Below, one piece after another: positions 1 to 64,000 of a DNA stretch of 64,000 nucleotides. Under the pieces are notes generated by a model, which was given only the letters and a program-made list of their open reading frames with translations, searched no databases and was not told the DNA's origin. Position 1 is the stretch's first letter. Each line of letters starts with the position of its first letter. The position numbers were made by a program, and so were the translations under genes. The stretch covers positions 8,608,375 through 8,672,374 of the forward strand of contig CM020619.1 in NCBI GenBank assembly GCA_009829735.1. Reading direction: 5' to 3'. The DNA is from Pyropia yezoensis (Eukaryota; Rhodophyta; Bangiophyceae; Bangiales; Bangiaceae).

Positions 1-2017
1 GGGCTCCACCGTAACCACGGCGGTACTCCGCCCGACGACGGGACACCTCACGCTCCCCACCCACAGAGCCCCACTCTCGGGGACGACGGCCTACCGCCGC
101 CGGCATCGGGTTACCGAACCACGGAGCAAGGACCTGAAGAGGGTCATGGATAACCATGGGAATACCCAGGTCAGCAACAGCCTCGGTGGATGCCCACCCA
201 TGGCAACTGGGCTCACCCGGCTGAGTACGCCGGACACGCAACGAGTGACGAGGCAAGGGGGAAGCCCCAGCCTGCGGGTCCCGGTACGGGGGAAGGTCCA
301 ACACCCCAGCCCAGTTCACGGCATCGTGAACAGCCAGCAGGGCTTCGAACTCCCGGGCCAACCCGGTCTTGGCGGCTATCAGATCCACGCCCAACTGCGC
401 GATGTGCCGACGGACACCCGTCGGAAGATGAAACAGACGACCCTGCCGGCGGACGGACAGCAAGAAGGATGAAGCCTGCCCGAGGGTAACCTCAAGGGTG
501 AAGGTACCCTGCAACGGGTGGACCCGTCGCGAGGCCAACACACTCCCGAAGTAGCGAAGGCAGGAGCCGGTGTCAAACCGGAAAGCAGGGGCGGGTTCCC
601 ACCCCTCCTGCCATAGCGGCGGGCGCACGGGAGTGTATACCGGAGCACGACCGTTGCCGGTCTGCAACGCACACGTTATATCCGTGCGGAACGCATCGGC
701 CATGACACCATGGTTACGTCGCCAACTCGACGCCGACTTCAACCCCGCCATGGGCGGGTAGGGAGCCGTCAACGACAGATACGGGGGTTCCCCCGGGTAG
801 TAGTCAAAGTCGGGATACCGACCGGTACGGCTCACCGTCTCCCCAAACGCAACCGGCTCCGCCGCCGCCGCAATCCCCCGAGCACTAGCCGGGTAGTCAA
901 TCTCCCGCGGCAACGCGGGGGCAATCAAGTCGCAGACCCCGAAGTTGGGGTCGAGGTAGACCTCACCCCGTCCCACCCGGGTGCGCCAGAGCTGCGCATG
1001 CCGGTCGTCCGGCTGACTCAGGATCCAATGGTGTTCCACCCGGACCGCGTTCGGCTGGTTGACCAGCCGCACCAACTCCCGCTCCCAGCACGGGTCCACC
1101 TTGACGCGCCGGGAGGATTCTCCACGGGGATGCACCAGGTGGAAGTCCACCCGCATACGCCCATCGTACTCCATCGACTCTTGCACCGTGAGGCCTCGAA
1201 CCCGAGCCACCAAGTCGGACACCGACATGGCGGGTTGACCCGCCGCCACGGCGACGCCGCCACCCAACGGGGCAACCCGGGCAGGACCAGGAAGAATCGG
1301 GGGCGCCGGGGGACGCACCACCGGCAGAGGGGCCGACGTCGGAGATGGACGAGGCCGAGGAGGAAGAAGAAGGGCGGGCGCCCGCCCGGAGTAACTCCCG
1401 GTGTCAACCGCCATGGGAGAAGGAGCGTCTTGACCGCTCGACACCCGCGGCACCGCAGGTATGGTACCGGCGCCGGCACCACCCGTCGGCGTAGCCCCCG
1501 CCTCGGAAGTGGAAGGCACTTGGACAGCCTCCGGAGCCGGAGCCCCGGCCGTGCGGACACCCGCACCGTCTTGACCCACCGCACCGGGTGTCGCACCGCC
1601 ACGACCACCCGCGTCAACGTCGGGACCGCCTCGAGGAGTCACCGCCCGGACCCCCGGACCACCTTGACCAGCCGGAGTCGGCTGCGGGTCGCCACCTCCG
1701 CCGCAGGGCGGACCATCTTGAGGTACCTGCGGTGAGCCGGCACCGGCACCAGGCTCCATCCGGGCAGCCGGCAGAGAGGGGGTAGAAGCCGCCACGCGCG
1801 GTTGACCACCGGGTTGACCTCCGGCCGACGGCACCGTCGTGCCGCTGCACACGGACGACAGTCCTCCGGCCGACAGACGGACGGACAACGCAGGCCCGTC
1901 GTCGTCAGACGAGCTCACCCCGTAACGCGCGGCGTCGGGACCGACAGGCGCGTCGTCCTCCATCTCCTCCCCGATCAGGAGGTCTTCCTCCTCTTCAAGC
2001 ACCTGGGGATAGGACAT
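1..2017 (-). CDS. Antisense ORF protein of family-2 element, copy C (partial)
   Basis: The frame opens at an ATG at 2017 (MSYPQV...) and stays open to the window edge, about 672 codons. The protein is collinear and nearly identical in its core with the complete 789-residue antisense protein of copy B (45042-47411). Both have an acidic N-terminus, a Ser/Gly/Pro/Ala-rich linker of about 200 residues, then a conserved folded-looking core with the LRYFGSVLAS and RRQGRLFHLPTGVRRH segments. The gene faces the element's pol and would be transcribed inward from the 3' LTR. I see no known enzymatic motif, zinc knuckle, signal peptide or membrane segment. Function unknown; homologous antisense proteins occur in the two other element families of this window. 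Confidence 0.8.
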   Translation of the reverse strand, partial: MSYPQVLEEEEDLLIGEEMEDDAPVGPDAARYGVSSSDDDGPALSVRLSAGGLSSVCSGTTVPSAGGQPGGQPRVAASTPSLPAARMEPGAGAGSPQVPQDGPPCGGGGDPQPTPAGQGGPGVRAVTPRGGPDVDAGGRGGATPGAVGQDGAGVRTAGAPAPEAVQVPSTSEAGATPTGGAGAGTIPAVPRVSSGQDAPSPMAVDTGSYSGRAPALLLPPRPRPSPTSAPLPVVRPPAPPILPGPARVAPLGGGVAVAAGQPAMSVSDLVARVRGLTVQESMEYDGRMRVDFHLVHPRGESSRRVKVDPCWERELVRLVNQPNAVRVEHHWILSQPDDRHAQLWRTRVGRGEVYLDPNFGVCDLIAPALPREIDYPASARGIAAAAEPVAFGETVSRTGRYPDFDYYPGEPPYLSLTAPYPPMAGLKSASSWRRNHGVMADAFRTDITCALQTGNGRAPVYTPVRPPLWQEGWEPAPAFRFDTGSCLRYFGSVLASRRVHPLQGTFTLEVTLGQASSFLLSVRRQGRLFHLPTGVRRHIAQLGVDLIAAKTGLAREFEALLAVHDAVNWAGVLDLPPYRDPQAGASPLPRHSLRVRRTQPGEPSCHGWASTEAVADLGIPMVIHDPLQVLAPWFGNPMPAAVGRRPREWGSVGGEREVSRRRAEYRRGYGGA

Positions 2018-2604
2018 GATAACGGGTGCGGAGTCCCCCGCGCCCACAAGCCGTCGACGGCTACAACCCGGTACGGTGGGATAACCGGGACGAGCCAGGG
2101 AAGCGCGGACACCCGCGCTTATGACCACAAACGGCCACGAGAAGCGCCGCAGGCACGCGGGTCGACCCGCGCCCCACGGGGCTACGACCGCGCTCCACCC
2201 AGGCACCTGGGCGGGACGGGGCCACACCCACACACGGGGTAAGTAAGGGGGGTCACCCCCAACCGCCCCCACGCAACGCGGGCAGCCCCCGCCCCCCACT
2301 CAATCGTCCACACGAGAGGGGCCCCCCTACCACCAGGCACCTGGTGGCGGATCCGCTTGCACCACCCCTCGGAAAGGGGGGGCGTGAACAGCAACCCGCA
2401 TCGGGAATTTAACGGTCCGGAAAACGGATCGTGTGTGTGTACCACGCAAAGGGGGGCACCCCCCTGAGACAACCTCGAAAAGGGGTGTCTGTCGCGACGG
2501 GGCGCAAAGCCCCACCCGACGGGTAAACGGTCACGCGACCCACTTACATTCGGTACCCCGAATGCAACTCGACCCGAGGACGGGCCGAATCTAAGGGGGG
2601 GATA
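2018..2604. other. Antisense-ORF leader and polypurine tract, copy C
   Basis: This noncoding stretch lies between the antisense-ORF start and the LTR. It recurs at 44451-45041 and 28427-29041. It is rich in short inverted repeats built from runs of C and G. A polypurine tract (AAGGGGGGGATA, about 2593-2604) abuts the TG of the LTR, as expected for plus-strand priming, and fixes the element orientation as plus. Confidence 0.7.
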
Positions 2605-2967
2605 TGTAGCAATATGGTTGTCCGTATTGTGACCCTAATATCAGGGGGGCTACTTCTAACCCTTAACTTTCAATTTGATAGTTCGTACTGGTCACGGTAT
2701 CTATAAGTTACGTATGACCAGAGGGACTTGCATCTTGGGGTGGAGGGTAGTTAGTAGTGTCTCCGAGGGTTTATAACGAGGGGGCCGGTGGCGAATCCAC
2801 CGCCGGCCAAGGTAGAACAACAAACCCCTCCCATTTGGGCTCCCATCTTGGTCCCGTGGCTTGCGCTCCAAGGACAGCAACCTTGGCCTCCCGGTGACGG
2901 TGGTGCCGATCCCCCTTGGTGAGTGTTCCCTGAGAGTGGACGTGCGACGGATTCCTATTGTGCTACA
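2605..2967 (+). repeat. 3' LTR, family-2 copy C (363 bp)
   Basis: The LTR starts TGTAGCA and ends TGCTACA, a perfect 7-bp terminal inverted repeat with canonical TG/CA ends. The same 361-363 bp repeat occurs at 29042-29402 and, inverted, at 44088-44450. Confidence 0.85.
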
Positions 2968-3400
2968 CCCCTACATGGTCTTGAGGACCGATGGGCGACG
3001 TTTCACTGTGGAGACCCCTTCAGGGATCCGAACGGTTACGAGTGACCATGCCACTCGTGCCCCGGCACCCCAAGCAGGCCATCCTGCCTGGGCACGTGCC
3101 GAGGCAACACGAGCCAACTTTGAAGTGGCTCAGCCCTCCCCGAGTACAGGGGATGGCAGAGAGTACGTGTTCGAGAAGTTTGTGGACCACCGCTTTGATG
3201 CGGAGTGGGCGCTTGAACTACGCATACGCTGGTTCGGCTATGGCCCCCAGGTTGATACCTGGCGGCTAGCAACGGGTTTGCCGGCTGAAGCCGTGCAAAA
3301 ATATTGCAGAAGAAGGAAGCTTAAAATTCGGGTTACCCCGAGTGGCATCTTCTTTTATGCAACGGCACTAAGAGGTAAGGGGCAGAAGCTTGGACTTTAA
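2968..3400 (+). pseudogene. Pol C-terminal fragment (GPY/F-adjacent region and chromodomain), family-3-like
   Basis: The translation immediately right of the LTR resumes a Ty3/gypsy pol tail (MVLRTDGRRFTVETPSG...). It parallels the family-3 pol at about 54190-54540, including the chromodomain stretch EYVFEKFVDHRFD then LRIRWFGYGPQVDTW. The last approximately 25 residues before the stop at 3398-3400 are unlike the intact family-3 pol. Upstream pol was separated by insertion of copy C. This is a relic, not a functional gene. Confidence 0.75.
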
Positions 3401-5617
3401 TGGAAGTCGCCCTCTCTAATCTCTCCCGCCGACTGTGACAAGTACGCTTTCCATCAAAAACACAAGGAGCACCACGCTGTGCACGACCACACTGCGCTAG
3501 CATTGTGGGAAAATGTTTGTTTCACGACCGTAAGGTCGTGGGTTCCGGTTGACGGCGTCGGTCGTCAACCTCCCCCGCGAGGCTACCACCTGCGTGAGGA
3601 AGCGCAAGCCTGACGACGATGGCGGACGCCGTCGTCGTCAAAACATTTTGCGTCGACCCCGTATGGGGTCGCCTTGCTAACGGCGTCGATGGCGTACGCC
3701 CCGACGGCCGTTTACACTGGTACCGTGATACCACTTGGCCAACTCACCCGCCAGAAGGGGGTGGTAGACGCGTACGTTTACACGTGTGCGTGGCTTGGCA
3801 CGTGGCCGTCGTCACCCCCATGGGGGTGCACAGGCAAAGGGCGTGCAAGCAGAGTGACGGGAGAGGGTCATAAGACCCTCGCACAGTTGCTGCCCTTGAC
3901 GGTGGCAATAACGACCGCTCGCCCTTGCCCTTGGTGGAGTCGTACCGATCCTCGTCCATAGGGACGAGCGGTACGCCCCGGTGGGTGTCGACCCCATCAG
4001 GGGTTGACCCACGGTCACGCTCCGGTATGTCATCCACCCCCATAGGGGGGTGGTCTCCCGGAGAGGACTTAGCGGCCGCCCAGAAGGGCGGCCCTGCAAC
4101 AAGAAAATAGGCGCCCGCCCACAGCTGCGACGCGTCCGGCCAGAAGTTGCCCGCCCACAGAGGGGGCGCGACGACAACAGGAGCGCCCGCCCTTGGTGGC
4201 GGCGCGACGGGAAGGAAGAGGTCCGCCGACAGCGGCGGCGCAGCCACAACGTCAGCGCCGGCCCGCAGCGACCGGACAAAGACAACGGCGACCGCCGACA
4301 GCGGCGCCGCAAGAAGGACGACAAGGCCGGCCCACAGCGGCCGGACAACAGCAAAGCCGCGCGCCCGCAGCGGCAGCGCGGCCACGACAACGCCGGCCCA
4401 CAACGGCCGGACCACAGCAACGGTGCCCGCCCGCAGCGGCGGCGCGCCGAGGAAGAGGTGCGCGCTCGCAGCGGCGGCGCGCCGAGGGAGACGTGCGCGC
4501 CCGCAGCGGCGGCGCACAGAGGAGCCGATGGTGGCCGCCCGGAAGGCCGGCACACTCCGAGCCGAGACCCCCCTTTCAAGGGGGGAAGGGGGGGGGCGAA
4601 TACCTCGAAGGGCCAAGGTGCCCCGCCGAGAAACGGTGGGGTCCCACAAGGAGGCCGGCGGCTCCACCGTATGGTGGAGCCAAGGACGAGGTCGACAAGG
4701 AGGGGAGGGGTGACACACTCTCTCCCCTACAGACCCCGCGGTTGCACCCTCGTATGAGGGTGCAAAGAGCGAAGACGCCCGGGAAAGCCCGGGTCGCACA
4801 CGTTCGGCGCAGGCCCCGTGCCCCCGGATGAGGGCACGTGGGTTGGCCACCCCGGGTGAGGAGCAGCAAGCAGGGGGTGCGTGTGTGCACCCCCCATGCG
4901 CTCCGTCTGAGGGCACCCCCCTGAAGGGGGCTGCCCAGGGCGGGGAGGGGGTGCGATGGCCGTCCCAAGGCGGCACCCCCTTTGAGGGGTGCGTCACACG
5001 ACCCCTTCTCGTCAGTGTCGGCATATGCCACACGGGACGCGTGGCCTTAAGGCATGGGGAGTGTGGGGGTTTACCGCACCCCCCGGACTAGGGGCATCCC
5101 CCTTCGGGGGGAGGCGGACCGTGGCGACCTCTGCCCCTGACCAGTCGGGGGCAGGAGGGGGTCGCTCCTCCCTCGGGAGGGGCACGCCACGTCATCCTCG
5201 CTGGATCCCCCCATGAAGGGGGGGAGGAGATAAGATAATATCGGGTAGAGCAATTACGCCCGCCCGATTGGAATTGGCCTTCTGGCCAGTGAAGGGAAGT
5301 TACCTAGGGCGGGCTACTTCCGCCCCAATCTGGCCGAGATTTAGTGAGATTCCTCCACTGAGCGTGTCTTGCGTGGAGAGATGTGTTGGAGGGTTCTGAG
5401 TGTTTTGATTGGGTGTTTAGTGTAAGGAGTGTTGGCCCGCACTCCGAGGTCCCACAGCGTCCCTGGACCGGCGGGCCCAAGAGGGATATCTGCGCGTGGG
5501 GCTGTGCCCGTTGCTTCCCCCTCACAAAAAATCAACCTTGCGTTACCCTCGTGTTCCCCGTCCCGGACGCTTCCACCTTCGCGTGGAGCTCTACGTTCCG
5601 GCGGTTCTGACTCCAGG
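3401..5617. other. Palindrome-rich spacer without a convincing gene
   Basis: Several frames are open only because the DNA is GC-rich; the longest is on the minus strand from 5033 to 3744. None shows a known domain. The outstanding feature is a dense series of short perfect inverted repeats with about 4-nt spacers: 3523-3540, 3655-3670, 3813-3828, 3863-3880, 3951-3968, 4661-4680, 4744-4763, and CCCCC-TTCG-GGGGG near 5100. A minisatellite sits at about 4083-4530. The last 350 bases (5270-5617) are less repetitive and form the left flank of element I; I recognise nothing in them. Confidence 0.55.
4083..4530. repeat. GC-rich imperfect minisatellite, units of about 33-36 bp
   Basis: Roughly twelve degenerate units are centred on GCCC(G/A)CAGCGGC. 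Unit lengths are mostly multiples of three, so long frames stay open on both strands. On the minus strand the repeat reads as an 11-12 residue motif of the form PLWAGxVVVA. No homology is recognised, and whether it is translated cannot be decided from the sequence. Confidence 0.6.
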
Positions 5618-6189
5618 TGTGGTATAAAACTCGATCCTCTCAGACACGTGTCAATATCCCTCGGGGGAAAGGGACAGGTAACGCAGAAAGGGGAACTACG
5701 AGAATGGTATGCCTGTTGCCTCACGTGCCTGCTCGCAGAGCAAACAGATACGCACGGTAGTGCACACGGGGAAGAGGAAAGCAAACGCGCAGTTGTCTTT
5801 TTCCCTGAGGGCGCGGGCCGAGGGCGCCTCGCTGTCCCTCTTAACGTGCATCTGGGGGAACCCCGGCACGTTGGCCCGGTAGCCCCCCCATAACCCCGAG
5901 TGGCCCCGACCCGAGTCTAACCTCGTCAGGTCGGGGGCCACTATCACTACTAATTCTATTCCCACTCACTAATCTCACACTCAAATTCTCTCAAATCAAG
6001 TCCCTCACAAATATGCAAAAACACATCAGAAATCCCTCTCTCGCGTGTGGATAGCGTAGTCCACCGCATCCCAGTGCCGGGCACGGGCCACGGCCGCCAA
6101 CCATCGCCACACGGCGGGCGTGTTCTGGCACCTGGTGCCCTCTGGTTGCAGTCCCGGGTCGGCGCCAAGTCGGGGCCAGGGATGCTACA
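5618..6189 (-). repeat. 3' LTR of element I (572 bp)
   Basis: On the minus strand it begins TGTAGCATCC and ends TATACCACA. It differs from the 14694-15264 LTR by one extra base in a C/T run. The antisense ORF begins 184 bp inward from it on the plus strand, so this LTR or the adjacent leader is the likely site of an antisense promoter. Confidence 0.9.
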
Positions 6190-6202
6190 TAGCTCCCTCC
6201 CT
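6190..6202 (-). promoter_or_regulatory. Polypurine tract of element I
   Basis: The minus strand reads GGGAGGGAGCTA directly before the TG of the 3' LTR. This position and composition fit plus-strand DNA priming. It lies outside the antisense ORF, which places that ORF inside the element. Confidence 0.65.
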
Positions 6203-6372
6203 AGTCCGGCACGTCCTCGGGCCGAACCAGGTGCCACCGTGCACAGCCTCGAGCACGTCCACACCGGTGCCGAGGTCGAGCGTCTTCACCCGGTCACGAT
6301 CACCTGCCCCGATTCTGCCCCCCCCCTCCGCTCCTTCACCTTGGCCCTCTCGTTCCCCGGAGTCTGGACGGT

Positions 6373-8490
6373 ATGTCCAGTTCCGAGATCCAAGCTGGGC
6401 CCGTGGTTCCGGCGGCGAGTGTTGCGGAGGAGAACTCGGGTCGTCGTGCCCCTCTCCTGCCTCCGGTTCCTCGGATGTCGGTGCCGGCGCCGGTCGCCAC
6501 GGCGGGGACGGATCGAGTTCCCCCGGCTTCCGCGATGCACCCGGTCGAGGCCCCCCCGGAGGGTCTCCCGGAGATGCTTCTTGGGCAGGACCCTCTGGCG
6601 GCCCGGCGTTACTCCACGGTGGTTGGCAACGCCGGCGCGGCCCAGTGCCAGCAGGATTGCATGGACCTCTGGCGCAAGGAACTCCAGCGCGGGGTCTTGA
6701 CCGAGATGGACAAGGCACGTCTTCATACGGCGGACCAGATGCGCCTGGCACAAGACCGCTCCCAGAGCTTCTCGGGTTCCTCTTGGGTTGCTCGTCTGGA
6801 GGATCTCCCCTTCGCACTGGTACTGGATCTACCCTTGACCGAGCGTCGCGTGTCCGCGTCCGTTCTCCGGTGGCCGGAGGAGGAAGGGTACGTCTACCGG
6901 GCGCTCAAGGTCTGGGACGAGGCGCTCAAGGGGTCGGGAAGCTTGAACTGCGACCCCCGTTCGAGCATGGTCGCTCTGGAGCCGCCTTTCTTGACCCGGA
7001 AATACTCCAAGTTGTCGCCGGCACGGGAGCAGGGTGAGCGACGCGGGCGTCAGCGTGACTTCCTTGTGAGCTGCAACCACCAGGAGTTCTGGAAGCTGGA
7101 CAAGGCTAACCGGGCGGCATACTACCCCAAGGTCATCCCGCAGCAGCAGGAAGTCGAGATCCCGGTCGGGTTTGCTCCTTCCAGCATCCCTTGCACCTGG
7201 TACTTCTTGGACGCCTTGACTCAGGCGTCGATCAAGGGCTTCTTCCACTCAATCCCGTACATGATGTACACGTCCGAGATGACAGTCTTGGCGGCCAACC
7301 ACTGGCTTCATGAGGTCTTGGTGTCCAACCGGCTTTGGTTTCTCCCTGACCTCCTGATGGTCTGGATTGTCGACAAGTTGACCGTCGACTTCCTGTGCAG
7401 CCAGGACGAGGAGTACAAGGAGCTCTTCCAGGCGATGATCGACTTCCGGCGTCTGGTGCCGGTGCATGACCGGAACTTCTTGAACGCGATTGCCGACCAG
7501 AACCGCCCGCGTCGGGATGGCTTCGGTTGGGCGCAGGTGGTCTACCAGTCTTCTCCGGCCAAGGTGCAGCTGGCGACGCCGCTTCCGGCGTGGCCGCAGC
7601 TAGGTAGCTTTCTTGCTCCGGCCGCCCTTGATCTTCTGCCAGTTGGGCCGCCGGTGCAGGAGTCGGGATGGGCCGCGGCGGTCGGTCGGGCGTCTGCGGC
7701 GGCTCCGCTTCCTCCGGTTGCCCCTGTCGCCCCGGTCGCCTCGCCTGAACCGTCACCGGCACGTCCGCGCCCTGTTCCGGCTGTGCCACTACTTCAAGCT
7801 CCTCCGGCACCGCGCTTGTCTGCGGCGAGTCTGGGAGTGGCCGTGCGGTCGCCGATTACTCCGGCCGCTCTACCCCGGACGCCTTCTTCCAACGCCGGCG
7901 GCGCTGTGCCTCCGCTGGAGTTGGGCACTCCGGTCTCGGGGGCCGTTGTGGACCGTCCGGTAGTGTCATCCTCAGGCCGGTTCGAGATTCCGGCGCCGAC
8001 TCTGCGCCTTACCCGCTTCCGGGTGCCTGACTGGTACCTGAACCAAGGTGGTCCAACATGCGACCAGTACGACGTCGGTATGATTGAAGACCAGCTGGGT
8101 CGTCTTCCGGTGCAGGTTGAAGGCGTCGGGTCTTCTCTGGTGCTGGGCACTTACGCCAGTGTCTTGAACGACGTGGTCGACCGGGTGTTTGCTTGCGCGG
8201 ACAGCGGTCAGATGTCGAACAACCCGGTGGTTGGCGAACTTCTGGCGACTTTGACGCGGCATGGCTTGGCCCAGCAGTGGTCAGAGACCTTCACGGGCTT
8301 CCAGCGGCGCCGACGGACATATCTGGATGAGCGGGAGCCACCGGCAACTACTGGTACTACTCCGATGGCGTCATACCGGGATGCGCCGCGTCCACCGCAC
8401 TACGTCATCCCGTCTTCCTCCGGTTCCCGTCGTACCGCGGAGGCAACGCCGGAGGACACTCCCGCGGCTCAGCGTCCGCGCAGGGAGTAG
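6373..8490 (+). CDS. Antisense ORF protein of element I (705 aa)
   Basis: The ATG at 6373 opens an uninterrupted 705-codon frame converging on pol, with 145 bp between the two stop codons. The N-terminal 90 residues and the region from about residue 400 to 530 are Ala/Pro-rich and probably disordered. Residues about 90-390 form an aromatic-rich core (for example YYPKVIPQQQ, then VEIPVGF, SIPYMMYTSEM, LWFLPDLLMVW). A second conserved block at about 540-650 holds TLRLTRFRVPDWYLNQGG. The core aligns with the antisense proteins of family 3 (54687-56630) and family 2 (45042-47411): YYPK, VE(I/V)P.GF, a helical stretch, then a W.LP motif. No catalytic motif, membrane span or zinc knuckle is seen. 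Function unknown. The copy in element II is a pseudogene. Confidence 0.85.
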   Translation: MSSSEIQAGPVVPAASVAEENSGRRAPLLPPVPRMSVPAPVATAGTDRVPPASAMHPVEAPPEGLPEMLLGQDPLAARRYSTVVGNAGAAQCQQDCMDLWRKELQRGVLTEMDKARLHTADQMRLAQDRSQSFSGSSWVARLEDLPFALVLDLPLTERRVSASVLRWPEEEGYVYRALKVWDEALKGSGSLNCDPRSSMVALEPPFLTRKYSKLSPAREQGERRGRQRDFLVSCNHQEFWKLDKANRAAYYPKVIPQQQEVEIPVGFAPSSIPCTWYFLDALTQASIKGFFHSIPYMMYTSEMTVLAANHWLHEVLVSNRLWFLPDLLMVWIVDKLTVDFLCSQDEEYKELFQAMIDFRRLVPVHDRNFLNAIADQNRPRRDGFGWAQVVYQSSPAKVQLATPLPAWPQLGSFLAPAALDLLPVGPPVQESGWAAAVGRASAAAPLPPVAPVAPVASPEPSPARPRPVPAVPLLQAPPAPRLSAASLGVAVRSPITPAALPRTPSSNAGGAVPPLELGTPVSGAVVDRPVVSSSGRFEIPAPTLRLTRFRVPDWYLNQGGPTCDQYDVGMIEDQLGRLPVQVEGVGSSLVLGTYASVLNDVVDRVFACADSGQMSNNPVVGELLATLTRHGLAQQWSETFTGFQRRRRTYLDEREPPATTGTTPMASYRDAPRPPHYVIPSSSGSRRTAEATPEDTPAAQRPRRE

Positions 8491-8635
8491 TAGTTGGATG
8501 CAAGGAGGGTGAGGGTCTTGGGAGAAGCGAGGAGGGAAGAGGCGGAGAGAAGGGTTGCTCGAGCGGGTGCTTGTTTTCCTTGATTGCTCCATGCTTGCAT
8601 TGCGTGTTCTCCTTGATATACCCGTTCCCTTCTTC

Positions 8636-11600
8636 TCAATCCTCTTGTTCCGCATCCGTTGCGGGTGAGCTCGTCTCGTCCCGAGGGTCTTGGTTGGCCC
8701 CGTCCTCTTGGTCCTCCTCCGTGTCCGACTCCAGAATCTTGCCGGCTCTGGCCATTGGAGTGCCCTCAATCCCGTTCCGTCGCGTGTAGGCACAGACGTC
8801 CGCGATGGGTAGCCGGTTTGAGGGTTCCCAGGTATCATCTGCCGGGTTAAAACCGAACCAGCGTACTCGCAGGTACAGGCGTCCATCTCTCCAGGCATGG
8901 TCGACAAACTTGACGTAGGCATACTCCCGGCCTTCTTCTGGGGATAGCCAGGGTATCGCAGTCCGCTTGCGCCGGGTCAAGTCCCGCTGGCTTGGCGGTG
9001 GGGCTCGGGTGACATGGTCGCTGCTCACCCGGTACGGAGAGCCATCCACGTCTAGAAGGAAGGTCCAGCCATCCGTATTGAGGATCTCATAAGGTCCATC
9101 CGTCTTAGAGTCCAGCTTCCCCCGGGTCTTGCTATGGTTGTCCACAAAAACCCAGTCGCCACCACCCAGTTCCTTGTTCTTTTCCCGGACACCCTTGTCA
9201 TAGTCCCGCTTGTATCGCTCCTGGGTCTTTGAGATTGACTCCTTGACTCTTGGGAGCAGGAGCTTTAGTTGTTCCAGGAACTCATCCTTTGCCTTGGGAC
9301 CTGACTTCAGTGCAGGCTGGAGACCATCCGGTATTCTTTCCAGGGAGAAGTTGGTCAGCCGCCTTGGGGTGACAAAGTCGAGTGGAGCGACTCCCGTTGT
9401 TCGGTGAACTCGGGAGTTGTAGGCTAGAGTGAGGACAGCCAGGAGCTCGTCCCAGTCTTCTTGGTGCTCTTCCACGTAGTGCCGTAGCATGTCCACTAGG
9501 GTCCGGTTGAATCGTTCCACCTGGCCGTTCGTTTGAGGGTGGTACGTCGTGGTGTACAAGTTCTTGATGCCCATCAGGTCACAGACTCCTTGGAAGAACA
9601 GGGATGCAAACTGGGGACCGTTGTCGGTTAAGACGGAGTCTGAAGGGCCGTAGGCAGCTATCCAGTACTCGCAGAAGGCCGACGTGACATCCAGAGCCGT
9701 GATGGTTCTCAACGGGATTGCTCGAGTGAACTTGGAGAACCGGTCACAAATGATGAGCAGGTATATGTTGCCACTGGAGGTCTCAGGTAGGGGCCCCAGG
9801 ATGTCCATGCTTAAGCTTGCAAAGGGCTCCGCCGCAGGGAATAGGCGTAGCTTAGAAGTCTTCTTCCTCTGGGACAACCGGTTCCTTGCACAAGAAATAC
9901 AAGCCTCCAGGCACTTATGGACGTCACTGGCCATGGTTTCCCAGTAATAATGTCGTCTCATGGAAGCATACATCCGATTGATACCAGGATGCCCGGCCTG
10001 GGGAGACGAGTGCTCCAGGCGTAGGATGTCAGCTCGTACACTCCGGGGTACGTAGACTTGAGTTGCCCCATCGAAGGGTGACACCCGTACCAGGAGTCCG
10101 TCTGTAGACTCGGAGAAGCGACTGTTCCGGTTCAGGTCCATTTGGTGGCGAAGCTCCAAGCATTGAGGGTCCGTCAATTGTGCCTCCAGCATCCGGTGAA
10201 TGGTTACCGGTTGATGAGCGTCAGGTGTCTCGTACAGGGGAGCGTGCCAGCCACGTCCGACATTCGGGAGGATGAAGCAAGGTATTTCCTCCGGGATAGG
10301 ACCGGTATCGGCTGCAGGAGTCTCCAGCCGGGACATGGTGTCGGCGCAGTGGTGCTCCCTCCCTGCTCTGGTGCACACCTTGTACTTGAACTCCGAAAGG
10401 CGTAGGCGCCACCGGGCGACCCTTCCTTGACTGCTGTCCATGCATAGCAGCCACCTTAGACTGGCGTGGTCCGTCCGGATGAGGAACTCTTGTCCTTCAA
10501 GATATGGACGTAACAGGAAGCAAGCCCAGACGACCGCCAAGCACTCGCGCTCGGTCGTGGAACAGTTCTTCTCGGCTGGAGTCAAGACGCGACTGTAGTA
10601 GCCTATCGGGAGGAAGTGCCCATCAGGTTGCTGCTGGAGTAGTGAGCACCCCACCTGGACGCCACAGGCGTCAGTCTCCAGAACAAACTGACCCTCCCGC
10701 TTGGGTAACGCCAGTACTGGAGTGGTGGTCAGGCGCTTCTTGAGCTCTTCGAAGGCTGCTGTCTGCTTCTCGTCGAACACCGGGAGTTGTGCTGGAAGCT
10801 TCTTGCTAGTAAGCTTGGTCAAGGGCCGGGCAATCAGAGCGTAGTCTCGTACGAACCGGCGGTAGACGTTGCACATACCCAGGAAGCTCTTGAGTTCCGT
10901 CTGGGTTTTAGGTTGCCGTGCATGCCGGAGGGCCCTGATGTTCTTCTCATTGACTCGGAGCTCCCCCGGACTCAGCACGTGCCCCAGGTACTCCACCTCA
11001 GTCTCAAACAGGTGGCACTTCTCGGCCTTGAGGGTAACTCCAGCCTTGGACAGGAGGGCCAGGACCTCTCGAAGGTGCTCCAGGTGTTCCGCTGGGGTCT
11101 TGGAGAAAACAATGATGTCGTCCAGGTAGACCAAACATGTTCTCCACCTTAGCCCCGACAGGATGATGTCGATGGCTCTCTGGAAGGTTGCCGGAGCATT
11201 AGTGAGACCAAAAGGGAGACGCTTGCACCGGAACAGTCCCATGTGGCACGTGAAGGTAGTCTTGTCCTTGTCCTCGTCAGCCAGAGGGATCTGCCAGTAA
11301 CCGGCATTACAATCCAGCGTCGAGAAGAGGGTGGCATCACCAAGAAAGTCGAGGCAATCATCCATCCGGGGTATCGGGTATACATCCTTGACTGTCATCT
11401 CGTTCAGGCGTCTGTAGTCAACGCAGAAACGGAAGTGACCGCCAGGTTTCGGGACGACTACCACCGGGAAAGCCCACTCGCCATCAGACGGCTCGATAAC
11501 ATCCATCTTGAGCATCTTGTTAACCTGCTTCTCAATCTCATCCCGGCGATGAGATCCAGCCCGGTATGGTTGCATGTGCACTGGTTTGGCATCTGGCTTG

Positions 11601-12730
11601 AGTTGAATCCGGTGTAGGGTGGCGTCCATCTTGCCCAGCTCTCCGGACCACAGGTGCCGATGTTCCTGGAGAAGCTTCTCCAGTGCCTCCTTCAAGTCGA
11701 GAGGGACGTTTTCTTGGTTGACCTTCGGCATCCCGGGCGGTGCTTGTTCGGGCTTCGGAGTAGTACGGCCAGCCTGCTCTTGTTCCGGAGATACGTCTAA
11801 GGCCGTCAAGTTGGATGCCAGCTCTTGTTGCAGGTTGAAGAGGTCTTCCTTGCTCATAGCGCGGGCGGACCCCCGGTAAGGCTCTGCTGTACCAACTCGA
11901 GTGCCCTTGGCGAGGGTTATTGGCTTCCGGCTCACGTTGACGATCAGCACCGAGAACGGAGTGTGCCTCTCCACCTTCTTGTGATGTCCGTGGGCTAGGT
12001 ATAATCGGTGTTTCGCCAGAAATTCCTTGCGTCCGTAGATCAGGCATTGACCTGCAGTCCGGGTCGTGACTTGAACCTTGGTCTCCGAGCGAGGAGGTAG
12101 GAGCACCGGTTTGATGAGGGTCAAGGTAGAGGGTGGGATGCGTTCCTTCTGGTTCTTGGCCACACGAACCTTGGTGTCTAGGTGCTCCAGCACTGGTGAC
12201 ACAAACCCATGGTTGAACTGCACCTTTCCTTCTCCGGGTAGGATGCTCTTGACATGCTGCTTCTGGAAGTCCCAGCCTAGGATGAGGGGGACTGATAAGG
12301 TCTTGACTACTAGAAAGGGAAAAAGCATTGGTTCATTGTTGACATAGATGGCGACGGGAAGACGGCCAAGCGGTCGTAACGTTTGACCGGAAGCGTCTAC
12401 AATCCGGGTCTTGGTAGGCGCTCTCCAGGCATGTCGACGCCAGCCCGGAGGTAACAGGTTCTCAGTGATGACGCTTGGTCCGGCTCCCGTGTCGACCACC
12501 GGCGTAACAGCTTGGGGGAGGCTATCCCCCACACGCATACGAGCATTAATCTTGAGGTTTTCCTTACGCAGGACGAGCAAGGTCCCCTTGAACAAACAGG
12601 GTGTCCAGGCGGCTACCGGTTGAGCAGGTAACTGCCGTCCTTTCTCCCGGCACGCAAGGGGAGAACAGGTAGAAAAACCCTGCCGTTGGAGATTCGGGAA
12701 GACACTTGGGGAGAGCGCCTGCCCTACTCG
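8636..12730 (-). CDS. pol: Pol polyprotein of element I (protease, RT, RNase H, integrase, chromodomain)
   Basis: The frame is open from the gag frameshift site (12730) to the stop at 8636, 1364 codons. There is no good ATG near its 5' end and it lies in the -1 frame of gag, so expression as a Gag-Pol fusion is the simplest reading. The order is: aspartic protease (VVDTGAG), reverse transcriptase (YLDD near 11125), RNase H (FVLETDACG and the TDHASLRWLL region), integrase with an HHCC zinc finger and DDE core (SMDILGP, LTDNGPQF, HPQTNGQVERFNRT), a GPY/F-type module (GPYEIL), and a C-terminal chromodomain (YVKFVDHAW then LRVRWFGFNPADDTWEP). All key residues are present, with no stop or frameshift. 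This is a Ty3/gypsy chromovirus. Confidence 0.93.
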   Translation of the reverse strand, partial: RVGQALSPSVFPNLQRQGFSTCSPLACREKGRQLPAQPVAAWTPCLFKGTLLVLRKENLKINARMRVGDSLPQAVTPVVDTGAGPSVITENLLPPGWRRHAWRAPTKTRIVDASGQTLRPLGRLPVAIYVNNEPMLFPFLVVKTLSVPLILGWDFQKQHVKSILPGEGKVQFNHGFVSPVLEHLDTKVRVAKNQKERIPPSTLTLIKPVLLPPRSETKVQVTTRTAGQCLIYGRKEFLAKHRLYLAHGHHKKVERHTPFSVLIVNVSRKPITLAKGTRVGTAEPYRGSARAMSKEDLFNLQQELASNLTALDVSPEQEQAGRTTPKPEQAPPGMPKVNQENVPLDLKEALEKLLQEHRHLWSGELGKMDATLHRIQLKPDAKPVHMQPYRAGSHRRDEIEKQVNKMLKMDVIEPSDGEWAFPVVVVPKPGGHFRFCVDYRRLNEMTVKDVYPIPRMDDCLDFLGDATLFSTLDCNAGYWQIPLADEDKDKTTFTCHMGLFRCKRLPFGLTNAPATFQRAIDIILSGLRWRTCLVYLDDIIVFSKTPAEHLEHLREVLALLSKAGVTLKAEKCHLFETEVEYLGHVLSPGELRVNEKNIRALRHARQPKTQTELKSFLGMCNVYRRFVRDYALIARPLTKLTSKKLPAQLPVFDEKQTAAFEELKKRLTTTPVLALPKREGQFVLETDACGVQVGCSLLQQQPDGHFLPIGYYSRVLTPAEKNCSTTERECLAVVWACFLLRPYLEGQEFLIRTDHASLRWLLCMDSSQGRVARWRLRLSEFKYKVCTRAGREHHCADTMSRLETPAADTGPIPEEIPCFILPNVGRGWHAPLYETPDAHQPVTIHRMLEAQLTDPQCLELRHQMDLNRNSRFSESTDGLLVRVSPFDGATQVYVPRSVRADILRLEHSSPQAGHPGINRMYASMRRHYYWETMASDVHKCLEACISCARNRLSQRKKTSKLRLFPAAEPFASLSMDILGPLPETSSGNIYLLIICDRFSKFTRAIPLRTITALDVTSAFCEYWIAAYGPSDSVLTDNGPQFASLFFQGVCDLMGIKNLYTTTYHPQTNGQVERFNRTLVDMLRHYVEEHQEDWDELLAVLTLAYNSRVHRTTGVAPLDFVTPRRLTNFSLERIPDGLQPALKSGPKAKDEFLEQLKLLLPRVKESISKTQERYKRDYDKGVREKNKELGGGDWVFVDNHSKTRGKLDSKTDGPYEILNTDGWTFLLDVDGSPYRVSSDHVTRAPPPSQRDLTRRKRTAIPWLSPEEGREYAYVKFVDHAWRDGRLYLRVRWFGFNPADDTWEPSNRLPIADVCAYTRRNGIEGTPMARAGKILESDTEEDQEDGANQDPRDETSSPATDAEQED

Positions 12731-14484
12731 TTTCCCGGCTCCGAGGAGTCCTTAGAGGTTTCGGTCTCCAGGTCAAAGTCCGTAGGAGCTTCCCTTGCCA
12801 GAGCCTCCGTGATGCTCTGTAAGGTTGCCACTCGGATGGCATGTACCTGTGCCTTGTCCATCTTGGAGGGTGCCCGCCGGTCAGCCCAGTTGACCGCCTT
12901 TGCAAACACCAGTCCTTGACGCTTGAGTTTCTCCTGGAGATCCTTGGGAATGGTCGGGCACTGGTAGGACATATGATCCTCCTTCTGGCAGAGCCAGCAA
13001 GACCGGAACCGCTGGTTCCTGATCTGCTTGGGGGCGACCAGGGAAGGTTGCTCCTTAGAAACGAAGCCGCCCCACTTGTCCCTTGACTCCATGGGTGAGG
13101 CCTCGCCAACTGCGAGTACCGGTACAGGGTTATCACCTCCCTTATACTTGTCGGGTCCGGGACGAACTCGCGACAACGGCTTGGGGGTTGATACCATAGG
13201 AGCCTGGAGGGCCTTGGCTTGCCGGTGCTTGCCCTGGGTATAGGCCATCAACTGCTGGAAGGTATGTTCTTGATGTTCCTGGTTGTAGTTCTCCGCATCC
13301 ACTTGAAGATATTCAGGAAGCCCCTCCGAGAAGATCATCTTGAGCCTGTCCTCAGGGTAAACGTTGCCACAAGCATCGCTCATCTCCCGGACACGACGGG
13401 CGAACGCCTCTGGAGTCTCTTGTCGCTCTATGGTTGCCCGGTTCAACCTGCCGACTGCCTTGCGCAGGGAGTCCGCGTCAGCGTAGCTGGACAGGAGCCA
13501 GTTGACCGCCTCCGGATAGCTCCCAACGGTACGCCCGACAATGTGTCCGGCAGAGTCTGGTAGAACCTGTGCGAACCGCTGTTCCGCTTCTTCGGTCATG
13601 AAGTTAACCAGGAGGTAGAGAGCCTTGCCCTCGGACACATCGTTGTCGTTGCATGCCTTGACAAACCGGCGCAGGAAGGCACAGATAAGCGCCGGTCTCT
13701 TCCCGGAAAACTTAGGATGTCCCCCGAAGCTCGGCTGCATTTGCCGGTTCAGGGATGCCATCTTCTTGGCCATCTTCCGGGTGTAACCTTGGTCTTGGTT
13801 CTCCAGCCGGTAGTTACCCCAATACGTGACCTTGTTCAGGGTGGCATCTCCCACTTGGTGGGCAGAGAAGTCAAACTCGACTTGCCTGCGCCGAGTGGGG
13901 CCAGGAAATGCGTCCCAGTCATACTCCTCCTCAGAGCTGGAGGAACTGGTCTCGCTGGTGCTAGAGCGACGACGACGACGCCGACGCCTCCGGCTGCTCC
14001 GGTTACCGGTCTTGGAGCTCCCCGCCCCATAGGACGCAAGGGGGGGGAAAGCTTGGCCGGTCCCAGGAGTCGAGGTCTCAGGGTGACCCGTAGAACCAGT
14101 TACAGCGGTGCCTCTGGCACTGCTAGTGCCCACAGGAAGAGGTGTATACACCCAGCTGCCGTGTGTGGGTCCAGGAGTAAACACACCAGGGGCTATCCCT
14201 GGAGGTTGAGAAGTAGAACCGACAGGAGGGAGACGTCTGCTGCGAGCGGACTCAAACGCCGTTGACCCCGGGGTGGCTCCCACAGGAGGAACAGCCGGAG
14301 GAACGGGAGCAGGCGGTACTTGGCCGCCTGTAGACTCCAGTCCACTACCGGATGTCACGCCCAGGTCTGCTTCACCCGTAGGGAGAACGCCGGGTTGGGC
14401 ACCGTCCCCCGCGGTGACCAGGGATGCGTCAAGGGACGCGGGGTCTACCCCTTCGGGCACCGTCGTGCCAGGGAGGGTAGCCAT
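12724..14484 (-). CDS. gag: Gag of element I (586 aa)
   Basis: The ATG at 14484 starts MATLPGTTVPEG. An N-terminal half rich in Pro/Gly/Ser/Thr is followed by an Arg run with a Ser/Glu cluster (about residues 150-190), then a capsid-like helical region (FSGKRPALICAFLRRF, EGKALYLLVNFM). A CCHC zinc knuckle lies near residues 495-508 (CWLCQKEDHMSYQC, spacing C-x2-C-x4-H-x4-C). Gag packages the element RNA and forms the virus-like particle. The last codons are GGA AAC GAG TAG, which embed the -1 slippery heptamer. Element II encodes a near-identical 586-residue Gag. Confidence 0.9.
   Translation of the reverse strand: MATLPGTTVPEGVDPASLDASLVTAGDGAQPGVLPTGEADLGVTSGSGLESTGGQVPPAPVPPAVPPVGATPGSTAFESARSRRLPPVGSTSQPPGIAPGVFTPGPTHGSWVYTPLPVGTSSARGTAVTGSTGHPETSTPGTGQAFPPLASYGAGSSKTGNRSSRRRRRRRRRSSTSETSSSSSEEEYDWDAFPGPTRRRQVEFDFSAHQVGDATLNKVTYWGNYRLENQDQGYTRKMAKKMASLNRQMQPSFGGHPKFSGKRPALICAFLRRFVKACNDNDVSEGKALYLLVNFMTEEAEQRFAQVLPDSAGHIVGRTVGSYPEAVNWLLSSYADADSLRKAVGRLNRATIERQETPEAFARRVREMSDACGNVYPEDRLKMIFSEGLPEYLQVDAENYNQEHQEHTFQQLMAYTQGKHRQAKALQAPMVSTPKPLSRVRPGPDKYKGGDNPVPVLAVGEASPMESRDKWGGFVSKEQPSLVAPKQIRNQRFRSCWLCQKEDHMSYQCPTIPKDLQEKLKRQGLVFAKAVNWADRRAPSKMDKAQVHAIRVATLQSITEALAREAPTDFDLETETSKDSSEPGNE
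12730..12736 (-). promoter_or_regulatory. GGGAAAC -1 frameshift site, element I gag-pol
   Basis: The minus strand reads G GGA AAC in gag register, fitting X-XXY-YYZ. It is followed by GAG and the TAG stop. The pol frame (-1) is open through this point, and slippage would continue at CGA GTA GGG. No strong hairpin directly downstream was identified by eye. Confidence 0.7.
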
Positions 14485-14672
14485 GTTGGTCTCTTGACAG
14501 CCACAGTCCAGTTACCTGCGTGTCCAAAGATCGCAAGACCACAAGAGAGGGGTTGGAGAGCCAGGAATGGGGTTCCCGTGAACGGGTGCAAATAATTCCC
14601 AAACCACAGAAAAAGACAGAATAGGAACAACGCAACCGCTGCTCCCAAATGTCTCTTCTCAAACACTCCAAT

Positions 14673-14689
14673 CCCCTGCTGCTCCACCA
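14673..14689 (-). promoter_or_regulatory. Primer-binding site, element I
   Basis: The minus strand reads TGGTGGAGCAGCAGGGG, 4 nt inside the 5' LTR. It begins TGG, as expected for pairing with a tRNA 3'-CCA. The same 17 nt follow the 5' LTRs of element II and of the family-3 element. The primer tRNA is not identified. Confidence 0.8.
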
Positions 14690-14693
14690 AATA

Positions 14694-15264
14694 TGTGGTA
14701 TAAAACTCGATCCTCTCAGACACGTGTCAATATCCCTCGGGGGAAAGGGACAGGTAACGCAGAAAGGGGAACTACGAGAATGGTATGCCTGTTGCCTCAC
14801 GTGCCTGCTCGCAGAGCAAACAGATACGCACGGTAGTGCACACGGGGAAGAGGAAAGCAAACGCGCAGTTGTCTTTTTCCTGAGGGCGCGGGCCGAGGGC
14901 GCCTCGCTGTCCCTCTTAACGTGCATCTGGGGGAACCCCGGCACGTTGGCCCGGTAGCCCCCCCATAACCCCGAGTGGCCCCGACCCGAGTCTAACCTCG
15001 TCAGGTCGGGGGCCACTATCACTACTAATTCTATTCCCACTCACTAATCTCACACTCAAATTCTCTCAAATCAAGTCCCTCACAAATATGCAAAAACACA
15101 TCAGAAATCCCTCTCTCGCGTGTGGATAGCGTAGTCCACCGCATCCCAGTGCCGGGCACGGGCCACGGCCGCCAACCATCGCCACACGGCGGGCGTGTTC
15201 TGGCACCTGGTGCCCTCTGGTTGCAGTCCCGGGTCGGCGCCAAGTCGGGGCCAGGGATGCTACA
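14694..15264 (-). repeat. 5' LTR of element I (571 bp)
   Basis: Ends are TGTAGCATCC and TATACCACA on the minus strand. The DNA immediately right of it (15265 on) is not a polypurine tract, so this LTR is not also the 3' LTR of element II. Confidence 0.88.
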
Positions 15265-15355
15265 CTAGGGTTTATACCCCGGGTTCCCCACCATCTCCTT
15301 CAGGAGGATAAGGTACCCCGTTGGTGTGGGCGTACGCCCAGATATCCACCACATC
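15265..15355. other. Orphan 91-bp segment between elements I and II
   Basis: This short sequence matches neither the LTR nor the start of the intact antisense ORF. It begins CTAGG, nearly the same as the CCAGG left of element I. It is probably what remains of the insertion site plus the broken 3' end of element II. Confidence 0.45.
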
Positions 15356-17233
15356 CACGGTGGTCGGCAACGCCAGTGCGGCCCAGTGCCAGCAGGATTG
15401 CCTGGCCATCTGGCGCAAGGAACTCCAGCGCGGAGTCTTGACTGAGATGGACAAGACTCGACTTCATGCGGCGGACCAGATCCGCCTGGCATAAGACCGC
15501 TCCCAGAGCTTCTCGGGTTCCTCTTGGGTTGCTCGCCTGGAGGATCTCCCCTTCGCGCTGGTGCTGGATCTACCCTTGACCGAGCGTCGCGTGTCTGCGT
15601 CCATTCTCCGGTGGCCAGAGGAGGAAGGGTACGTCCACCGGGCGCTCAAGGTCTGGGACGAGGCGCTCAAGGGGTCGGGGAGCTTGAACTGTGATCTTCG
15701 TTTGAGCATGGACGCTCTGGAGCCGCCTTTCCTGACCCGGAAGTATTCTAAGTGGACGCCGGCGCGGGAGCAGGGCGAGCGGCGCGGGCGTCAGCGTGAC
15801 TTCATCGTGAGCTGCAACCATCAAGAGTTCTGGAAGCTGGACAAGGCCAACCGGGCGGCGTACTACCCCAAGGTCATCCCGCAGCAGCAGGAAATCGAGA
15901 TCCCGGTCGGGTTTGCTCCATCCAGCATCCCCTTCACTTGGTACTTCCTGGATGCCTTGACCCAGGCGTCGATCGAGGGCTTCTTCCACTCGATCCCGTA
16001 CATGATGTACACCTCCGAGATGACGGTCTTGGCGGCCAACCACTGGCTCCACGAGGTCTTGGTGTCCAACCGGCTTTGGGTCCTCCCCGACCTCCTCATG
16101 GTCTGGATCGTCGACAAGTTGACCGTCGACTTCCTGTGCAGCCAGGACGAGGAGTACAAGGAGCTCTTCCAGGCGATGATTGACTTGCGGCGTCGGCTGC
16201 CGGTGCATGACCGGAGCTTCTTGAACGCGATCGCCGAGCAGAATAGCCCGCGTCGGGACGGCTCAGGTTGGGTGCAGGTGGTCTACCAGTCTTCTCCAGC
16301 TAAGGTGCAGCTAGCGACGCCGCTTCCGGCGTGGCCGCAGCCAGGCAGCTTTCCTGCTCCGGTTGCTCTCGATCTCCTGCCAACTGGGCCGCCGGTACAA
16401 GAGTCGGGATGGGCCGCGGCGGTTGGTCGGGCGTCTGCCGCGGCTCCGCTTCCTCCTGTTGTACCCGTCGCCCCGGTGGCCTCGCCTGAACCGTCGCCCC
16501 GGTGGAGTTGCGCCGTGCTCCGGCTGTGCCGGTGCTTCAAGCTCCTCGGGCACCGCGCTTGTCAGCAGCGATTCTGGGCGTGGCCGTTCGGTCGCCGACT
16601 ACTCCCGCCATTCTGCCTCAGGCGCCTTCTTCAAATGCCGGCGGCCCCGTGCCTCGTCTTGAGTTGGGGACTCCGGTTTCCGGGGCTGTTGTGGACCGTC
16701 CGGTAGTGGCATCCTCGGGGCGGTTCGAGATCCCGGCGCCGACTCTGCGCCTTACCCGCTTCCGGGTGCCTGACTGGTACCTGAACCAAGGTGGCCCAAA
16801 ATGCGACCAGTATGACGTTGGCATGATTAAAGACCAGCTGGGTCGTCTTCCGGTGCAGGTCGAAGGCGTCGGGTCCTCTCTGGTGCTGGGCACTTACGTC
16901 AGCGTCTTGAAGAACGTGGTTGACCGGGTGTTTGCTTGCGTGGACAGCGGCCAGATGTCGGACAGCCCGGTGGTTGGCGAACTTCTGGCGACTTTGACGC
17001 GGCATGGCTTGGCCCAGCAGTGTTCAGAGACCTTCACTGGCTTCCAGGGGCGCCGACAGGCATATCTGGATGAGCGGGAGCGCCCGGCAACTACCGGTAC
17101 TACTCCGATGGCGTCATACCTGGAAGCGCCTCGCCAACCGCACTACGTCATCCCGCCTTCCTCCGGGTCCCGTCGTGCCGCTGAGGCAGCGCTGGAGAAC
17201 GCTCCCGCGGCGCAGCGTCCGCGCCGGGAGTAG
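15356..17233 (+). pseudogene. Antisense ORF of element II (broken)
   Basis: It is homologous to the antisense protein of element I from about its residue 82 onward. It lacks the first 80 or so codons, has a TAA at about 15492 where element I has CAA, and changes frame near 16500. The longest remaining frames are 15561-16706 and 16502-17233. It ends QRPRRE like the intact copy. Confidence 0.85.
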
Positions 17234-17378
17234 TATTTGGAGGCAAGGAGGGTAAGAGTCTTGGGAGGAGCGAGGAGGGAAGAGGCCGAGAGAAGGGTTG
17301 CTCGAGCGGGTGCTTGTTTTTCTTGATAGTTCCATGCTTGCATTGCGTGTTCTCCTTGATATACCCGTTCCCTTCTTC

Positions 17379-20300
17379 TCAATCCTCTTGTTCCGCATCC
17401 GTTGCGGGTGAGCTCGGCTCGTCCCGTGGGTCTTGATCGGCCCCGTCCTCCTGGTCCTCCTCCGAGTCCGATTCCAGGATCTTGCCGGCTCTGGCCACCG
17501 GAGTGCCCTCAATCCCGTTCCGTCGCGTGTAGGCGCAGACGTCCGCAATGGGTAACCGGTTTGAGGGTTCCCAGGTATCATCTGCCGGGTTGAAACCGAA
17601 CCAGCGTACTCGCAGGTACAAGCGCCCGTCCCTCCAGGGGTCGTCGACAAACTTGACGTAGACATATTCTCGGCCCTCTTCTTGGGACAGCCAGGGTACT
17701 GCGGCCCGGTTGCGCCGGGTCAAGTCCCGTCTGCTTGGCGGAGGAGCTCGGGTGACATGGTCGCTGCTCACCCGGTACGGGCAGCCATCCACGTCTAGAA
17801 GAAAGGTCCAGCCGTATTCAGGATCTCATAAGGTCCATCCGTCTTAGAGTCCAGCTTCCCCCGGGTCTTGCTATGGTTGTCCACAAAGACCCTGTCGCCA
17901 CCACCCAGTTCCTTGTTCTTTTCCCGAACGCCCTTGTCATAGTCCCGCTTGTATCGCTCCTGGGTCTTTGAGATTGACTCCTTGACTCTTGGGAGCAGGA
18001 GCTTCAGTTGTTCCAGGAACTCATCTTTTGCCTTGGGACCTGACTTCAGTGCAGGCTGGAGACCGTCTGGTATTCTTTCCAGGGAGAAGTTTGTCAGCCG
18101 CCTTGGGGTGACAAAGTCGAGTGGAGCGACCCCCGTTGTCCGGTGAAGTCGGGAGTTGTTGGCTAGAGTGAGGACAGACAGGAGCTCGTCCCAGTCTTCT
18201 TGGTGCTCCTCCAAGTAGTGCCGTAGCATGTCCACTAGGGTCCGGTTAAATCGTGCCACCTGGCCGTTTGTTTGCGGGTGGTACGTCGTGGTGAACAAGT
18301 TCTTGATACCCATCAGGTCAGGTCACAGACTCCTTGGAAGAACAGGGATGCAAACTGGGGGCCATTGTCGGTTAAGACGGAGTCTGGAGGGCCGTAGGCA
18401 GCTATCCAGTACTCGCAGAAGGCTGACGTGACATCCAGAGCCGTGATGGTCCTCAGCGGGATCGCTCGAGTGAACTTGGAGAACCGGTCACAAATGATGA
18501 GCAGGTATTTGTTGCCACTGGATGTTTCAGGTAGGGGCCTCAGGATGTCCATGCTTAAGCTTGCAAAGGGCTCCGCGGCAGGGAATAGGCGTAGCTTAGA
18601 AGACTTCTTCCTCTGGGACAACCGGTTCCTTGCACAAGAAACACAAGCCTCCAGGTGCTTATGGACGTAACTGGCCATGGTTTCCCAGTAGTAGTGTCGT
18701 CGCATTGAAGCATACATTCGATTGATACCCGGATGTCCGGCCTGGGGAGACGAGTGCTCCAGGCGTAGGATGTCAGCTCGTACACTCCGGGGTACGTAGA
18801 CTTGAGTTGCCCCATCAAAGGGTGACACCCGTACCAGGAGTCCATCTGTACACTCGGAGAAACGACTGTTCCGGTTCAGGTCCATTTGGTGGCGAAGCTC
18901 CAAGCATTGAGGGTCCGTCAGTTGTGCCTCCAGCATCTGGTGAATGGTTACCGGTTGATGAGCTTCAGGTGTCTCGTACAGGGGAGCATGCCAACCGCGT
19001 CCGATATTCGGGAGGATGAAACAAGGTATTTCCTCCGGGATAGGACCGGTGTCGGCTGCAGGAGTCTCCAGCCGGGACATGGTGTCGGCGCAGTGGTGCT
19101 CCCTCCCTGCTCTGGTGCACACCTTGTACTTGAATTCTGAAAGGCGTAGGCGCCACCGGGCGACCCTTCCTTGGCTGCTGTCCATGCATAGCAGCCACCT
19201 TAGGCTGGCGTGATCCGTCCGGATGAGGAACTCTTGTCCTTCGAGATGTGGGCGTAACAGGAAGCAAGCCCAGACAACCGCCAAGCACTCGCGCTCTGTC
19301 GTGGAATAATTCTTCTCGGCTGGAGTCAGGACGCGGCTGTAGTAGCCTATCGGGAGAAAGTGCCCATCAGGTTGTTGCTGGAGTAGTGAGCACCCCACCT
19401 GGACGCCACAGGCATCAGTCTCCAGGACAAACTGGCCCTCCCGCTTGGGTAACGCCAGTACTGGAGTTGTGTTCAGGCGCTTCTTGAGCTCTTCGAAGGC
19501 CGCGGTCTGCTTCTCGTCGATCACCGGGAGTTGTGCTGGAAGCTTCTTGCCGGTGAGCTTGGTCAATGGCCGGGCAATCAGAGTTTAGTCCCGTACGAAC
19601 CGGCGGTAGACGTTGCACATACCCAGGAAGCTCTTGAGTTCCGTCTGGGTCTTAGGTTGCCGTGCATGCCGTAGGGCCTTGATGTTCTTCTCATTGACTC
19701 GGAGCTCCCCCGGACTCAGCACGTGCCCCAGGTACTCCACCTCAGTCTCAAACAGGTGGCACCTCTCGGCCTTCAGGGTAACTCCAGCCTTGGACAGGAG
19801 AGCCAGGACCTCTCAATAGGTGCTCCAGGTGTTCCGCCGGGGTTTTGGAAAAAATGATAATATCGTCCAGGTAGACCAAACATGTTCTCCACCGTAGCCC
19901 CGACAGGATGATGTCGATGGCTCTCTGGAAGGTCGCCGGAGCATTGGTGAGACCAAAAGGAAGACGCTTGCATCGAAATAGTCCCAAGTGGTACGTGAAG
20001 GTAGTCTTGTCCTTGTCCTCGTCAGCCAGAGGGATCTGCCAGTAACCGGCATTACAATCCAGCTTTGAGAAGAGGGTGGCATCACCAATAAAGTCGATGC
20101 AATCATCCATCCGGGGTATCGGGTATACATCCTTGACTGTCATCTCGTTCAGGCGCCTGTAGTCAACGCAGAAACGGAAGTGACCGCCAGGTTTCGGAAC
20201 GACTACCACCGGGAAGGCCCACTCGCCATCAGACGGCTCGATAACATCCATCTTGAGCATCTTGTTAACCTGCTTCTCAATCTCATCCCGGCGATGAGGT

Positions 20301-21474
20301 CCAGCCCGGTATGGTTGCAGGTGTACTGGCTTGGCATCCAGCTTGAGTTGAATCCGGTGTAGAGTGGCGTCCATCTTGCCCAGCTCTCCAGACCACAGGT
20401 GCCGGTATTCCTGGAGAAGCTTCTCCAGTGCCTCCTGCAAGTCGGGAGGAACATTTTCTTGTTTGACCTTCGGCATCCCGGGAGGTGCTTGTTCGGGCTT
20501 CGGAGTGACGCTGCTAGCCTGCTCTTGCTTCGGAGGTGCGTCTAAGGCCGTCAAGTTGGATGCCAGCTCTTGTTGCAGGTTCAAGAGGTCTTCCTTGCTC
20601 ATAGCGCGGGCGGACCCAAGGAAAGGCTCTGCTGTACCAACTCGGGTGCCCTTGGCGAGGGTTATTGGCTTCCGGCTCACGTTGACGATCAGCACCGAGA
20701 ACGGGGTGTGCCTTTCTACCTTCTTGTGATGTCCGTGGGCCAAGTATAACCGGTGTTTTGCCAGAAATTCCTTACGTCCGTAGATCAGGCATTGACCTGC
20801 AGTCCGGGTCGTTGCTTGAACCTTGGTCTCCGAGCGAGGAGGTAGGAGCACCGGTTCGAAGAGAGTCAATGTAGAGGGTGGGATGCGTTCCTTCTTGTTC
20901 TTGACTACACGAACCTTGGCGTCCAGATGCTCCAACACCGGTGACAAAAACCCATGGTTGAACTGCACCTTTCCTTCTCCGGGCAGGATACTCTTGACAT
21001 GCTGCTTCTGGAAGTCCCAGCCTAGGATGAGGGGGACTGATAGAGTCTTGTCTACTAGAAACGGAAAAAGCATTGGTTATTGTTGACACAGATGGCGACG
21101 GGAAGACGGCCAAGCGGTCGCAGGGTTTGACCTGAAGCGTCGACAATGTGGGTTCTGGTAGGCGCTCTCCAGGCATGTCGACGCCAGCCCGGTGGTAGCA
21201 GGTTCGCAGTGATGACGCTTGGTCCGGCTCCCGTGTCAACCACCGGCGTAACAGCTTGGGGGAGGCTATCCCCCACACGCATACGAGCATTAATCTTGAG
21301 GTTTTCCTTACGCAAGACAAGCAAGGTCCCCTTGAACAAACAGGGTTTCCAGGCGGCTACCAGTTGAGCAGGTAACTGCCGTCCTTTCTCCCGGCACGCA
21401 AGGGGAGAACGGGTAGAAGTACCTTGCCGTCGGAGACTCCGGAAGACACTTGGGGAGAGCGCCTGCCCTACTCG
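17379..21474 (-). pseudogene. pol: Pol of element II (frameshifted)
   Basis: All domains seen in element I pol are recognisable in order: protease DTGAG, RT YLDD, RNase H, integrase HHCC/DDE and chromodomain. The frame shifts near 21065, 19800, 19580, 18315 (a short duplication of CAGGT) and 17800. The copy cannot make a full polyprotein. Confidence 0.88.
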
Positions 21475-23228
21475 TTTCCCGGATCCGAGGAGTCCTTAGA
21501 GGTTTCGGTCTCCAGGTCAAAGTCCGTAGAAGCTTCCCTTGCCAGAGCCTCCGTGATGCTCTGCAAGGTTGCCACCCGGATTGCGTGAACCTGTGCCTTG
21601 TCCATCTTGGAGGGTGCTCGCCGGTCAGCCCAGTTGACCGCCTTTGCAAGCACCAGTCCTTGACGCTTGAGTTTCTCCTGGAGGTCCTTGGGAATGGTCG
21701 GGCACTGGTAGGACATGTGGTCCTCCTTCTGGCACAGCCAACAAGACCGGAACCGCTGGTTCTTGACCTGCTTGGGGGCGACCAGGGAAGGTTTCTCCTT
21801 AGAAACAAAGCCGCCCCACTTGTCCCCTGACCCCACGGGTGAGGCCTCGCCAACTGCGAGTACCGGTACAGGGCTATCACCTCCCTTATACTTGTCGGGT
21901 CCGGGACGAACTCGCGACAACGGCTTGGGAGTTGATACCATGGGAGCTTGGAGTGCCTTGGCTTGCCGGTACTTGCCCTGGGTGTAGGCCATCAACTGCT
22001 GGAAGGTATGTTCTTGATGTTCCTGGTTATAGTTCTCCGCGTCCACTTGAAGATATTTAGGAAGCCCCTCCGAGAAGATCATCTTGAGCCTGTCCTCAGG
22101 GTAAACGTTACCACAAGCCTCGCTCATCTCCCGGACACGACGGGCGAAGGCCTCTGGAGTCTCTTGTCGCTCTATGGTTGCCCGGTTCAACCTGCCGACT
22201 GCCTTGCGCAGGGAGTCCGCGTCAGCGTAGCTGGACAGGAGCCAGTTGACCGCCTCCGGATAGCTCCCAACGGTACGCCCGACAATGTGTCCGGCAGAGT
22301 CTGGTAGAACCTGTGCGAACCGCTGTTCCGCTTCTTCGGTCATGAAGTTAACCAGGAGGTAGAGAGCCTTGCCCTCGGACACATCGTTGTCGTTGCATGC
22401 CTTGACAAACCGGCGCAGGAAGGCACAGATAAGCGCCGGTCTCTTCCCGGAAAACTTAGGATGTCCCCCGAAGCTCGGCTGCATTTGCCGGTTCAGGGAT
22501 GCCATCTTCTTGGCCATCTTCCGGGTGTAACCTTGGTCTTGGTTCTCCAGCCGGTAGTTACCCCAATACGTGACCTTGTTCAGGGTGGCATCTCCCACTT
22601 GGTGGGCAGAGAAGTCAAACTCGACTTGCCTGCGCCGAGTGGGGCCAGGAAATGCGTCCCAGTCATACTCCTCCTCAGAGCTGGAGGAACTGGTCTCGCT
22701 GGTGCTAGAGCGACGACGACGACGCCGACGCCTCCGGCTGCTCCGGTTACCGGTCTTGGAGCTCCCCGCCCCATAGGACGCAAGGGGGGGAAAAGCTTGG
22801 CCGGTCCCAGGAGTCGAGGTCTCAGGGTGACCCGTAGAACCAGTTACAGCGGTGCCTCTGGCACTGCTAGTGCCCACAGGAAGAGGTGTATACACCCAGC
22901 TGCCGTGTGTGGGTCCAGGAGTAAACACACCAGGGGCTATCCCTGGAGGTTGAGAAGTAGAACCGACAGGAGGGAGACGTCTGCTGCGAGCGGACTCAAA
23001 CGCCGTTGACCCCGGGGTGGCTCCCACAGGAGGAGCAGCCGGAGGAACGGGAGCAGGAGGTGCTTGGCCGCCTGCAGACTCCAGTCCGCTACCGGATGTC
23101 ACAGCCAGGTCTGCTTCACCCGTATGGAGAACGCCGGGTTGGGCACCGTCCCCCGCGGTGACCACGGATGCGTCAAGGGACGCGGGGTCTACCCCTTCGG
23201 GCACCGTCGTGCCAGGGAGGGTAGCCAT
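21468..23228 (-). CDS. gag: Gag of element II (586 aa, intact)
   Basis: It has the same length and layout as the Gag of element I: ATG at 23228, an Arg/Ser-rich tract, a capsid-like region, a CCHC zinc knuckle (CWLCQKEDHMSYQC) and the ending GNE-stop. Only scattered substitutions separate the two. It remains open although pol and the antisense ORF of the same copy are broken. Confidence 0.88.
   Translation of the reverse strand: MATLPGTTVPEGVDPASLDASVVTAGDGAQPGVLHTGEADLAVTSGSGLESAGGQAPPAPVPPAAPPVGATPGSTAFESARSRRLPPVGSTSQPPGIAPGVFTPGPTHGSWVYTPLPVGTSSARGTAVTGSTGHPETSTPGTGQAFPPLASYGAGSSKTGNRSSRRRRRRRRRSSTSETSSSSSEEEYDWDAFPGPTRRRQVEFDFSAHQVGDATLNKVTYWGNYRLENQDQGYTRKMAKKMASLNRQMQPSFGGHPKFSGKRPALICAFLRRFVKACNDNDVSEGKALYLLVNFMTEEAEQRFAQVLPDSAGHIVGRTVGSYPEAVNWLLSSYADADSLRKAVGRLNRATIERQETPEAFARRVREMSEACGNVYPEDRLKMIFSEGLPKYLQVDAENYNQEHQEHTFQQLMAYTQGKYRQAKALQAPMVSTPKPLSRVRPGPDKYKGGDSPVPVLAVGEASPVGSGDKWGGFVSKEKPSLVAPKQVKNQRFRSCWLCQKEDHMSYQCPTIPKDLQEKLKRQGLVLAKAVNWADRRAPSKMDKAQVHAIRVATLQSITEALAREASTDFDLETETSKDSSDPGNE
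21474..21480 (-). promoter_or_regulatory. GGGAAAC -1 frameshift site, element II
   Basis: Same heptamer, register and distance to the TAG stop as element I (12730-12736). Confidence 0.65.
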
Positions 23229-23416
23229 GTTGGTCTCTTGACAGCCACAGTCCAGTTGCCTGCGTGTCCAAAGATCGCAAGACCACAAGAGAGGGGTTGG
23301 AGAGCCAGGAATGGGGTTCCCGTGAACGGGTGCAAATAATTCCCAAACCACAGAAAAAGACAGAACAGGAACAACCCAACCGCTGCTCCCAAGTGTCTCT
23401 TCTCAAACACTCCACT

Positions 23417-23433
23417 CCCCTGCTGCTCCACCA
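23417..23433 (-). promoter_or_regulatory. Primer-binding site, element II
   Basis: The 17 nt are identical to those of element I and again lie 4 nt inside the LTR. Confidence 0.75.
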
Positions 23434-23437
23434 AATA

Positions 23438-24007
23438 TGTGGTATAAAACTCGATCCTCTCAGACGCGTGTCAATATCCCTCGGGGGAAAGGGACAGGTA
23501 ACACAGAAAGGGGAACTACGAGAGTGGTATGCCTGTTGCCTCACGTGCCTGCTCGCAGAGCAAACAGATACGCTCGGTAGTGCACACGGGGAAGAGGAAA
23601 GCAAACGCGCAGTTGTCTTTTTCCTGAGGGCGCGGGCCAAGGGCGCCTCGCTGTCCCTCTTAACGTGCATCTGGGGGAGCCTCGGCACGTTGGCCAGGCA
23701 GCCCCCCCATACCCCCGAGTGGCCCCGACCCGAGTCTAACCTCGTCAGGTCGGGGGCCACTATCACTACTAATTCTATTCCCACTCACTAATCTCACACT
23801 CAAATTCTCTCAAATCAAGTCCCTCACAAGTATGCAAAAACCCATCAGAAATCCCTCTCTCACGTGCGGATAGCGTATTCCACCGCATCCCAGTGCCGGC
23901 ACGGGCCACGGCCGCCAGCCATCACCACACGGCGGGCGTGTTCTGGCACCTGGTGCCCTCTAATTGCAGTCCCGGGTCGGCGCCAAGTCGGGGCCAGGGA
24001 TGCTACA
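23438..24007 (-). repeat. 5' LTR of element II (570 bp)
   Basis: Same ends as the element I LTRs, but with more substitutions relative to them than they show to each other. This fits an older insertion. Confidence 0.85.
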
Positions 24008-26400
24008 ATGACCATGTCCAACATGTCGACGAGGTACTCATCCTCATGAGGAACGCCGGGGTATCCCTGCTACTCAACCAGTGTACCTTCTTTTAACGTA
24101 CTTTCAAGTATCTGGGTCACCAGATCACCCAAGGCAAGCTGGGTGTACTCGAAGCCAATACCCGGGTCCTCCGGGATGCTCGATACCCCAACACCCAAAC
24201 ACAGCTCAAGAGCTATTTGGGATTGTGTAACGTGTACCGGCGGATCGTTAAGGAAATCGCTCGTATAGCCAAACCGTTAATGGTTCTGACAAGCAGCACC
24301 TTGTCAAAGGTACTCCAGCCACCCTCGCCCAGCGAAGAGGAAGCATTCGAGTTGCTGAAGCAGGCCTTGCTGTCCCCACCCGTCGTTGCGTTGCCGCATA
24401 GACGGGAGACCTTAGTCATCGATGTCGATGCATGCGACACCCAGATGGGGTGTACCTTGTTACAGAGATAAAGGCTCATCGGTACCGATAATGCTATCCC
24501 GGAACTACATCCGGTGGGATACTTTAGCCGGACACTTAACCCGGCTGAGCGGAACTATAGCGCCATCGAGCGCGAATGCCTCGGCGTGATATGGGCAGTG
24601 CAACTGCTCCGACCATACCTGGAGGGTTCCAGGTTCATCGTAAGGTCCGAGCACGAACCGTTACGTTGGCTTCTCAACCATGGGGACAAGGATTCCAACA
24701 GCCATGTTCGGCTGGCCTGATGGCGGCTGAAGATGGCCGAGCACGAGTACCGGACCATATAAAAGGCCGGCGCTACTCACCATTTGGGAGATGCGCTGTC
24801 TCGCCTCGACACACCGAGCGGTGATACCAGACCGGTGGACAAAGACATCCCGGTAGTACCGGTGTGCATGGTGAGCAGTGCCACCCAAGGTATGGTTGCC
24901 CATACCATGGACCTTCTCGCGTGCCCACTGACCCTCGCGGACTTCCACGAGGCACAGGCCAATGACGACGACTGCAGACGCCATCGCGCAAACCTCCTGG
25001 CCGGAACGGCCAGCATCTTCTCCGAGAATGAAGACGGACTCAAATACCGGCGGGCACCCGCCGACGGACGACATCAGGTCGTGGTCCCCGTGTCCTTACG
25101 GCAGGCCGTCATGGAACGAGAACACGAGAACCTCACAGCAGAACACCCGGGGGGTTCGCGCATGTTCGCAGCAATGCGAAGGTTCTTCTACTGGCCAGCA
25201 ATGGCAGTCGACGCGATCGACCACGTACCGGGGTGTCACCCATGTGCGCGTAACCGTATGAGTCTTCATAGGCGGGCATCCGCTATGAGACTACTCCCAC
25301 CGAATGGGCCCAACGAGCAAGTCGCTGTTGACAAACTTGGGCCGCTTCAGGCAACGGAAGAAGGGAACAGGTATATCTTGGTCATGTCCGACTGCTTCAC
25401 CAAGCTGTCGCGGGCGGCAGCCATCCCGGATAAAACGGCCTACACTATCATGAACACAGTGGTTGACCACTGGATCAGTGCAAACGGCGTCATGGATCAG
25501 CTTCTCTCCGATAACGGAGCGACCCTGACCTCGGCTTTCTGCACAAAGTTCCTAGGTATGTTAGGTATCGAACCACGTCGAGCATCCGACTACCACCCAC
25601 AAACCAACTGGCAAGTGGAGCGATTCAACCGTACCATCGTCAAGATGCTACATTGCTACGCGGCCGAGCACACGAACACGTGGGACAGGCTTCTGTCCGT
25701 ACTTACACTGGCGTACAGCGCCAGGCCATACCGGAGCACGAACATCGCCCTACTGGAGTGGGTCATGCCTCTGGGCGTGGGGAACCTCACCCTGCCACCG
25801 GGCATGTGCACTCGGTACGACACGCCGAAAGGCCGTCCGGCCGAGAGGATCCATCTAGCTTGGTTGGCCAAGCTATCGTGGATGATCCCTAAGCTCAAGG
25901 ATGCCCTTGAAAGAACTCAACTTCGATACGAGAAGAACTTCGACGCCCGCCTACGGGTGCGCAACGCGACCCCGTTAGCGGGTGCCTGGGTCTGTATCCA
26001 ACACGATAAATTCCGAGGGAACAAGCTCATGCAACCGGTCAAGGGACCGTACCAGACACTACACAGAGATGATCACTCTTTCATCCTCCACTCCGATAAG
26101 GAGATACAACGCATCAGCACGAATGATGTCACACAGGCGCCGAAGCCGGAACAGCCTCAGCCCGTACAGGCTGGATTGCTATATGAGGCTCTTACCACCC
26201 ACCGGTCCGACTATCCGGTGGGCCCGGATGAAGCTCCATACCAGGTGGATTGCATCGTTGGACATACCGACCCGGACCGACCAGAACCCTCGTACGTCAG
26301 GGTAATGTGGGTCGGATACGACTCACCCACCTGGGAGCGAGCGGATAAAATACTCCGCCAACTGCTCATGCCATACATGAGGCGACGCCGCCTACTGTAA
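24008..26400 (+). pseudogene. pol: Pol of family-2 copy A (partial, nonsense mutations)
   Basis: The translation starts in RT just after the YLDD region (DDHVQHVDEV by comparison with copy B). It continues through RNase H (VIDVDACDTQMGCTLL), the integrase zinc finger and DDE core, and a C-terminal chromodomain ending YMRRRRLL at the stop (26400). In-frame stops occur near 24094, 24469, 24718 and 24760. The longest clean stretch is 24784-26400. In the integrase the usual G of QTNGQVERFNRT is W. Confidence 0.88.
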
Positions 26401-26846
26401 CAAACCAACCGACACCGACTTCGGCTGTTGGGGGGTGGGGCTTAGGCCTACTAAGCAGTGTGTGACGTGGCTGAGGCAAGACTTATGTTCACTTAGTCGG
26501 AGCAGGCTTCGGCAAACTACGTGGGCACTTAACCTGAATAAGTTTTGACTGAAAGGGAAAGGATAACTCCGATAATATGGAAGTAGCCGGGGGCTCACAC
26601 CAGGGTATACCTACACCCATGGAGTCAAGTGACAGGATAAGTGAGGATGACCTCCACAAGTATTACCCAACCAGGATGGGTTGGGGCGCAAGAGAGCATG
26701 TGGCAAGCGGCGACTAACCCAAAAGGGGTGCTGCCCGAAGGCGACGAACAGAGTCAAGCAATGCCCCCACAGGGGATGAGGTTATACTCACTACTACCCG
26801 GCCACCATAAGGGTCACCGGGTCCCTCGCTCTCATGGCGACAACCC
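26401..26846. other. Convergent 3' region between pol and antisense ORF, copy A
   Basis: About 450 bp separate the pol stop from the antisense-ORF stop. The equivalent 47412-47865 of copy B shares the part next to the antisense ORF. I see short inverted repeats but no gene. It would hold the 3' ends of both convergent transcripts. Confidence 0.5.
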
Positions 26847-28426
26847 TCAGAAGGGGGTATCCCCATCAGCAGAAGGGGCCCACTGACGTGTCGTCGCGTA
26901 CACTTCCGCACCCCACCGGTCGGCAATCTTACGACGGTCAACCGCCTGAGTCACCTCAGTGCAAAGCTCCACTAGAGTGCTGCGACCAGCTTCCACTGAC
27001 TCCAGGGCCAACTGGATGCGGCCCAGCACCCCGCCGAAGCAGCGCGCAGTACCAACCAGCGCAGCACCTGGGGGGATGTCCCCCCAGCTATCCGAGAGCC
27101 CCTCCCGCAACTCGCCGGTAATGAGGGAGTAAACGCCCTCATACCACAGACGCTGGCCGCCACCGGGCACCACGGGGGCAGAAGACACGACCTCCGGAGC
27201 TGGAGGAACAGACTCAACCCAGGCCGGGGGGTGCCGAAGGCCAGTAAGGCACTGGAGCAAACCCAGCCGAGTGGGCTAGGCCCTACGGAAGCAATCCCAC
27301 CGGTAGCTCGGAGAGGTTCCCCGCGTCGACGGGACGTCTCCCGCCCTCTACCAGTGGAGTCCCACTCAAGGTGACGACGAGAAGCACCCACCGGAGGCGG
27401 GCACCCTAACCGAGGGGCCAACACCTAAAGAAGATCAGGGAGGACTTCCCACGGACTCCCGGGGAACCTCGGGAAGACCAGCCCCCGCCACCGGGGACTC
27501 CTCCAGACGAGTAAGCCCTTAAGGGAGCCCTTGAGGAAGCTCTTGTGGGAGCCCTTTAGGAAGCCGACCGGCGGCAAAGCCGTGACGGGCGGTTGACGCC
27601 ACCGCCATCCCCGCGAGTGGGGAACCTTGAGCACGGACACCCGGCGCACCGTCACTACAGACAACGGGGGGGGCCCCCACCGTCACCGCTACGCCGCCAC
27701 CCAACGGGGCAGCCCGGGCCGGCCCAGGAAGAACCGCCGGCGCCCGCGTGAGCCCGACCGGCATTTACATCGGCACCGCCCACGGGGCTGAGGAGGAAAA
27801 AAGGCGGGCACCCGCCTGGAGTAACTCCCGCCATCTACCACCATGGGCAAGGCCCGTATTTTCCTCTCGACGCCCGCGGTACTGCGGGTAGCATCTCGAC
27901 CGCAGGGGGCACCTCCGCGATGGGAAGACTGGCCAGCGGCCCATGTCGAGTAGCCACGGACCTGGGGGGTACGTCCGCCACCATCGTCGCCGGTACGCCG
28001 GCCAGCCGGGGACTCGGACCACCTGGAACCGCCATGACGGCAGGGGAGTTGGCCCCGCCGACAGCGGGTGCGACACCACCATCTCCTCCCGCAGGGCCAC
28101 CTTGAGAACCCGGCGCCGGCACCGGCGCTCGTTCCCGGCCGGGCAGCCGGCGGAGGAGGAAGCGGCTCCGCCACCCGAGGTTGACCTCCCACCGTCGGCA
28201 CCGTGCTGCCGCTACACACCTGCATCAGCCCGCCCGACGGGACCGTCGTCGGGACACGGGTGGGTACACCCCGGGAGGCGTTCCCGGGAGCCGCGTCCTT
28301 GTCAGAGGAGCTGGCGGCGGCCAGGTAAGACACCCTGGCGGAGGGAGTATCGACGACCGCGTCGTCCTCCAGGTCCTCCTCCAGCAGAAGGTCGTCCACA
28401 CCCCCGGAAGCTACGGGGTCAGTCAT
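26847..28426 (-). pseudogene. Antisense ORF of family-2 copy A (core deleted)
   Basis: The start (MTDPVASGGVDDLLLEED) and the last 120 residues (LWYEGVYSLI to VYATTRQW) match the copy B protein. The segment between about 27260 and 27520 does not, and the reading frame changes several times. The region is about 790 bp shorter than in copy B, so most of the conserved core, including the FGSV and HLP segments, is gone. Confidence 0.8.
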
Positions 28427-29041
28427 ATTGACAGGCAGTAGGACCACAGTCATATAGTTACAGGCAGTAGGAGCACCCCTCACCGTCGGAACGGTATCCC
28501 GTCCACCCGTGTCGGCGAAACGATCGAGAATGAGTCACTGCAGCGCGGATGCCTGCCCCTACCGGACCTGACTCACCTCCACCCTCGAGACTACCCGACG
28601 ACGGATAGAAACCGGGACGACCCGCACCACGCACCGCTACGAGCGCGTTCCACCCAGGCACCTGGATCCACACCACCCCCTCACGGGGTGAATCGGGGGG
28701 GTAATCCCCCTACAACCGCCCCCGCGTGACGCGGGCGCCCCCCAGCCTCTTTCACTCGAGACGGCCACGCCCACAACCAGACACCTGGTAGCGGATCCGC
28801 TTGAACCACACCCCGGCGGGGTCGTGAACCGCAGCCCGCATCGGGAATTCAACGGTCGGGAAACCGGATCGACCGTGAGCCACACAAGGGGGGCACCCCT
28901 CTCAACACACCCCGGAAAGGGGTGCCTACAGTGAACGGGCGTAACGGCCCACCCGACTGGTAAACGGTCGCGCGACACATTTCCATTCGGAACGCCGAAT
29001 GCACATCGACCCGAGGACGGGCCGAATGTAAGGGGGGGATA
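28427..29041. other. Antisense-ORF leader and polypurine tract, copy A
   Basis: Noncoding, and homologous to 2018-2604 and, inverted, 44451-45041. It ends in a G-rich polypurine tract touching the LTR. Confidence 0.65.
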
Positions 29042-29402
29042 TGTAGCAATATGGATGACCGTATTGCGACCCTAATTTAGGGGGACTACCTTAAACCTTA
29101 ACTGTCAGGTTGGGAGTTCGCTTTGGTTACGGTATCTACAAGTTTCGTATAACCAGAGGGACTTGCATCTTGGGATGGAGGGTACTTAGTGGTGTCTCCG
29201 CGGGTTTCTAACGAGGGGGCTGGCGGCGAATCCACCGCCGGCCATGGTAGAACAACAAACCCCTCCCATTTGGGCTCCCATCTTGGTCCCGTGGCTTGCG
29301 CTCCAAGGACAGCAACCTTGGCCTCCCGGTCACTTTGCTGCCGATCCCCCCTGGTGAGTGTTCCCTGAGAGTGGACAAGTAAAGGATCCCTATTGTGCTA
29401 CA
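29042..29402 (+). repeat. 3' LTR, family-2 copy A (361 bp)
   Basis: TGTAGCA and TGCTACA ends; same family as 2605-2967 and 44088-44450. Confidence 0.85.
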
Positions 29403-30424
29403 CACGTCCACCGGGGAATTCGTGCCATGCTCGGGCAAGTATGATCGGCGTAACAAGCAAGTCGATCGGCCACGTGAAGGCGGCCGACCGGCACCCCGCG
29501 TCCTCGACGGGACAGCTGCCCGTTAGAGGCGAGGGAAGGGGTGTCGCAGTGAGTGGGAGAGAGGGATAGTGACCCGTACATAGGTGGGGGGACCAGCCGT
29601 GGTTGGTACCACACCGGGTCGGTAGGAAGATACAGACCTTTATTCCCACACACCCCCCCGCCGAACGGCACGTCGGCTGTGTAACCCTCTGCGACAACGG
29701 CCGTGGCGGTGGCCAGCACCGCCGCCGCCCCGTCGGCCGTCACCATGGCCACCGCGAGGGTGGTGAGCGCCCCGGCCGCCGCCGGGTGCGCCGCCAGCCG
29801 CCCCGCCTCCTCCTCCTCGAGGGCCCCCCGCAAGATGGCGGCGGTCGTTGCGGCGACCGCAGAGAGAACCTTCTGTCTGGATGAGCACTGTTTTTCCTCC
29901 ACTCCGAAAACTGTCGGTTTCCCCCGCAAAAGTTCGCCACGTCCAGTCCAGGAATCAATTTGGAGGCTAACACGACGATGTAATCCTTGAGGCGGGACTG
30001 TCGGATGCATTCCCGCTGTTTCCCGCCAACTGGGTGCGCTCCACACCACATCCGTTTTGGCAGTCGCGGGGGTTGGGTGGCACGGCGCTCGGCTGGGCTG
30101 CACCTGCGCACGTATTACATAATACGCCACCCCTCGACTGGGTGCCTGCTGGCAGCGCGGTCTCCGTGTTGAAAGCCAGTGGGGAGCGGGGGAGAGGGAG
30201 GGCAAAAGGCCCCCGTCGGTGGGTGGCCTGCCACCCACCCGCATTCGCCACGGCTACCGCCTGCTTCCGACCCGTGGCGGTCGCTGCCACCCTGCTGTCC
30301 ACGCTTCGGCGCCTGGGGGCTCACCATCTGCGAGGGGGGGGGGCTCAACGTTGGCGCCTGTCTCCGCCCCCCCCCCCCTCTACCCCTCCGCCCTCCCCCC
30401 CCTCCTCTCCCCCCTAACACTCTC
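29403..30424. other. Host flank left of the Ulp1 gene, possible minus-strand exon
   Basis: On the minus strand an Ala-rich frame is open from 30244 across this region into the LTR. The part at about 29891-29620 looks protein-like (helical Ala/Val/Thr-rich). An acceptor-like GGAAAAACAG lies just upstream of it on the minus strand at about 29892. I do not recognise the protein, and GC-driven open frame is an equally good explanation. The end (about 30360-30420) is a C-rich pyrimidine tract just before the Ulp1 start. Confidence 0.3.
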
Positions 30425-32674
30425 ATGGCAGCGTCGCCGACGGCGCGCCAGTGTGACGGTGGGGATGAAGGGCGCGACCGCGACGGCGACGGCCTTGCGG
30501 CGCCCGTTTCGCGGACACGGCGGCGGAGTATGGGCGACATCTTTGGATTTACCGAGGGCGGCAGTGGCGGCAGGGCGCCGCCGCCGCCGCTGCCGGGTGC
30601 GGGCCCCGCCTCCAAGCGCCGGCGGGGGGGCGACGGGGGGGGCGCCGCCCTGGTGGGCCACGTCGACCTGTTGTCATCGGATGAGGATGGGGAGGCCCAA
30701 CGACGGGCCGGGAGCCGAGCTCCCCCTGGTGGCGGGCAGGTCGGCGGCGGCCGCCGCGACCGTGTCGGCAGCAGCAGCCGCGGCGGTGGGAGCGGCAGCG
30801 TTGTCGGTGGCGCCGCCGCCACGTTGCTGCCCAAGCCGGACCGGGACGATGACTGCTTCATCTTCTCCGAGTCGATGCTCCCCGGCTTCCGCCCTCCCGC
30901 CCCCCGCTCTGACGACGATGACAGAATGTCCCTGTCCAGCCCGAGCAGCTCGGACGACGAAGCTGACAACGGTGGTGGCAGCGATGCCGCCGCCGCCGCC
31001 GCCCCCGCTGCTGCAGCCGCCGATGCCGCCCCCGCTGCGTCCGCCGCAGCCACCGCCGCTGTCGACCCCTGGTCGACGCACCCCACCCCACGGATTATCC
31101 CTCCCCCCAGTCGCGCCCCCCCCGCCCCGTTGCCCGCCCCAGCTGTCGCGCTGCGGCATCGGGAGCTGGGCCGCGGCACCGGGCCGCCGCTTTGGCCCGT
31201 CACCTCACCGCCCGCGGGAGGGGGTGGCCCCTCGGTCAAGCGGGCGCCGTCGTTGGGGCAGTCTGCCGCCCGCGCGAACGCGTCGCTGCGGGCCGCTGCA
31301 GACGACGCGGACCTCACGTATCGGGCGACGTTGACTGCCAGTCTCCTTACGCCACAACGGCCGCGGCCGCGGCCAGTGGCGACACCCCCCCGCACGCCCA
31401 CCGTGGGGAGTGCGGGCCGCAGCGGCGGGTCAGCCGCCCAGGCCGAGATCTCTCCGGCTGGGTTTTACGGCTCGGCGCGGAGCCGCAAAATGGTGGCCAA
31501 GTCGTTTGGCTCCTTATCCGGACGGCCTGCCCCCCCCATGCGGCAGACCCTGTGGTCAGAGTCACTAGTGACGCCGCCGTCGACGTCGCCTGTGCGACGA
31601 CGGCTACGTCTGACGTCCAACGCCAGTTCGACAATATCCATTGGTTCCCCTTCCCCCACCCCCGCCTTTCCCCCCGCCGCTCCTCTTTCTTCCCCCTATT
31701 TTCCGCTTGGCACGGTTGTCAAGCGTGAAGGTGGTGGCGTTGGCGACGCCGCCCTCCCCCCTCCTCGTCGAGAGTGGCGGTGGCGCGGCCGGCCCATGAC
31801 GTCATCCCAGCGGGCCACTGTGGAATACCTCACCACTGGCCGCGTGCCCGGCGAGGATGCCGACGTGACGGCCGCACGACCACCCATTGAGGTGCGTGTG
31901 GCGGCGGCTCGTATTACGTTGCGGAGACGGGACCTGCGCCGGCTCCGGGGCAGCCGCTGGCTCAATGACGAGCTGATGAACGCGTACGTGGCGCTGATCA
32001 ATGCGCGCAATCGGCGGCGGGTGGCTGGTGCTGCGGCAGCGGCGGTGGAAGCGGCAGTAGCGTCTGCTGCCGCAGCGGCTGACACAGACGACGACGTGGT
32101 GTGCGTTACGGATGCGCCCCCGCCTCCTCCACCGCCCCCCCCGCCTCCTTTGCGGGTTCACGTGTGGAACACATTTTTCTTTGCGCGCCTGACGCAGGGC
32201 CCTGCTGGCTTTGACTATGCGGGCGTCCGCCGGTGGCCGACCGCCGCGGGCCTTGACGTCTCTGCCCTGGACCTCCTCCTTGTGCCCGTCAACCTCGACG
32301 CCTCCCACTGGGTGTTGGCCGTCGCGGACCTTCGCGCCCGCCGGTTTGCCTACCTCGACTCCATGCACGGCCCCGACTCGTCGCACGTCATCCCCACCCT
32401 CCGCCGGTGGCTGGGCGCGGAGGTGGCGGCCCGGTCGGGTCTCGACGCGGAGGTTGCGCTCGGCCTGGGCGCCTGGCCGGTCGCGGTCAACGAGTGGGCC
32501 GGCACGCCCATCCCCCGTCAGCGGGACGGCGGGAGCTGTGGGGTGTTTGTGTTGAAGACGGCTGAGCACCTGGAGCGTGGGGCGGGGGTGGGCTTTGGCC
32601 AGCGCGACGTGCCGGTGCTGCGAAAGCAGATTGTGTTGGACCTGCAAGACGGGCGGGTGGCGGATGAAGAATAA
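30425..32674 (+). CDS. Ulp1/SENP-type SUMO protease (C48 cysteine peptidase)
   Basis: The C-terminal 220 residues form a Ulp1 catalytic domain: LNDELMNAYVALIN (substrate-contact helix), VHVWNTFFF, then the triad His628 (in DASHWVLAVAD), Asp645 (YLDSMHG) and Cys705 (DGGSCGVFV), with oxyanion Gln699 six residues before the Cys. Such enzymes process SUMO precursors and remove SUMO from nuclear proteins. The N-terminal 470 residues are low-complexity (Ala, Pro, Ser, Arg, acidic patches) and probably disordered, as is common in Ulp1/SENP regulatory regions. I chose the ATG at 30425 because upstream in-frame starts are not ATG and fall in a pyrimidine-rich leader. It appears intronless, 749 residues. 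Confidence 0.88.
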   Translation: MAASPTARQCDGGDEGRDRDGDGLAAPVSRTRRRSMGDIFGFTEGGSGGRAPPPPLPGAGPASKRRRGGDGGGAALVGHVDLLSSDEDGEAQRRAGSRAPPGGGQVGGGRRDRVGSSSRGGGSGSVVGGAAATLLPKPDRDDDCFIFSESMLPGFRPPAPRSDDDDRMSLSSPSSSDDEADNGGGSDAAAAAAPAAAAADAAPAASAAATAAVDPWSTHPTPRIIPPPSRAPPAPLPAPAVALRHRELGRGTGPPLWPVTSPPAGGGGPSVKRAPSLGQSAARANASLRAAADDADLTYRATLTASLLTPQRPRPRPVATPPRTPTVGSAGRSGGSAAQAEISPAGFYGSARSRKMVAKSFGSLSGRPAPPMRQTLWSESLVTPPSTSPVRRRLRLTSNASSTISIGSPSPTPAFPPAAPLSSPYFPLGTVVKREGGGVGDAALPPPRREWRWRGRPMTSSQRATVEYLTTGRVPGEDADVTAARPPIEVRVAAARITLRRRDLRRLRGSRWLNDELMNAYVALINARNRRRVAGAAAAAVEAAVASAAAAADTDDDVVCVTDAPPPPPPPPPPPLRVHVWNTFFFARLTQGPAGFDYAGVRRWPTAAGLDVSALDLLLVPVNLDASHWVLAVADLRARRFAYLDSMHGPDSSHVIPTLRRWLGAEVAARSGLDAEVALGLGAWPVAVNEWAGTPIPRQRDGGSCGVFVLKTAEHLERGAGVGFGQRDVPVLRKQIVLDLQDGRVADEE

Positions 32675-33349
32675 CAGGGGCTTGCTTAGCAGCAGTTGTT
32701 TTTCGTCCTAGAGAGCATCAGCAATGGACAGGGGAGGGGATAGGAGCAGCAAGGTGGGGTGGGAAAGGAGGAGGGGGTTGGCCGACGCCGCGCCCGCCCG
32801 TCCTGTCAATATTTTCGCTGTGCCATCGCTACCCCCACCACGCGGGTTCGTCACGGTCGAGCAGCCGCCCGTCGCATCAGCCCCGACACCCCGACGGGCG
32901 GCTCGCTCCAGGCATCGAAAGACGCCCCATAGCCCCCTCCCCCCACACCCGCCCCCCCCTAGCCGCGGCTGGGGGAGTGCCGATGGAGTGGCCGCAACGA
33001 CCGTCGCACACCCTCCCCTCCATCCGCATACTCCCTCACCCCCCCGCCAAGTACGCTGGATAGACGCCAGCTCACTCACCCCCCCTCATATTCGCTGACC
33101 CCGTCACCGCCGCGCGCCCCCACCACCCGTCCGCAGAACTACTCAAGTGGGTCACCATAGTGGCTGCCATCGTGTCCGTTGGGGCCGAGGTGCCGTGGCG
33201 TCCCGCTTCGAGCCCCCTCCCTCACCAGTCGCGGAAACACGATCTTGCCCAGCTCCGAGTGGTCGCTGGCGGTCGCTGGCCACCGGGGCGGCAGCGGCAG
33301 CAGGCCGCAGCCGCCGCACACCGCCACTCTGTACTCGGCCGAGGGCGTC
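32675..33349. other. Intergenic region between Ulp1 and uL30m
   Basis: These are the convergent 3' flanks of two genes. Only short GC-driven frames and C-rich runs are seen, with no recognisable gene. Confidence 0.5.
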
Positions 33350-33598
33350 CTATGCCCGGCCATTGTGGCGATGAAGCACGGCGGGAACGTCGTCAACGAC
33401 CACGCGGCGTACGTCCACCAAGTAGCTCACTTTGGTGAGCTGGCCCCACGTGACGGGTCCGTCAGGAAGGGAGACAGCCTGGTAGGTGCGGCGGAAGCCC
33501 ATCGCACGGATAGTCGCCTTGACGCTGGCAGGTGTCTTGATGACCGAGCGCATCAGCTGGACGACGAGACGGGTTTGGGGGAGGTGGGGAGGCGCCAT
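33350..33598 (-). CDS. Mitochondrial-type large ribosomal subunit protein uL30 (L30)
   Basis: The 82-residue frame (ATG at 33598, stop at 33350) reads as a complete small bacterial-type L30: LVVQLMRSVIKTPASVKATI, then MGFRRTYQAVSLPDGPVTWG, then LTKVSYLVDVRRVVVDD. This matches the pattern of an N-terminal beta strand, the K/R-T-P...T(I/L) loop, LGLRR-like motif and KV..LV.V strand. It would sit in the large subunit of an organellar, probably mitochondrial, ribosome. No targeting peptide precedes the L30 core from this ATG. The frame extends upstream in a hydrophobic/Pro-rich stretch, so an earlier exon is possible. A 21-base C run lies 5 nt upstream of the ATG. Confidence 0.75.
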   Translation of the reverse strand: MAPPHLPQTRLVVQLMRSVIKTPASVKATIRAMGFRRTYQAVSLPDGPVTWGQLTKVSYLVDVRRVVVDDVPAVLHRHNGRA

Positions 33599-33603
33599 CT
33601 TGA

Positions 33604-33624
33604 GGGGGGGGGGGGGGGGGGGGG
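33604..33624. repeat. 21-bp G/C homopolymer next to the uL30m start
   Basis: Twenty-one consecutive G on the plus strand, read as C in the leader of the uL30m transcript, followed by TCAAG and the ATG. It may be a splice-acceptor pyrimidine tract, a pyrimidine-rich leader, or simple slippage DNA. Confidence 0.8.
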
Positions 33625-34094
33625 AGAAAGAAAAGGAAGGGGTGGGGGAGCTTAGAAAGGGAAGGACTACGACAAAGTGGGGATGGGGGGGGCGGCGGGA
33701 GGCAAGAGATGCACATGGGGTCGAGAAGAGCAACAGCAGGAACGTGAATAGCCACGAAGGGCAACGCCGAAGAGCTTGGTGGACTTCTCGCCGCAACTTC
33801 ATTCTGTTCGATGATTACAGTCCGAGGAACAGCCGGGTATTTTTAGTAAGTTCATCTCCGTGACAAGATTCAAAAGAGTTGTCGGCGGCTCTCCCTTTCA
33901 GCAACACCTCACGCACGCACGCAGGACGCGCTGGCGTACCCCCACCGAGGCACCCCTCTCAAGCGTGGCGCCAAGGCCAGGGCGCAGGCGTCTGACCCCA
34001 CGTGAGGCTGTGCATCCCGCCGTGGCAGGAGGCCGGCGGTCGGGCGGGCAGCGAGCGCGGCACTCCGCTCGGCACGCGGGCAATAGCGACGGCC

Positions 34095-37000
34095 ATGCCG
34101 GCGGCAGGCACGACGGTGGCCGGGGTTGGGGGGGCGGCGTCGGGGACGGCGGGGGAGGTCGCTGGGGGAGTGGCCACGACTGCCGCTGTCGGCGGGACCG
34201 GCGCGGGTGGCAACCGGTCCGTCTACTATGGCTCCACGTCCAGCTGCTTCAACTGTGGTAGTGAGCGCTTGCGGCGCAAGTACGTTTCATTGGCGCTGCT
34301 GTTTACGTCCTCCGTTCGTTTTTGTTGAGAGGGGTGCTGTTTTCTGTGACTGGCGCCATTAGTGGTAGACGCGCGCCCAGGAAGCCCCCACTTCATTGTT
34401 CTTTTCGGTTCTGTAGCCTTGCGGCTATGTGGGGGGCCTCAGCGGTGTTGAGGTCGACCTGTCTTCTAGGCGCCTGTGTGTGTCCTGCGCTTCTTGGCAC
34501 GTGGGGGGATGGCTTCCGTGTCAACGTGGCGTGGCCGCTGTTGTAGACGACTGCGGCGGTCCACTGACGTGTGTGTTTCTTTTTGACGCTGCTGGTCTGT
34601 GTGCGCTCTTTTTGCGCATCGTGGCGTCACTTTCTATCCTGTGTCCACCCTCTCATTGCTGTAGCATCATCAATCGCACCGTCCAATGCGCTGAATGCTT
34701 GACCATGTTAGAAGAACGCATGAACGACCTGTACGAGTACGCTGGACCGCTGCAGCCCGAGGAGCTGCACTGTGTGGTCACCCCTGACTGTCTGGGGCTG
34801 GTGGGGGGGGGAGGCGGAAAGGGGGGTCGAGGGCGGACTTGCCCAGCGTCGGAGCAGCGAGTCAAGGTACGTATGATGCTGGGTGGGGAGGTGGGATGGG
34901 CGAGGGCGAGGTGGGATGGAAGGCATCGAGTGGGTGATGCTTTCACCTCTGGCACACCGCGGGTTGGCATGGGGAGTGGCTTCACCTTACGCAGCGAATC
35001 TGGTTTGCCCACCTCTGGCTTCGCGAGTCAGGCAGTAGGTTGTTACTCTTGACGGGATGGGAGTGTACTGACGCATAGTCGACTCTTCTCATGTTCTGTT
35101 GCCTCTATTCTGCTTGATCACAGGCGGAGGCAGGCTCGGCCAGCGCCGCTTCGGACAGCCGTGCTGACGACGAAGAACGTGCCGACGACGACGATGACGA
35201 AGACCCTTACGCAACGCCTGGCCTCATCACGGCGTTCCGGTTGCTGTCGCCGACGCGGGAGCCAGTATTTGCGGCGACCGCGCGGAGCATCTCTGGGGAG
35301 TTGGCGGAGCTGGAGCGCCAGATCGGACCCGCCATTTACTCTAGCTATGTCGGCTACAATGGGCGTGCGCCTGGGCGGCCGCTACCAAAGTCTACGAAGG
35401 GTGGGGGTGTGTCTGCGGCGGCGTTGGCAGCGGCCGCGACTGCCGCGGTGTCCACCAGTGCAACCATGACCACGGCTGCGGGGCCGGCATCCAGTGGTGG
35501 TCGGTTCGGCACGTCGGCTGATGAGGAGGAGGGTGGTCGAGATACGGCCACGTGGCCCCATGGTTCGTCAGGCGTAGCCAAGGTCTCAGCAAGTGCCACT
35601 GCTGGGGCGACGGCCCCTGCGGCAGCCGGCGCGGCAGCGGGGGGTCCCGCCGCCTCTGGCGATGCCCGCCACACTCTGGTGGCTTACTTTCAGATTGTGG
35701 AGCTTGCTGAGTTGCTGGACATTGACAAGGACACGGCGGACCTGGCGGTGCGGGTGTTCCGCCACGTAGCCGCACACGCCAGTCTTCGCAATAAGTCGGT
35801 CGAGGCGCTGGCGGCGGCGTCAGTTGTTGTGGCTGGGCAACGCCGCCGCTCCGAGGTCCGGCTGTATGCGACTAAGCATGCGGCGCTGGTCGCCGCTGCT
35901 GCGTCCACCGCTGATGCAGCTTTGGCTGCCGCAATTGCTGCCGCGTCGACAAGCGCGGATGCCCCCGGTAATGGCGGCAGGGACATTGGAACTCCTGCGG
36001 TCGCTGCGAGCGACGCGCCGCCTAGATCTCCGGCGGCATCGGCCGCGGCCGCAGCCCTCGCCGCCGCCACTGCTGATGGTCGCGCCGCCACTGCGTCCAC
36101 AACGCTGGCGGCCGCCGTGGAGGCTGCCACGGCACTGGCGCGCCATGGGGACCCTCCCCGGCCTGTGCGGTGTCCGCTGCTTGCCGACGTGGCGTCGGCG
36201 GTCGGAGTGGAGCCGCGGGAGCTGGAGCGCTATCACAAGTTGGCTGTCAAGGAGCTGGTTGCGGCGTCTTCGGCGGCGCCGTCGTCGGTAGCGGCTCACA
36301 TGCCTGCGTTTGCGGCGCGCCTGAAGCTACCCCCAGCCGTCGCCAGCCTGGCCACTACTGTTGCAGAGCGGGCGGGCGTCCTCAAGTTGTGCAGTCGCCG
36401 TAACCCTGTGTCTGTATCGGCCGCTGCCGTGCACGTGGCATGCCAGCTGGAGGACGTGCGTAAGACGCAGGCGGAAATCTGCCGCGCAACAGCACTTACC
36501 GAGGTGACGCTCCGCAAGGTGGTCAAGGAGCTTATGAGCCGCCTTGGTGAGCTGGTGCCCCCAGGGTACGTTCCTAAGCCGGCGGCCGCGCGGTTTTTTG
36601 CGGGCGTGGATTGGGCGGCGGTCGCAGCCGCGCGGGCAGCGCCGCCGCCCACCGGAGGGGAGGACGAGGGGGGATCTGCGGCGGAAGATGGGGACGGTGC
36701 CGACGAGCCGCCACCGGATCACTCCCAGGTGCCATTTCCGCCGCCGCCGTCTGTGCGGCCGCCGCCGCCGGCAGGGCCTGCGCCCACCACGCCATCGGTT
36801 GCTATGCCGCCGGTCGCGCGGCCTCTACTTGCGTCAACTGGGCGGGCCCCGGCGGCGGCGGCCGCGGCAGCAGCATCGGCTGCATCCACTCCTGGCCCCA
36901 CCTCGTCCTCTGTGGGAGGTGCGGGAGGCGTGGCCGCCTCTCGAGGCAAAAGTACGGCGTCGGGTATGTTTGAGAGTGGCGTTGTACTGGCAGGCCGTGT

Positions 37001-37934
37001 CGTCACCGACGACCGCACGAGCAACACGACGCGGGCCCCCACTGCCACGCCACAGCCAGTTGCGCCAACGGCGCCACGGGCGCCTCAGGTGCCAACCCTG
37101 GTGGTGGCCGCACCGCCCACGGCGCCGGCCGCGCTGCCCGCATCTGCCGCTCCGCCGTCTGCGACCAATGGCAGCACTTCCTTTCCCGCCACGACCGCCG
37201 CAGTGCCCCCCGCTACGGTTGCGCCCGCCACGCCGGCGCCTGTCCCGCCAATGGCGGCCATGATGGGAATGATGGGCATGACCGGCTTTCCTGGCGCGGC
37301 AGGGGCACCCCCCCCCCCCCCCCCTCCGCCAGTGGCTGATGTCAATGGCATGGCGCAGATGCAGATGATGATGACCATGATGTCCGCAATGCAGCAAATG
37401 CAGGCTATGCAGGCTCAAATTGAGGAGCAGAACCGCATCATCGCACTGCAGCGGGAACGGGAGGAGAAGCTGGCTGCGGGCGGGGCTGCCGCTGTCGCGC
37501 CGGCGCCCGCGCCAGCACCTGCTGCCTCTGCGGCACCGGCGCCGGCCGACATGTTTTCGGCCATGGCGTCAATGGGCATGGCCAACCCGATGGCCATGAT
37601 GGCCATGATGGGGGGCGGTGCGGTCGGCGGGGCAGGCTTTTCCTCACCACCGAGCCTCCCACAGGCGGCCGCCGTTGTCCCTACTGCCACCGCCCCGGCT
37701 GTCGGCGGAGGTGCAGCGCTCCCTGTGGAGGGCCCCCCCAAGCTGCCGCCCCCTCCGCCCCCACTGCCTCAGCTGCCACTGGGGACGGCAGCTGCAGCTC
37801 AGGGCGGCGGGAGCGTCAATGGCGGCGGTAGCAGCGGCACCAACGCGGCCGGTGCCGCTGCGCGGCGGTCGTCGCGCAAGAGGGCCGCACCGACGCCATC
37901 TGCGGTGACGCCGGGGGGGGGTGCCACGGGGTGA
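34095..37934 (+). CDS. TFIIB-related general transcription factor, pBrp-like (4 exons)
   Basis: Proposed exons: 34095-34279, 34443-34517, 34665-34866 and 35124-37934. The joined length is a multiple of three (1090 residues). Exons 1 and 2 together give a TFIIB-type zinc ribbon (CFNC ... LCVSC), split by an intron with GTACGT/CAG borders. Exon 4 carries two cyclin-like repeats: LRNKSVEALAAASVVVAGQ, and SVSAAAVHVACQLEDVRKT followed by AEICRATALTEVTLRKV and a LVPPGYVP tail. The second repeat strongly resembles plant/red-algal TFIIB-related protein (pBrp), a factor tied to RNA polymerase I. TFIIB proper or Brf1 cannot be excluded. The C-terminal 450 residues are Pro/Ala/Met-rich, and inserts of up to about 90 Ala-rich residues interrupt the cyclin region, making the protein about three times the usual TFIIB size. 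The exon 3 borders and the chosen ATG are the least certain. Confidence 0.8.
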
Positions 37935-39302
37935 GGCACGGCTGGTGGGCCGCGTCGCCCGTCCGCCGCGCAGAACCTTTCTGGACGTGGCACCGGGACA
38001 CGACTGCACGGCGGGGTTACGATGGCAAGTCTAGGGGCTCTGCGGTTCAACAAGGTCGCCCCGGCCATGAGACAAGGCGAACTGCGGGGGCAGGTGGAGA
38101 GCACCGAGAGTGACATCGTGCGTTCACCATTTACACTCTGCCGCCCCCCGCCGCCGCCAGCCGCTGCCGCCAGGAGCAGCCCTTGCCGTGTCTTCCGGCC
38201 CACCTTACGGGCAGGGCATATGCCCGGCAGGGCTCGTGGTGGCGGGAGGTGCTGGGGTTCCTCTCCTCAGCCTTCTGTTGTCCTGCGCCGCCCCCCACCG
38301 GTCGTCGGGCAGCATCGTTGGGGGTGGCCTGGCGGGGTCGCGCGAGGCGGCGTGAGCGCTGGGGTGGTGGTGGCGCCGGTGGACCAGCGGCGGGGATGTT
38401 TGGGATGATGGGATGATGGGAGCCGATGTGTCATGAACCAATCATTGATAAGCGGCACCGAGATCGCAACGTCGGGGGTCCCGCCCGCGGCTCGTGCCAA
38501 CACACCGTCGACAGACGGGCGGCTGTGCCGCACGGCTCTGCAGCCGCACCCGCGGATCTCCCCCCCCCGCCCTCCCCACTCCGCGGTCCCACCAATTGAA
38601 GGTGCACCCGCCCCCACCTCGGCCCCACAGGGCGCCGGGCCTGACGGGTACATACACGCAGGACGGTGGCCGGGTGGCCCATGGTGCCTCGACCCTGGCC
38701 CTGCGCCCATGTCCAATCAGCTCATAATCGCGGGCCCAGCAACACGCCACCTGGTGAAAGCGGTGTGTGGATTGGGCATGGCTGGGTCGAGACCTGTGCT
38801 GGCAAGAGAGGTGTATAGTTGCTGGAGAGTTGAGGGAAGGGGATGCAATGGGGGAGGGGGAGGGCTAGGGGCGCGGGGGTGGGCAGGGGGGGCAGGGGAT
38901 ACAGTGCAGTGAGGGAGGAGCTTTGTCCGTTGCTGTGCTCAGCCACGCCTCATCCTGCTCCCCCATCCTGTTTCACAATGTCCTGAGGAATACTTGTTGG
39001 GAGGCAAGCTCTCATCGTTTGCATGCGCGCATTAACTGCTCCACGTCCGCAGGTGGTAACTTGCGCGCATAGGGAGGAGGCGCTTGTTGCTGCGGTGTTT
39101 TGGCCGTTGGACCGTGGCTGCGCACGGGACACCTTGGGGCGTGTTCGCTGCGCTTTAAGAGGGGTCCGGCACGACCATCTGACCGTCCGCTTTTTCCCCA
39201 AGAATGCAGCCCCCCTTTTGTTCGAGGCGTACCTCACACAGGCGCGGAGTCCCCCGCGACGGCGCCTTATCGCTTGCTACGTTGAACCAAGCGCTGAACG
39301 GC
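37935..39302. other. Intergenic region, no recognisable gene
   Basis: Only overlapping GC-driven frames on both strands, none with a known motif. It separates the TFIIB-related gene from the secreted protein gene, which lie in the same direction. Confidence 0.5.
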
Positions 39303-40307
39303 ATGGGGCGTCGTTCCCCGTCACCCACTTGGGCACTGTTGCTGGCCGTTTGCATAATGGTAGGGGTCGTCGCGGCGGTCACCTCCTCTGCGGCCGCCAC
39401 CCGCCCTCGCCGACGGCCGACTCTTCGCCTCGAGGGGGGCTGCGAGGGCGTGGCAAAGTTCAATCTCATCTCTCTGGGGGATGTGCGCCTCACCGACACC
39501 GAGGTACTCGGTGCCGTAGCCGCCGTTGGCGACGTCAGCCTATCGGCATTTTCGGTCAACTCGGCGGGCATGCCCGACCCTGCGTGCGACGAAAACGGGG
39601 CGTCCTTGCCGGGTGCACAGCTCGGGCTGGTGGGCAAGAGCCTCAAAGCCAACGCCGGTTCTATCAGCGGACGGGTGGTGTTGGAGGAGAACCCCCTGCT
39701 GGGGGGGGGGACCGTCACATCGTGTGAGGTTGAGGAGGCCGACATTGACGCGGGGGCCGTCGACGAGTACGTGCGACAAGAGACGGCGGACATCTGCGCG
39801 GCGGCGGAGACGGGGTGCAAGACGATGACCGCCGACGGCGGCCTTCTCCGCTTCGTTATCCAGGCGCCCACCGACGGGGAGGCCGCCCAGTGCAGCGTCT
39901 CCGCAGACACCCTCACCGGCGCGTCGCGCGTGGAGGTGGCGGGCCGGGCCGACCCGTCGGACATGGTTAAAATCGCCGTCCATGGCCGCCGTGACGGCCG
40001 TGGAGGGAACGGCGGCGGCGGGGGCGGCAGCGGGCGCCGTGCAACCAACGTGACCCTCACCAACATGGGCTTTGACGGCTTCGTGCCCACCTCCACGCTC
40101 TTCTCCATGTGCGACGTGCCGACGCTGACCGTCCAAGACGTGGGCCTTCCCGCCGCCGTCTTTGCGCCCGACACCCGCTTCCGCGGCTCGTCCGGTCATG
40201 TCAACGGGACGGTGGTCGTGGCGGACGTGAAGAGCGGCGTCGAGTTTCAGCTCGCCCCGATTGACTGCCCGCGTCGCCGCCGCCGCCGCGGGCGGGACAG
40301 CGAGTAG
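39303..40307 (+). CDS. Secreted choice-of-anchor A family protein
   Basis: The 334-residue frame from the ATG at 39303 starts with a signal-peptide-like segment (hydrophobic run LLLAVCIMVGVVAAV then small residues). The mature part fits the choice-of-anchor A domain: FNLISLGDVRL, AAVGDVSLSAFSVN near its start, a Gly-rich loop, then FSMCDVPTLTVQDVGLPAAV, FAPDTRF and GHVNGTVVVADV near its end. The expected role is a beta-rich cell-surface or cell-wall adhesin-type protein. At least six Cys suggest disulfides. A Gly/Arg-rich insert lies at about residues 235-247 and the C-terminus is Arg-rich. Another ATG 99 bp upstream is in frame but would bury the signal peptide. Confidence 0.72.
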   Translation: MGRRSPSPTWALLLAVCIMVGVVAAVTSSAAATRPRRRPTLRLEGGCEGVAKFNLISLGDVRLTDTEVLGAVAAVGDVSLSAFSVNSAGMPDPACDENGASLPGAQLGLVGKSLKANAGSISGRVVLEENPLLGGGTVTSCEVEEADIDAGAVDEYVRQETADICAAAETGCKTMTADGGLLRFVIQAPTDGEAAQCSVSADTLTGASRVEVAGRADPSDMVKIAVHGRRDGRGGNGGGGGGSGRRATNVTLTNMGFDGFVPTSTLFSMCDVPTLTVQDVGLPAAVFAPDTRFRGSSGHVNGTVVVADVKSGVEFQLAPIDCPRRRRRRGRDSE

Positions 40308-41620
40308 TCGTTGGCCTAGGTCCGGGAGGGGGCGGTCGATGCCAAGGGGGGGAGTATCGCACAGCCGGACCAAGAGGAGGAAGGCTGACTCGGCAGAGGG
40401 GGGAATCGGGATGGGCCAAGGGAATGAGGGAAGCCCACACCGAAGGGACAGGTGGACGAGGAGTGCACCCGGGGGGAGACTCATGTTAGCACTGAATTCA
40501 ATGACTGCGGTGGCGGCGCTACGGCAATGTCGCGTTCCCACAGCAGGTCATTTTGGCTGCAGCCAAGCTAGGTAGTCGGAGGGACCGCGGGGAAACGCTT
40601 GTCCACCGAGCTGGTGTCCTTGGCCGTGCCTATCGTGCGGGTGTGCAGTCTTGACAATTCAATGGCTGCTTTTGTGCGGATTGTGCCTCGTGTGTCAGGC
40701 TTGTGACCGTAACTGGAAAAGCGGCACCCAAATCGTTGCCAAGACAACACGGCTTAAATCCAGCGCTGACTCGGGGTCCGATCGACTGGTCGCTGTTGCC
40801 CTCGGACAGTGGGCTTGCCGGGGCCAGTCTCACGTTGCCGCCCCCACACGACGGGACAGGGCGGAAGGTGCGCTTTCTGTATGTAACATGTACTGTATGT
40901 ACATACTGTACGTCGGCGTACTGTTTCATCTCGTCCCGGGTGTGCATACGTTGCAGTACGCGCTATGGCAGGGGCACCCACATCGGTTCTCGCCCGGCAG
41001 TTGAGCTGACCCCTCACGGCACGCCACCTGTTGCTTTGCGGCATTGGGAGGCGCTCCACAGCCGCCCTGCAGACAGCCCAACCCAGACGGGCAGCACGCC
41101 TGACGCGCGCCACAACGGGCGGCGTGCAGTATGTGCACTGTACTGTGCATATGCGCTCCTCCCCACTCCCCTTCTGACCCCGGGATAGAGCGTACGCTGT
41201 CCGCTCGGAGGATCGCCCAGCCAGTCTCGGCCTGTAATCATGCAACTACGCATCACGCGTGCAAATACAGGATGTACGTAGAGGGTGTTGCCGCCACATC
41301 GGGTAGCTGTGGCGCCGCGGCACTCATACCCGCCGGTTCGGGGCTTGCTGCCGCGCGCTCAACGGGGGGAGAGGAAAAAGGCCGCTAGGGCGAGTGGGGG
41401 GGTGGTGTATCTCATTCTTTTGGCAGGCCCTGGCTGCCTTGCGCGGCGGATGCGACGCGGCTGCATGGTGCTGCGTGGTGGCCCAGAAGCCAGTGGCACA
41501 CCCAGCGGTCGTAGCATGAGTCATATGAATCACAAGCCGCGCCTGTCTCGCTGCACACTGCGTGCATTGGCGGCGGGCGAGGGGGTTGGGAGGTCTGGGG
41601 GCTCCTGTGCCGGTCCGAAG
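40308..41620. other. Intergenic or intronic region upstream of the catalase exon
   Basis: No catalase N-terminal motif (VHAKG-type or the NTPVFF/IRD region) appears in the plus frames. A perfect palindrome, GTATGTACATAC, sits at 40895-40906 among other TGTAC repeats. A good acceptor-like sequence (CTCATTCTTTTGGCAG) ends at 41425; the frame after it contains GTPSGRSMSHMN, which is only vaguely like the catalase stretch before RHMNG. Left unassigned. Confidence 0.4.
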
Positions 41621-42553
41621 ACTCGGCGCGTCTGGTGTATTCCTGTGCGGTTCTCCGTCGTGCACGCATACAAGCTCATCTCGGCGGAGCGTAAGGTCAC
41701 GTACGTCAAGTTTCAGTGGACCTCCATGCAGGGCATCCGCAACTTCACCGCCGCCGAGGCGATGCACATGCGGGAGCGGGACTTCAACCACGCAACCCGC
41801 GACCTGTACGACTCTATCAATAGCGGAAAGAACCCATCGTGGGAGCTGCGTGTGCAGGTCATGCCGTCTGACCGGATGTACAAGCTGGACTTTGACCCGC
41901 TCGACGCGACCAAGCGGTGGCCCGAGTGGATCGCGCCGTTCAAGACTATTGGCCTCATGACCCTGTACCGTGTGCCCGATAACTTCTTCCAGGCCACGGA
42001 GAGCGTTGCCATGTCACCTGGGACGTTTCTCCCCGGCGCCATCGAGCCATCAGAGGACAAACTCCTGCAGGGTCGCCTCGTGGCCTACCCCGACGCGCAG
42101 CGCTACCGCCTGGGTGCCAACTATGCGGACCTGCCTATCAACCGCCCGCTCTCGTCGGTGCGCTCCTACGCCCAGGACGGGACAGGCAATAATGGTGCCA
42201 TGAAGGGCACCCTCAACTACGGACTCAGCTTGACGAGGGCGACCTTCCCTACCACTGACGCGGCACTCTTGTCCGAGTCCAAGGTGTGCGACGTGGTCAC
42301 CCAGGCGCCCATCCCCGTCACTGCCGACTTTGCGCAGGCCGGTGAGCTCTACAATTCCTACAACCAGCGGGAGCGCGACAACCTCATCGCCAACTTGGCT
42401 GGGGACCTCGGCCAGGTCCGCTCAATGCTCGTCCGGAACACCATGTGCTCTCACTTCTACAAGGCACACGAGCAGTTTGGTCGCGGCATTTCCCGCGCGG
42501 TCGACTGCGAGATGGCGGTCGTCAAGAGGATGGCCGACGCACTGGATGGATAG
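41621..42553 (+). CDS. Catalase, C-terminal half (partial: 3' exon or fragment)
   Basis: From about 41648 the frame matches haem catalases from mid-protein to the C-terminus: VVHAYKLISAERKVTYVKFQW, NHATRDLYDSI, WELRVQVMP, KLDFDPLDATKRWPE, VPDNFFQATESVAMSPG, SEDKLLQGRL, then YPDAQRYRLGANY. The Tyr of the R-x-x-x-Y element (RLVAYPDAQR) that ligates haem iron is present. The N-terminal half with the distal His and Asn is not found in the preceding 1.3 kb. Either a long intron separates it or this is a truncated copy. The 5' border at 41621 (after CCGAAG) is a guess. The frame runs cleanly to the stop at 42553, which argues against old decay. Confidence 0.8.
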   Translation, partial: TRRVWCIPVRFSVVHAYKLISAERKVTYVKFQWTSMQGIRNFTAAEAMHMRERDFNHATRDLYDSINSGKNPSWELRVQVMPSDRMYKLDFDPLDATKRWPEWIAPFKTIGLMTLYRVPDNFFQATESVAMSPGTFLPGAIEPSEDKLLQGRLVAYPDAQRYRLGANYADLPINRPLSSVRSYAQDGTGNNGAMKGTLNYGLSLTRATFPTTDAALLSESKVCDVVTQAPIPVTADFAQAGELYNSYNQRERDNLIANLAGDLGQVRSMLVRNTMCSHFYKAHEQFGRGISRAVDCEMAVVKRMADALDG

Positions 42554-44087
42554 CGGCCTCTCATAGGACCACCGGGATTGAGGGTGGCCTAGCCAGTCTC
42601 CGTCTGATTCTTTGGAGGGGAGGGTGAGGGCATGTCTGGGTTGCTAGCTAGCGGCGGCTTGGTCTTCGCGGGTGGACTGCTACCGCGCGGCCAGGGTAGG
42701 TTGGCAGCCACCATTGGTTTTTTGTGTGTCTAGGCGGGACAGGCGCGTGCGGGTGCCGCACTTCATGCCACTCATCCCGTTCATGTTATCCTCTTGAACA
42801 GCGTTGCATTTGGCGGCGCTTGCGGCTACCCAGTTGACCTGGAGTGCCACCTAGCGTGCACTAGCATGCAGAGAAAACGAGTGACCCCGCCCACATAGGC
42901 CACACCCAGCCGCCCCCAATGCGTCAGCCTCGCCTGGCCACGCCAGCCCTGTCGCCGTACCGGGATAATAAGCGCACACGGGGTGAGCGTCCGTCCACTG
43001 GGCCGGAAAGGGGTCCCAATCCGGAAGCGAGGGTGTGGCGCGAGCCTTTGTCCGCAAGCCCGCTGTTGGACGGGTCGGGGATTTTCCCCCCTCCCCGATT
43101 GTATCATGCCCCCGCTGCAACGTTACGCTCCCACCCGAGGGGGAGCCGTGCAATTGCGCGGGAAACTGAGCGGCGGGGGCGCCGCGGACGTGGCACGGGA
43201 CGGGCGAGCGGGGGGAGGTGGGTGGGGGCAGCCACCGCGGCCAGTCGTGGGTGTCGCGCGGGGCGGTGGGGGGGGCAGCGGCGTCCGTGGACTGCTGGGT
43301 CCGAGGTGACGTGGCGGACGTGGAACCGTTGGCAGCGGACGCACCGGCTTGTCGGGCGCGCGAACTGGTGGCGGCCTCAGCATGTGGCAGGACGGGGGGT
43401 GTGCGAGGCGCTGCGTGGGGCGGCAACGAGCGCCACGGGCGGCAAGGTGGAATATGGCGCGGCGGTGTGTCGGGCGGACTCGAGCACAGCGCCCAAGGCT
43501 TGCGGGGGGGGGGGGGAGGGGGGGTGGGTACAATTCGGGTGCCCGCCCCACCCCCCCCTCCTCCCGCCTCCCCCACCCTACCTCTGGCCCTTCCCGACTC
43601 CGCCAGGTCCCGCCGGGGGAGGTGGGGGAGAGCCAGGGTGCAGGGTGTGGCTCGGGGGGGGGGGGGTGGCCGTAGGGCGCCGTGGTCCGGACGGGGAGAG
43701 GCTCGGCGGGGGAGGGGGCGGGCGGGGTGGGCAGCAGGCAGTGGGGGGGGGGCGAGAGGGGGACCGTCTGGAAGGGCCCGTTTGCCCCGGGAGGGATGTC
43801 TGGCGTGAACGGGCGGCCGTGCGTGTGGGGGCTGCGGGGGAGCCCGCGGGAGTATACGAGAGGGCAAAGGGGGGCGGTGGGGAGCGACGGGCAGCAAAAC
43901 ACACCATCTTTACGTATCACCACCCCCCCCACTCAACACCCGCCAGGGACCAGGCCGAGCGAGAAGCTGCCGTCACGCGGAAGGGGCCAGAAGCGCAACT
44001 GGCCTGCGCTTTGAAACCGCCCGCCCGTGGCGGCGGCAGGCGCGCCGGTCTGCTGAAGGGTGACCAGGTTTGTGCTGTGTGCCCTTT
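42554..44087. other. GC-rich spacer right of catalase, no convincing gene
   Basis: Long overlapping Pro/Arg/Gly-rich frames exist on both strands (for example minus 43897-42851), but they lack motifs and coincide with runs of G or C such as those around 43504-43520 and 43652-43666. Copy B is inserted at its right end. Confidence 0.5.
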
Positions 44088-44450
44088 TGTAGCACAATAG
44101 GGATCCGTCGCACGTCCACTCTCAGGGAACACTCACCAAGGGGGATCGGCACCAACATCACCGGGAGGCCAAGGTTGCTGTCCTTGGAGCGCAAGCCACG
44201 GGACCAAGATGGGAGCCCAAATGGGAGGGGTTTGTTGTTCTACCTTGGCCGGCGGTGGATTCGCCGCCGGCCCCCACGTTATAAACCCTCGGAGACACTA
44301 CTAACTACCCTCCACCCCAAGATGCAAGTCCCTCTGGTCATACGTAACTTATAGATACCGTGACCAGTACGAACTATCAAATTGAAAGTTAAGGGTTAGA
44401 AGTAGCCCCCCTAATATTAGGGTTACAATACGGCCAACCATATTGCTACA
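44088..44450 (-). repeat. 3' LTR, family-2 copy B (363 bp)
   Basis: Inverted copy of the 2605-2967 repeat with perfect TGTAGCA/TGCTACA ends. On the minus strand the polypurine tract AAGGGGGGGATA lies directly upstream. Confidence 0.87.
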
Positions 44451-45041
44451 TATCCCCCCCTTAGATTCGGCCCGTCCTCGGGTCGAGTTGCATTCGGGTT
44501 ACCGAATGTAAGTGGGTCGCGTGACCGTTTACCAGTCGGGTGGGGCTTTGCGCCCCGTCGCGACAGACACCCCTTTTCGAGGTTGTCTGAGGGGGGTGCC
44601 CCCCTTTGTGTGGTACACACACGATCCGTTTTTCGGACCGTTAAATTCCCGATGCGGGTTCTGTTCACGACCCCCCTTTCCGAGGGGTGGTGCAAGCGGA
44701 CCCGCCACCAGGTGTCTGGTGGTAGGGGAGCCCCTCTCGTGTTACCGAGTGAATGGGGGCGGCCGCTCCCGCTTTTCGCGGGGGCGGTTTCGGGGTGAAC
44801 CCCTCTTGGTTGCCCCGTACGGGGGTGTGGCCCCGGCCCGCCCAGGTGCCTGGGTGGAGCCCGTTCGTAGCCTCGTGGGGCGCGGGTTGACCCGCGCGCC
44901 TGAGGCGCTTCTCGTGGCAGTTTGTGGTCATAAGCGCGGGCGCCCGCGCTTCCCTGGCTCGTCCGCGCGAGCGTTCCTCGTACCGGGTCGAGCCGTCCTC
45001 GGCTTTTCTGCAAGGGGCGCCCCTTCCACCCCGGTTGCACC
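44451..45041. other. Antisense-ORF leader, copy B
   Basis: Noncoding; homologous to 2018-2604. It contains many C-run/G-run inverted repeats with short spacers. This is the presumed 5' leader of the antisense transcript, assuming its promoter lies in or near the 3' LTR. Confidence 0.6.
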
Positions 45042-47411
45042 ATGTCGGACCCCCAGGTACCCGGGGGCGAGGACGACCTCCTGCCTGAAGAGGGGGAAGG
45101 GGTGATGGTGGACGACGTTCCCGTCTCCGCCACCGCCGCCGAGTGCTTCCTAGCGAGCTCGTCGGAGGACGAGGACGACCGAGTGACCGTTCGTGTGGCC
45201 CCGGACGGCGCGCCGGGCGGGTTGTCGTCTGTGTGTAGCGGCACGACGGCTCCGTCGGGTGGCGGACAACCGCGTGCAGCGGTGGCTTCTACCGCTTCTC
45301 CTCCGGCGGCCCGGATGGCTTCTGTCGCCGGTACCGGCGTGGCTCTACCTCAAGACGGTGTCGCCGGCGTGGCGGATGGTGGTGTTGGCACCCCGTCCAG
45401 TCCGGCGGGTCAAGACGGCGCGGGTGCCCGCCCGGTTGGTGTGTCCGCAGCGGCGGGTAGCGGGTCTACCCGTGCTGCCCCCGTGGTACCCACGTCGGGT
45501 CCGGGTGGCGGCGATGCTCTGCCCGCGGTGCCGCGGGCGTCTGGTGGTCAAGGTGGGTCTACACCGATGGCTGTGGACTCCGGTAGTTACTCCGGGCGGG
45601 CGCCCGTCCTTCTTCTTCCTCCTCGGCCGCGTGCGACTCCGGCGCCGGCCCCTCTTCCGGTGGGGCATCCCCCGGCGCCCCCTATTCTTCCTGGTCCTGC
45701 CCGGGTTGCCCCGTTGGGTGGCGGCGTCGCCGTGGCGGCGGGTCAACCCGCCATGTCGATGTTCGACTTGGTGGCTCGGGTTCGAGGCCTGACTGTGCAA
45801 GAGTCAATGGAGTCCGATAGGCGGATGCGGGTGGACTTCCACCTGCCCCATCCCCGTGGAGAGTCCTCCCGGCGCGTCAAGGTGGACCCGAGTTGGGAGC
45901 GGGAGTTGGTGCGGCTGGTCAACCAGCCGAACGCGGTGCGAGTGAAACACCATTGGATCCTGAGTCAGCCGGACGACCGGCATGCGCAGCTCTGGCGTAC
46001 TCGGGTGGGACGGGGTGAGGTCTACCTCGACCCCGCCTTCGGGGTATGCGACCTGATTGCTCCCGCGTTGCCGCGGGAGATTGACTACCCGGCTAGTGCT
46101 CGGGGGATTGCGGCGGCGGCGGAGCCGGTTGCGTTTGGGGAGACGGTGGGCAGTACCGGTCGGTATCCCGACTTTGATTACTACCCGGGGGTATCCCCGT
46201 ATCTGTCGTTGACGGCTCCCTACCCGCCTGTGGCGGGGTTGAAGTCGGCGTCGAGCTGGCGACGTAACCATGGTGTCATGGCGGATGCGTTTCGCACGGA
46301 TATAACGTGTGCGTTGCAGACCGGCAACGGTCGTGCGCCGGTATACACTCCCGTGCGCCCGCCGCTATGGCAGGAGGGGTGGGAACCCGCCCCTGCTTTC
46401 CGGTTTGACACCGGCTCCTGTCTCCGATACTTCGGGAGTGTGTTGGCCTCCCGGCCGGTCCACCCGTTGCAGGGTACCTTCACCCTTGAGGTTACCCTCG
46501 GGCAGGCGTCCTCCTTCTTGCTGTCCGTCCGCCGGCAGGGGCGCCTGTTTCATCTTCCGACGGGTGTCCGTCGGCACATCGCGCAGTTGGGCATGGACCT
46601 GATAGCTGCCAAGACCGGGTTGGCCCGGGAGTTCGAGGCTCTGCTGGCTGTTCACGATGCCGTGAACTGGGCTGGGGTGTTGGCCCTTCCCCCGTACCGG
46701 GACCCGCAGGCTGGGGCTACCCCCTTGCCTCGTCACTCGTTGCGTATCCGGCGTACTCAGCCGGGTGAGCCTAGTTGCCATGGGTGGGCGTCCACCAAGG
46801 CCGTTCCTGACCTGGGTATTCCCATGGTTATCCATGACCCTTTTCAGGTCCTTGCCCCGTGGTTCGGTAACCCGATACCGGCGGCGGTTGGCCGTCGTCC
46901 CCGAGAGTGGGGCTCTGCGGGTGGGGAGCGTGAGGTGTCCCGTCGTCGGGCGGAACCCCGCCGGGGTTACGGTGGAGCCCCTTCGGTAGGGTCCTACCGA
47001 GCCTCGTATCAGGTGCCACCGGCTCCGGTGGTAGCCGTGTCGGCTTCTCTGGCTCCTCTGGCTGCGCCAGTGTCCGCTCCCGCCCCTGTCATACAAGACG
47101 GGGGTCCCCGTCTCTGGTATGAGGGCGTTGACGCCCTTGTTGCCCGCGCAATGCGGGAGGGTCTCTCTGTTAGCTTGGGGGATATCCCCCCAGGTGCTGC
47201 GCTAGTTGGGTCAGCGCGTTGCTTCGGTGGTGTGCTTGACCGCCTCCATAAAGCTCTGGAGGACGTGGAGGCTGGCCGCAGCACCCTCGTCCAGCTATGC
47301 ACCGAGGTAACTCGGGTGATTGACCGTCGTGAAATTGCCGACCGGTGGAGCACGGAGGTATACGCGCTTACGCGTGAGTGGCCTCCCTCGGGCAGTGGGT
47401 CTACCCACTGA
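45042..47411 (+). CDS. Antisense ORF protein of family-2 copy B (789 aa, intact)
   Basis: The ATG at 45042 follows the leader and the frame is open for 789 codons. It has an acidic N-terminus, an Ala/Pro/Gly/Ser-rich linker to about residue 240, a conserved core at about 240-600 (RVDFHLPHPRGESSRR, RVGRGEVYLDP, LRYFGSVLAS near 461, RRQGRLFHLPTGVRRH near 500), and a C-terminal block at about 680-780 (LWYEGVDALV, GDIPPGAALVG, CTEVTRVIDRREIADRW). It can be aligned with the family-3 antisense protein through FGSV followed about 40 residues later by a G-L-(F/W)-HLP motif. No known domain is recognised. It is intact although gag and pol of the same copy carry frameshifts and a stop. Confidence 0.85.
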   Translation: MSDPQVPGGEDDLLPEEGEGVMVDDVPVSATAAECFLASSSEDEDDRVTVRVAPDGAPGGLSSVCSGTTAPSGGGQPRAAVASTASPPAARMASVAGTGVALPQDGVAGVADGGVGTPSSPAGQDGAGARPVGVSAAAGSGSTRAAPVVPTSGPGGGDALPAVPRASGGQGGSTPMAVDSGSYSGRAPVLLLPPRPRATPAPAPLPVGHPPAPPILPGPARVAPLGGGVAVAAGQPAMSMFDLVARVRGLTVQESMESDRRMRVDFHLPHPRGESSRRVKVDPSWERELVRLVNQPNAVRVKHHWILSQPDDRHAQLWRTRVGRGEVYLDPAFGVCDLIAPALPREIDYPASARGIAAAAEPVAFGETVGSTGRYPDFDYYPGVSPYLSLTAPYPPVAGLKSASSWRRNHGVMADAFRTDITCALQTGNGRAPVYTPVRPPLWQEGWEPAPAFRFDTGSCLRYFGSVLASRPVHPLQGTFTLEVTLGQASSFLLSVRRQGRLFHLPTGVRRHIAQLGMDLIAAKTGLAREFEALLAVHDAVNWAGVLALPPYRDPQAGATPLPRHSLRIRRTQPGEPSCHGWASTKAVPDLGIPMVIHDPFQVLAPWFGNPIPAAVGRRPREWGSAGGEREVSRRRAEPRRGYGGAPSVGSYRASYQVPPAPVVAVSASLAPLAAPVSAPAPVIQDGGPRLWYEGVDALVARAMREGLSVSLGDIPPGAALVGSARCFGGVLDRLHKALEDVEAGRSTLVQLCTEVTRVIDRREIADRWSTEVYALTREWPPSGSGSTH

Positions 47412-47865
47412 GGAGTGCTATTGGTTGTGAGGGAGAGGGCCCCGGTGACCCTTATGGTAGCCGGGTAGTAGTGAGTATAAACTCATCCCCTTTGGGGGCA
47501 TTGCTTGCCTCTGTTTGCTGCCCTGGGGAGTACCCCTTCTGGCTCAGTGGTGCCTTGCCTCCCGCCTAACTTCTTCCGGTTGGTTCATGCTTGGGGAGGT
47601 CATCCTCCCTCACTTTGTGTCTTGGCTTGGGGAGGTCATCCTCCCGTGTAAGCCCCCTAGTTACTTCGATATTATCGAAGTTAGCCTTTACCTTTAAGTT
47701 AACTTATTAAGGTTCAGGTTTTACTTAGTTACCTAAGCTTGGTTCGACTTAGAAACCTAAGTCTGATTTGACTTAGAAACCTAAGTCTGCCGTAACCATG
47801 TCACACCCTACTTAGTAGGTATAAGCCTCACCCCCCAACAGCCGAAGTCGGTGTCGGTTGGGTTG
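47412..47865. other. Convergent 3' region between antisense ORF and pol, copy B
   Basis: It contains a strong palindrome ACTTCGATA-T-TATCGAAGT near 47662-47680. Near 47747-47788 there are two tandem copies of the hairpin GACTTAG-AAAC-CTAAGTC, 24 bp apart. Such hairpins could serve 3'-end formation of the two convergent transcripts. No gene. Confidence 0.55.
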
Positions 47866-48061
47866 TTACAGTAGGCGTCGTCGCCTCATGTAAGGCATGA
47901 GGAGTTGGCGGGGTATTTTCGCCGCCTGTTCCCAGGTGGGTGAGTCGTATCCGACCCACATAACCTTCACGTACCAGGGTCCTGGTAGGTTCGGGTCGGT
48001 GTGTCCGACCACGCTCTCTACTTGGTATGGAATCCCATCCGGTCCCACCGGGTCGTCTGAC
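47866..48061 (-). pseudogene. pol: Pol tail (chromodomain) of family-2 copy B
   Basis: It encodes DDPVGPDGIPYQVESVVGHT to the end YMRRRRLL, the chromodomain that finishes pol. It is separated from the rest of pol (57441-61256) by the family-3 element. The reading frame is unbroken in this piece. Confidence 0.88.
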
Positions 48062-48529
48062 TGTGGCAGTATTGACCCCCAGGTAGGGGGCAACACGTGC
48101 CATGCAAGGGGCGGCAGGCCACTAGCCTGGTCCGTTCCTCCCCCTGCATTTGGGTCCATATTCCCTAAGTTCGGGATAGTTAGCTTAGTAGTAAATCCAA
48201 CTTGGATTTGAGGGTTTTCTGCATTTATCGTCTTGAATTTTCGTGTGGCCCGGTGGGCAGGTGCTGGGGTGGGAGATTCTGAGTGGCGAGATTCTGAGTG
48301 GACCCTGGGGGGATAAGGGGAGGGACAGCGGGGCTTGGCCCTGCGTCCCCGTCCCGACCAAGAAACTGTTGGACCACACACCATCTTCTTGTTTGTCCGT
48401 GGGGGGATTGCCCCACAACAGGGATAGAGTGTGTGCGACTTGCACTTCTTCCGGTTCCCCCGACACGGGAGGCAGCCCTCGCACACCGCCCCAACTTGGG
48501 TACTGTGTGTGCGAGTGGTTTTTGCCACA
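48062..48529 (+). repeat. 5' LTR, family-3 element (468 bp)
   Basis: Perfect 7-bp terminal inverted repeat TGTGGCA/TGCCACA. It contains a 14-bp direct repeat GAGATTCTGAGTGG (48273-48286 and 48288-48301). Confidence 0.93.
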
Positions 48530-48531
48530 TT

Positions 48532-48548
48532 TGGTGGAGCAGCAGGGG
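48532..48548 (+). promoter_or_regulatory. Primer-binding site, family-3 element
   Basis: TGGTGGAGCAGCAGGGG, 2 nt after the LTR, the same 17 nt as in the family-1 elements. A tRNA ending CCCCTGCTGCTCCACCA would pair fully. Confidence 0.8.
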
Positions 48549-48648
48549 ACAGAGGTAAACTTTACCTCCGGGTGCACCCGGGTGTAGGGGGCCCTCTGTC
48601 TCAGAGGAACGGTGGACTTGGACCGTGTCATACGGATCGTTAGCCAAC

Positions 48649-50595
48649 ATGGCTAGCTCGGACCCCCCGTCGTCCGGGGAGTACACGGGTGACGCACGTA
48701 CTTCAGTGCCTTTGAATACTGGTGAGACACAGGTGGGTTTACCTGGGGTCGCAGAGGGACTAGAGGTCCCTCAAGCCAGCAGGACTGGAAGTGCGGGCGG
48801 GCAACAGGCCACCCCGACTCAGTCGGGAGTTCACTCGGGTGACACTTCTGACGTGGGTGGGCCGAAGTCTGGCCACCGCGTGGTATACTCAACGGGAACG
48901 TCCCAAGGGGTGAGGACTGTCCCCGCGAGTTCCACTCGGGTTGGAGCCAACTTTGGCATGGAGCCATCGCCAACTAGGCTTTCGGAGGACGGCGGACCTC
49001 CGTTGGTCGGCGATGGGCTCGCGCCCATGCCCCCGGTTGAGACCCCTGAGGAACGTGGTTACCCCTCAGGTGGACTCCCGGAGGCGGACCGAGACTCAAC
49101 TGGAGTCGTCAATCCACTCCTCGCGGAAACTGTCCGTCGGGAGGCGACCAATGTGTTGCGGCAGACTTTGCCGGACCTGGTGGTCACGATGACGAATACT
49201 ATTCTGAATCAGATTGTAGCGAGTTTGCCAGATGGCCTGAATGTCCAGACCGGATTGGGGCTTTCGAGCCCACAGGCGCAGGGGGAATCCCTCCCCACGC
49301 CTATCTCGGGTCGCCCCGAACTGGGGGCGACACCTGTGACTCCCAACGAGGGAGCCACACCATACGCGGTGGGGCGTACGCCCTTCACGGGGGAGTTCCC
49401 CTCGGAAACGCCGGCGGCTACACCAAGCTCGCCGTACCAGACTACAGGCACTGAGGGTGGACTTACCCCAGTGCCACAGCGGCTGTTCCCTCAACGTGAG
49501 GTGCCGCCCAAGATTCAGGTAGCCAACCCGGTCTACCAGCGGATCTTTGACTGTGAGACCTACGCTCTCCACAACAAGTCGGTGGCGTATGGTCCTGACC
49601 AGGCCCGAGCTATGGGCCGTGCCAAGAAGAATGCACTTCATTCTTTTGGGCACAGAGCGGAGTGGGATGGAACTCCCCCCCTCCGTGTCTTTGAGTTCCT
49701 ACGTCGTTTCACAAAAGCCTGTGACGACAATGCCATAAGTGAAGGCATGGCTTTTTACATGCTACAGGAGTTTACGAAGGGAGACCTGCGGACAGAACTT
49801 ATGTCCGTCATGCCCAGCTCCTCAAGTGGAGGCGCTGGGGAGGTGACGTCCTATTTGGAGCTCGTCAACTGGTTGTTGAGGGCCATGGTTGATGAAGCGG
49901 CGTTGGCTTCTCAAGTCGAGGAGTTTACGCAAGCCCATCAGGAAGAGGCGGAGGACGAGTTGTCCTTTGCGGAGCGAGTCCGTAAGCTCAACAATCTTTG
50001 TGGGTTTCTTCATCCACAAGCTGTGGTGAAGAGTCGGTTTGTGGAAGGACTCCACTGGTCAGTCCGGATGGAGACCCGGGAGCATAACACTGCCCGGGCG
50101 ACCCTGGCCGAGTTGGCTAGGTTCGCCTACCGCAGAGGCGAGGCCTACCGCAAGTTGCGGGAGGAACAACGCCAGGAGCGTCAGGCCGAGTTGGCCAAGG
50201 AACGGGAAGAGGCGCGCCAGGCCAGAGAGTTGCGAGAGGCACGCCGAATCCGCAAGGAGAGGGTGGTAGCTGCCGTGGGAACTTCCCAAGGTACCTCGTC
50301 GTCTTCCCCAGTTGGGAAGACCCCTCCGGGAACTGATCATCGGTGTTGGAACTGCAACTCCGATGGTCACTGGGCATATGATTGCCCCAAGTTGAGTAAA
50401 CGCATCCAACAGCTTGTTAGGAATGCGAGTAAGAAGTCGGCTACGAACGAAGTGCGTTCACGCCGCGAGGGTGGGTCTCGACCAGTGGTGGCGGTCGCCA
50501 CACCCTCGACGGAGGGGGCGGACACGTCGTCCTCGGACTCGTCGTCGTCCCCTTCGCCCTCAGATTCGGACGCCAAGTCGGCGGGAAACGAATGA
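48649..50595 (+). CDS. gag: Gag of family-3 element (648 aa)
   Basis: The ATG at 48649 starts MASSDPPSSGEY. A Pro/Ser/Gly/Thr-rich N-terminal half is followed by a capsid-like helical region from about residue 290 (VYQRIFDCETYALHN, LRVFEFLRRFTKACDD, where family-1 Gag has ICAFLRRFVKACND). A charged coiled-coil-like stretch rich in E/R/Q lies near residues 490-545, and a CCHC zinc knuckle (CWNCNSDGHWAYDC) near 566-579. A Ser/Asp tail ends GNE-stop. The stop overlaps the first ATG of the pol frame (ATGA). Gag forms the particle and binds genomic RNA. Confidence 0.92.
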   Translation: MASSDPPSSGEYTGDARTSVPLNTGETQVGLPGVAEGLEVPQASRTGSAGGQQATPTQSGVHSGDTSDVGGPKSGHRVVYSTGTSQGVRTVPASSTRVGANFGMEPSPTRLSEDGGPPLVGDGLAPMPPVETPEERGYPSGGLPEADRDSTGVVNPLLAETVRREATNVLRQTLPDLVVTMTNTILNQIVASLPDGLNVQTGLGLSSPQAQGESLPTPISGRPELGATPVTPNEGATPYAVGRTPFTGEFPSETPAATPSSPYQTTGTEGGLTPVPQRLFPQREVPPKIQVANPVYQRIFDCETYALHNKSVAYGPDQARAMGRAKKNALHSFGHRAEWDGTPPLRVFEFLRRFTKACDDNAISEGMAFYMLQEFTKGDLRTELMSVMPSSSSGGAGEVTSYLELVNWLLRAMVDEAALASQVEEFTQAHQEEAEDELSFAERVRKLNNLCGFLHPQAVVKSRFVEGLHWSVRMETREHNTARATLAELARFAYRRGEAYRKLREEQRQERQAELAKEREEARQARELREARRIRKERVVAAVGTSQGTSSSSPVGKTPPGTDHRCWNCNSDGHWAYDCPKLSKRIQQLVRNASKKSATNEVRSRREGGSRPVVAVATPSTEGADTSSSDSSSSPSPSDSDAKSAGNE

Positions 50596-50628
50596 CCGTT
50601 GGAGCTGGTCGTCCGAAGCTCACAACGG
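50583..50628 (+). promoter_or_regulatory. Programmed -1 ribosomal frameshift signal (heptamer plus stem-loop)
   Basis: The slippery heptamer G GGA AAC (50583-50589) is in gag register. A 6-nt spacer (50590-50595) includes the gag stop. An 11-bp stem follows: arms 50596-50606 and 50617-50628, one bulged A at 50622, and a 10-nt loop. Loop bases 50609-50614 (TCGTCC) could pair with 50653-50658 (GGACGA) to form a pseudoknot. Pol is open in exactly the -1 frame. The geometry matches known -1 frameshift sites; efficiency is not knowable from sequence. Confidence 0.8.
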
Positions 50629-53600
50629 CAGCCTCGGCCAAGTGGGCCAAGAGGACGAACCAACCGTGTCGGATACTGCGGCGACCTAAGGGAGTCCGCC
50701 CACCTCGGGTGGGACTTCCCAAGAACGTAAACCCACGTCGGGTCATCGCGGTGCTGACGGGTGAGAACTTCCAGGTGGCTGGACGGGTGCAACTTGCCCC
50801 CGGCCGCGCCTGTTGTGCCCGTATCGTACTTGATACCGGGTCAGGAGCCTCCTTGATACGCAAGTCGCTATTACCAAAGGGGATGAGGCTCCAACGCTGG
50901 AAGTCTAAAGCTGACCATCTGATCGATATCAATGGTGGGGTACTTCCCATCGTTGGTGCCGTGACCCTACCAACTCGGTTGGGGACCCATGAGGTCGACG
51001 TGACCTATGGTGTAGTTGAGAATATATCGGTACCCCTGCTTCTGGGTACCCCTTATGTCGTAACACAAGTGCCTTTGATTTGTGGCCCTGAGTACTGGGT
51101 CAAGTTGATGAATGGGGAGACTATCCCCATCCTTGGTAAGGGAAAGTCTGTGGCTCCTGTGACAGTTTCACAGTCGAAGCCTGTTTGTTCTGTGAGGGAA
51201 GGGTTTACTGCTACTCTGCGTTTAGCCCGTAAAGTCATGTTGCCCCCCAACTCGGTGGCGCACGTGGATGTTGTAACTGATTATGCGGGGAACGGGTTGG
51301 TGCACCCTAACCCCCGTCTTGCTCGCAAGCACCAAGTGCATGTTGCCCTTGGCACGATGGACTCCAAAGCCGGAGTCCCGTGGAGGATCCAGGTGATGAA
51401 CCTGAGCTCGTCGCCCAAGTTCTTCAAGTCGGGGGCCAAGTTCGGCTATATCGACCAACACGAGGGACCGGTAGTAGCGGTCACCCTCAGCGCGGGCGCA
51501 AGTAGCGACCCGCAGTCCGGAAAGGAGAAGCATCAAGCCAAGTCGGCCGCCTCTCCTCGGCCCCAGGTAAACATGGAGGGTGTTCCACCCAGGTTGAGGG
51601 TTCAAGTTGAACGCCTCTTGGACCAATATCACAAGTTGTGGGATGGTCAATTGGGACTCATGAGAGCTACCCAACACCGGATCGAGTTGAAACCCGGTGC
51701 GCCCCCTATACGCCAACAACCGTATAGGGGGGGACCCCGTTCAAGGGCCCTCGTTAAGGAGCAAGTTGCTCGCATGGAGGCCCTCGATGTGATCGAGGCC
51801 AGCAACGCCGAGTGGGCGAGTCCGGTGGTGATCGTCCCCAAAGTTGATGGGACCCCCCGGTTCTGTATCGACTACCGTAAGCTCAACGAGAGCACGGTGA
51901 AGGATAGTTATCCCCTACCTCGGATGGATGACTGTCTGGACTCTCTGGGGGAGGCAAACGTGTTCTCTACCCTGGACTGTAACGCGGGGTACTGGCAAAT
52001 TCCCATTGCCCCGGAGGACAGGCATAAAACTACCTTTACCTGTCACTGTGGTACCTACCAGTGCAAGCGCCTACCGTTTGGCCTGTGTAACGCGCCGGCA
52101 ACTTTCCAGCGCGCTATGGACATGATTCTGGCCGGAGTACGGTGGCAGATCTGTCTCGTGTACCTAGACGATATCATTGTGTTCTCCCGAAGTCCGGAGG
52201 AACACATTGGCCATCTTGGCCAGGTGTTCAAGCTACTTGCTGACGCCGGAGTGTCACTGAAGGCGAGTAAGTGCCACCTCTTCACTCAAGAGGTGGAGTA
52301 CTTGGGACATGTTGTCCGTCCGGGGCGTCTCAGTGTCAACGAGAAAAACTTGAGGGCCATCCGCAAGGCTCAGTACCCCCGGACCCAGACCCAGATGAGG
52401 AGCTTCCTCGGGATGTGTAACGTGTACCGACGTTTCACTAAGGGCTTCGCCAAAGTGGCGAAGCCGTTGAATGAGTTAGTGAGCTCAACGCTACCGAAGA
52501 ACCTGCCTCCCCCAAGTCGGGTGGAGCAGGAATCCTTTGAGACTCTTCGGGACCTTCTGCTGAAGCCCCCTATCCTGGCTATTCCCAGGTTGGGAGGCCA
52601 CTACATCCTGGATGTGGACGCTAGCTACGACCAACTTGGTTGTGTGTTGCTTCAGCAACAGCCGGACAAGGAGTACTTGCCGGTGGGATACTTCAGCAAG
52701 GGGCTAAACTCGGCCGAGAAGAACTACGGAGTCACCGAGTTGGAAGGACTCGCAGTGGTATGGGCGGTGACGTCACTTCGTCACTACCTAGAGGGTGAGA
52801 AGTTCCTCATCCGCTGCGACCACCGCGCGTTGCAGTTCATCTTCAAGACGGACTGTACGAACACTCGTCTCAACCGGTGGAGGGTGCGACTTGCACCCTT
52901 CAACTTTGATATTGAGTACCGACCTGGCAGGCAACATGCCCTTGCCGACGGCCTCTCTCGGGTACCTACCGAGGGACTGGACACCACCCCAGTCGATGAG
53001 GACATCCCCATCGTGGGGGTAGTCACGCGCTCGGGTCAGGCGTTGAATCCCGAGGCGCCAGGGAACAAGAAGTACTTGCCCCTGTCCCTGGACGAAGTAG
53101 TGAAGGCCCAGGCCGAGGATCCCTTCTGCAAGTCGCAGAGGGATACCCTGGATACAGTGGCGGAGACGCGGTTCTTCCTGGGAGACGATGGCCTCCTCAT
53201 GAGGAGGGGGGTATTCCAGGGGACCGAACAACTTGTCGTCCCCGCATCCCTCAAGGACAGTATCCTTGAGAGGGAGCATAACGCTCCCACGGGTGGACAC
53301 CTGGGGTCTAGTAAACTGTACCAGACCCTGAGGACCAGGTACTACTGGCCGTCCATGGTGGTGGACATCTACAGTTGGGTGGCTGCCTGCACAAGTTGTG
53401 CACAGAACCGTCTGATGGAACGGCGGCCTACTACGGCTATGCTATTGTTCCCGGCCAAGGAGCCCTTCGCCGCGTTGGCGATGGACATCCTTGGGCCACT
53501 GCCAGTGACCGAGGAGGGCAACCAGTACCTCCTGGTCATCTGTGACCGCTTCACGAAACTTACGCGAGCGATCCCACTGGCAGAGATCACGGCCATGTCG

Positions 53601-54575
53601 GTCGTGTCAGCCTTCCTAGATCACTGGGTTGCCGCGTATGGCATTCCGGATAGTACACTATCGGACAATGGACCGCAATTTGCGTCTGTACTGTTTCAAG
53701 GAGTGCTGGATATGTTGGGGGTTAAGGCAAACTATGCCACCCCCTACCACCCACAAACTAATGGGCAGGTGGAGCGCTTCAACAAAACTATTGTTAGGCA
53801 GCTGCGCCATTATGTGAGTGAGCACGTGAAGACGTGGGACCAATACATTTCTATTCTGACCACTGCCTACAATTCGCAGGTTCACTCATCTACCGGGGAA
53901 GTACCCCTCGCTTTTGTGACCCCCCGTCGCGTGCGGTCTATTGCTGTGCGGCGGTCGCTCCCAACTAGGGAGGATGATGGCAGCACGCCTACTCCTACTG
54001 AGAGTAAGGCGGAGTTCGCTGCTAGGCTTGAACACCTCATCCCTAAAGTCAGGGCTGAGATGGACAAAGCACAAAAGCGCTACAAGCGTACCTTTGACAA
54101 AAAGGTGCGCAATGCTAAACATGTCCCCGAGCAGGGTGACTGGGTGCTGGTACACTTGCACACCCCAACTGGGGGTAAGCTGGTATTCCAGACGAAGGGA
54201 CCGTACCAGGTCCTTCGTACTGATGGGCGGCGTTTCACCATCGAAAGTAACGATGGGGTCCGCACAGTGAACGGACAGGACGTGGTCAAAGTTGCACCAC
54301 CGTCTGCAGGCGACCCAGCTTGGGCGCGTGCTTTGAAAACGTGGCGCCTGCCCTCGCTGCCTGCAGCCAAACAGGGCCCGCAGGAGTACGTGTTCGACAA
54401 GTTCATCGACCACGGCTGGGATGAGGATACTGACCGCCTCATGTTGAGGGTGCGTTGGTTTGGCTACAAAGCCAAGGATGATACGTGGGAGTATGTGGAG
54501 GACCTTCCTGCTGAGAGGGTCCGGGCGTACTGTGCCCGGAACGAGATAGACCCTAACAGCCCTCCCTCAACGTGA
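50589..54575 (+). CDS. pol: Pol polyprotein of family-3 element
   Basis: The frame runs from the slippage point to the stop at 54575 (1328 codons); the first ATG in frame is at 50592. The order is: protease (IVLDTGSG near residue 78), reverse transcriptase (FCIDYRKLNE, LPFGLCNAPATFQRAMD, YLDDIIVFS near 525), RNase H (ILDVDASYDQLG, CDHRALQFI), integrase with HHCC finger (HLGSSKLYQTLRTRYYW, CTSCAQNR) and DDE residues (AMDILGPL, LSDNGPQF, HPQTNGQVERFNKT), a GPY/F module (KGPYQVLRTDG), and a C-terminal chromodomain (YVFDKFIDHGW, LRVRWFGYKAKDDTWEYV). No defects are seen. It makes cDNA and integrates it; the chromodomain may steer integration to modified chromatin. Confidence 0.95.
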   Translation, partial: RMTVGAGRPKLTTAASAKWAKRTNQPCRILRRPKGVRPPRVGLPKNVNPRRVIAVLTGENFQVAGRVQLAPGRACCARIVLDTGSGASLIRKSLLPKGMRLQRWKSKADHLIDINGGVLPIVGAVTLPTRLGTHEVDVTYGVVENISVPLLLGTPYVVTQVPLICGPEYWVKLMNGETIPILGKGKSVAPVTVSQSKPVCSVREGFTATLRLARKVMLPPNSVAHVDVVTDYAGNGLVHPNPRLARKHQVHVALGTMDSKAGVPWRIQVMNLSSSPKFFKSGAKFGYIDQHEGPVVAVTLSAGASSDPQSGKEKHQAKSAASPRPQVNMEGVPPRLRVQVERLLDQYHKLWDGQLGLMRATQHRIELKPGAPPIRQQPYRGGPRSRALVKEQVARMEALDVIEASNAEWASPVVIVPKVDGTPRFCIDYRKLNESTVKDSYPLPRMDDCLDSLGEANVFSTLDCNAGYWQIPIAPEDRHKTTFTCHCGTYQCKRLPFGLCNAPATFQRAMDMILAGVRWQICLVYLDDIIVFSRSPEEHIGHLGQVFKLLADAGVSLKASKCHLFTQEVEYLGHVVRPGRLSVNEKNLRAIRKAQYPRTQTQMRSFLGMCNVYRRFTKGFAKVAKPLNELVSSTLPKNLPPPSRVEQESFETLRDLLLKPPILAIPRLGGHYILDVDASYDQLGCVLLQQQPDKEYLPVGYFSKGLNSAEKNYGVTELEGLAVVWAVTSLRHYLEGEKFLIRCDHRALQFIFKTDCTNTRLNRWRVRLAPFNFDIEYRPGRQHALADGLSRVPTEGLDTTPVDEDIPIVGVVTRSGQALNPEAPGNKKYLPLSLDEVVKAQAEDPFCKSQRDTLDTVAETRFFLGDDGLLMRRGVFQGTEQLVVPASLKDSILEREHNAPTGGHLGSSKLYQTLRTRYYWPSMVVDIYSWVAACTSCAQNRLMERRPTTAMLLFPAKEPFAALAMDILGPLPVTEEGNQYLLVICDRFTKLTRAIPLAEITAMSVVSAFLDHWVAAYGIPDSTLSDNGPQFASVLFQGVLDMLGVKANYATPYHPQTNGQVERFNKTIVRQLRHYVSEHVKTWDQYISILTTAYNSQVHSSTGEVPLAFVTPRRVRSIAVRRSLPTREDDGSTPTPTESKAEFAARLEHLIPKVRAEMDKAQKRYKRTFDKKVRNAKHVPEQGDWVLVHLHTPTGGKLVFQTKGPYQVLRTDGRRFTIESNDGVRTVNGQDVVKVAPPSAGDPAWARALKTWRLPSLPAAKQGPQEYVFDKFIDHGWDEDTDRLMLRVRWFGYKAKDDTWEYVEDLPAERVRAYCARNEIDPNSPPST

Positions 54576-54686
54576 GGGAAGGCCGAGCAACAGTGCCAAG
54601 AGAGTGCTTCAAGTCGAAGTGGTACGCAGAGTGGCTTTAAACTACAGCCCTAACCCTCACACTCTCACAACAAAGGCAGCTGCCAA

Positions 54687-56630
54687 CTAGGCACGCATGC
54701 TAGACTCTCCCACTCCACGGCCCTCGCCCTCACGTGGAGGCGAGCGGCGAGACCCACGCCGATAACGGTCTCCACTCGTTGGAAGGGGCGGCGGCTCCAA
54801 GTCGGAACCGTCGCGCCCCTCACGGTCGCGCAAGTGGCGCCGACCGTGGCTACTCTTCTGCCTGGTCTTGCGCGCAAGTTTGCGACGCAGACGCTGGACA
54901 GACTCCGTCTCCGATGGGGTAGAGGACTCCGAGACGGAGTAAGACAACTCGTCTTCCGACACGGAGGGAGAGCGCCGCGAGTGACGGCGACGACGGCGAG
55001 GAGGCGAGTATGCCCGGCTCGCACGACGCTTGCCACGCCCAAGTGGGGTTGGCTGGGGCATAATAGCCCCAATGCGAGCCAACTCGGCCGTCATAAACTC
55101 CGCCACCGACTCGCAACTCGCGGTCGCCACTGCAGTACGAACGCGCTCCTCAAGTTGAGGAGTCTCGGAACTTTGGAGGGTTGCGGTCGACGCGGCCAAC
55201 CAGGAAATGGTGCGCACCAACGTGGTGATCATCATCTCTGAGGTTAGAGGCGTGGGCGGTAACACCAACTTGGGGTATACCGTCAGGAGGGTGGCCCCCA
55301 AGTTGGGAGACACCGGTGTGGATGACTCCACGGCCACGCTGATCGGGATGTTCCCGTGAGGCTGGAAAGGAACAGGAGGAAGCGGAGGGGCACGCCGAGG
55401 TGGCGGTACCCGGGTGTAACTGCGACCCCGACTTGGGGCTCCCGCAGTAGGTTGAGTCATATGGTCATCATATGAGGGCACAGCCATAACTATGGGCTTG
55501 TCCGGGGGTGGCGCAGTGTGACGATCCACCCCCGGGGCATACGGGTAGTCCCCGATGCCCAACCCCTCTCGTAGGACCACACGGCCGTCGTGAAGTTCAC
55601 GAGCGACCCACACGAACTGGCGAAGTGCGCCATCGTCCTTGGGCCCCCGAGTGGGGCGGCGCAACTTGTGCTCAATGCTCTCCCACTCGATAAACTTGTG
55701 GAGGCGGAGCATCTCCTCAAGTAGAGTGAGTTGTCCTGACGAGCACCCCTCAGCAACTAGCTGAGGGGTGAGCTGTTCCAAACCCTGGATGAGCCGGAGG
55801 GGGAGATGCCAGAGCATCCCCCGCCGCTGAACACATGACACCCAGGTCGACATGACCTCGAGGAGCCACTGGGTGGCCAACATGGCCCACACCAGATGAT
55901 CAGGGCCAGCCGTCAACATGACGGAGCCGAAGTGGTCAAGCAACCGTGGCAACAATGCCGGGAACCCGTAGGGGACCTCAACTTGAGGCCACCACTCGGG
56001 CTTCTTCGGGTAGTATTGCTCCTTACTGGCAGCAGACTGCTGAGGAAACTCAAGTTGAGCCGAGGTCACCAAGTAGGGACCTCGCCGGAAGTCCTTCTCC
56101 ATCCGCACATCAAAGTGATGAGTGTGCGGATCGGCCTCGTGAAGGTACGGGGGGCGAGTTGCCACCGCGTCCCAAGTGAAGATCGGCAAGTCGCCGGGAC
56201 CCGGGATAGTTCCCCCGCGGTCCACCATGGCCTTGGCCCGCTGCACGTCCTCGACCTCCTCGTCGTCCAGGAAGGCAAACTGGTCCGTCCTGAAGCCGGC
56301 AGGGAACCCGACCCTACGGGGATACTTCTCCCGTAGGCGGTCCCATACCCGACCCATCGCTGCGCCGAGTCGGCCACAGCGAAGAACAGTCAACCCCTCC
56401 TCATACAGAGGCCAAGCGGGGTAAAACCACCGCCCCAAGGCCTCACGCGGGACAACTTGTCCCGCCTCCGGGGGAGATCCTGCCGTCAACCCAAAGCCGG
56501 GTGACGCGGGAGTCCCACCCCCCGGAGCGATCGCGGAGCCCCCGCCGGAAGTCCCGGCAGGCGCTGCACCGTAGGAGGTGTCCTCCATACGCTCATCGAG
56601 AGAGTCCGTCTCCACTCCCGGAGTCGCCAT
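54687..56630 (-). CDS. Antisense ORF protein of family-3 element (647 aa)
   Basis: The ATG at 56630 (MATPGVETDSLDER) lies about 340 bp inward of the 3' LTR; the frame is open for 647 codons and ends 111 bp from the pol stop. The core at about residues 60-360 carries RRGPYLVTSAQLEFPQQS, KEQYYPKKPEWWPQVEVP, LLDHFGSVML, TQWLLEVMSTW and RRGMLWHLPLRL. These align with the family-1 protein (YYPK, VEIPVGF, W.LP) and the family-2 protein (FGSV, LFHLP). The last 110 residues are Arg/Ser-rich like SR or nucleic-acid-binding tails. The frame continues upstream of the ATG without a stop for 57 codons. Function unknown; intact in this young copy. Confidence 0.85.
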   Translation of the reverse strand: MATPGVETDSLDERMEDTSYGAAPAGTSGGGSAIAPGGGTPASPGFGLTAGSPPEAGQVVPREALGRWFYPAWPLYEEGLTVLRCGRLGAAMGRVWDRLREKYPRRVGFPAGFRTDQFAFLDDEEVEDVQRAKAMVDRGGTIPGPGDLPIFTWDAVATRPPYLHEADPHTHHFDVRMEKDFRRGPYLVTSAQLEFPQQSAASKEQYYPKKPEWWPQVEVPYGFPALLPRLLDHFGSVMLTAGPDHLVWAMLATQWLLEVMSTWVSCVQRRGMLWHLPLRLIQGLEQLTPQLVAEGCSSGQLTLLEEMLRLHKFIEWESIEHKLRRPTRGPKDDGALRQFVWVARELHDGRVVLREGLGIGDYPYAPGVDRHTAPPPDKPIVMAVPSYDDHMTQPTAGAPSRGRSYTRVPPPRRAPPLPPVPFQPHGNIPISVAVESSTPVSPNLGATLLTVYPKLVLPPTPLTSEMMITTLVRTISWLAASTATLQSSETPQLEERVRTAVATASCESVAEFMTAELARIGAIMPQPTPLGRGKRRASRAYSPPRRRRRHSRRSPSVSEDELSYSVSESSTPSETESVQRLRRKLARKTRQKSSHGRRHLRDREGRDGSDLEPPPLPTSGDRYRRGSRRSPPREGEGRGVGESSMRA

Positions 56631-56956
56631 GGCTCTCCCCAAGTTGGGGAGAGACGTCCTGGCTATCGCGGCACGAGACCCGCCTCGAGTTGAGGGGGAC
56701 TCGGATCGTGGGTAAACGGGTGGCCTCCCCAGCGTGGGGTGGCCCCGTGTAAGGTGAAGGAGAAGTGGTGGTGGTGGTGAGGTGTGAACCGGGGAGAGCA
56801 AGCTGCCAAGTGGGCAAGCTTGAGGAGAGGGGCGGCCAACGTGACCGCCTCCACATCCGCGTTACGTACTCAAGGGGGGACAGCAAGTCGCGTCCCCCCC
56901 CAACGCCGAGACGTGCGTTTACGCACCCCCTCACAGGGCCGACCGGGTCGGTCGGA

Positions 56957-56972
56957 ACTGAGGAGAGGGGAG
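56957..56972 (+). promoter_or_regulatory. Polypurine tract, family-3 element
   Basis: The purine-rich run GAGGAGAGGGGAG lies directly before the TG of the 3' LTR. Confidence 0.75.
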
Positions 56973-57440
56973 TGTGGCAGTATTGACCCCCAGGTAGGGG
57001 GCAACACGTGCCATGCAAGGGGCGGCAGGCCACTAGCCTGGTCCGTTCCTCCCCCTGCATTTGGGTCCATATTCCCTAAGTTCGGGATAGTTAGCTTAGT
57101 AGTAAATCCAACTTGGATTTGAGGGTTTTCTGCATTTATCGTCTTGAATTTTCGTGTGGCCCGGTGGGCAGGTGCTGGGGTGGGAGATTCTGAGTGGCGA
57201 GATTCTGAGTGGACCCTGGGGGGATAAGGGGAGGGACAGCGGGGCTTGGCCCTGCGTCCCCGTCCCGACCAAGAAACTGTTGGACCACACACCATCTTCT
57301 TGTTTGTCCGTGGGGGGATTGCCCCACAACAGGGATAGAGTGTGTGCGACTTGCACTTCTTCCGGTTCCCCCGACACGGGAGGCAGCCCTCGCACACCGC
57401 CCCAACTTGGGTACTGTGTGTGCGAGTGGTTTTTGCCACA
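56973..57440 (+). repeat. 3' LTR, family-3 element (468 bp)
   Basis: Same length as, and by eye identical to, the 5' LTR. The proteins conceptually read through both LTRs on the minus strand agree over about 150 residues. Confidence 0.93.
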
Positions 57441-60400
57441 CTGACCGGTGGGTTGTAAGAGCTTCATGTAGCAACCCAGCCGGTACCGGCTGAGGCTGTT
57501 CCGGCTTCGGAGCAGGTGTGACATCATTCACACTGATGCGTTGGATCTCCGTATCGGAGTGTAAGATAACAGAGTGGTCATCTCTGTGGAGAATCTGGTA
57601 CGGTCCCTTGACCGGTTGCATGAGCTTGTTCCCCCGGAACTTCTGGTGTCTGATGTAGACCCAGTCACCTGTCATCAGGGTTGCGTTGCGCACCCGTAAC
57701 CGGGCGTCGAAGTTCTTCTTATATCGAAGTTGTGTTCTGTCAAGGGCACCCTTGAGCTTAGGAATCATCCACGATAGCTTGGCCAACCAAGCTAGGTGGA
57801 TACGTTCGGCCCGTCGGCCCTTCGGTGTATCATACCGAGTGCACCTGCCGGGTGGCAGCGTCAGGTTACCGACGCCTAGTGGCATGACCCACTCCAGCGG
57901 AGCGATGTTTGTGCTCCGATGCGGCCTGGCATTGTATGCCAGGGTGAGTACGGACAGAAGCCTGTCCCAAGTGTTCGTGTGCTCTGCCACGTAGCACTGT
58001 AGCATCTTGACGATGGTGCGGTTGAACCGCTCCACCTGCCCGTTGGTTTGCGGGTGGTAGTCGGATGCCCGACGTGGTTCGATACCGAACATGCCCAAGA
58101 CCTTAGTGCAGAATGCTGACGTAAGGTTTGCTCCGTTGTCGGAGAGGAGTTGCTTCATGACTCCGTATGCACTGATCCAGTGGTCAACCACTGCGTTCAT
58201 GATGGTGTATGCCGTATCATTCGGGATGGCTGCCGCTCGTGACAGCTTAGTGAAGCGGTCAGACATGACCAGGATGTACCTGTTCCCTTCTTCCGTTACC
58301 GGAAGTGGCCCGAGTATGTCGATAGCGACTTGCTCGTTGGGCCCATCGGGTGGGAATAGCTTCATGGCAGACGCCTGCCTATGTAGACTCATGCGGTTAC
58401 GCGCACAGGGGTGGCATCCTCTTACGTGGTCGACCACGTCGACGGCCATTGCTGGCCAGTAGAAGAACCTTCGCATTGCTGCGAACATACGTGAACCCCC
58501 CGGGTGTCCGGCTGTGGGGTTCTCGTGTTCTCGTTCCATGACGGCTTGCCGTAAGGACACGGGAACCACGACTTGATGTCGTCCATCGGCGGGTGCCCGC
58601 CGGTATATGAGTCCGTCTTCGTTCTCGGAGAAGATGCCGGCCGTACCGGCCAGGAGGTTAGCGCGATGACGTCTACAGTCGTCGTCATTGGCTTGTGCCT
58701 CGCGGAAGTCCGCGAGGGTTAGTGGGCATGCTCGGTGTGCCATGGTATGGTCAACCATACCTTGGGTAGCGTTACCCACCATGCAGACCGGTACCACCGG
58801 GATGTCCTCGTCCACCGGGCGGGTATCCCCGCTCGGGGTGTCGAGTCGAGACAATGCGTCTCCGAGATGGTGGGTTGACCCAGCCTTATACACGGTACGG
58901 TAGTCGTACTCGGCCATTTTTAGCCTCCATCGGGCTAGCCTCCCATGGCTATCGGAATCCTTGTCACCAAGGTTGAGGAGCCATCGTAGGGGTTCGTGGT
59001 CGGACCTCACGATGAACCTGGAGCCCTCCAGGTATGGACGGAGCAGTTGCACTGCCCATATAACTCCGAGGCATTCACGCTCGGTGGCACTATAGTTACG
59101 CTCAGCCGGGTTGAGTGTCCGGCTGAAGTATCCTACCGGACGTAGGTCCGGGATAACGTTATCGGTACCGATCAACGTCTCTCCCTGTAACAGGGTGCAT
59201 CCCACTTGTGTATCGCATGCATCGACATCGATGACGAGGGTACCCCGTCGGTGCGGTAACGCAAGGACGGGTGGGGATAGTAGGGCTCGCTTCAGCGACT
59301 CGAATGCCTCCTCTTAGCTAGGCGAAGGGGGTTGGAGTACCTTGGGCAGGGTACTGCTCGTAAGAACCGTTAACGGTTTAGCTATCCGAGCGAAGTCCTT
59401 GACGAACCGTCGGTATACATTGCACATTCCCAGGAAGCTCTTGAGCTGTGTCTGGGTGTTAGGGAACCGGGCATCCCGGAGTGCCCGGGTATTGGCTTCG
59501 AGTACCCCTAGTTTACCAGGGGTTATCTGGTGGCCCAGATACTCGACCGTCTGTTGGAAGAAGGCGCACTTCTTCAGACGCAGGGTTACCCCGGCGTTCC
59601 GCAAGAGGGTGAGTACCTCGTCCACATGTTGCACATGGTCATCCATGTTACGCGAGAAGACGATAACGTCATCGAGGTACACTAGGCAGTAACGCCACTT
59701 CACCCCCGACAGTATAATGTCGATAGCCCGCTGGAATGTAGCGGGGGCGTTGGACAATCCGAAGGGCATCCTTAGGAACTCGTACACTCCACTGTGACAG
59801 ACGAATGCCGTCTTGGGGATATCCTCGTCCGCCACCGGGATCTGCCAGTATCCGGCATTGCAGTCGATGGTGGTAAACACCGTAGCTTCCCCCAGGGAGT
59901 CGATGCATTCATCCATCCTTGGTAAAGGGTATGAGTCTTTCTTGGTAACCAAGTTGAGGCGTCGATAATCGATGCAAAACCGAGGGGTTTGATCCTTCTT
60001 CGGTACGATAACGACTGGGGCACCCCACTCCGACATCGAAGGTCGGATCACCTTAGCTTCACTCATCCTCTTTTCTTCTCCATCAACGATCTCTCGTTGC
60101 ATAGGTCCCGCTCGGTGCGGTTGTGACCGGGCGGGGCGTGCGCCTGGTACCAGGTCTATACGATGCTGGGTTGCCCCAATGGTACACAAGGCTCCGCCTG
60201 TCCACATGACGTCATGCTTTCTTAACATCCGTCGTACCCCTTCGGCTACCGAAGGGGGAAGGTGGTCGAGGTCAGCCTCAGCCAGTGCCTTCAATGCTTC
60301 TTGGTCCTTCGGCGGAATATCCGCCGGTAATGATGGTCGACTAGGCTTCCCGTCATCGGGTTGCTGTCGCTCGGTGGTCTCGGCGACCGCCAGCACCTCA

Positions 60401-61256
60401 AGTGGGTCCACTTGACCTTCCTTGTCAGGGGTAAGGATATCTCCTTCGTAGAGCTCGGCAATCCCGAGGATAGTTCCCTTCGGGAGGGTGACTGCCTTAC
60501 GGCGATAGTTCGCCATCACTAGGAGGGACGACCCTCCTGATGGGAGGTCTATGAGACCGTTGGCCATGGTCAACACATGGCGCTTGTACGTCCGCAGGTT
60601 GGACTTGACTCTGCAGATGCCTGCGAGGTCACAGTTAACCGGGAGGACTGTCTCCGACAACGGCTCAAAGCGAGTTCGCTTGGCCAACCGAAGTGTCTTC
60701 GGCTCGACACTTGCGTACACCTCAGCCACGTTAACGTGGCTCCTTGTAGCGTCAGGTCCCTGACGATAGCCGTGTGTCCTCGCTTCGTCCCGTCGGCTTC
60801 TTGAAGCTCGACGGTCCTCCGGCCTGGCCGGATTGCATCAACGTGAACGTTGATGAAGGTGCACCCCAGTATGCAGGGCACCGATAGGGTCTCACACACC
60901 AGGAAGTCGACTTCCGTGGTGAGTTCCTCGATGGTAACCCGCAGCGACATCGCTGCGGTCGTACGAATGAGGCGACCATTCGCGTCCTTGATGGTGGGTC
61001 CCCGAGTCACTCTGACTCGCGGAAGCCACTTGTCCGGGAGGGTATCCTTCCGGATAAGGTTGGGTCCAGCCCCTGTATCCAGTACAGGGTAGTACGATCG
61101 TGTCGACTGGGGGTCAACCCCCAGTGTGGCTGATACCTTGAAGTTCTCCAAGGTAAACAGCACGTGGCCTACACCGATATCCGGTGTAGCTCGGGCATCC
61201 TGAACAGGGCCCTTGTCTGGTTCCATGTGACGGGGCTTCCCGTCCTCTCCTCCCAA
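57441..61256 (-). pseudogene. pol: Pol of family-2 copy B (disrupted)
   Basis: Protease (VLDTGAG near 61080) lies in the frame 61256-60570. RT (YLDDVIVFS near 59670) lies in 60729-59314, reached only after a frameshift near 60730. A TAA at 59314-59316 replaces a Glu codon kept in copy A. The same frame then continues through RNase H (VIDVDACDTQVGCTLL), the integrase zinc finger and DDE core (AIDILGPL, LSDNGANL, HPQTNGQVERFNRT) to the family-3 insertion at 57441. The chromodomain is at 48061-47866. Confidence 0.9.
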
Positions 61257-61425
61257 CCTTGGTGGTTGGTCATCAATCCCCTGACGCCCGTGTCGTCGGG
61301 GCCGGAAGGTGTACCCGGGGGTTGATGCGGCGTCGGCTCAACCGCGCTCTCCGTGGGGCTTTCCCCGCGGTACTCCGGGGTGGCTTGCTTGGGTTACCCC
61401 AGCGCCCTCCGGTCCATCCTTCCTC

Positions 61426-63064
61426 TTACTCGTTTCCCGCCCTTGGTAGGGTGCTGTCCGCCGGGACATCCGGCTGAGGAGGTGCCTCCTCGACGGCCAG
61501 TACTCCACCTGGAGCTGGCTGCCTACCCGGTGCGGGTCCGGGTGCTCCGGTGGGATACCCCCGGTGGATGCCTTGCGTTGCGCCGCTGCCGCCGAGACTC
61601 CTCGGGGATGAGTGGGCAGGAAGACACCCAGTGCTGGGGGATCCCCACACAACATACATCCGGACGTGCCGGTCCCTCCTTGAGTTCGCATCGGGGTAGC
61701 CCCGTAGCTGCGGTTGCCTCCCTCGGGCGCCCGAGTGCCTGCTCCCTGGTAGGCCTTGGGTCCTTGGGTCAACCGGAACATGGACTCCCCCAACCGGTTG
61801 GGTCGGCCCGCAATCTGCGGAGGTGCCTCCGTACGTACTGCCCATGTAGGCAGGGGCTGGTGGGAATTACCCGTAACCGGGGCATACCCCGTTGTCCGCA
61901 CATACGGGACGCGCCGTCCCGCTCCCTCGTTGACCTGGAACTGGGTCCCAGCCGGGGCGATGTACGCTACCGTACCGTGCTCATCAATCACCGGCGTAGC
62001 CGGTAGCAGCAGGTGGCCCTGCTGGTCAACTAGAGGTTCATCCTCGCCCGTAGGGGTATGTTCGGTCGCCACCAGTACTGGTGCGGCCTTACGTTCCACC
62101 TTCTCTTGCCTCGGTACCGGGGTAAGATTGAGCTTGCTCCCCTCACCCTTGGGCTTTGAGGCCAGAGCACACTCCGGGTGTAGAACCCGGTAGGCGTCCC
62201 CTAGGGACTTGCACATATGCATCAGTCGACTGAAGTTCGTCCGTGCCGTGTTGGCTCCCCGTGCGGATATCCGCACGTAGTTGGGTACTCCTGCGAACAG
62301 GATGGCCCGTAGTTCCCCTTCTCCGAGGAGCTTCCCCAGCTCGTAGTCGAGCTCTTGAATCCGTCGTCCGAACATCTCCTCATCCTCCCAGCTCTGGGCG
62401 GTGGCAGTGCGCAGGGCCCGGTAGTGGTCCTCGCACTTGTCCTCACTGAGGTAGCTGCTAAGCAGCTCCTTCAGTATACCACGGTAGTCCATGGGGGTGG
62501 CTGCGACCCTCATTCCCGGCATCGGGGATGCCTGGCGAAGAATGCCTCGCACCCGTTCATCAACAAAGAAAGGGAGGATCTCCAGGGCCAGCCCCTCGTT
62601 AACGAGGGCCTTGTCCGCGGCTGCCTTGAAGCTAGTCAAGAAGCCGATGACTGCCAACGGGCGCCCGTTCGGCCCTCCGAACATAGGGACTCCCTTCGTA
62701 AGGGTCTGCATAGAGCGAATCGCTCGGTGCGACGTATTACGCATCGATTCCGATACGGTGGTAGATCGGTCCTCCAAACGATAACGTTCGGGAGTCAGTA
62801 CCGACCTGAAGACTTCGTTGACGATCTCCGTGCCAGCGTCCTGGATATCCAGTCGCTTAGCCAGTTGATGAGCAAACTCATCGGACTCCATCCGCTTCAG
62901 TAGGCTCGCAGTGACCTGCGCGGTCATAGCTTCCACCACTGAAGATGGTACTTCAGGCGTCGGCACCTCGGGAACCCGAGTTGCCTGGCCTCCTTCGTCG
63001 TGGGGATACTGTGAGAGGGTACCCCCTCCGCCAATAACCGACTCTCCACCGCGTAAGTATCCGC
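61426..63064 (-). pseudogene. gag: Gag of family-2 copy B (partial, frameshifted)
   Basis: From the gap edge the frame shows a helical capsid-like region (MESDEFAHQLAKRLDIQD, GFLTSFKAAADKALVNEG, LPFFVDERVRGIL), then a Pro/Gly/Thr-rich part. The zinc knuckle begins CMLCGDP in this frame; the rest (QHWVSSC) is in the next frame because a C run (about 61636-61640) has one extra base. The frame that ends AGNE-stop at 61426 is different again. So the copy has at least two frame changes. Start codon lies in or beyond the gap. Confidence 0.82.
61432..61438 (-). promoter_or_regulatory. GGGAAAC heptamer at the family-2 gag end
   Basis: Minus strand G GGA AAC GAG TAA in the frame ending AGNE, the same position relative to the stop as in families 1 and 3. 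The -1 frame hits a TAA 36 nt further on, so this copy can no longer use it, consistent with decay. Confidence 0.6.
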
Positions 63065-63564
63065 NNNNNNNNNNNNNNNNNNNNNNNNNNNNNNNNNNNN
63101 NNNNNNNNNNNNNNNNNNNNNNNNNNNNNNNNNNNNNNNNNNNNNNNNNNNNNNNNNNNNNNNNNNNNNNNNNNNNNNNNNNNNNNNNNNNNNNNNNNNN
63201 NNNNNNNNNNNNNNNNNNNNNNNNNNNNNNNNNNNNNNNNNNNNNNNNNNNNNNNNNNNNNNNNNNNNNNNNNNNNNNNNNNNNNNNNNNNNNNNNNNNN
63301 NNNNNNNNNNNNNNNNNNNNNNNNNNNNNNNNNNNNNNNNNNNNNNNNNNNNNNNNNNNNNNNNNNNNNNNNNNNNNNNNNNNNNNNNNNNNNNNNNNNN
63401 NNNNNNNNNNNNNNNNNNNNNNNNNNNNNNNNNNNNNNNNNNNNNNNNNNNNNNNNNNNNNNNNNNNNNNNNNNNNNNNNNNNNNNNNNNNNNNNNNNNN
63501 NNNNNNNNNNNNNNNNNNNNNNNNNNNNNNNNNNNNNNNNNNNNNNNNNNNNNNNNNNNNNNNN
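63065..63564. other. Assembly gap of 500 N
   Basis: Exactly 500 unknown bases, a placeholder size. The left side is family-2 gag (minus) and the right side family-3 gag (plus), so the gap lies at a repeat-repeat junction. Confidence 0.95.
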
Positions 63565-64000
63565 CTGGGGGCGACACCTGTGACTCCCAACGAGGGAGCC
63601 ACACCATACGCGGTGGGGCGTACGCCCTTCACGGGGAGTTCCCCTCGGAAACGCCGGCGGCTACACCAAGCTCGCCGTACCAGACTACAGGCACTGAGGG
63701 TGGACTTACCCCAGTGCCACAGCGGCTGTTCCCTCAACGTGAGGTGCCGCCCAAGATTCAGGTAGCCAACCCGGTCTACCAGCGGATCTTTGACTGTGAG
63801 ACCTACGCTCTCCACAACAAGTCGGTGGCGTATGGTCCTGACCAGGCCCGAGCTATGGGCCGTGCCAAGAAGAATGCACTTCATTCTTTTGGGCACAGAG
63901 CGGAGTGGGATGGAACTCCCCCCTCCGTGTCTTTGAGTTCCTACGTCGTTTCACAAAAGCCTGTGACGACAATGCCATAAGTGAAGGCATGGCTTTTTAC
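63565..64000 (+). pseudogene. gag: Gag fragment of a second family-3 element
   Basis: Collinear with 49319-49756 of the complete family-3 gag and almost identical. It lacks one G in the run at about 63635-63639 and one C in the run at about 63916-63922, each shifting the frame. It is the start of another copy extending beyond the window. Confidence 0.85.

Follow-up and report, generated by a model that had tools for sequence, protein, structure and literature searches.

Organisation of the elements in the window

The window, a 64,000-nt stretch of DNA from a Pyropia red alga, carries three families of gag-pol elements (F1, F2 and F3) in which reverse transcriptase (RT), RNase H and integrase were recognised by Pfam. 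These elements are a related set of Ty3/gypsy retrotransposons, probably of the chromodomain type; the chromodomain matches at the end of pol have E-values of 0.0005 (F1) and 0.0015 (F3), both below Pfam's cut-off, and that of F2 was seen by eye. In each of the three families, an ORF of 647–789 codons had been noted after pol and before the 3′ LTR, oriented opposite to gag-pol, and this arrangement was confirmed. The gag-pol and antisense reading frames converge, with stop codons 145 bp (F1), 454 bp (F2) and 111 bp (F3) apart.

The F1 element lies on the minus strand. Its 3′ LTR (5618–6189) differs from the 5′ LTR (14694–15264) at one position in 572 (99.825% identity), and between them are found an open antisense gene of 705 codons (6373–8490, plus strand; 705 aa), the pol ORF (8636–12595; protease, RT, RNase H and integrase, with the weak C-terminal chromodomain match) and the gag ORF (12724–14484; weak zinc-knuckle match). 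The 5′ LTR also adjoins a second, tandem F1 copy, the antisense gene of which (15354–17233, plus strand) is split by a 2-base insertion.

The F2 element is also on the minus strand, and has a 363 bp 3′ LTR (44088–44450) with an R-U5 side (44088–44261) and a U3 side (44262–44450), the boundary being inferred from a drop in identity to a related genomic locus, L052 (see below). Its antisense gene (45042–47411, plus strand) has 789 codons (789 aa). The 3′ end of pol (47866–48061), which includes the chromodomain-like segment, is separated by an F3 insertion from the remaining F2 pol (57443–60729, minus strand; RT, RNase H and integrase), which is present as two ORFs. Two further family-2 antisense genes are found on the minus strand: that of F2b (1–2017), open as far as the window edge, and a broken relic (26847–28426) in which the C-terminal portion is still recognisable.

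F3 is on the plus strand, with a 5′ LTR (48062–48529) identical to the 3′ LTR (56973–57440) at 468 of 468 bases, a 5-bp target duplication (CTGAC), a gag ORF with a zinc knuckle (48625–50595), a pol ORF with the weak C-terminal chromodomain match (50592–54575), and a purine-rich tract just before the 3′ LTR. The antisense gene (54687–56630, minus strand) has 647 codons counted from its ATG, and the frame is open upstream to nt 56801. On rechecking, the positions and strands originally assigned to the F1, F2, F3, F2b and relic antisense genes all held.

Antisense genes in genome copies

The identical LTRs and the target duplication show that F3 inserted recently, and the antisense gene is present in recently inserted copies. 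All 63 F3 genome copies that were scored lack stop codons, and eight of them compared pairwise were 0–7 bases apart. For the other two families, pol anchors in the genome were examined, and the antisense gene was found beside at least 24 of 40 in family 2 (18 plus one from coordinate lists, and all five fetched from 21 unmatched anchors) and at least 28 of 40 in F1 (19 from lists, and nine of 12 fetched from 21 unmatched anchors, the other three having no alignable antisense gene), these anchors being the best-scoring ones. The gene thus accompanies the majority of sampled anchors, and its pN/pS is near that of pol, so that it is conserved like the other genes of the element.

The antisense genes code for related proteins under purifying selection

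In 300 dinucleotide shuffles of each stretch between pol and the 3′ LTR, the longest ATG-initiated ORFs were 424, 411 and 312 aa, compared to the observed 705, 789 and 647 aa (F1, F2 and F3), so the antisense ORFs are not due to chance. The F1 and F3 proteins aligned with a score of 39.7 bits (maximum of 101 controls, 25.8) and F2 and F3 with 47.8 bits (maximum of 101 controls, 28.5), while the F1–F2 score of 22.3 bits fell within its own null (maximum 25.8). Profile comparisons gave 45.0 for F1–F3 and 47.5 for F2–F3, against maxima of 24.1 and 25.4 in 40 shuffles each, and a marginal 26.0 for F1–F2 (shuffle maximum 24.3), in the register predicted by F3. From these scores, F1 and F2 are probably homologous chiefly by way of F3, their direct link being weak; the expected similarity among the three proteins was therefore clear for two pairs and marginal for the third. 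The core motifs proposed to be common to all were partly so: L[WF][FH]LP occurs in all three proteins, YYPK and VE[VI]PxGF only in F1 and F3, and FGSV only in F2 and F3. The gag and pol proteins are diverged between families, as had been noted (25–28% and 42–48% identity, respectively, with the relic left out).

Homolog searches with the F3 antisense protein (P0003) and with A2 gave only one near-identical cluster. One restricted to the F2 core gave six; the only named relatives are four Pyropia vietnamensis proteins (55–63%). The F2 protein consists of a variable N-terminal region of ~240 aa, a conserved core (~241–560) and a helical C-terminus (~715–780). A basic, SR-rich tail is evident in the F3 protein only.

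Between the two F1 copies, dN/dS is 0.21 for the antisense gene, 0.14 for pol and 0.24 for gag, and the antisense differences fall at codon positions 1, 2 and 3 in the ratio 36/35/108; among the five alternative frames, a similar pattern was seen only in the frame sharing third positions. Across 30 F1 genome copies pN/pS is 0.11, a value biased downwards by choosing copies on protein score (a pol fragment gave 0.08 in 27 of them), and nine further F1 copies chosen by a DNA anchor, with alignable genes, gave 0.27. The F2 gene has a dN/dS of 0.43, and deeply diverged F2 alleles (dS 0.71–0.77) give 0.29–0.32 overall and 0.20–0.23 in the core, with out-of-frame indels numbering none of 10 and one of 11. 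The prediction that dN/dS between copies lies well below 1 is borne out by these values. The antisense ORF is therefore protein-coding and under purifying selection in three diverged families, with homologs in P. vietnamensis. An antisense RNA, rather than a protein, would be a highly improbable functional product: antisense RNA is able to regulate elements (PMC7264820), but selection acts at the amino-acid level and indels are mostly in frame.

Searches for known families, domains and folds

As originally noted, no similarity of the antisense protein to a described family was recognised: neither family nor PDB searches gave anything above chance level. PF04195 (TRP28) was not matched up to an E-value of 10 by the three cores and 12 family members, bearing in mind that HMMER filters drop most matches above ~0.1; the F3 core had looked TRP28-like by eye, a kinship for which profile searches gave no support. 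No Pfam match was found to a zinc knuckle, nor to a PHD finger or chromodomain, which are features of ORF3p of the algal element REM1 (the PHD finger reportedly in its reverse ORF), and no motif or domain indicating regulation was detected. The highest 19-residue hydropathy of 1.57 gave no sign of a transmembrane segment and is not envelope-like; neither this value nor the antisense orientation is that of an env-like ORF. Scans of IMG/VR (with P0003, a pol alignment and A2) and of GTDB (with F3 pol) did not find relatives.

Codon-level selection fits a regulator and a structural protein alike. That the protein is a particle component made from the other strand, such as a second capsid-like or packaging protein, is decidedly unlikely. 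The F1-pair dN/dS is near that of gag, and helical segments occur in two AlphaFold models, although these have mean pLDDT values of 33 and 35 and no usable fold (in the F2 model only the helical C-terminus reaches 70 or more), and a Foldseek search without matches at E ≤ 0.001 is uninformative. Against it, gag of the same elements shows no convincing similarity (a single weak match, E 0.035, falls in a stretch judged to be low-complexity), and the zinc knuckle and the above-chance PDB match are both lacking.

Apparent exchange of the antisense gene between family-2 elements

At the genomic loci L051 and L052, pol, antisense gene and LTR are arranged as in the window. In L052 and L053, pol is 95–97% identical to F2 of the window while the antisense gene is deeply different, with dS values of 0.15–0.18 in pol and 0.71–0.77 in the antisense gene, so that two antisense alleles (61–64% aa identity, dS ~0.75) are carried on near-identical pol. 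The core and C-terminus of the L051 gene are 95% identical to F2, about the level of pol, compared to 74% for L052 and L053, which carry a common allele (94.5% identical to each other). Both copies of this second allele are imperfect, L052 having one in-frame stop and L053 an N-terminal match in another frame. In L052, the one locus whose LTR was covered by the comparison, U3 differs from F2 while R-U5 is 97.7% identical. A deeply diverged gene is found on near-identical pol, and U3 differs next to a near-identical R-U5 (L052); gene and U3 therefore behave as an exchangeable cassette.

A raised mutation rate in the antisense region, without recombination, is a very unlikely source of this mosaic. 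The F1 pair also shows greater synonymous divergence in the antisense gene than in pol (0.26 versus 0.19), but the L051 gene remains close to F2 where those of L052 and L053 do not, at equal levels of pol divergence; L052 and L053 have one allele in common; and identity recovers past U3. Judged from sequence comparison, the antisense gene, along with U3 in one locus, appears to have been exchanged as a block between family-2 elements, a feature newly described here. Most simply, this would have arisen when reverse transcription switched templates, close to the junction of pol and the antisense gene, from one co-packaged genomic RNA to another. The earlier view of one ancestral, maintained component fits these data, with the addition that family 2 does not always pass the gene on together with gag-pol.

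Comparison with known antisense genes

Both plant and fungal elements are known to have antisense ORFs in the interval from pol to the 3′ LTR (PMC7264820), and the red algal genes share two features of this aORF-3R positional class: they are long opposite-strand ORFs in this position, and they are found with most sampled copies (here at least 24 of 40 for F2 and 28 of 40 for F1) and conserved like element genes. The Retand/Tat elements (Grande gene 23, RIRE2, Retand; antisense TRP28 ORF) are non-chromoviruses of flowering plants, whereas the red algal protein lacks a PF04195 match, the pol end is chromodomain-like and the host is a red alga. Boty of Botrytis, a non-plant element, has an antisense gene (brtn) between pol and the 3′ LTR (PMC7264820), alike in position and strand. 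Among algae, the Ty3 chromovirus REM1 of Chlamydomonas reinhardtii has an ORF in reverse frame (PMC2774666). This frame reportedly holds a GPY/F module and a chromodomain, while in the red algal elements the chromodomain-like segment is in pol and the antisense protein gave no such match. HBZ of HTLV, a retroviral antisense gene (PMC11963269), may be likened as an antisense accessory protein, by analogy. Passages on LTR elements in a paper on a red alga (PMC5970526) describe no antisense gene.

Proposed role of the antisense protein

Most descriptions of antisense third genes in LTR retrotransposons come from flowering plants. Red algal elements have a protein family unrelated to these in sequence, which is under selection and present in recent copies; this suggests that genes of this kind originated or were retained on more than one occasion and that they benefit the element.

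With middling confidence, we propose that the third gene codes for a selected protein, translated from an antisense transcript of its own, that acts in trans as an accessory regulator, and that the family-2 swap came about by template switching. The protein would influence how the element is expressed, what becomes of its RNA or how it escapes silencing, and would be neither structural nor envelope. This regulatory role is supported by the plant precedent of antisense ORFs, the product of Grande gene 23 being nuclear (PMC7264820, PMC11963269).

A more specific function, in which the protein counters host silencing, and in which its fast N-terminus and swappable alleles result from an arms race or from cognate recognition of its own U3, is possible but unlikely. 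Two strongly diverged alleles on near-identical pol and the accompanying change of U3 in L052 are consistent with it, as is the N-terminal third, where change is far more rapid than in the core (dN 0.26–0.28 versus 0.016–0.026 between F2 and F2b-type copies). However, dN/dS is below 1 in all segments measured for F2 alleles, and one crossover carries gene and U3 jointly, whether or not they interact. Plant VANDAL anti-silencing proteins offer a parallel for such action against host silencing.

Within the regulatory role, we tentatively consider the antisense gene and adjoining U3 to be a paired specificity cassette, a rather doubtful idea in which the protein would recognise its own U3 and siblings with one gag-pol would carry mutually non-cognate cassettes, exchanged by template switching. 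Activation, protection or silencing of each sibling element would then depend on the antisense gene. Because alleles differ naturally on near-identical pol, the matched action of protein and U3 is testable.

Candidate transcription signals were also inspected. The antisense stops are not consistently followed by a TGTAA polyadenylation signal. The F1 and F2 LTRs contain TATAWA on their antisense strand, which was dropped as an antisense TATA box; the F2 motif is located immediately before the R boundary, as placed above, in the sense direction, and so may be the sense promoter.

Elements in the Window and Their Layout

Three Ty3/gypsy LTR-retrotransposon families (F1, F2 and F3) are present in the window, and in each a long antisense ORF separates pol from the 3′ LTR. 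A six-frame profile search of the window matched two F1 copies, two F2 copies with a relic, and F3, and no others. The F1 element (5618–15264, minus strand) has LTRs differing at 1 position in 572, and the LTRs of the F3 element (48062–57440, plus strand) are identical (468/468), with a CTGAC target duplication. F3 is inserted inside the F2 element and interrupts its pol.

The F1 copies form a tandem pair with a common middle LTR (5618–24007), adjoining the F2 relic; no target duplication was found in the outer flanks of the pair. The primer-binding stretch is identical in F1 (14661–14693) and F3 (48529–48560). Other ORFs (30179–32674 and 39204–40307) code for a Ulp1-like protease and for another protein bearing a putative adhesive domain of ice-binding-like type. 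The sequence at 49321–49758 recurs about 14.24 kb away, with 99.5% identity, at 63565–64000, where the window ends, directly after a 500-N gap (63065–63564). A second identical stretch of F2 pol lies about 14.2 kb further on in the genome; this spacing could stem from a genuine duplication in tandem or from an error of assembly.

Coding Status and Selection

In each region the observed antisense ORF was longer than those in all 300 shuffles and, judged by its sequence, is a protein gene. The original prediction had called it a maintained component, and dN/dS was indeed below 1 in both pairs of copies. For the F1 pair it was 0.21 over the alignable part (0.38 once the poorly alignable start is counted in), with pol at 0.14 and gag at 0.24, and codon positions 1, 2 and 3 carried 36, 35 and 108 changes; a 2-base insertion splits the antisense gene of the second copy. 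Between F2 and F2b, a second F2-type copy that runs off the window edge (2017–1, minus strand), overall dN/dS was 0.43 and that of the core 0.18, and all six indels were multiples of three. Between F2 and the relic (28426–26847), which align poorly, it was 0.80–0.99 in all frames, consistent with a dead copy.

Among 30 F1 copies in the genome, antisense pN/pS was 0.11 (0.07 for residues 191–400), and that of a pol fragment was 0.08 in 27 of them, the other three having a stop or shift there; these copies were the best by protein score, a choice that biases pN/pS low. An alternative sample of 12 F1 copies, located by a DNA anchor, included none from the protein-score list. Nine had antisense regions at least 97.7% identical (six open, three broken), with a pooled pN/pS of 0.27; the remaining three, truncated or replaced, were excluded from this value (all twelve: 0.82).

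Relationship of the Three Proteins

The families are clearly diverged in pol (42–48% protein identity) and gag (25–28%), as predicted. Identity among the antisense proteins is about 23% for F1 and F3 (166 residues) and for F2 and F3 (230 residues), and the predicted similarity held for these two pairs, which scored above all 101 BLASTP controls and all 40 profile-comparison shuffles, but F1 and F2 compared directly fell inside the BLASTP null and barely above that of the profile comparison. One of the motifs thought to be shared, L[WF][FH]LP, is found in all three proteins, but YYPK and VE[VI]PxGF are absent from F2, and FGSV from F1.

Neither family libraries nor solved structures yielded a hit above chance level; a weak match to DUF6214 (E 0.014, one of 12 family members) and four PDB matches (E 0.77–3.2) were all at that level. 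No transmembrane segment is evident in the antisense proteins, and their sole similarity to gag is a weak one that falls within low-complexity sequence. In position and orientation the ORF agrees with the aORF-3R class, made up of antisense ORFs that lie in the interval from pol to the 3′ LTR. Plant antisense ORFs, of which one has a nuclear product (PMC7264820, PMC11963269), provide the analogy for the best reading: the ORF may encode an accessory protein that acts in trans for the element, with expression, localisation and targets all inferred. The protein family, its red algal host and its presence in three families of putative chromodomain type are apparently new, no description appearing in the searched literature as far as its text was available.

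Distribution in the Genome

The genome searched comprises 107,475,971 bases in 11 contigs, including ones of 43.6, 34.3 and 29.4 Mb. Antisense genes were stop-free in 63/63 (F3), 62/63 (F1) and 44/57 (F2) scored copies, shares that are not unbiased rates because the scored copies are the best ones. List matching, which counts positives only, placed an adjoining antisense ORF at 19 of 40 F2 pol anchors (18 F2-type, and one from a search with a Pyropia vietnamensis protein). All five fetched from the 21 unmatched anchors carried the gene (ORFs of 815, 790, 698, 519 and 428 aa), bringing F2 presence to at least 24 of 40 with five unmatched anchors inspected. Of 40 F1 anchors, 19 matched the scored F1 ORF list. 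Named relatives of the F2 protein were four P. vietnamensis hypothetical proteins (55–63% identity).

A Second Family 2 Allele

With a P. vietnamensis protein as query, 67 loci were scored in the Pyropia yezoensis genome, none overlapping the 57 scored F2 copies. Four were fetched: L051 and L054 are of the F2b type, while a second allele occurs at L052 and L053, with proteins 61–64% identical to F2 and antisense DNA 94.5% identical to each other over 2,103 bases. The pol beside these two genes has 95–97% protein identity to F2 pol; synonymous divergence from F2 is 0.15–0.18 for pol but 0.71–0.77 for the antisense gene. Measured in steps of 200 bases, identity drops from about 0.94 to about 0.70 close to the junction of pol and antisense gene. 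Neither copy is counted as intact, since the L052 frame holds one stop and the N-terminal match of L053 lies in another frame.

The LTR comparison for this allele is of L052: R-U5 is 97.7% identical to F2, and U3 has no match. In F2b, L051 and L054, all with the F2 core, U3 is 93–97% identical to F2. The linkage of gene and U3 is no proof of interaction, since one template switch during reverse transcription would carry both. The swapping of divergent alleles beside a nearly identical pol also appears to be new, judging from what was available of the literature searched.

The first 240 or so residues of the F2 protein (45042–45761) are type-specific and differ between F2 and F2b far more than the core does. 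N-termini of the F2b type also adjoin pol 99% identical to that of the window (L055, L057). At a further locus, L058, the N-terminus shows about 90% identity to F2 along its full length and to F2b along half, and from its sequence the N-terminal third looks reshuffled. Four F2-type antisense genes spaced 3,489 bases apart occur at G000:C2:9880067-9892399 in the same genome; at L054 the antisense gene has an LTR on either side and the interval contains no pol match, and the array reads as one of tandem antisense-only units.
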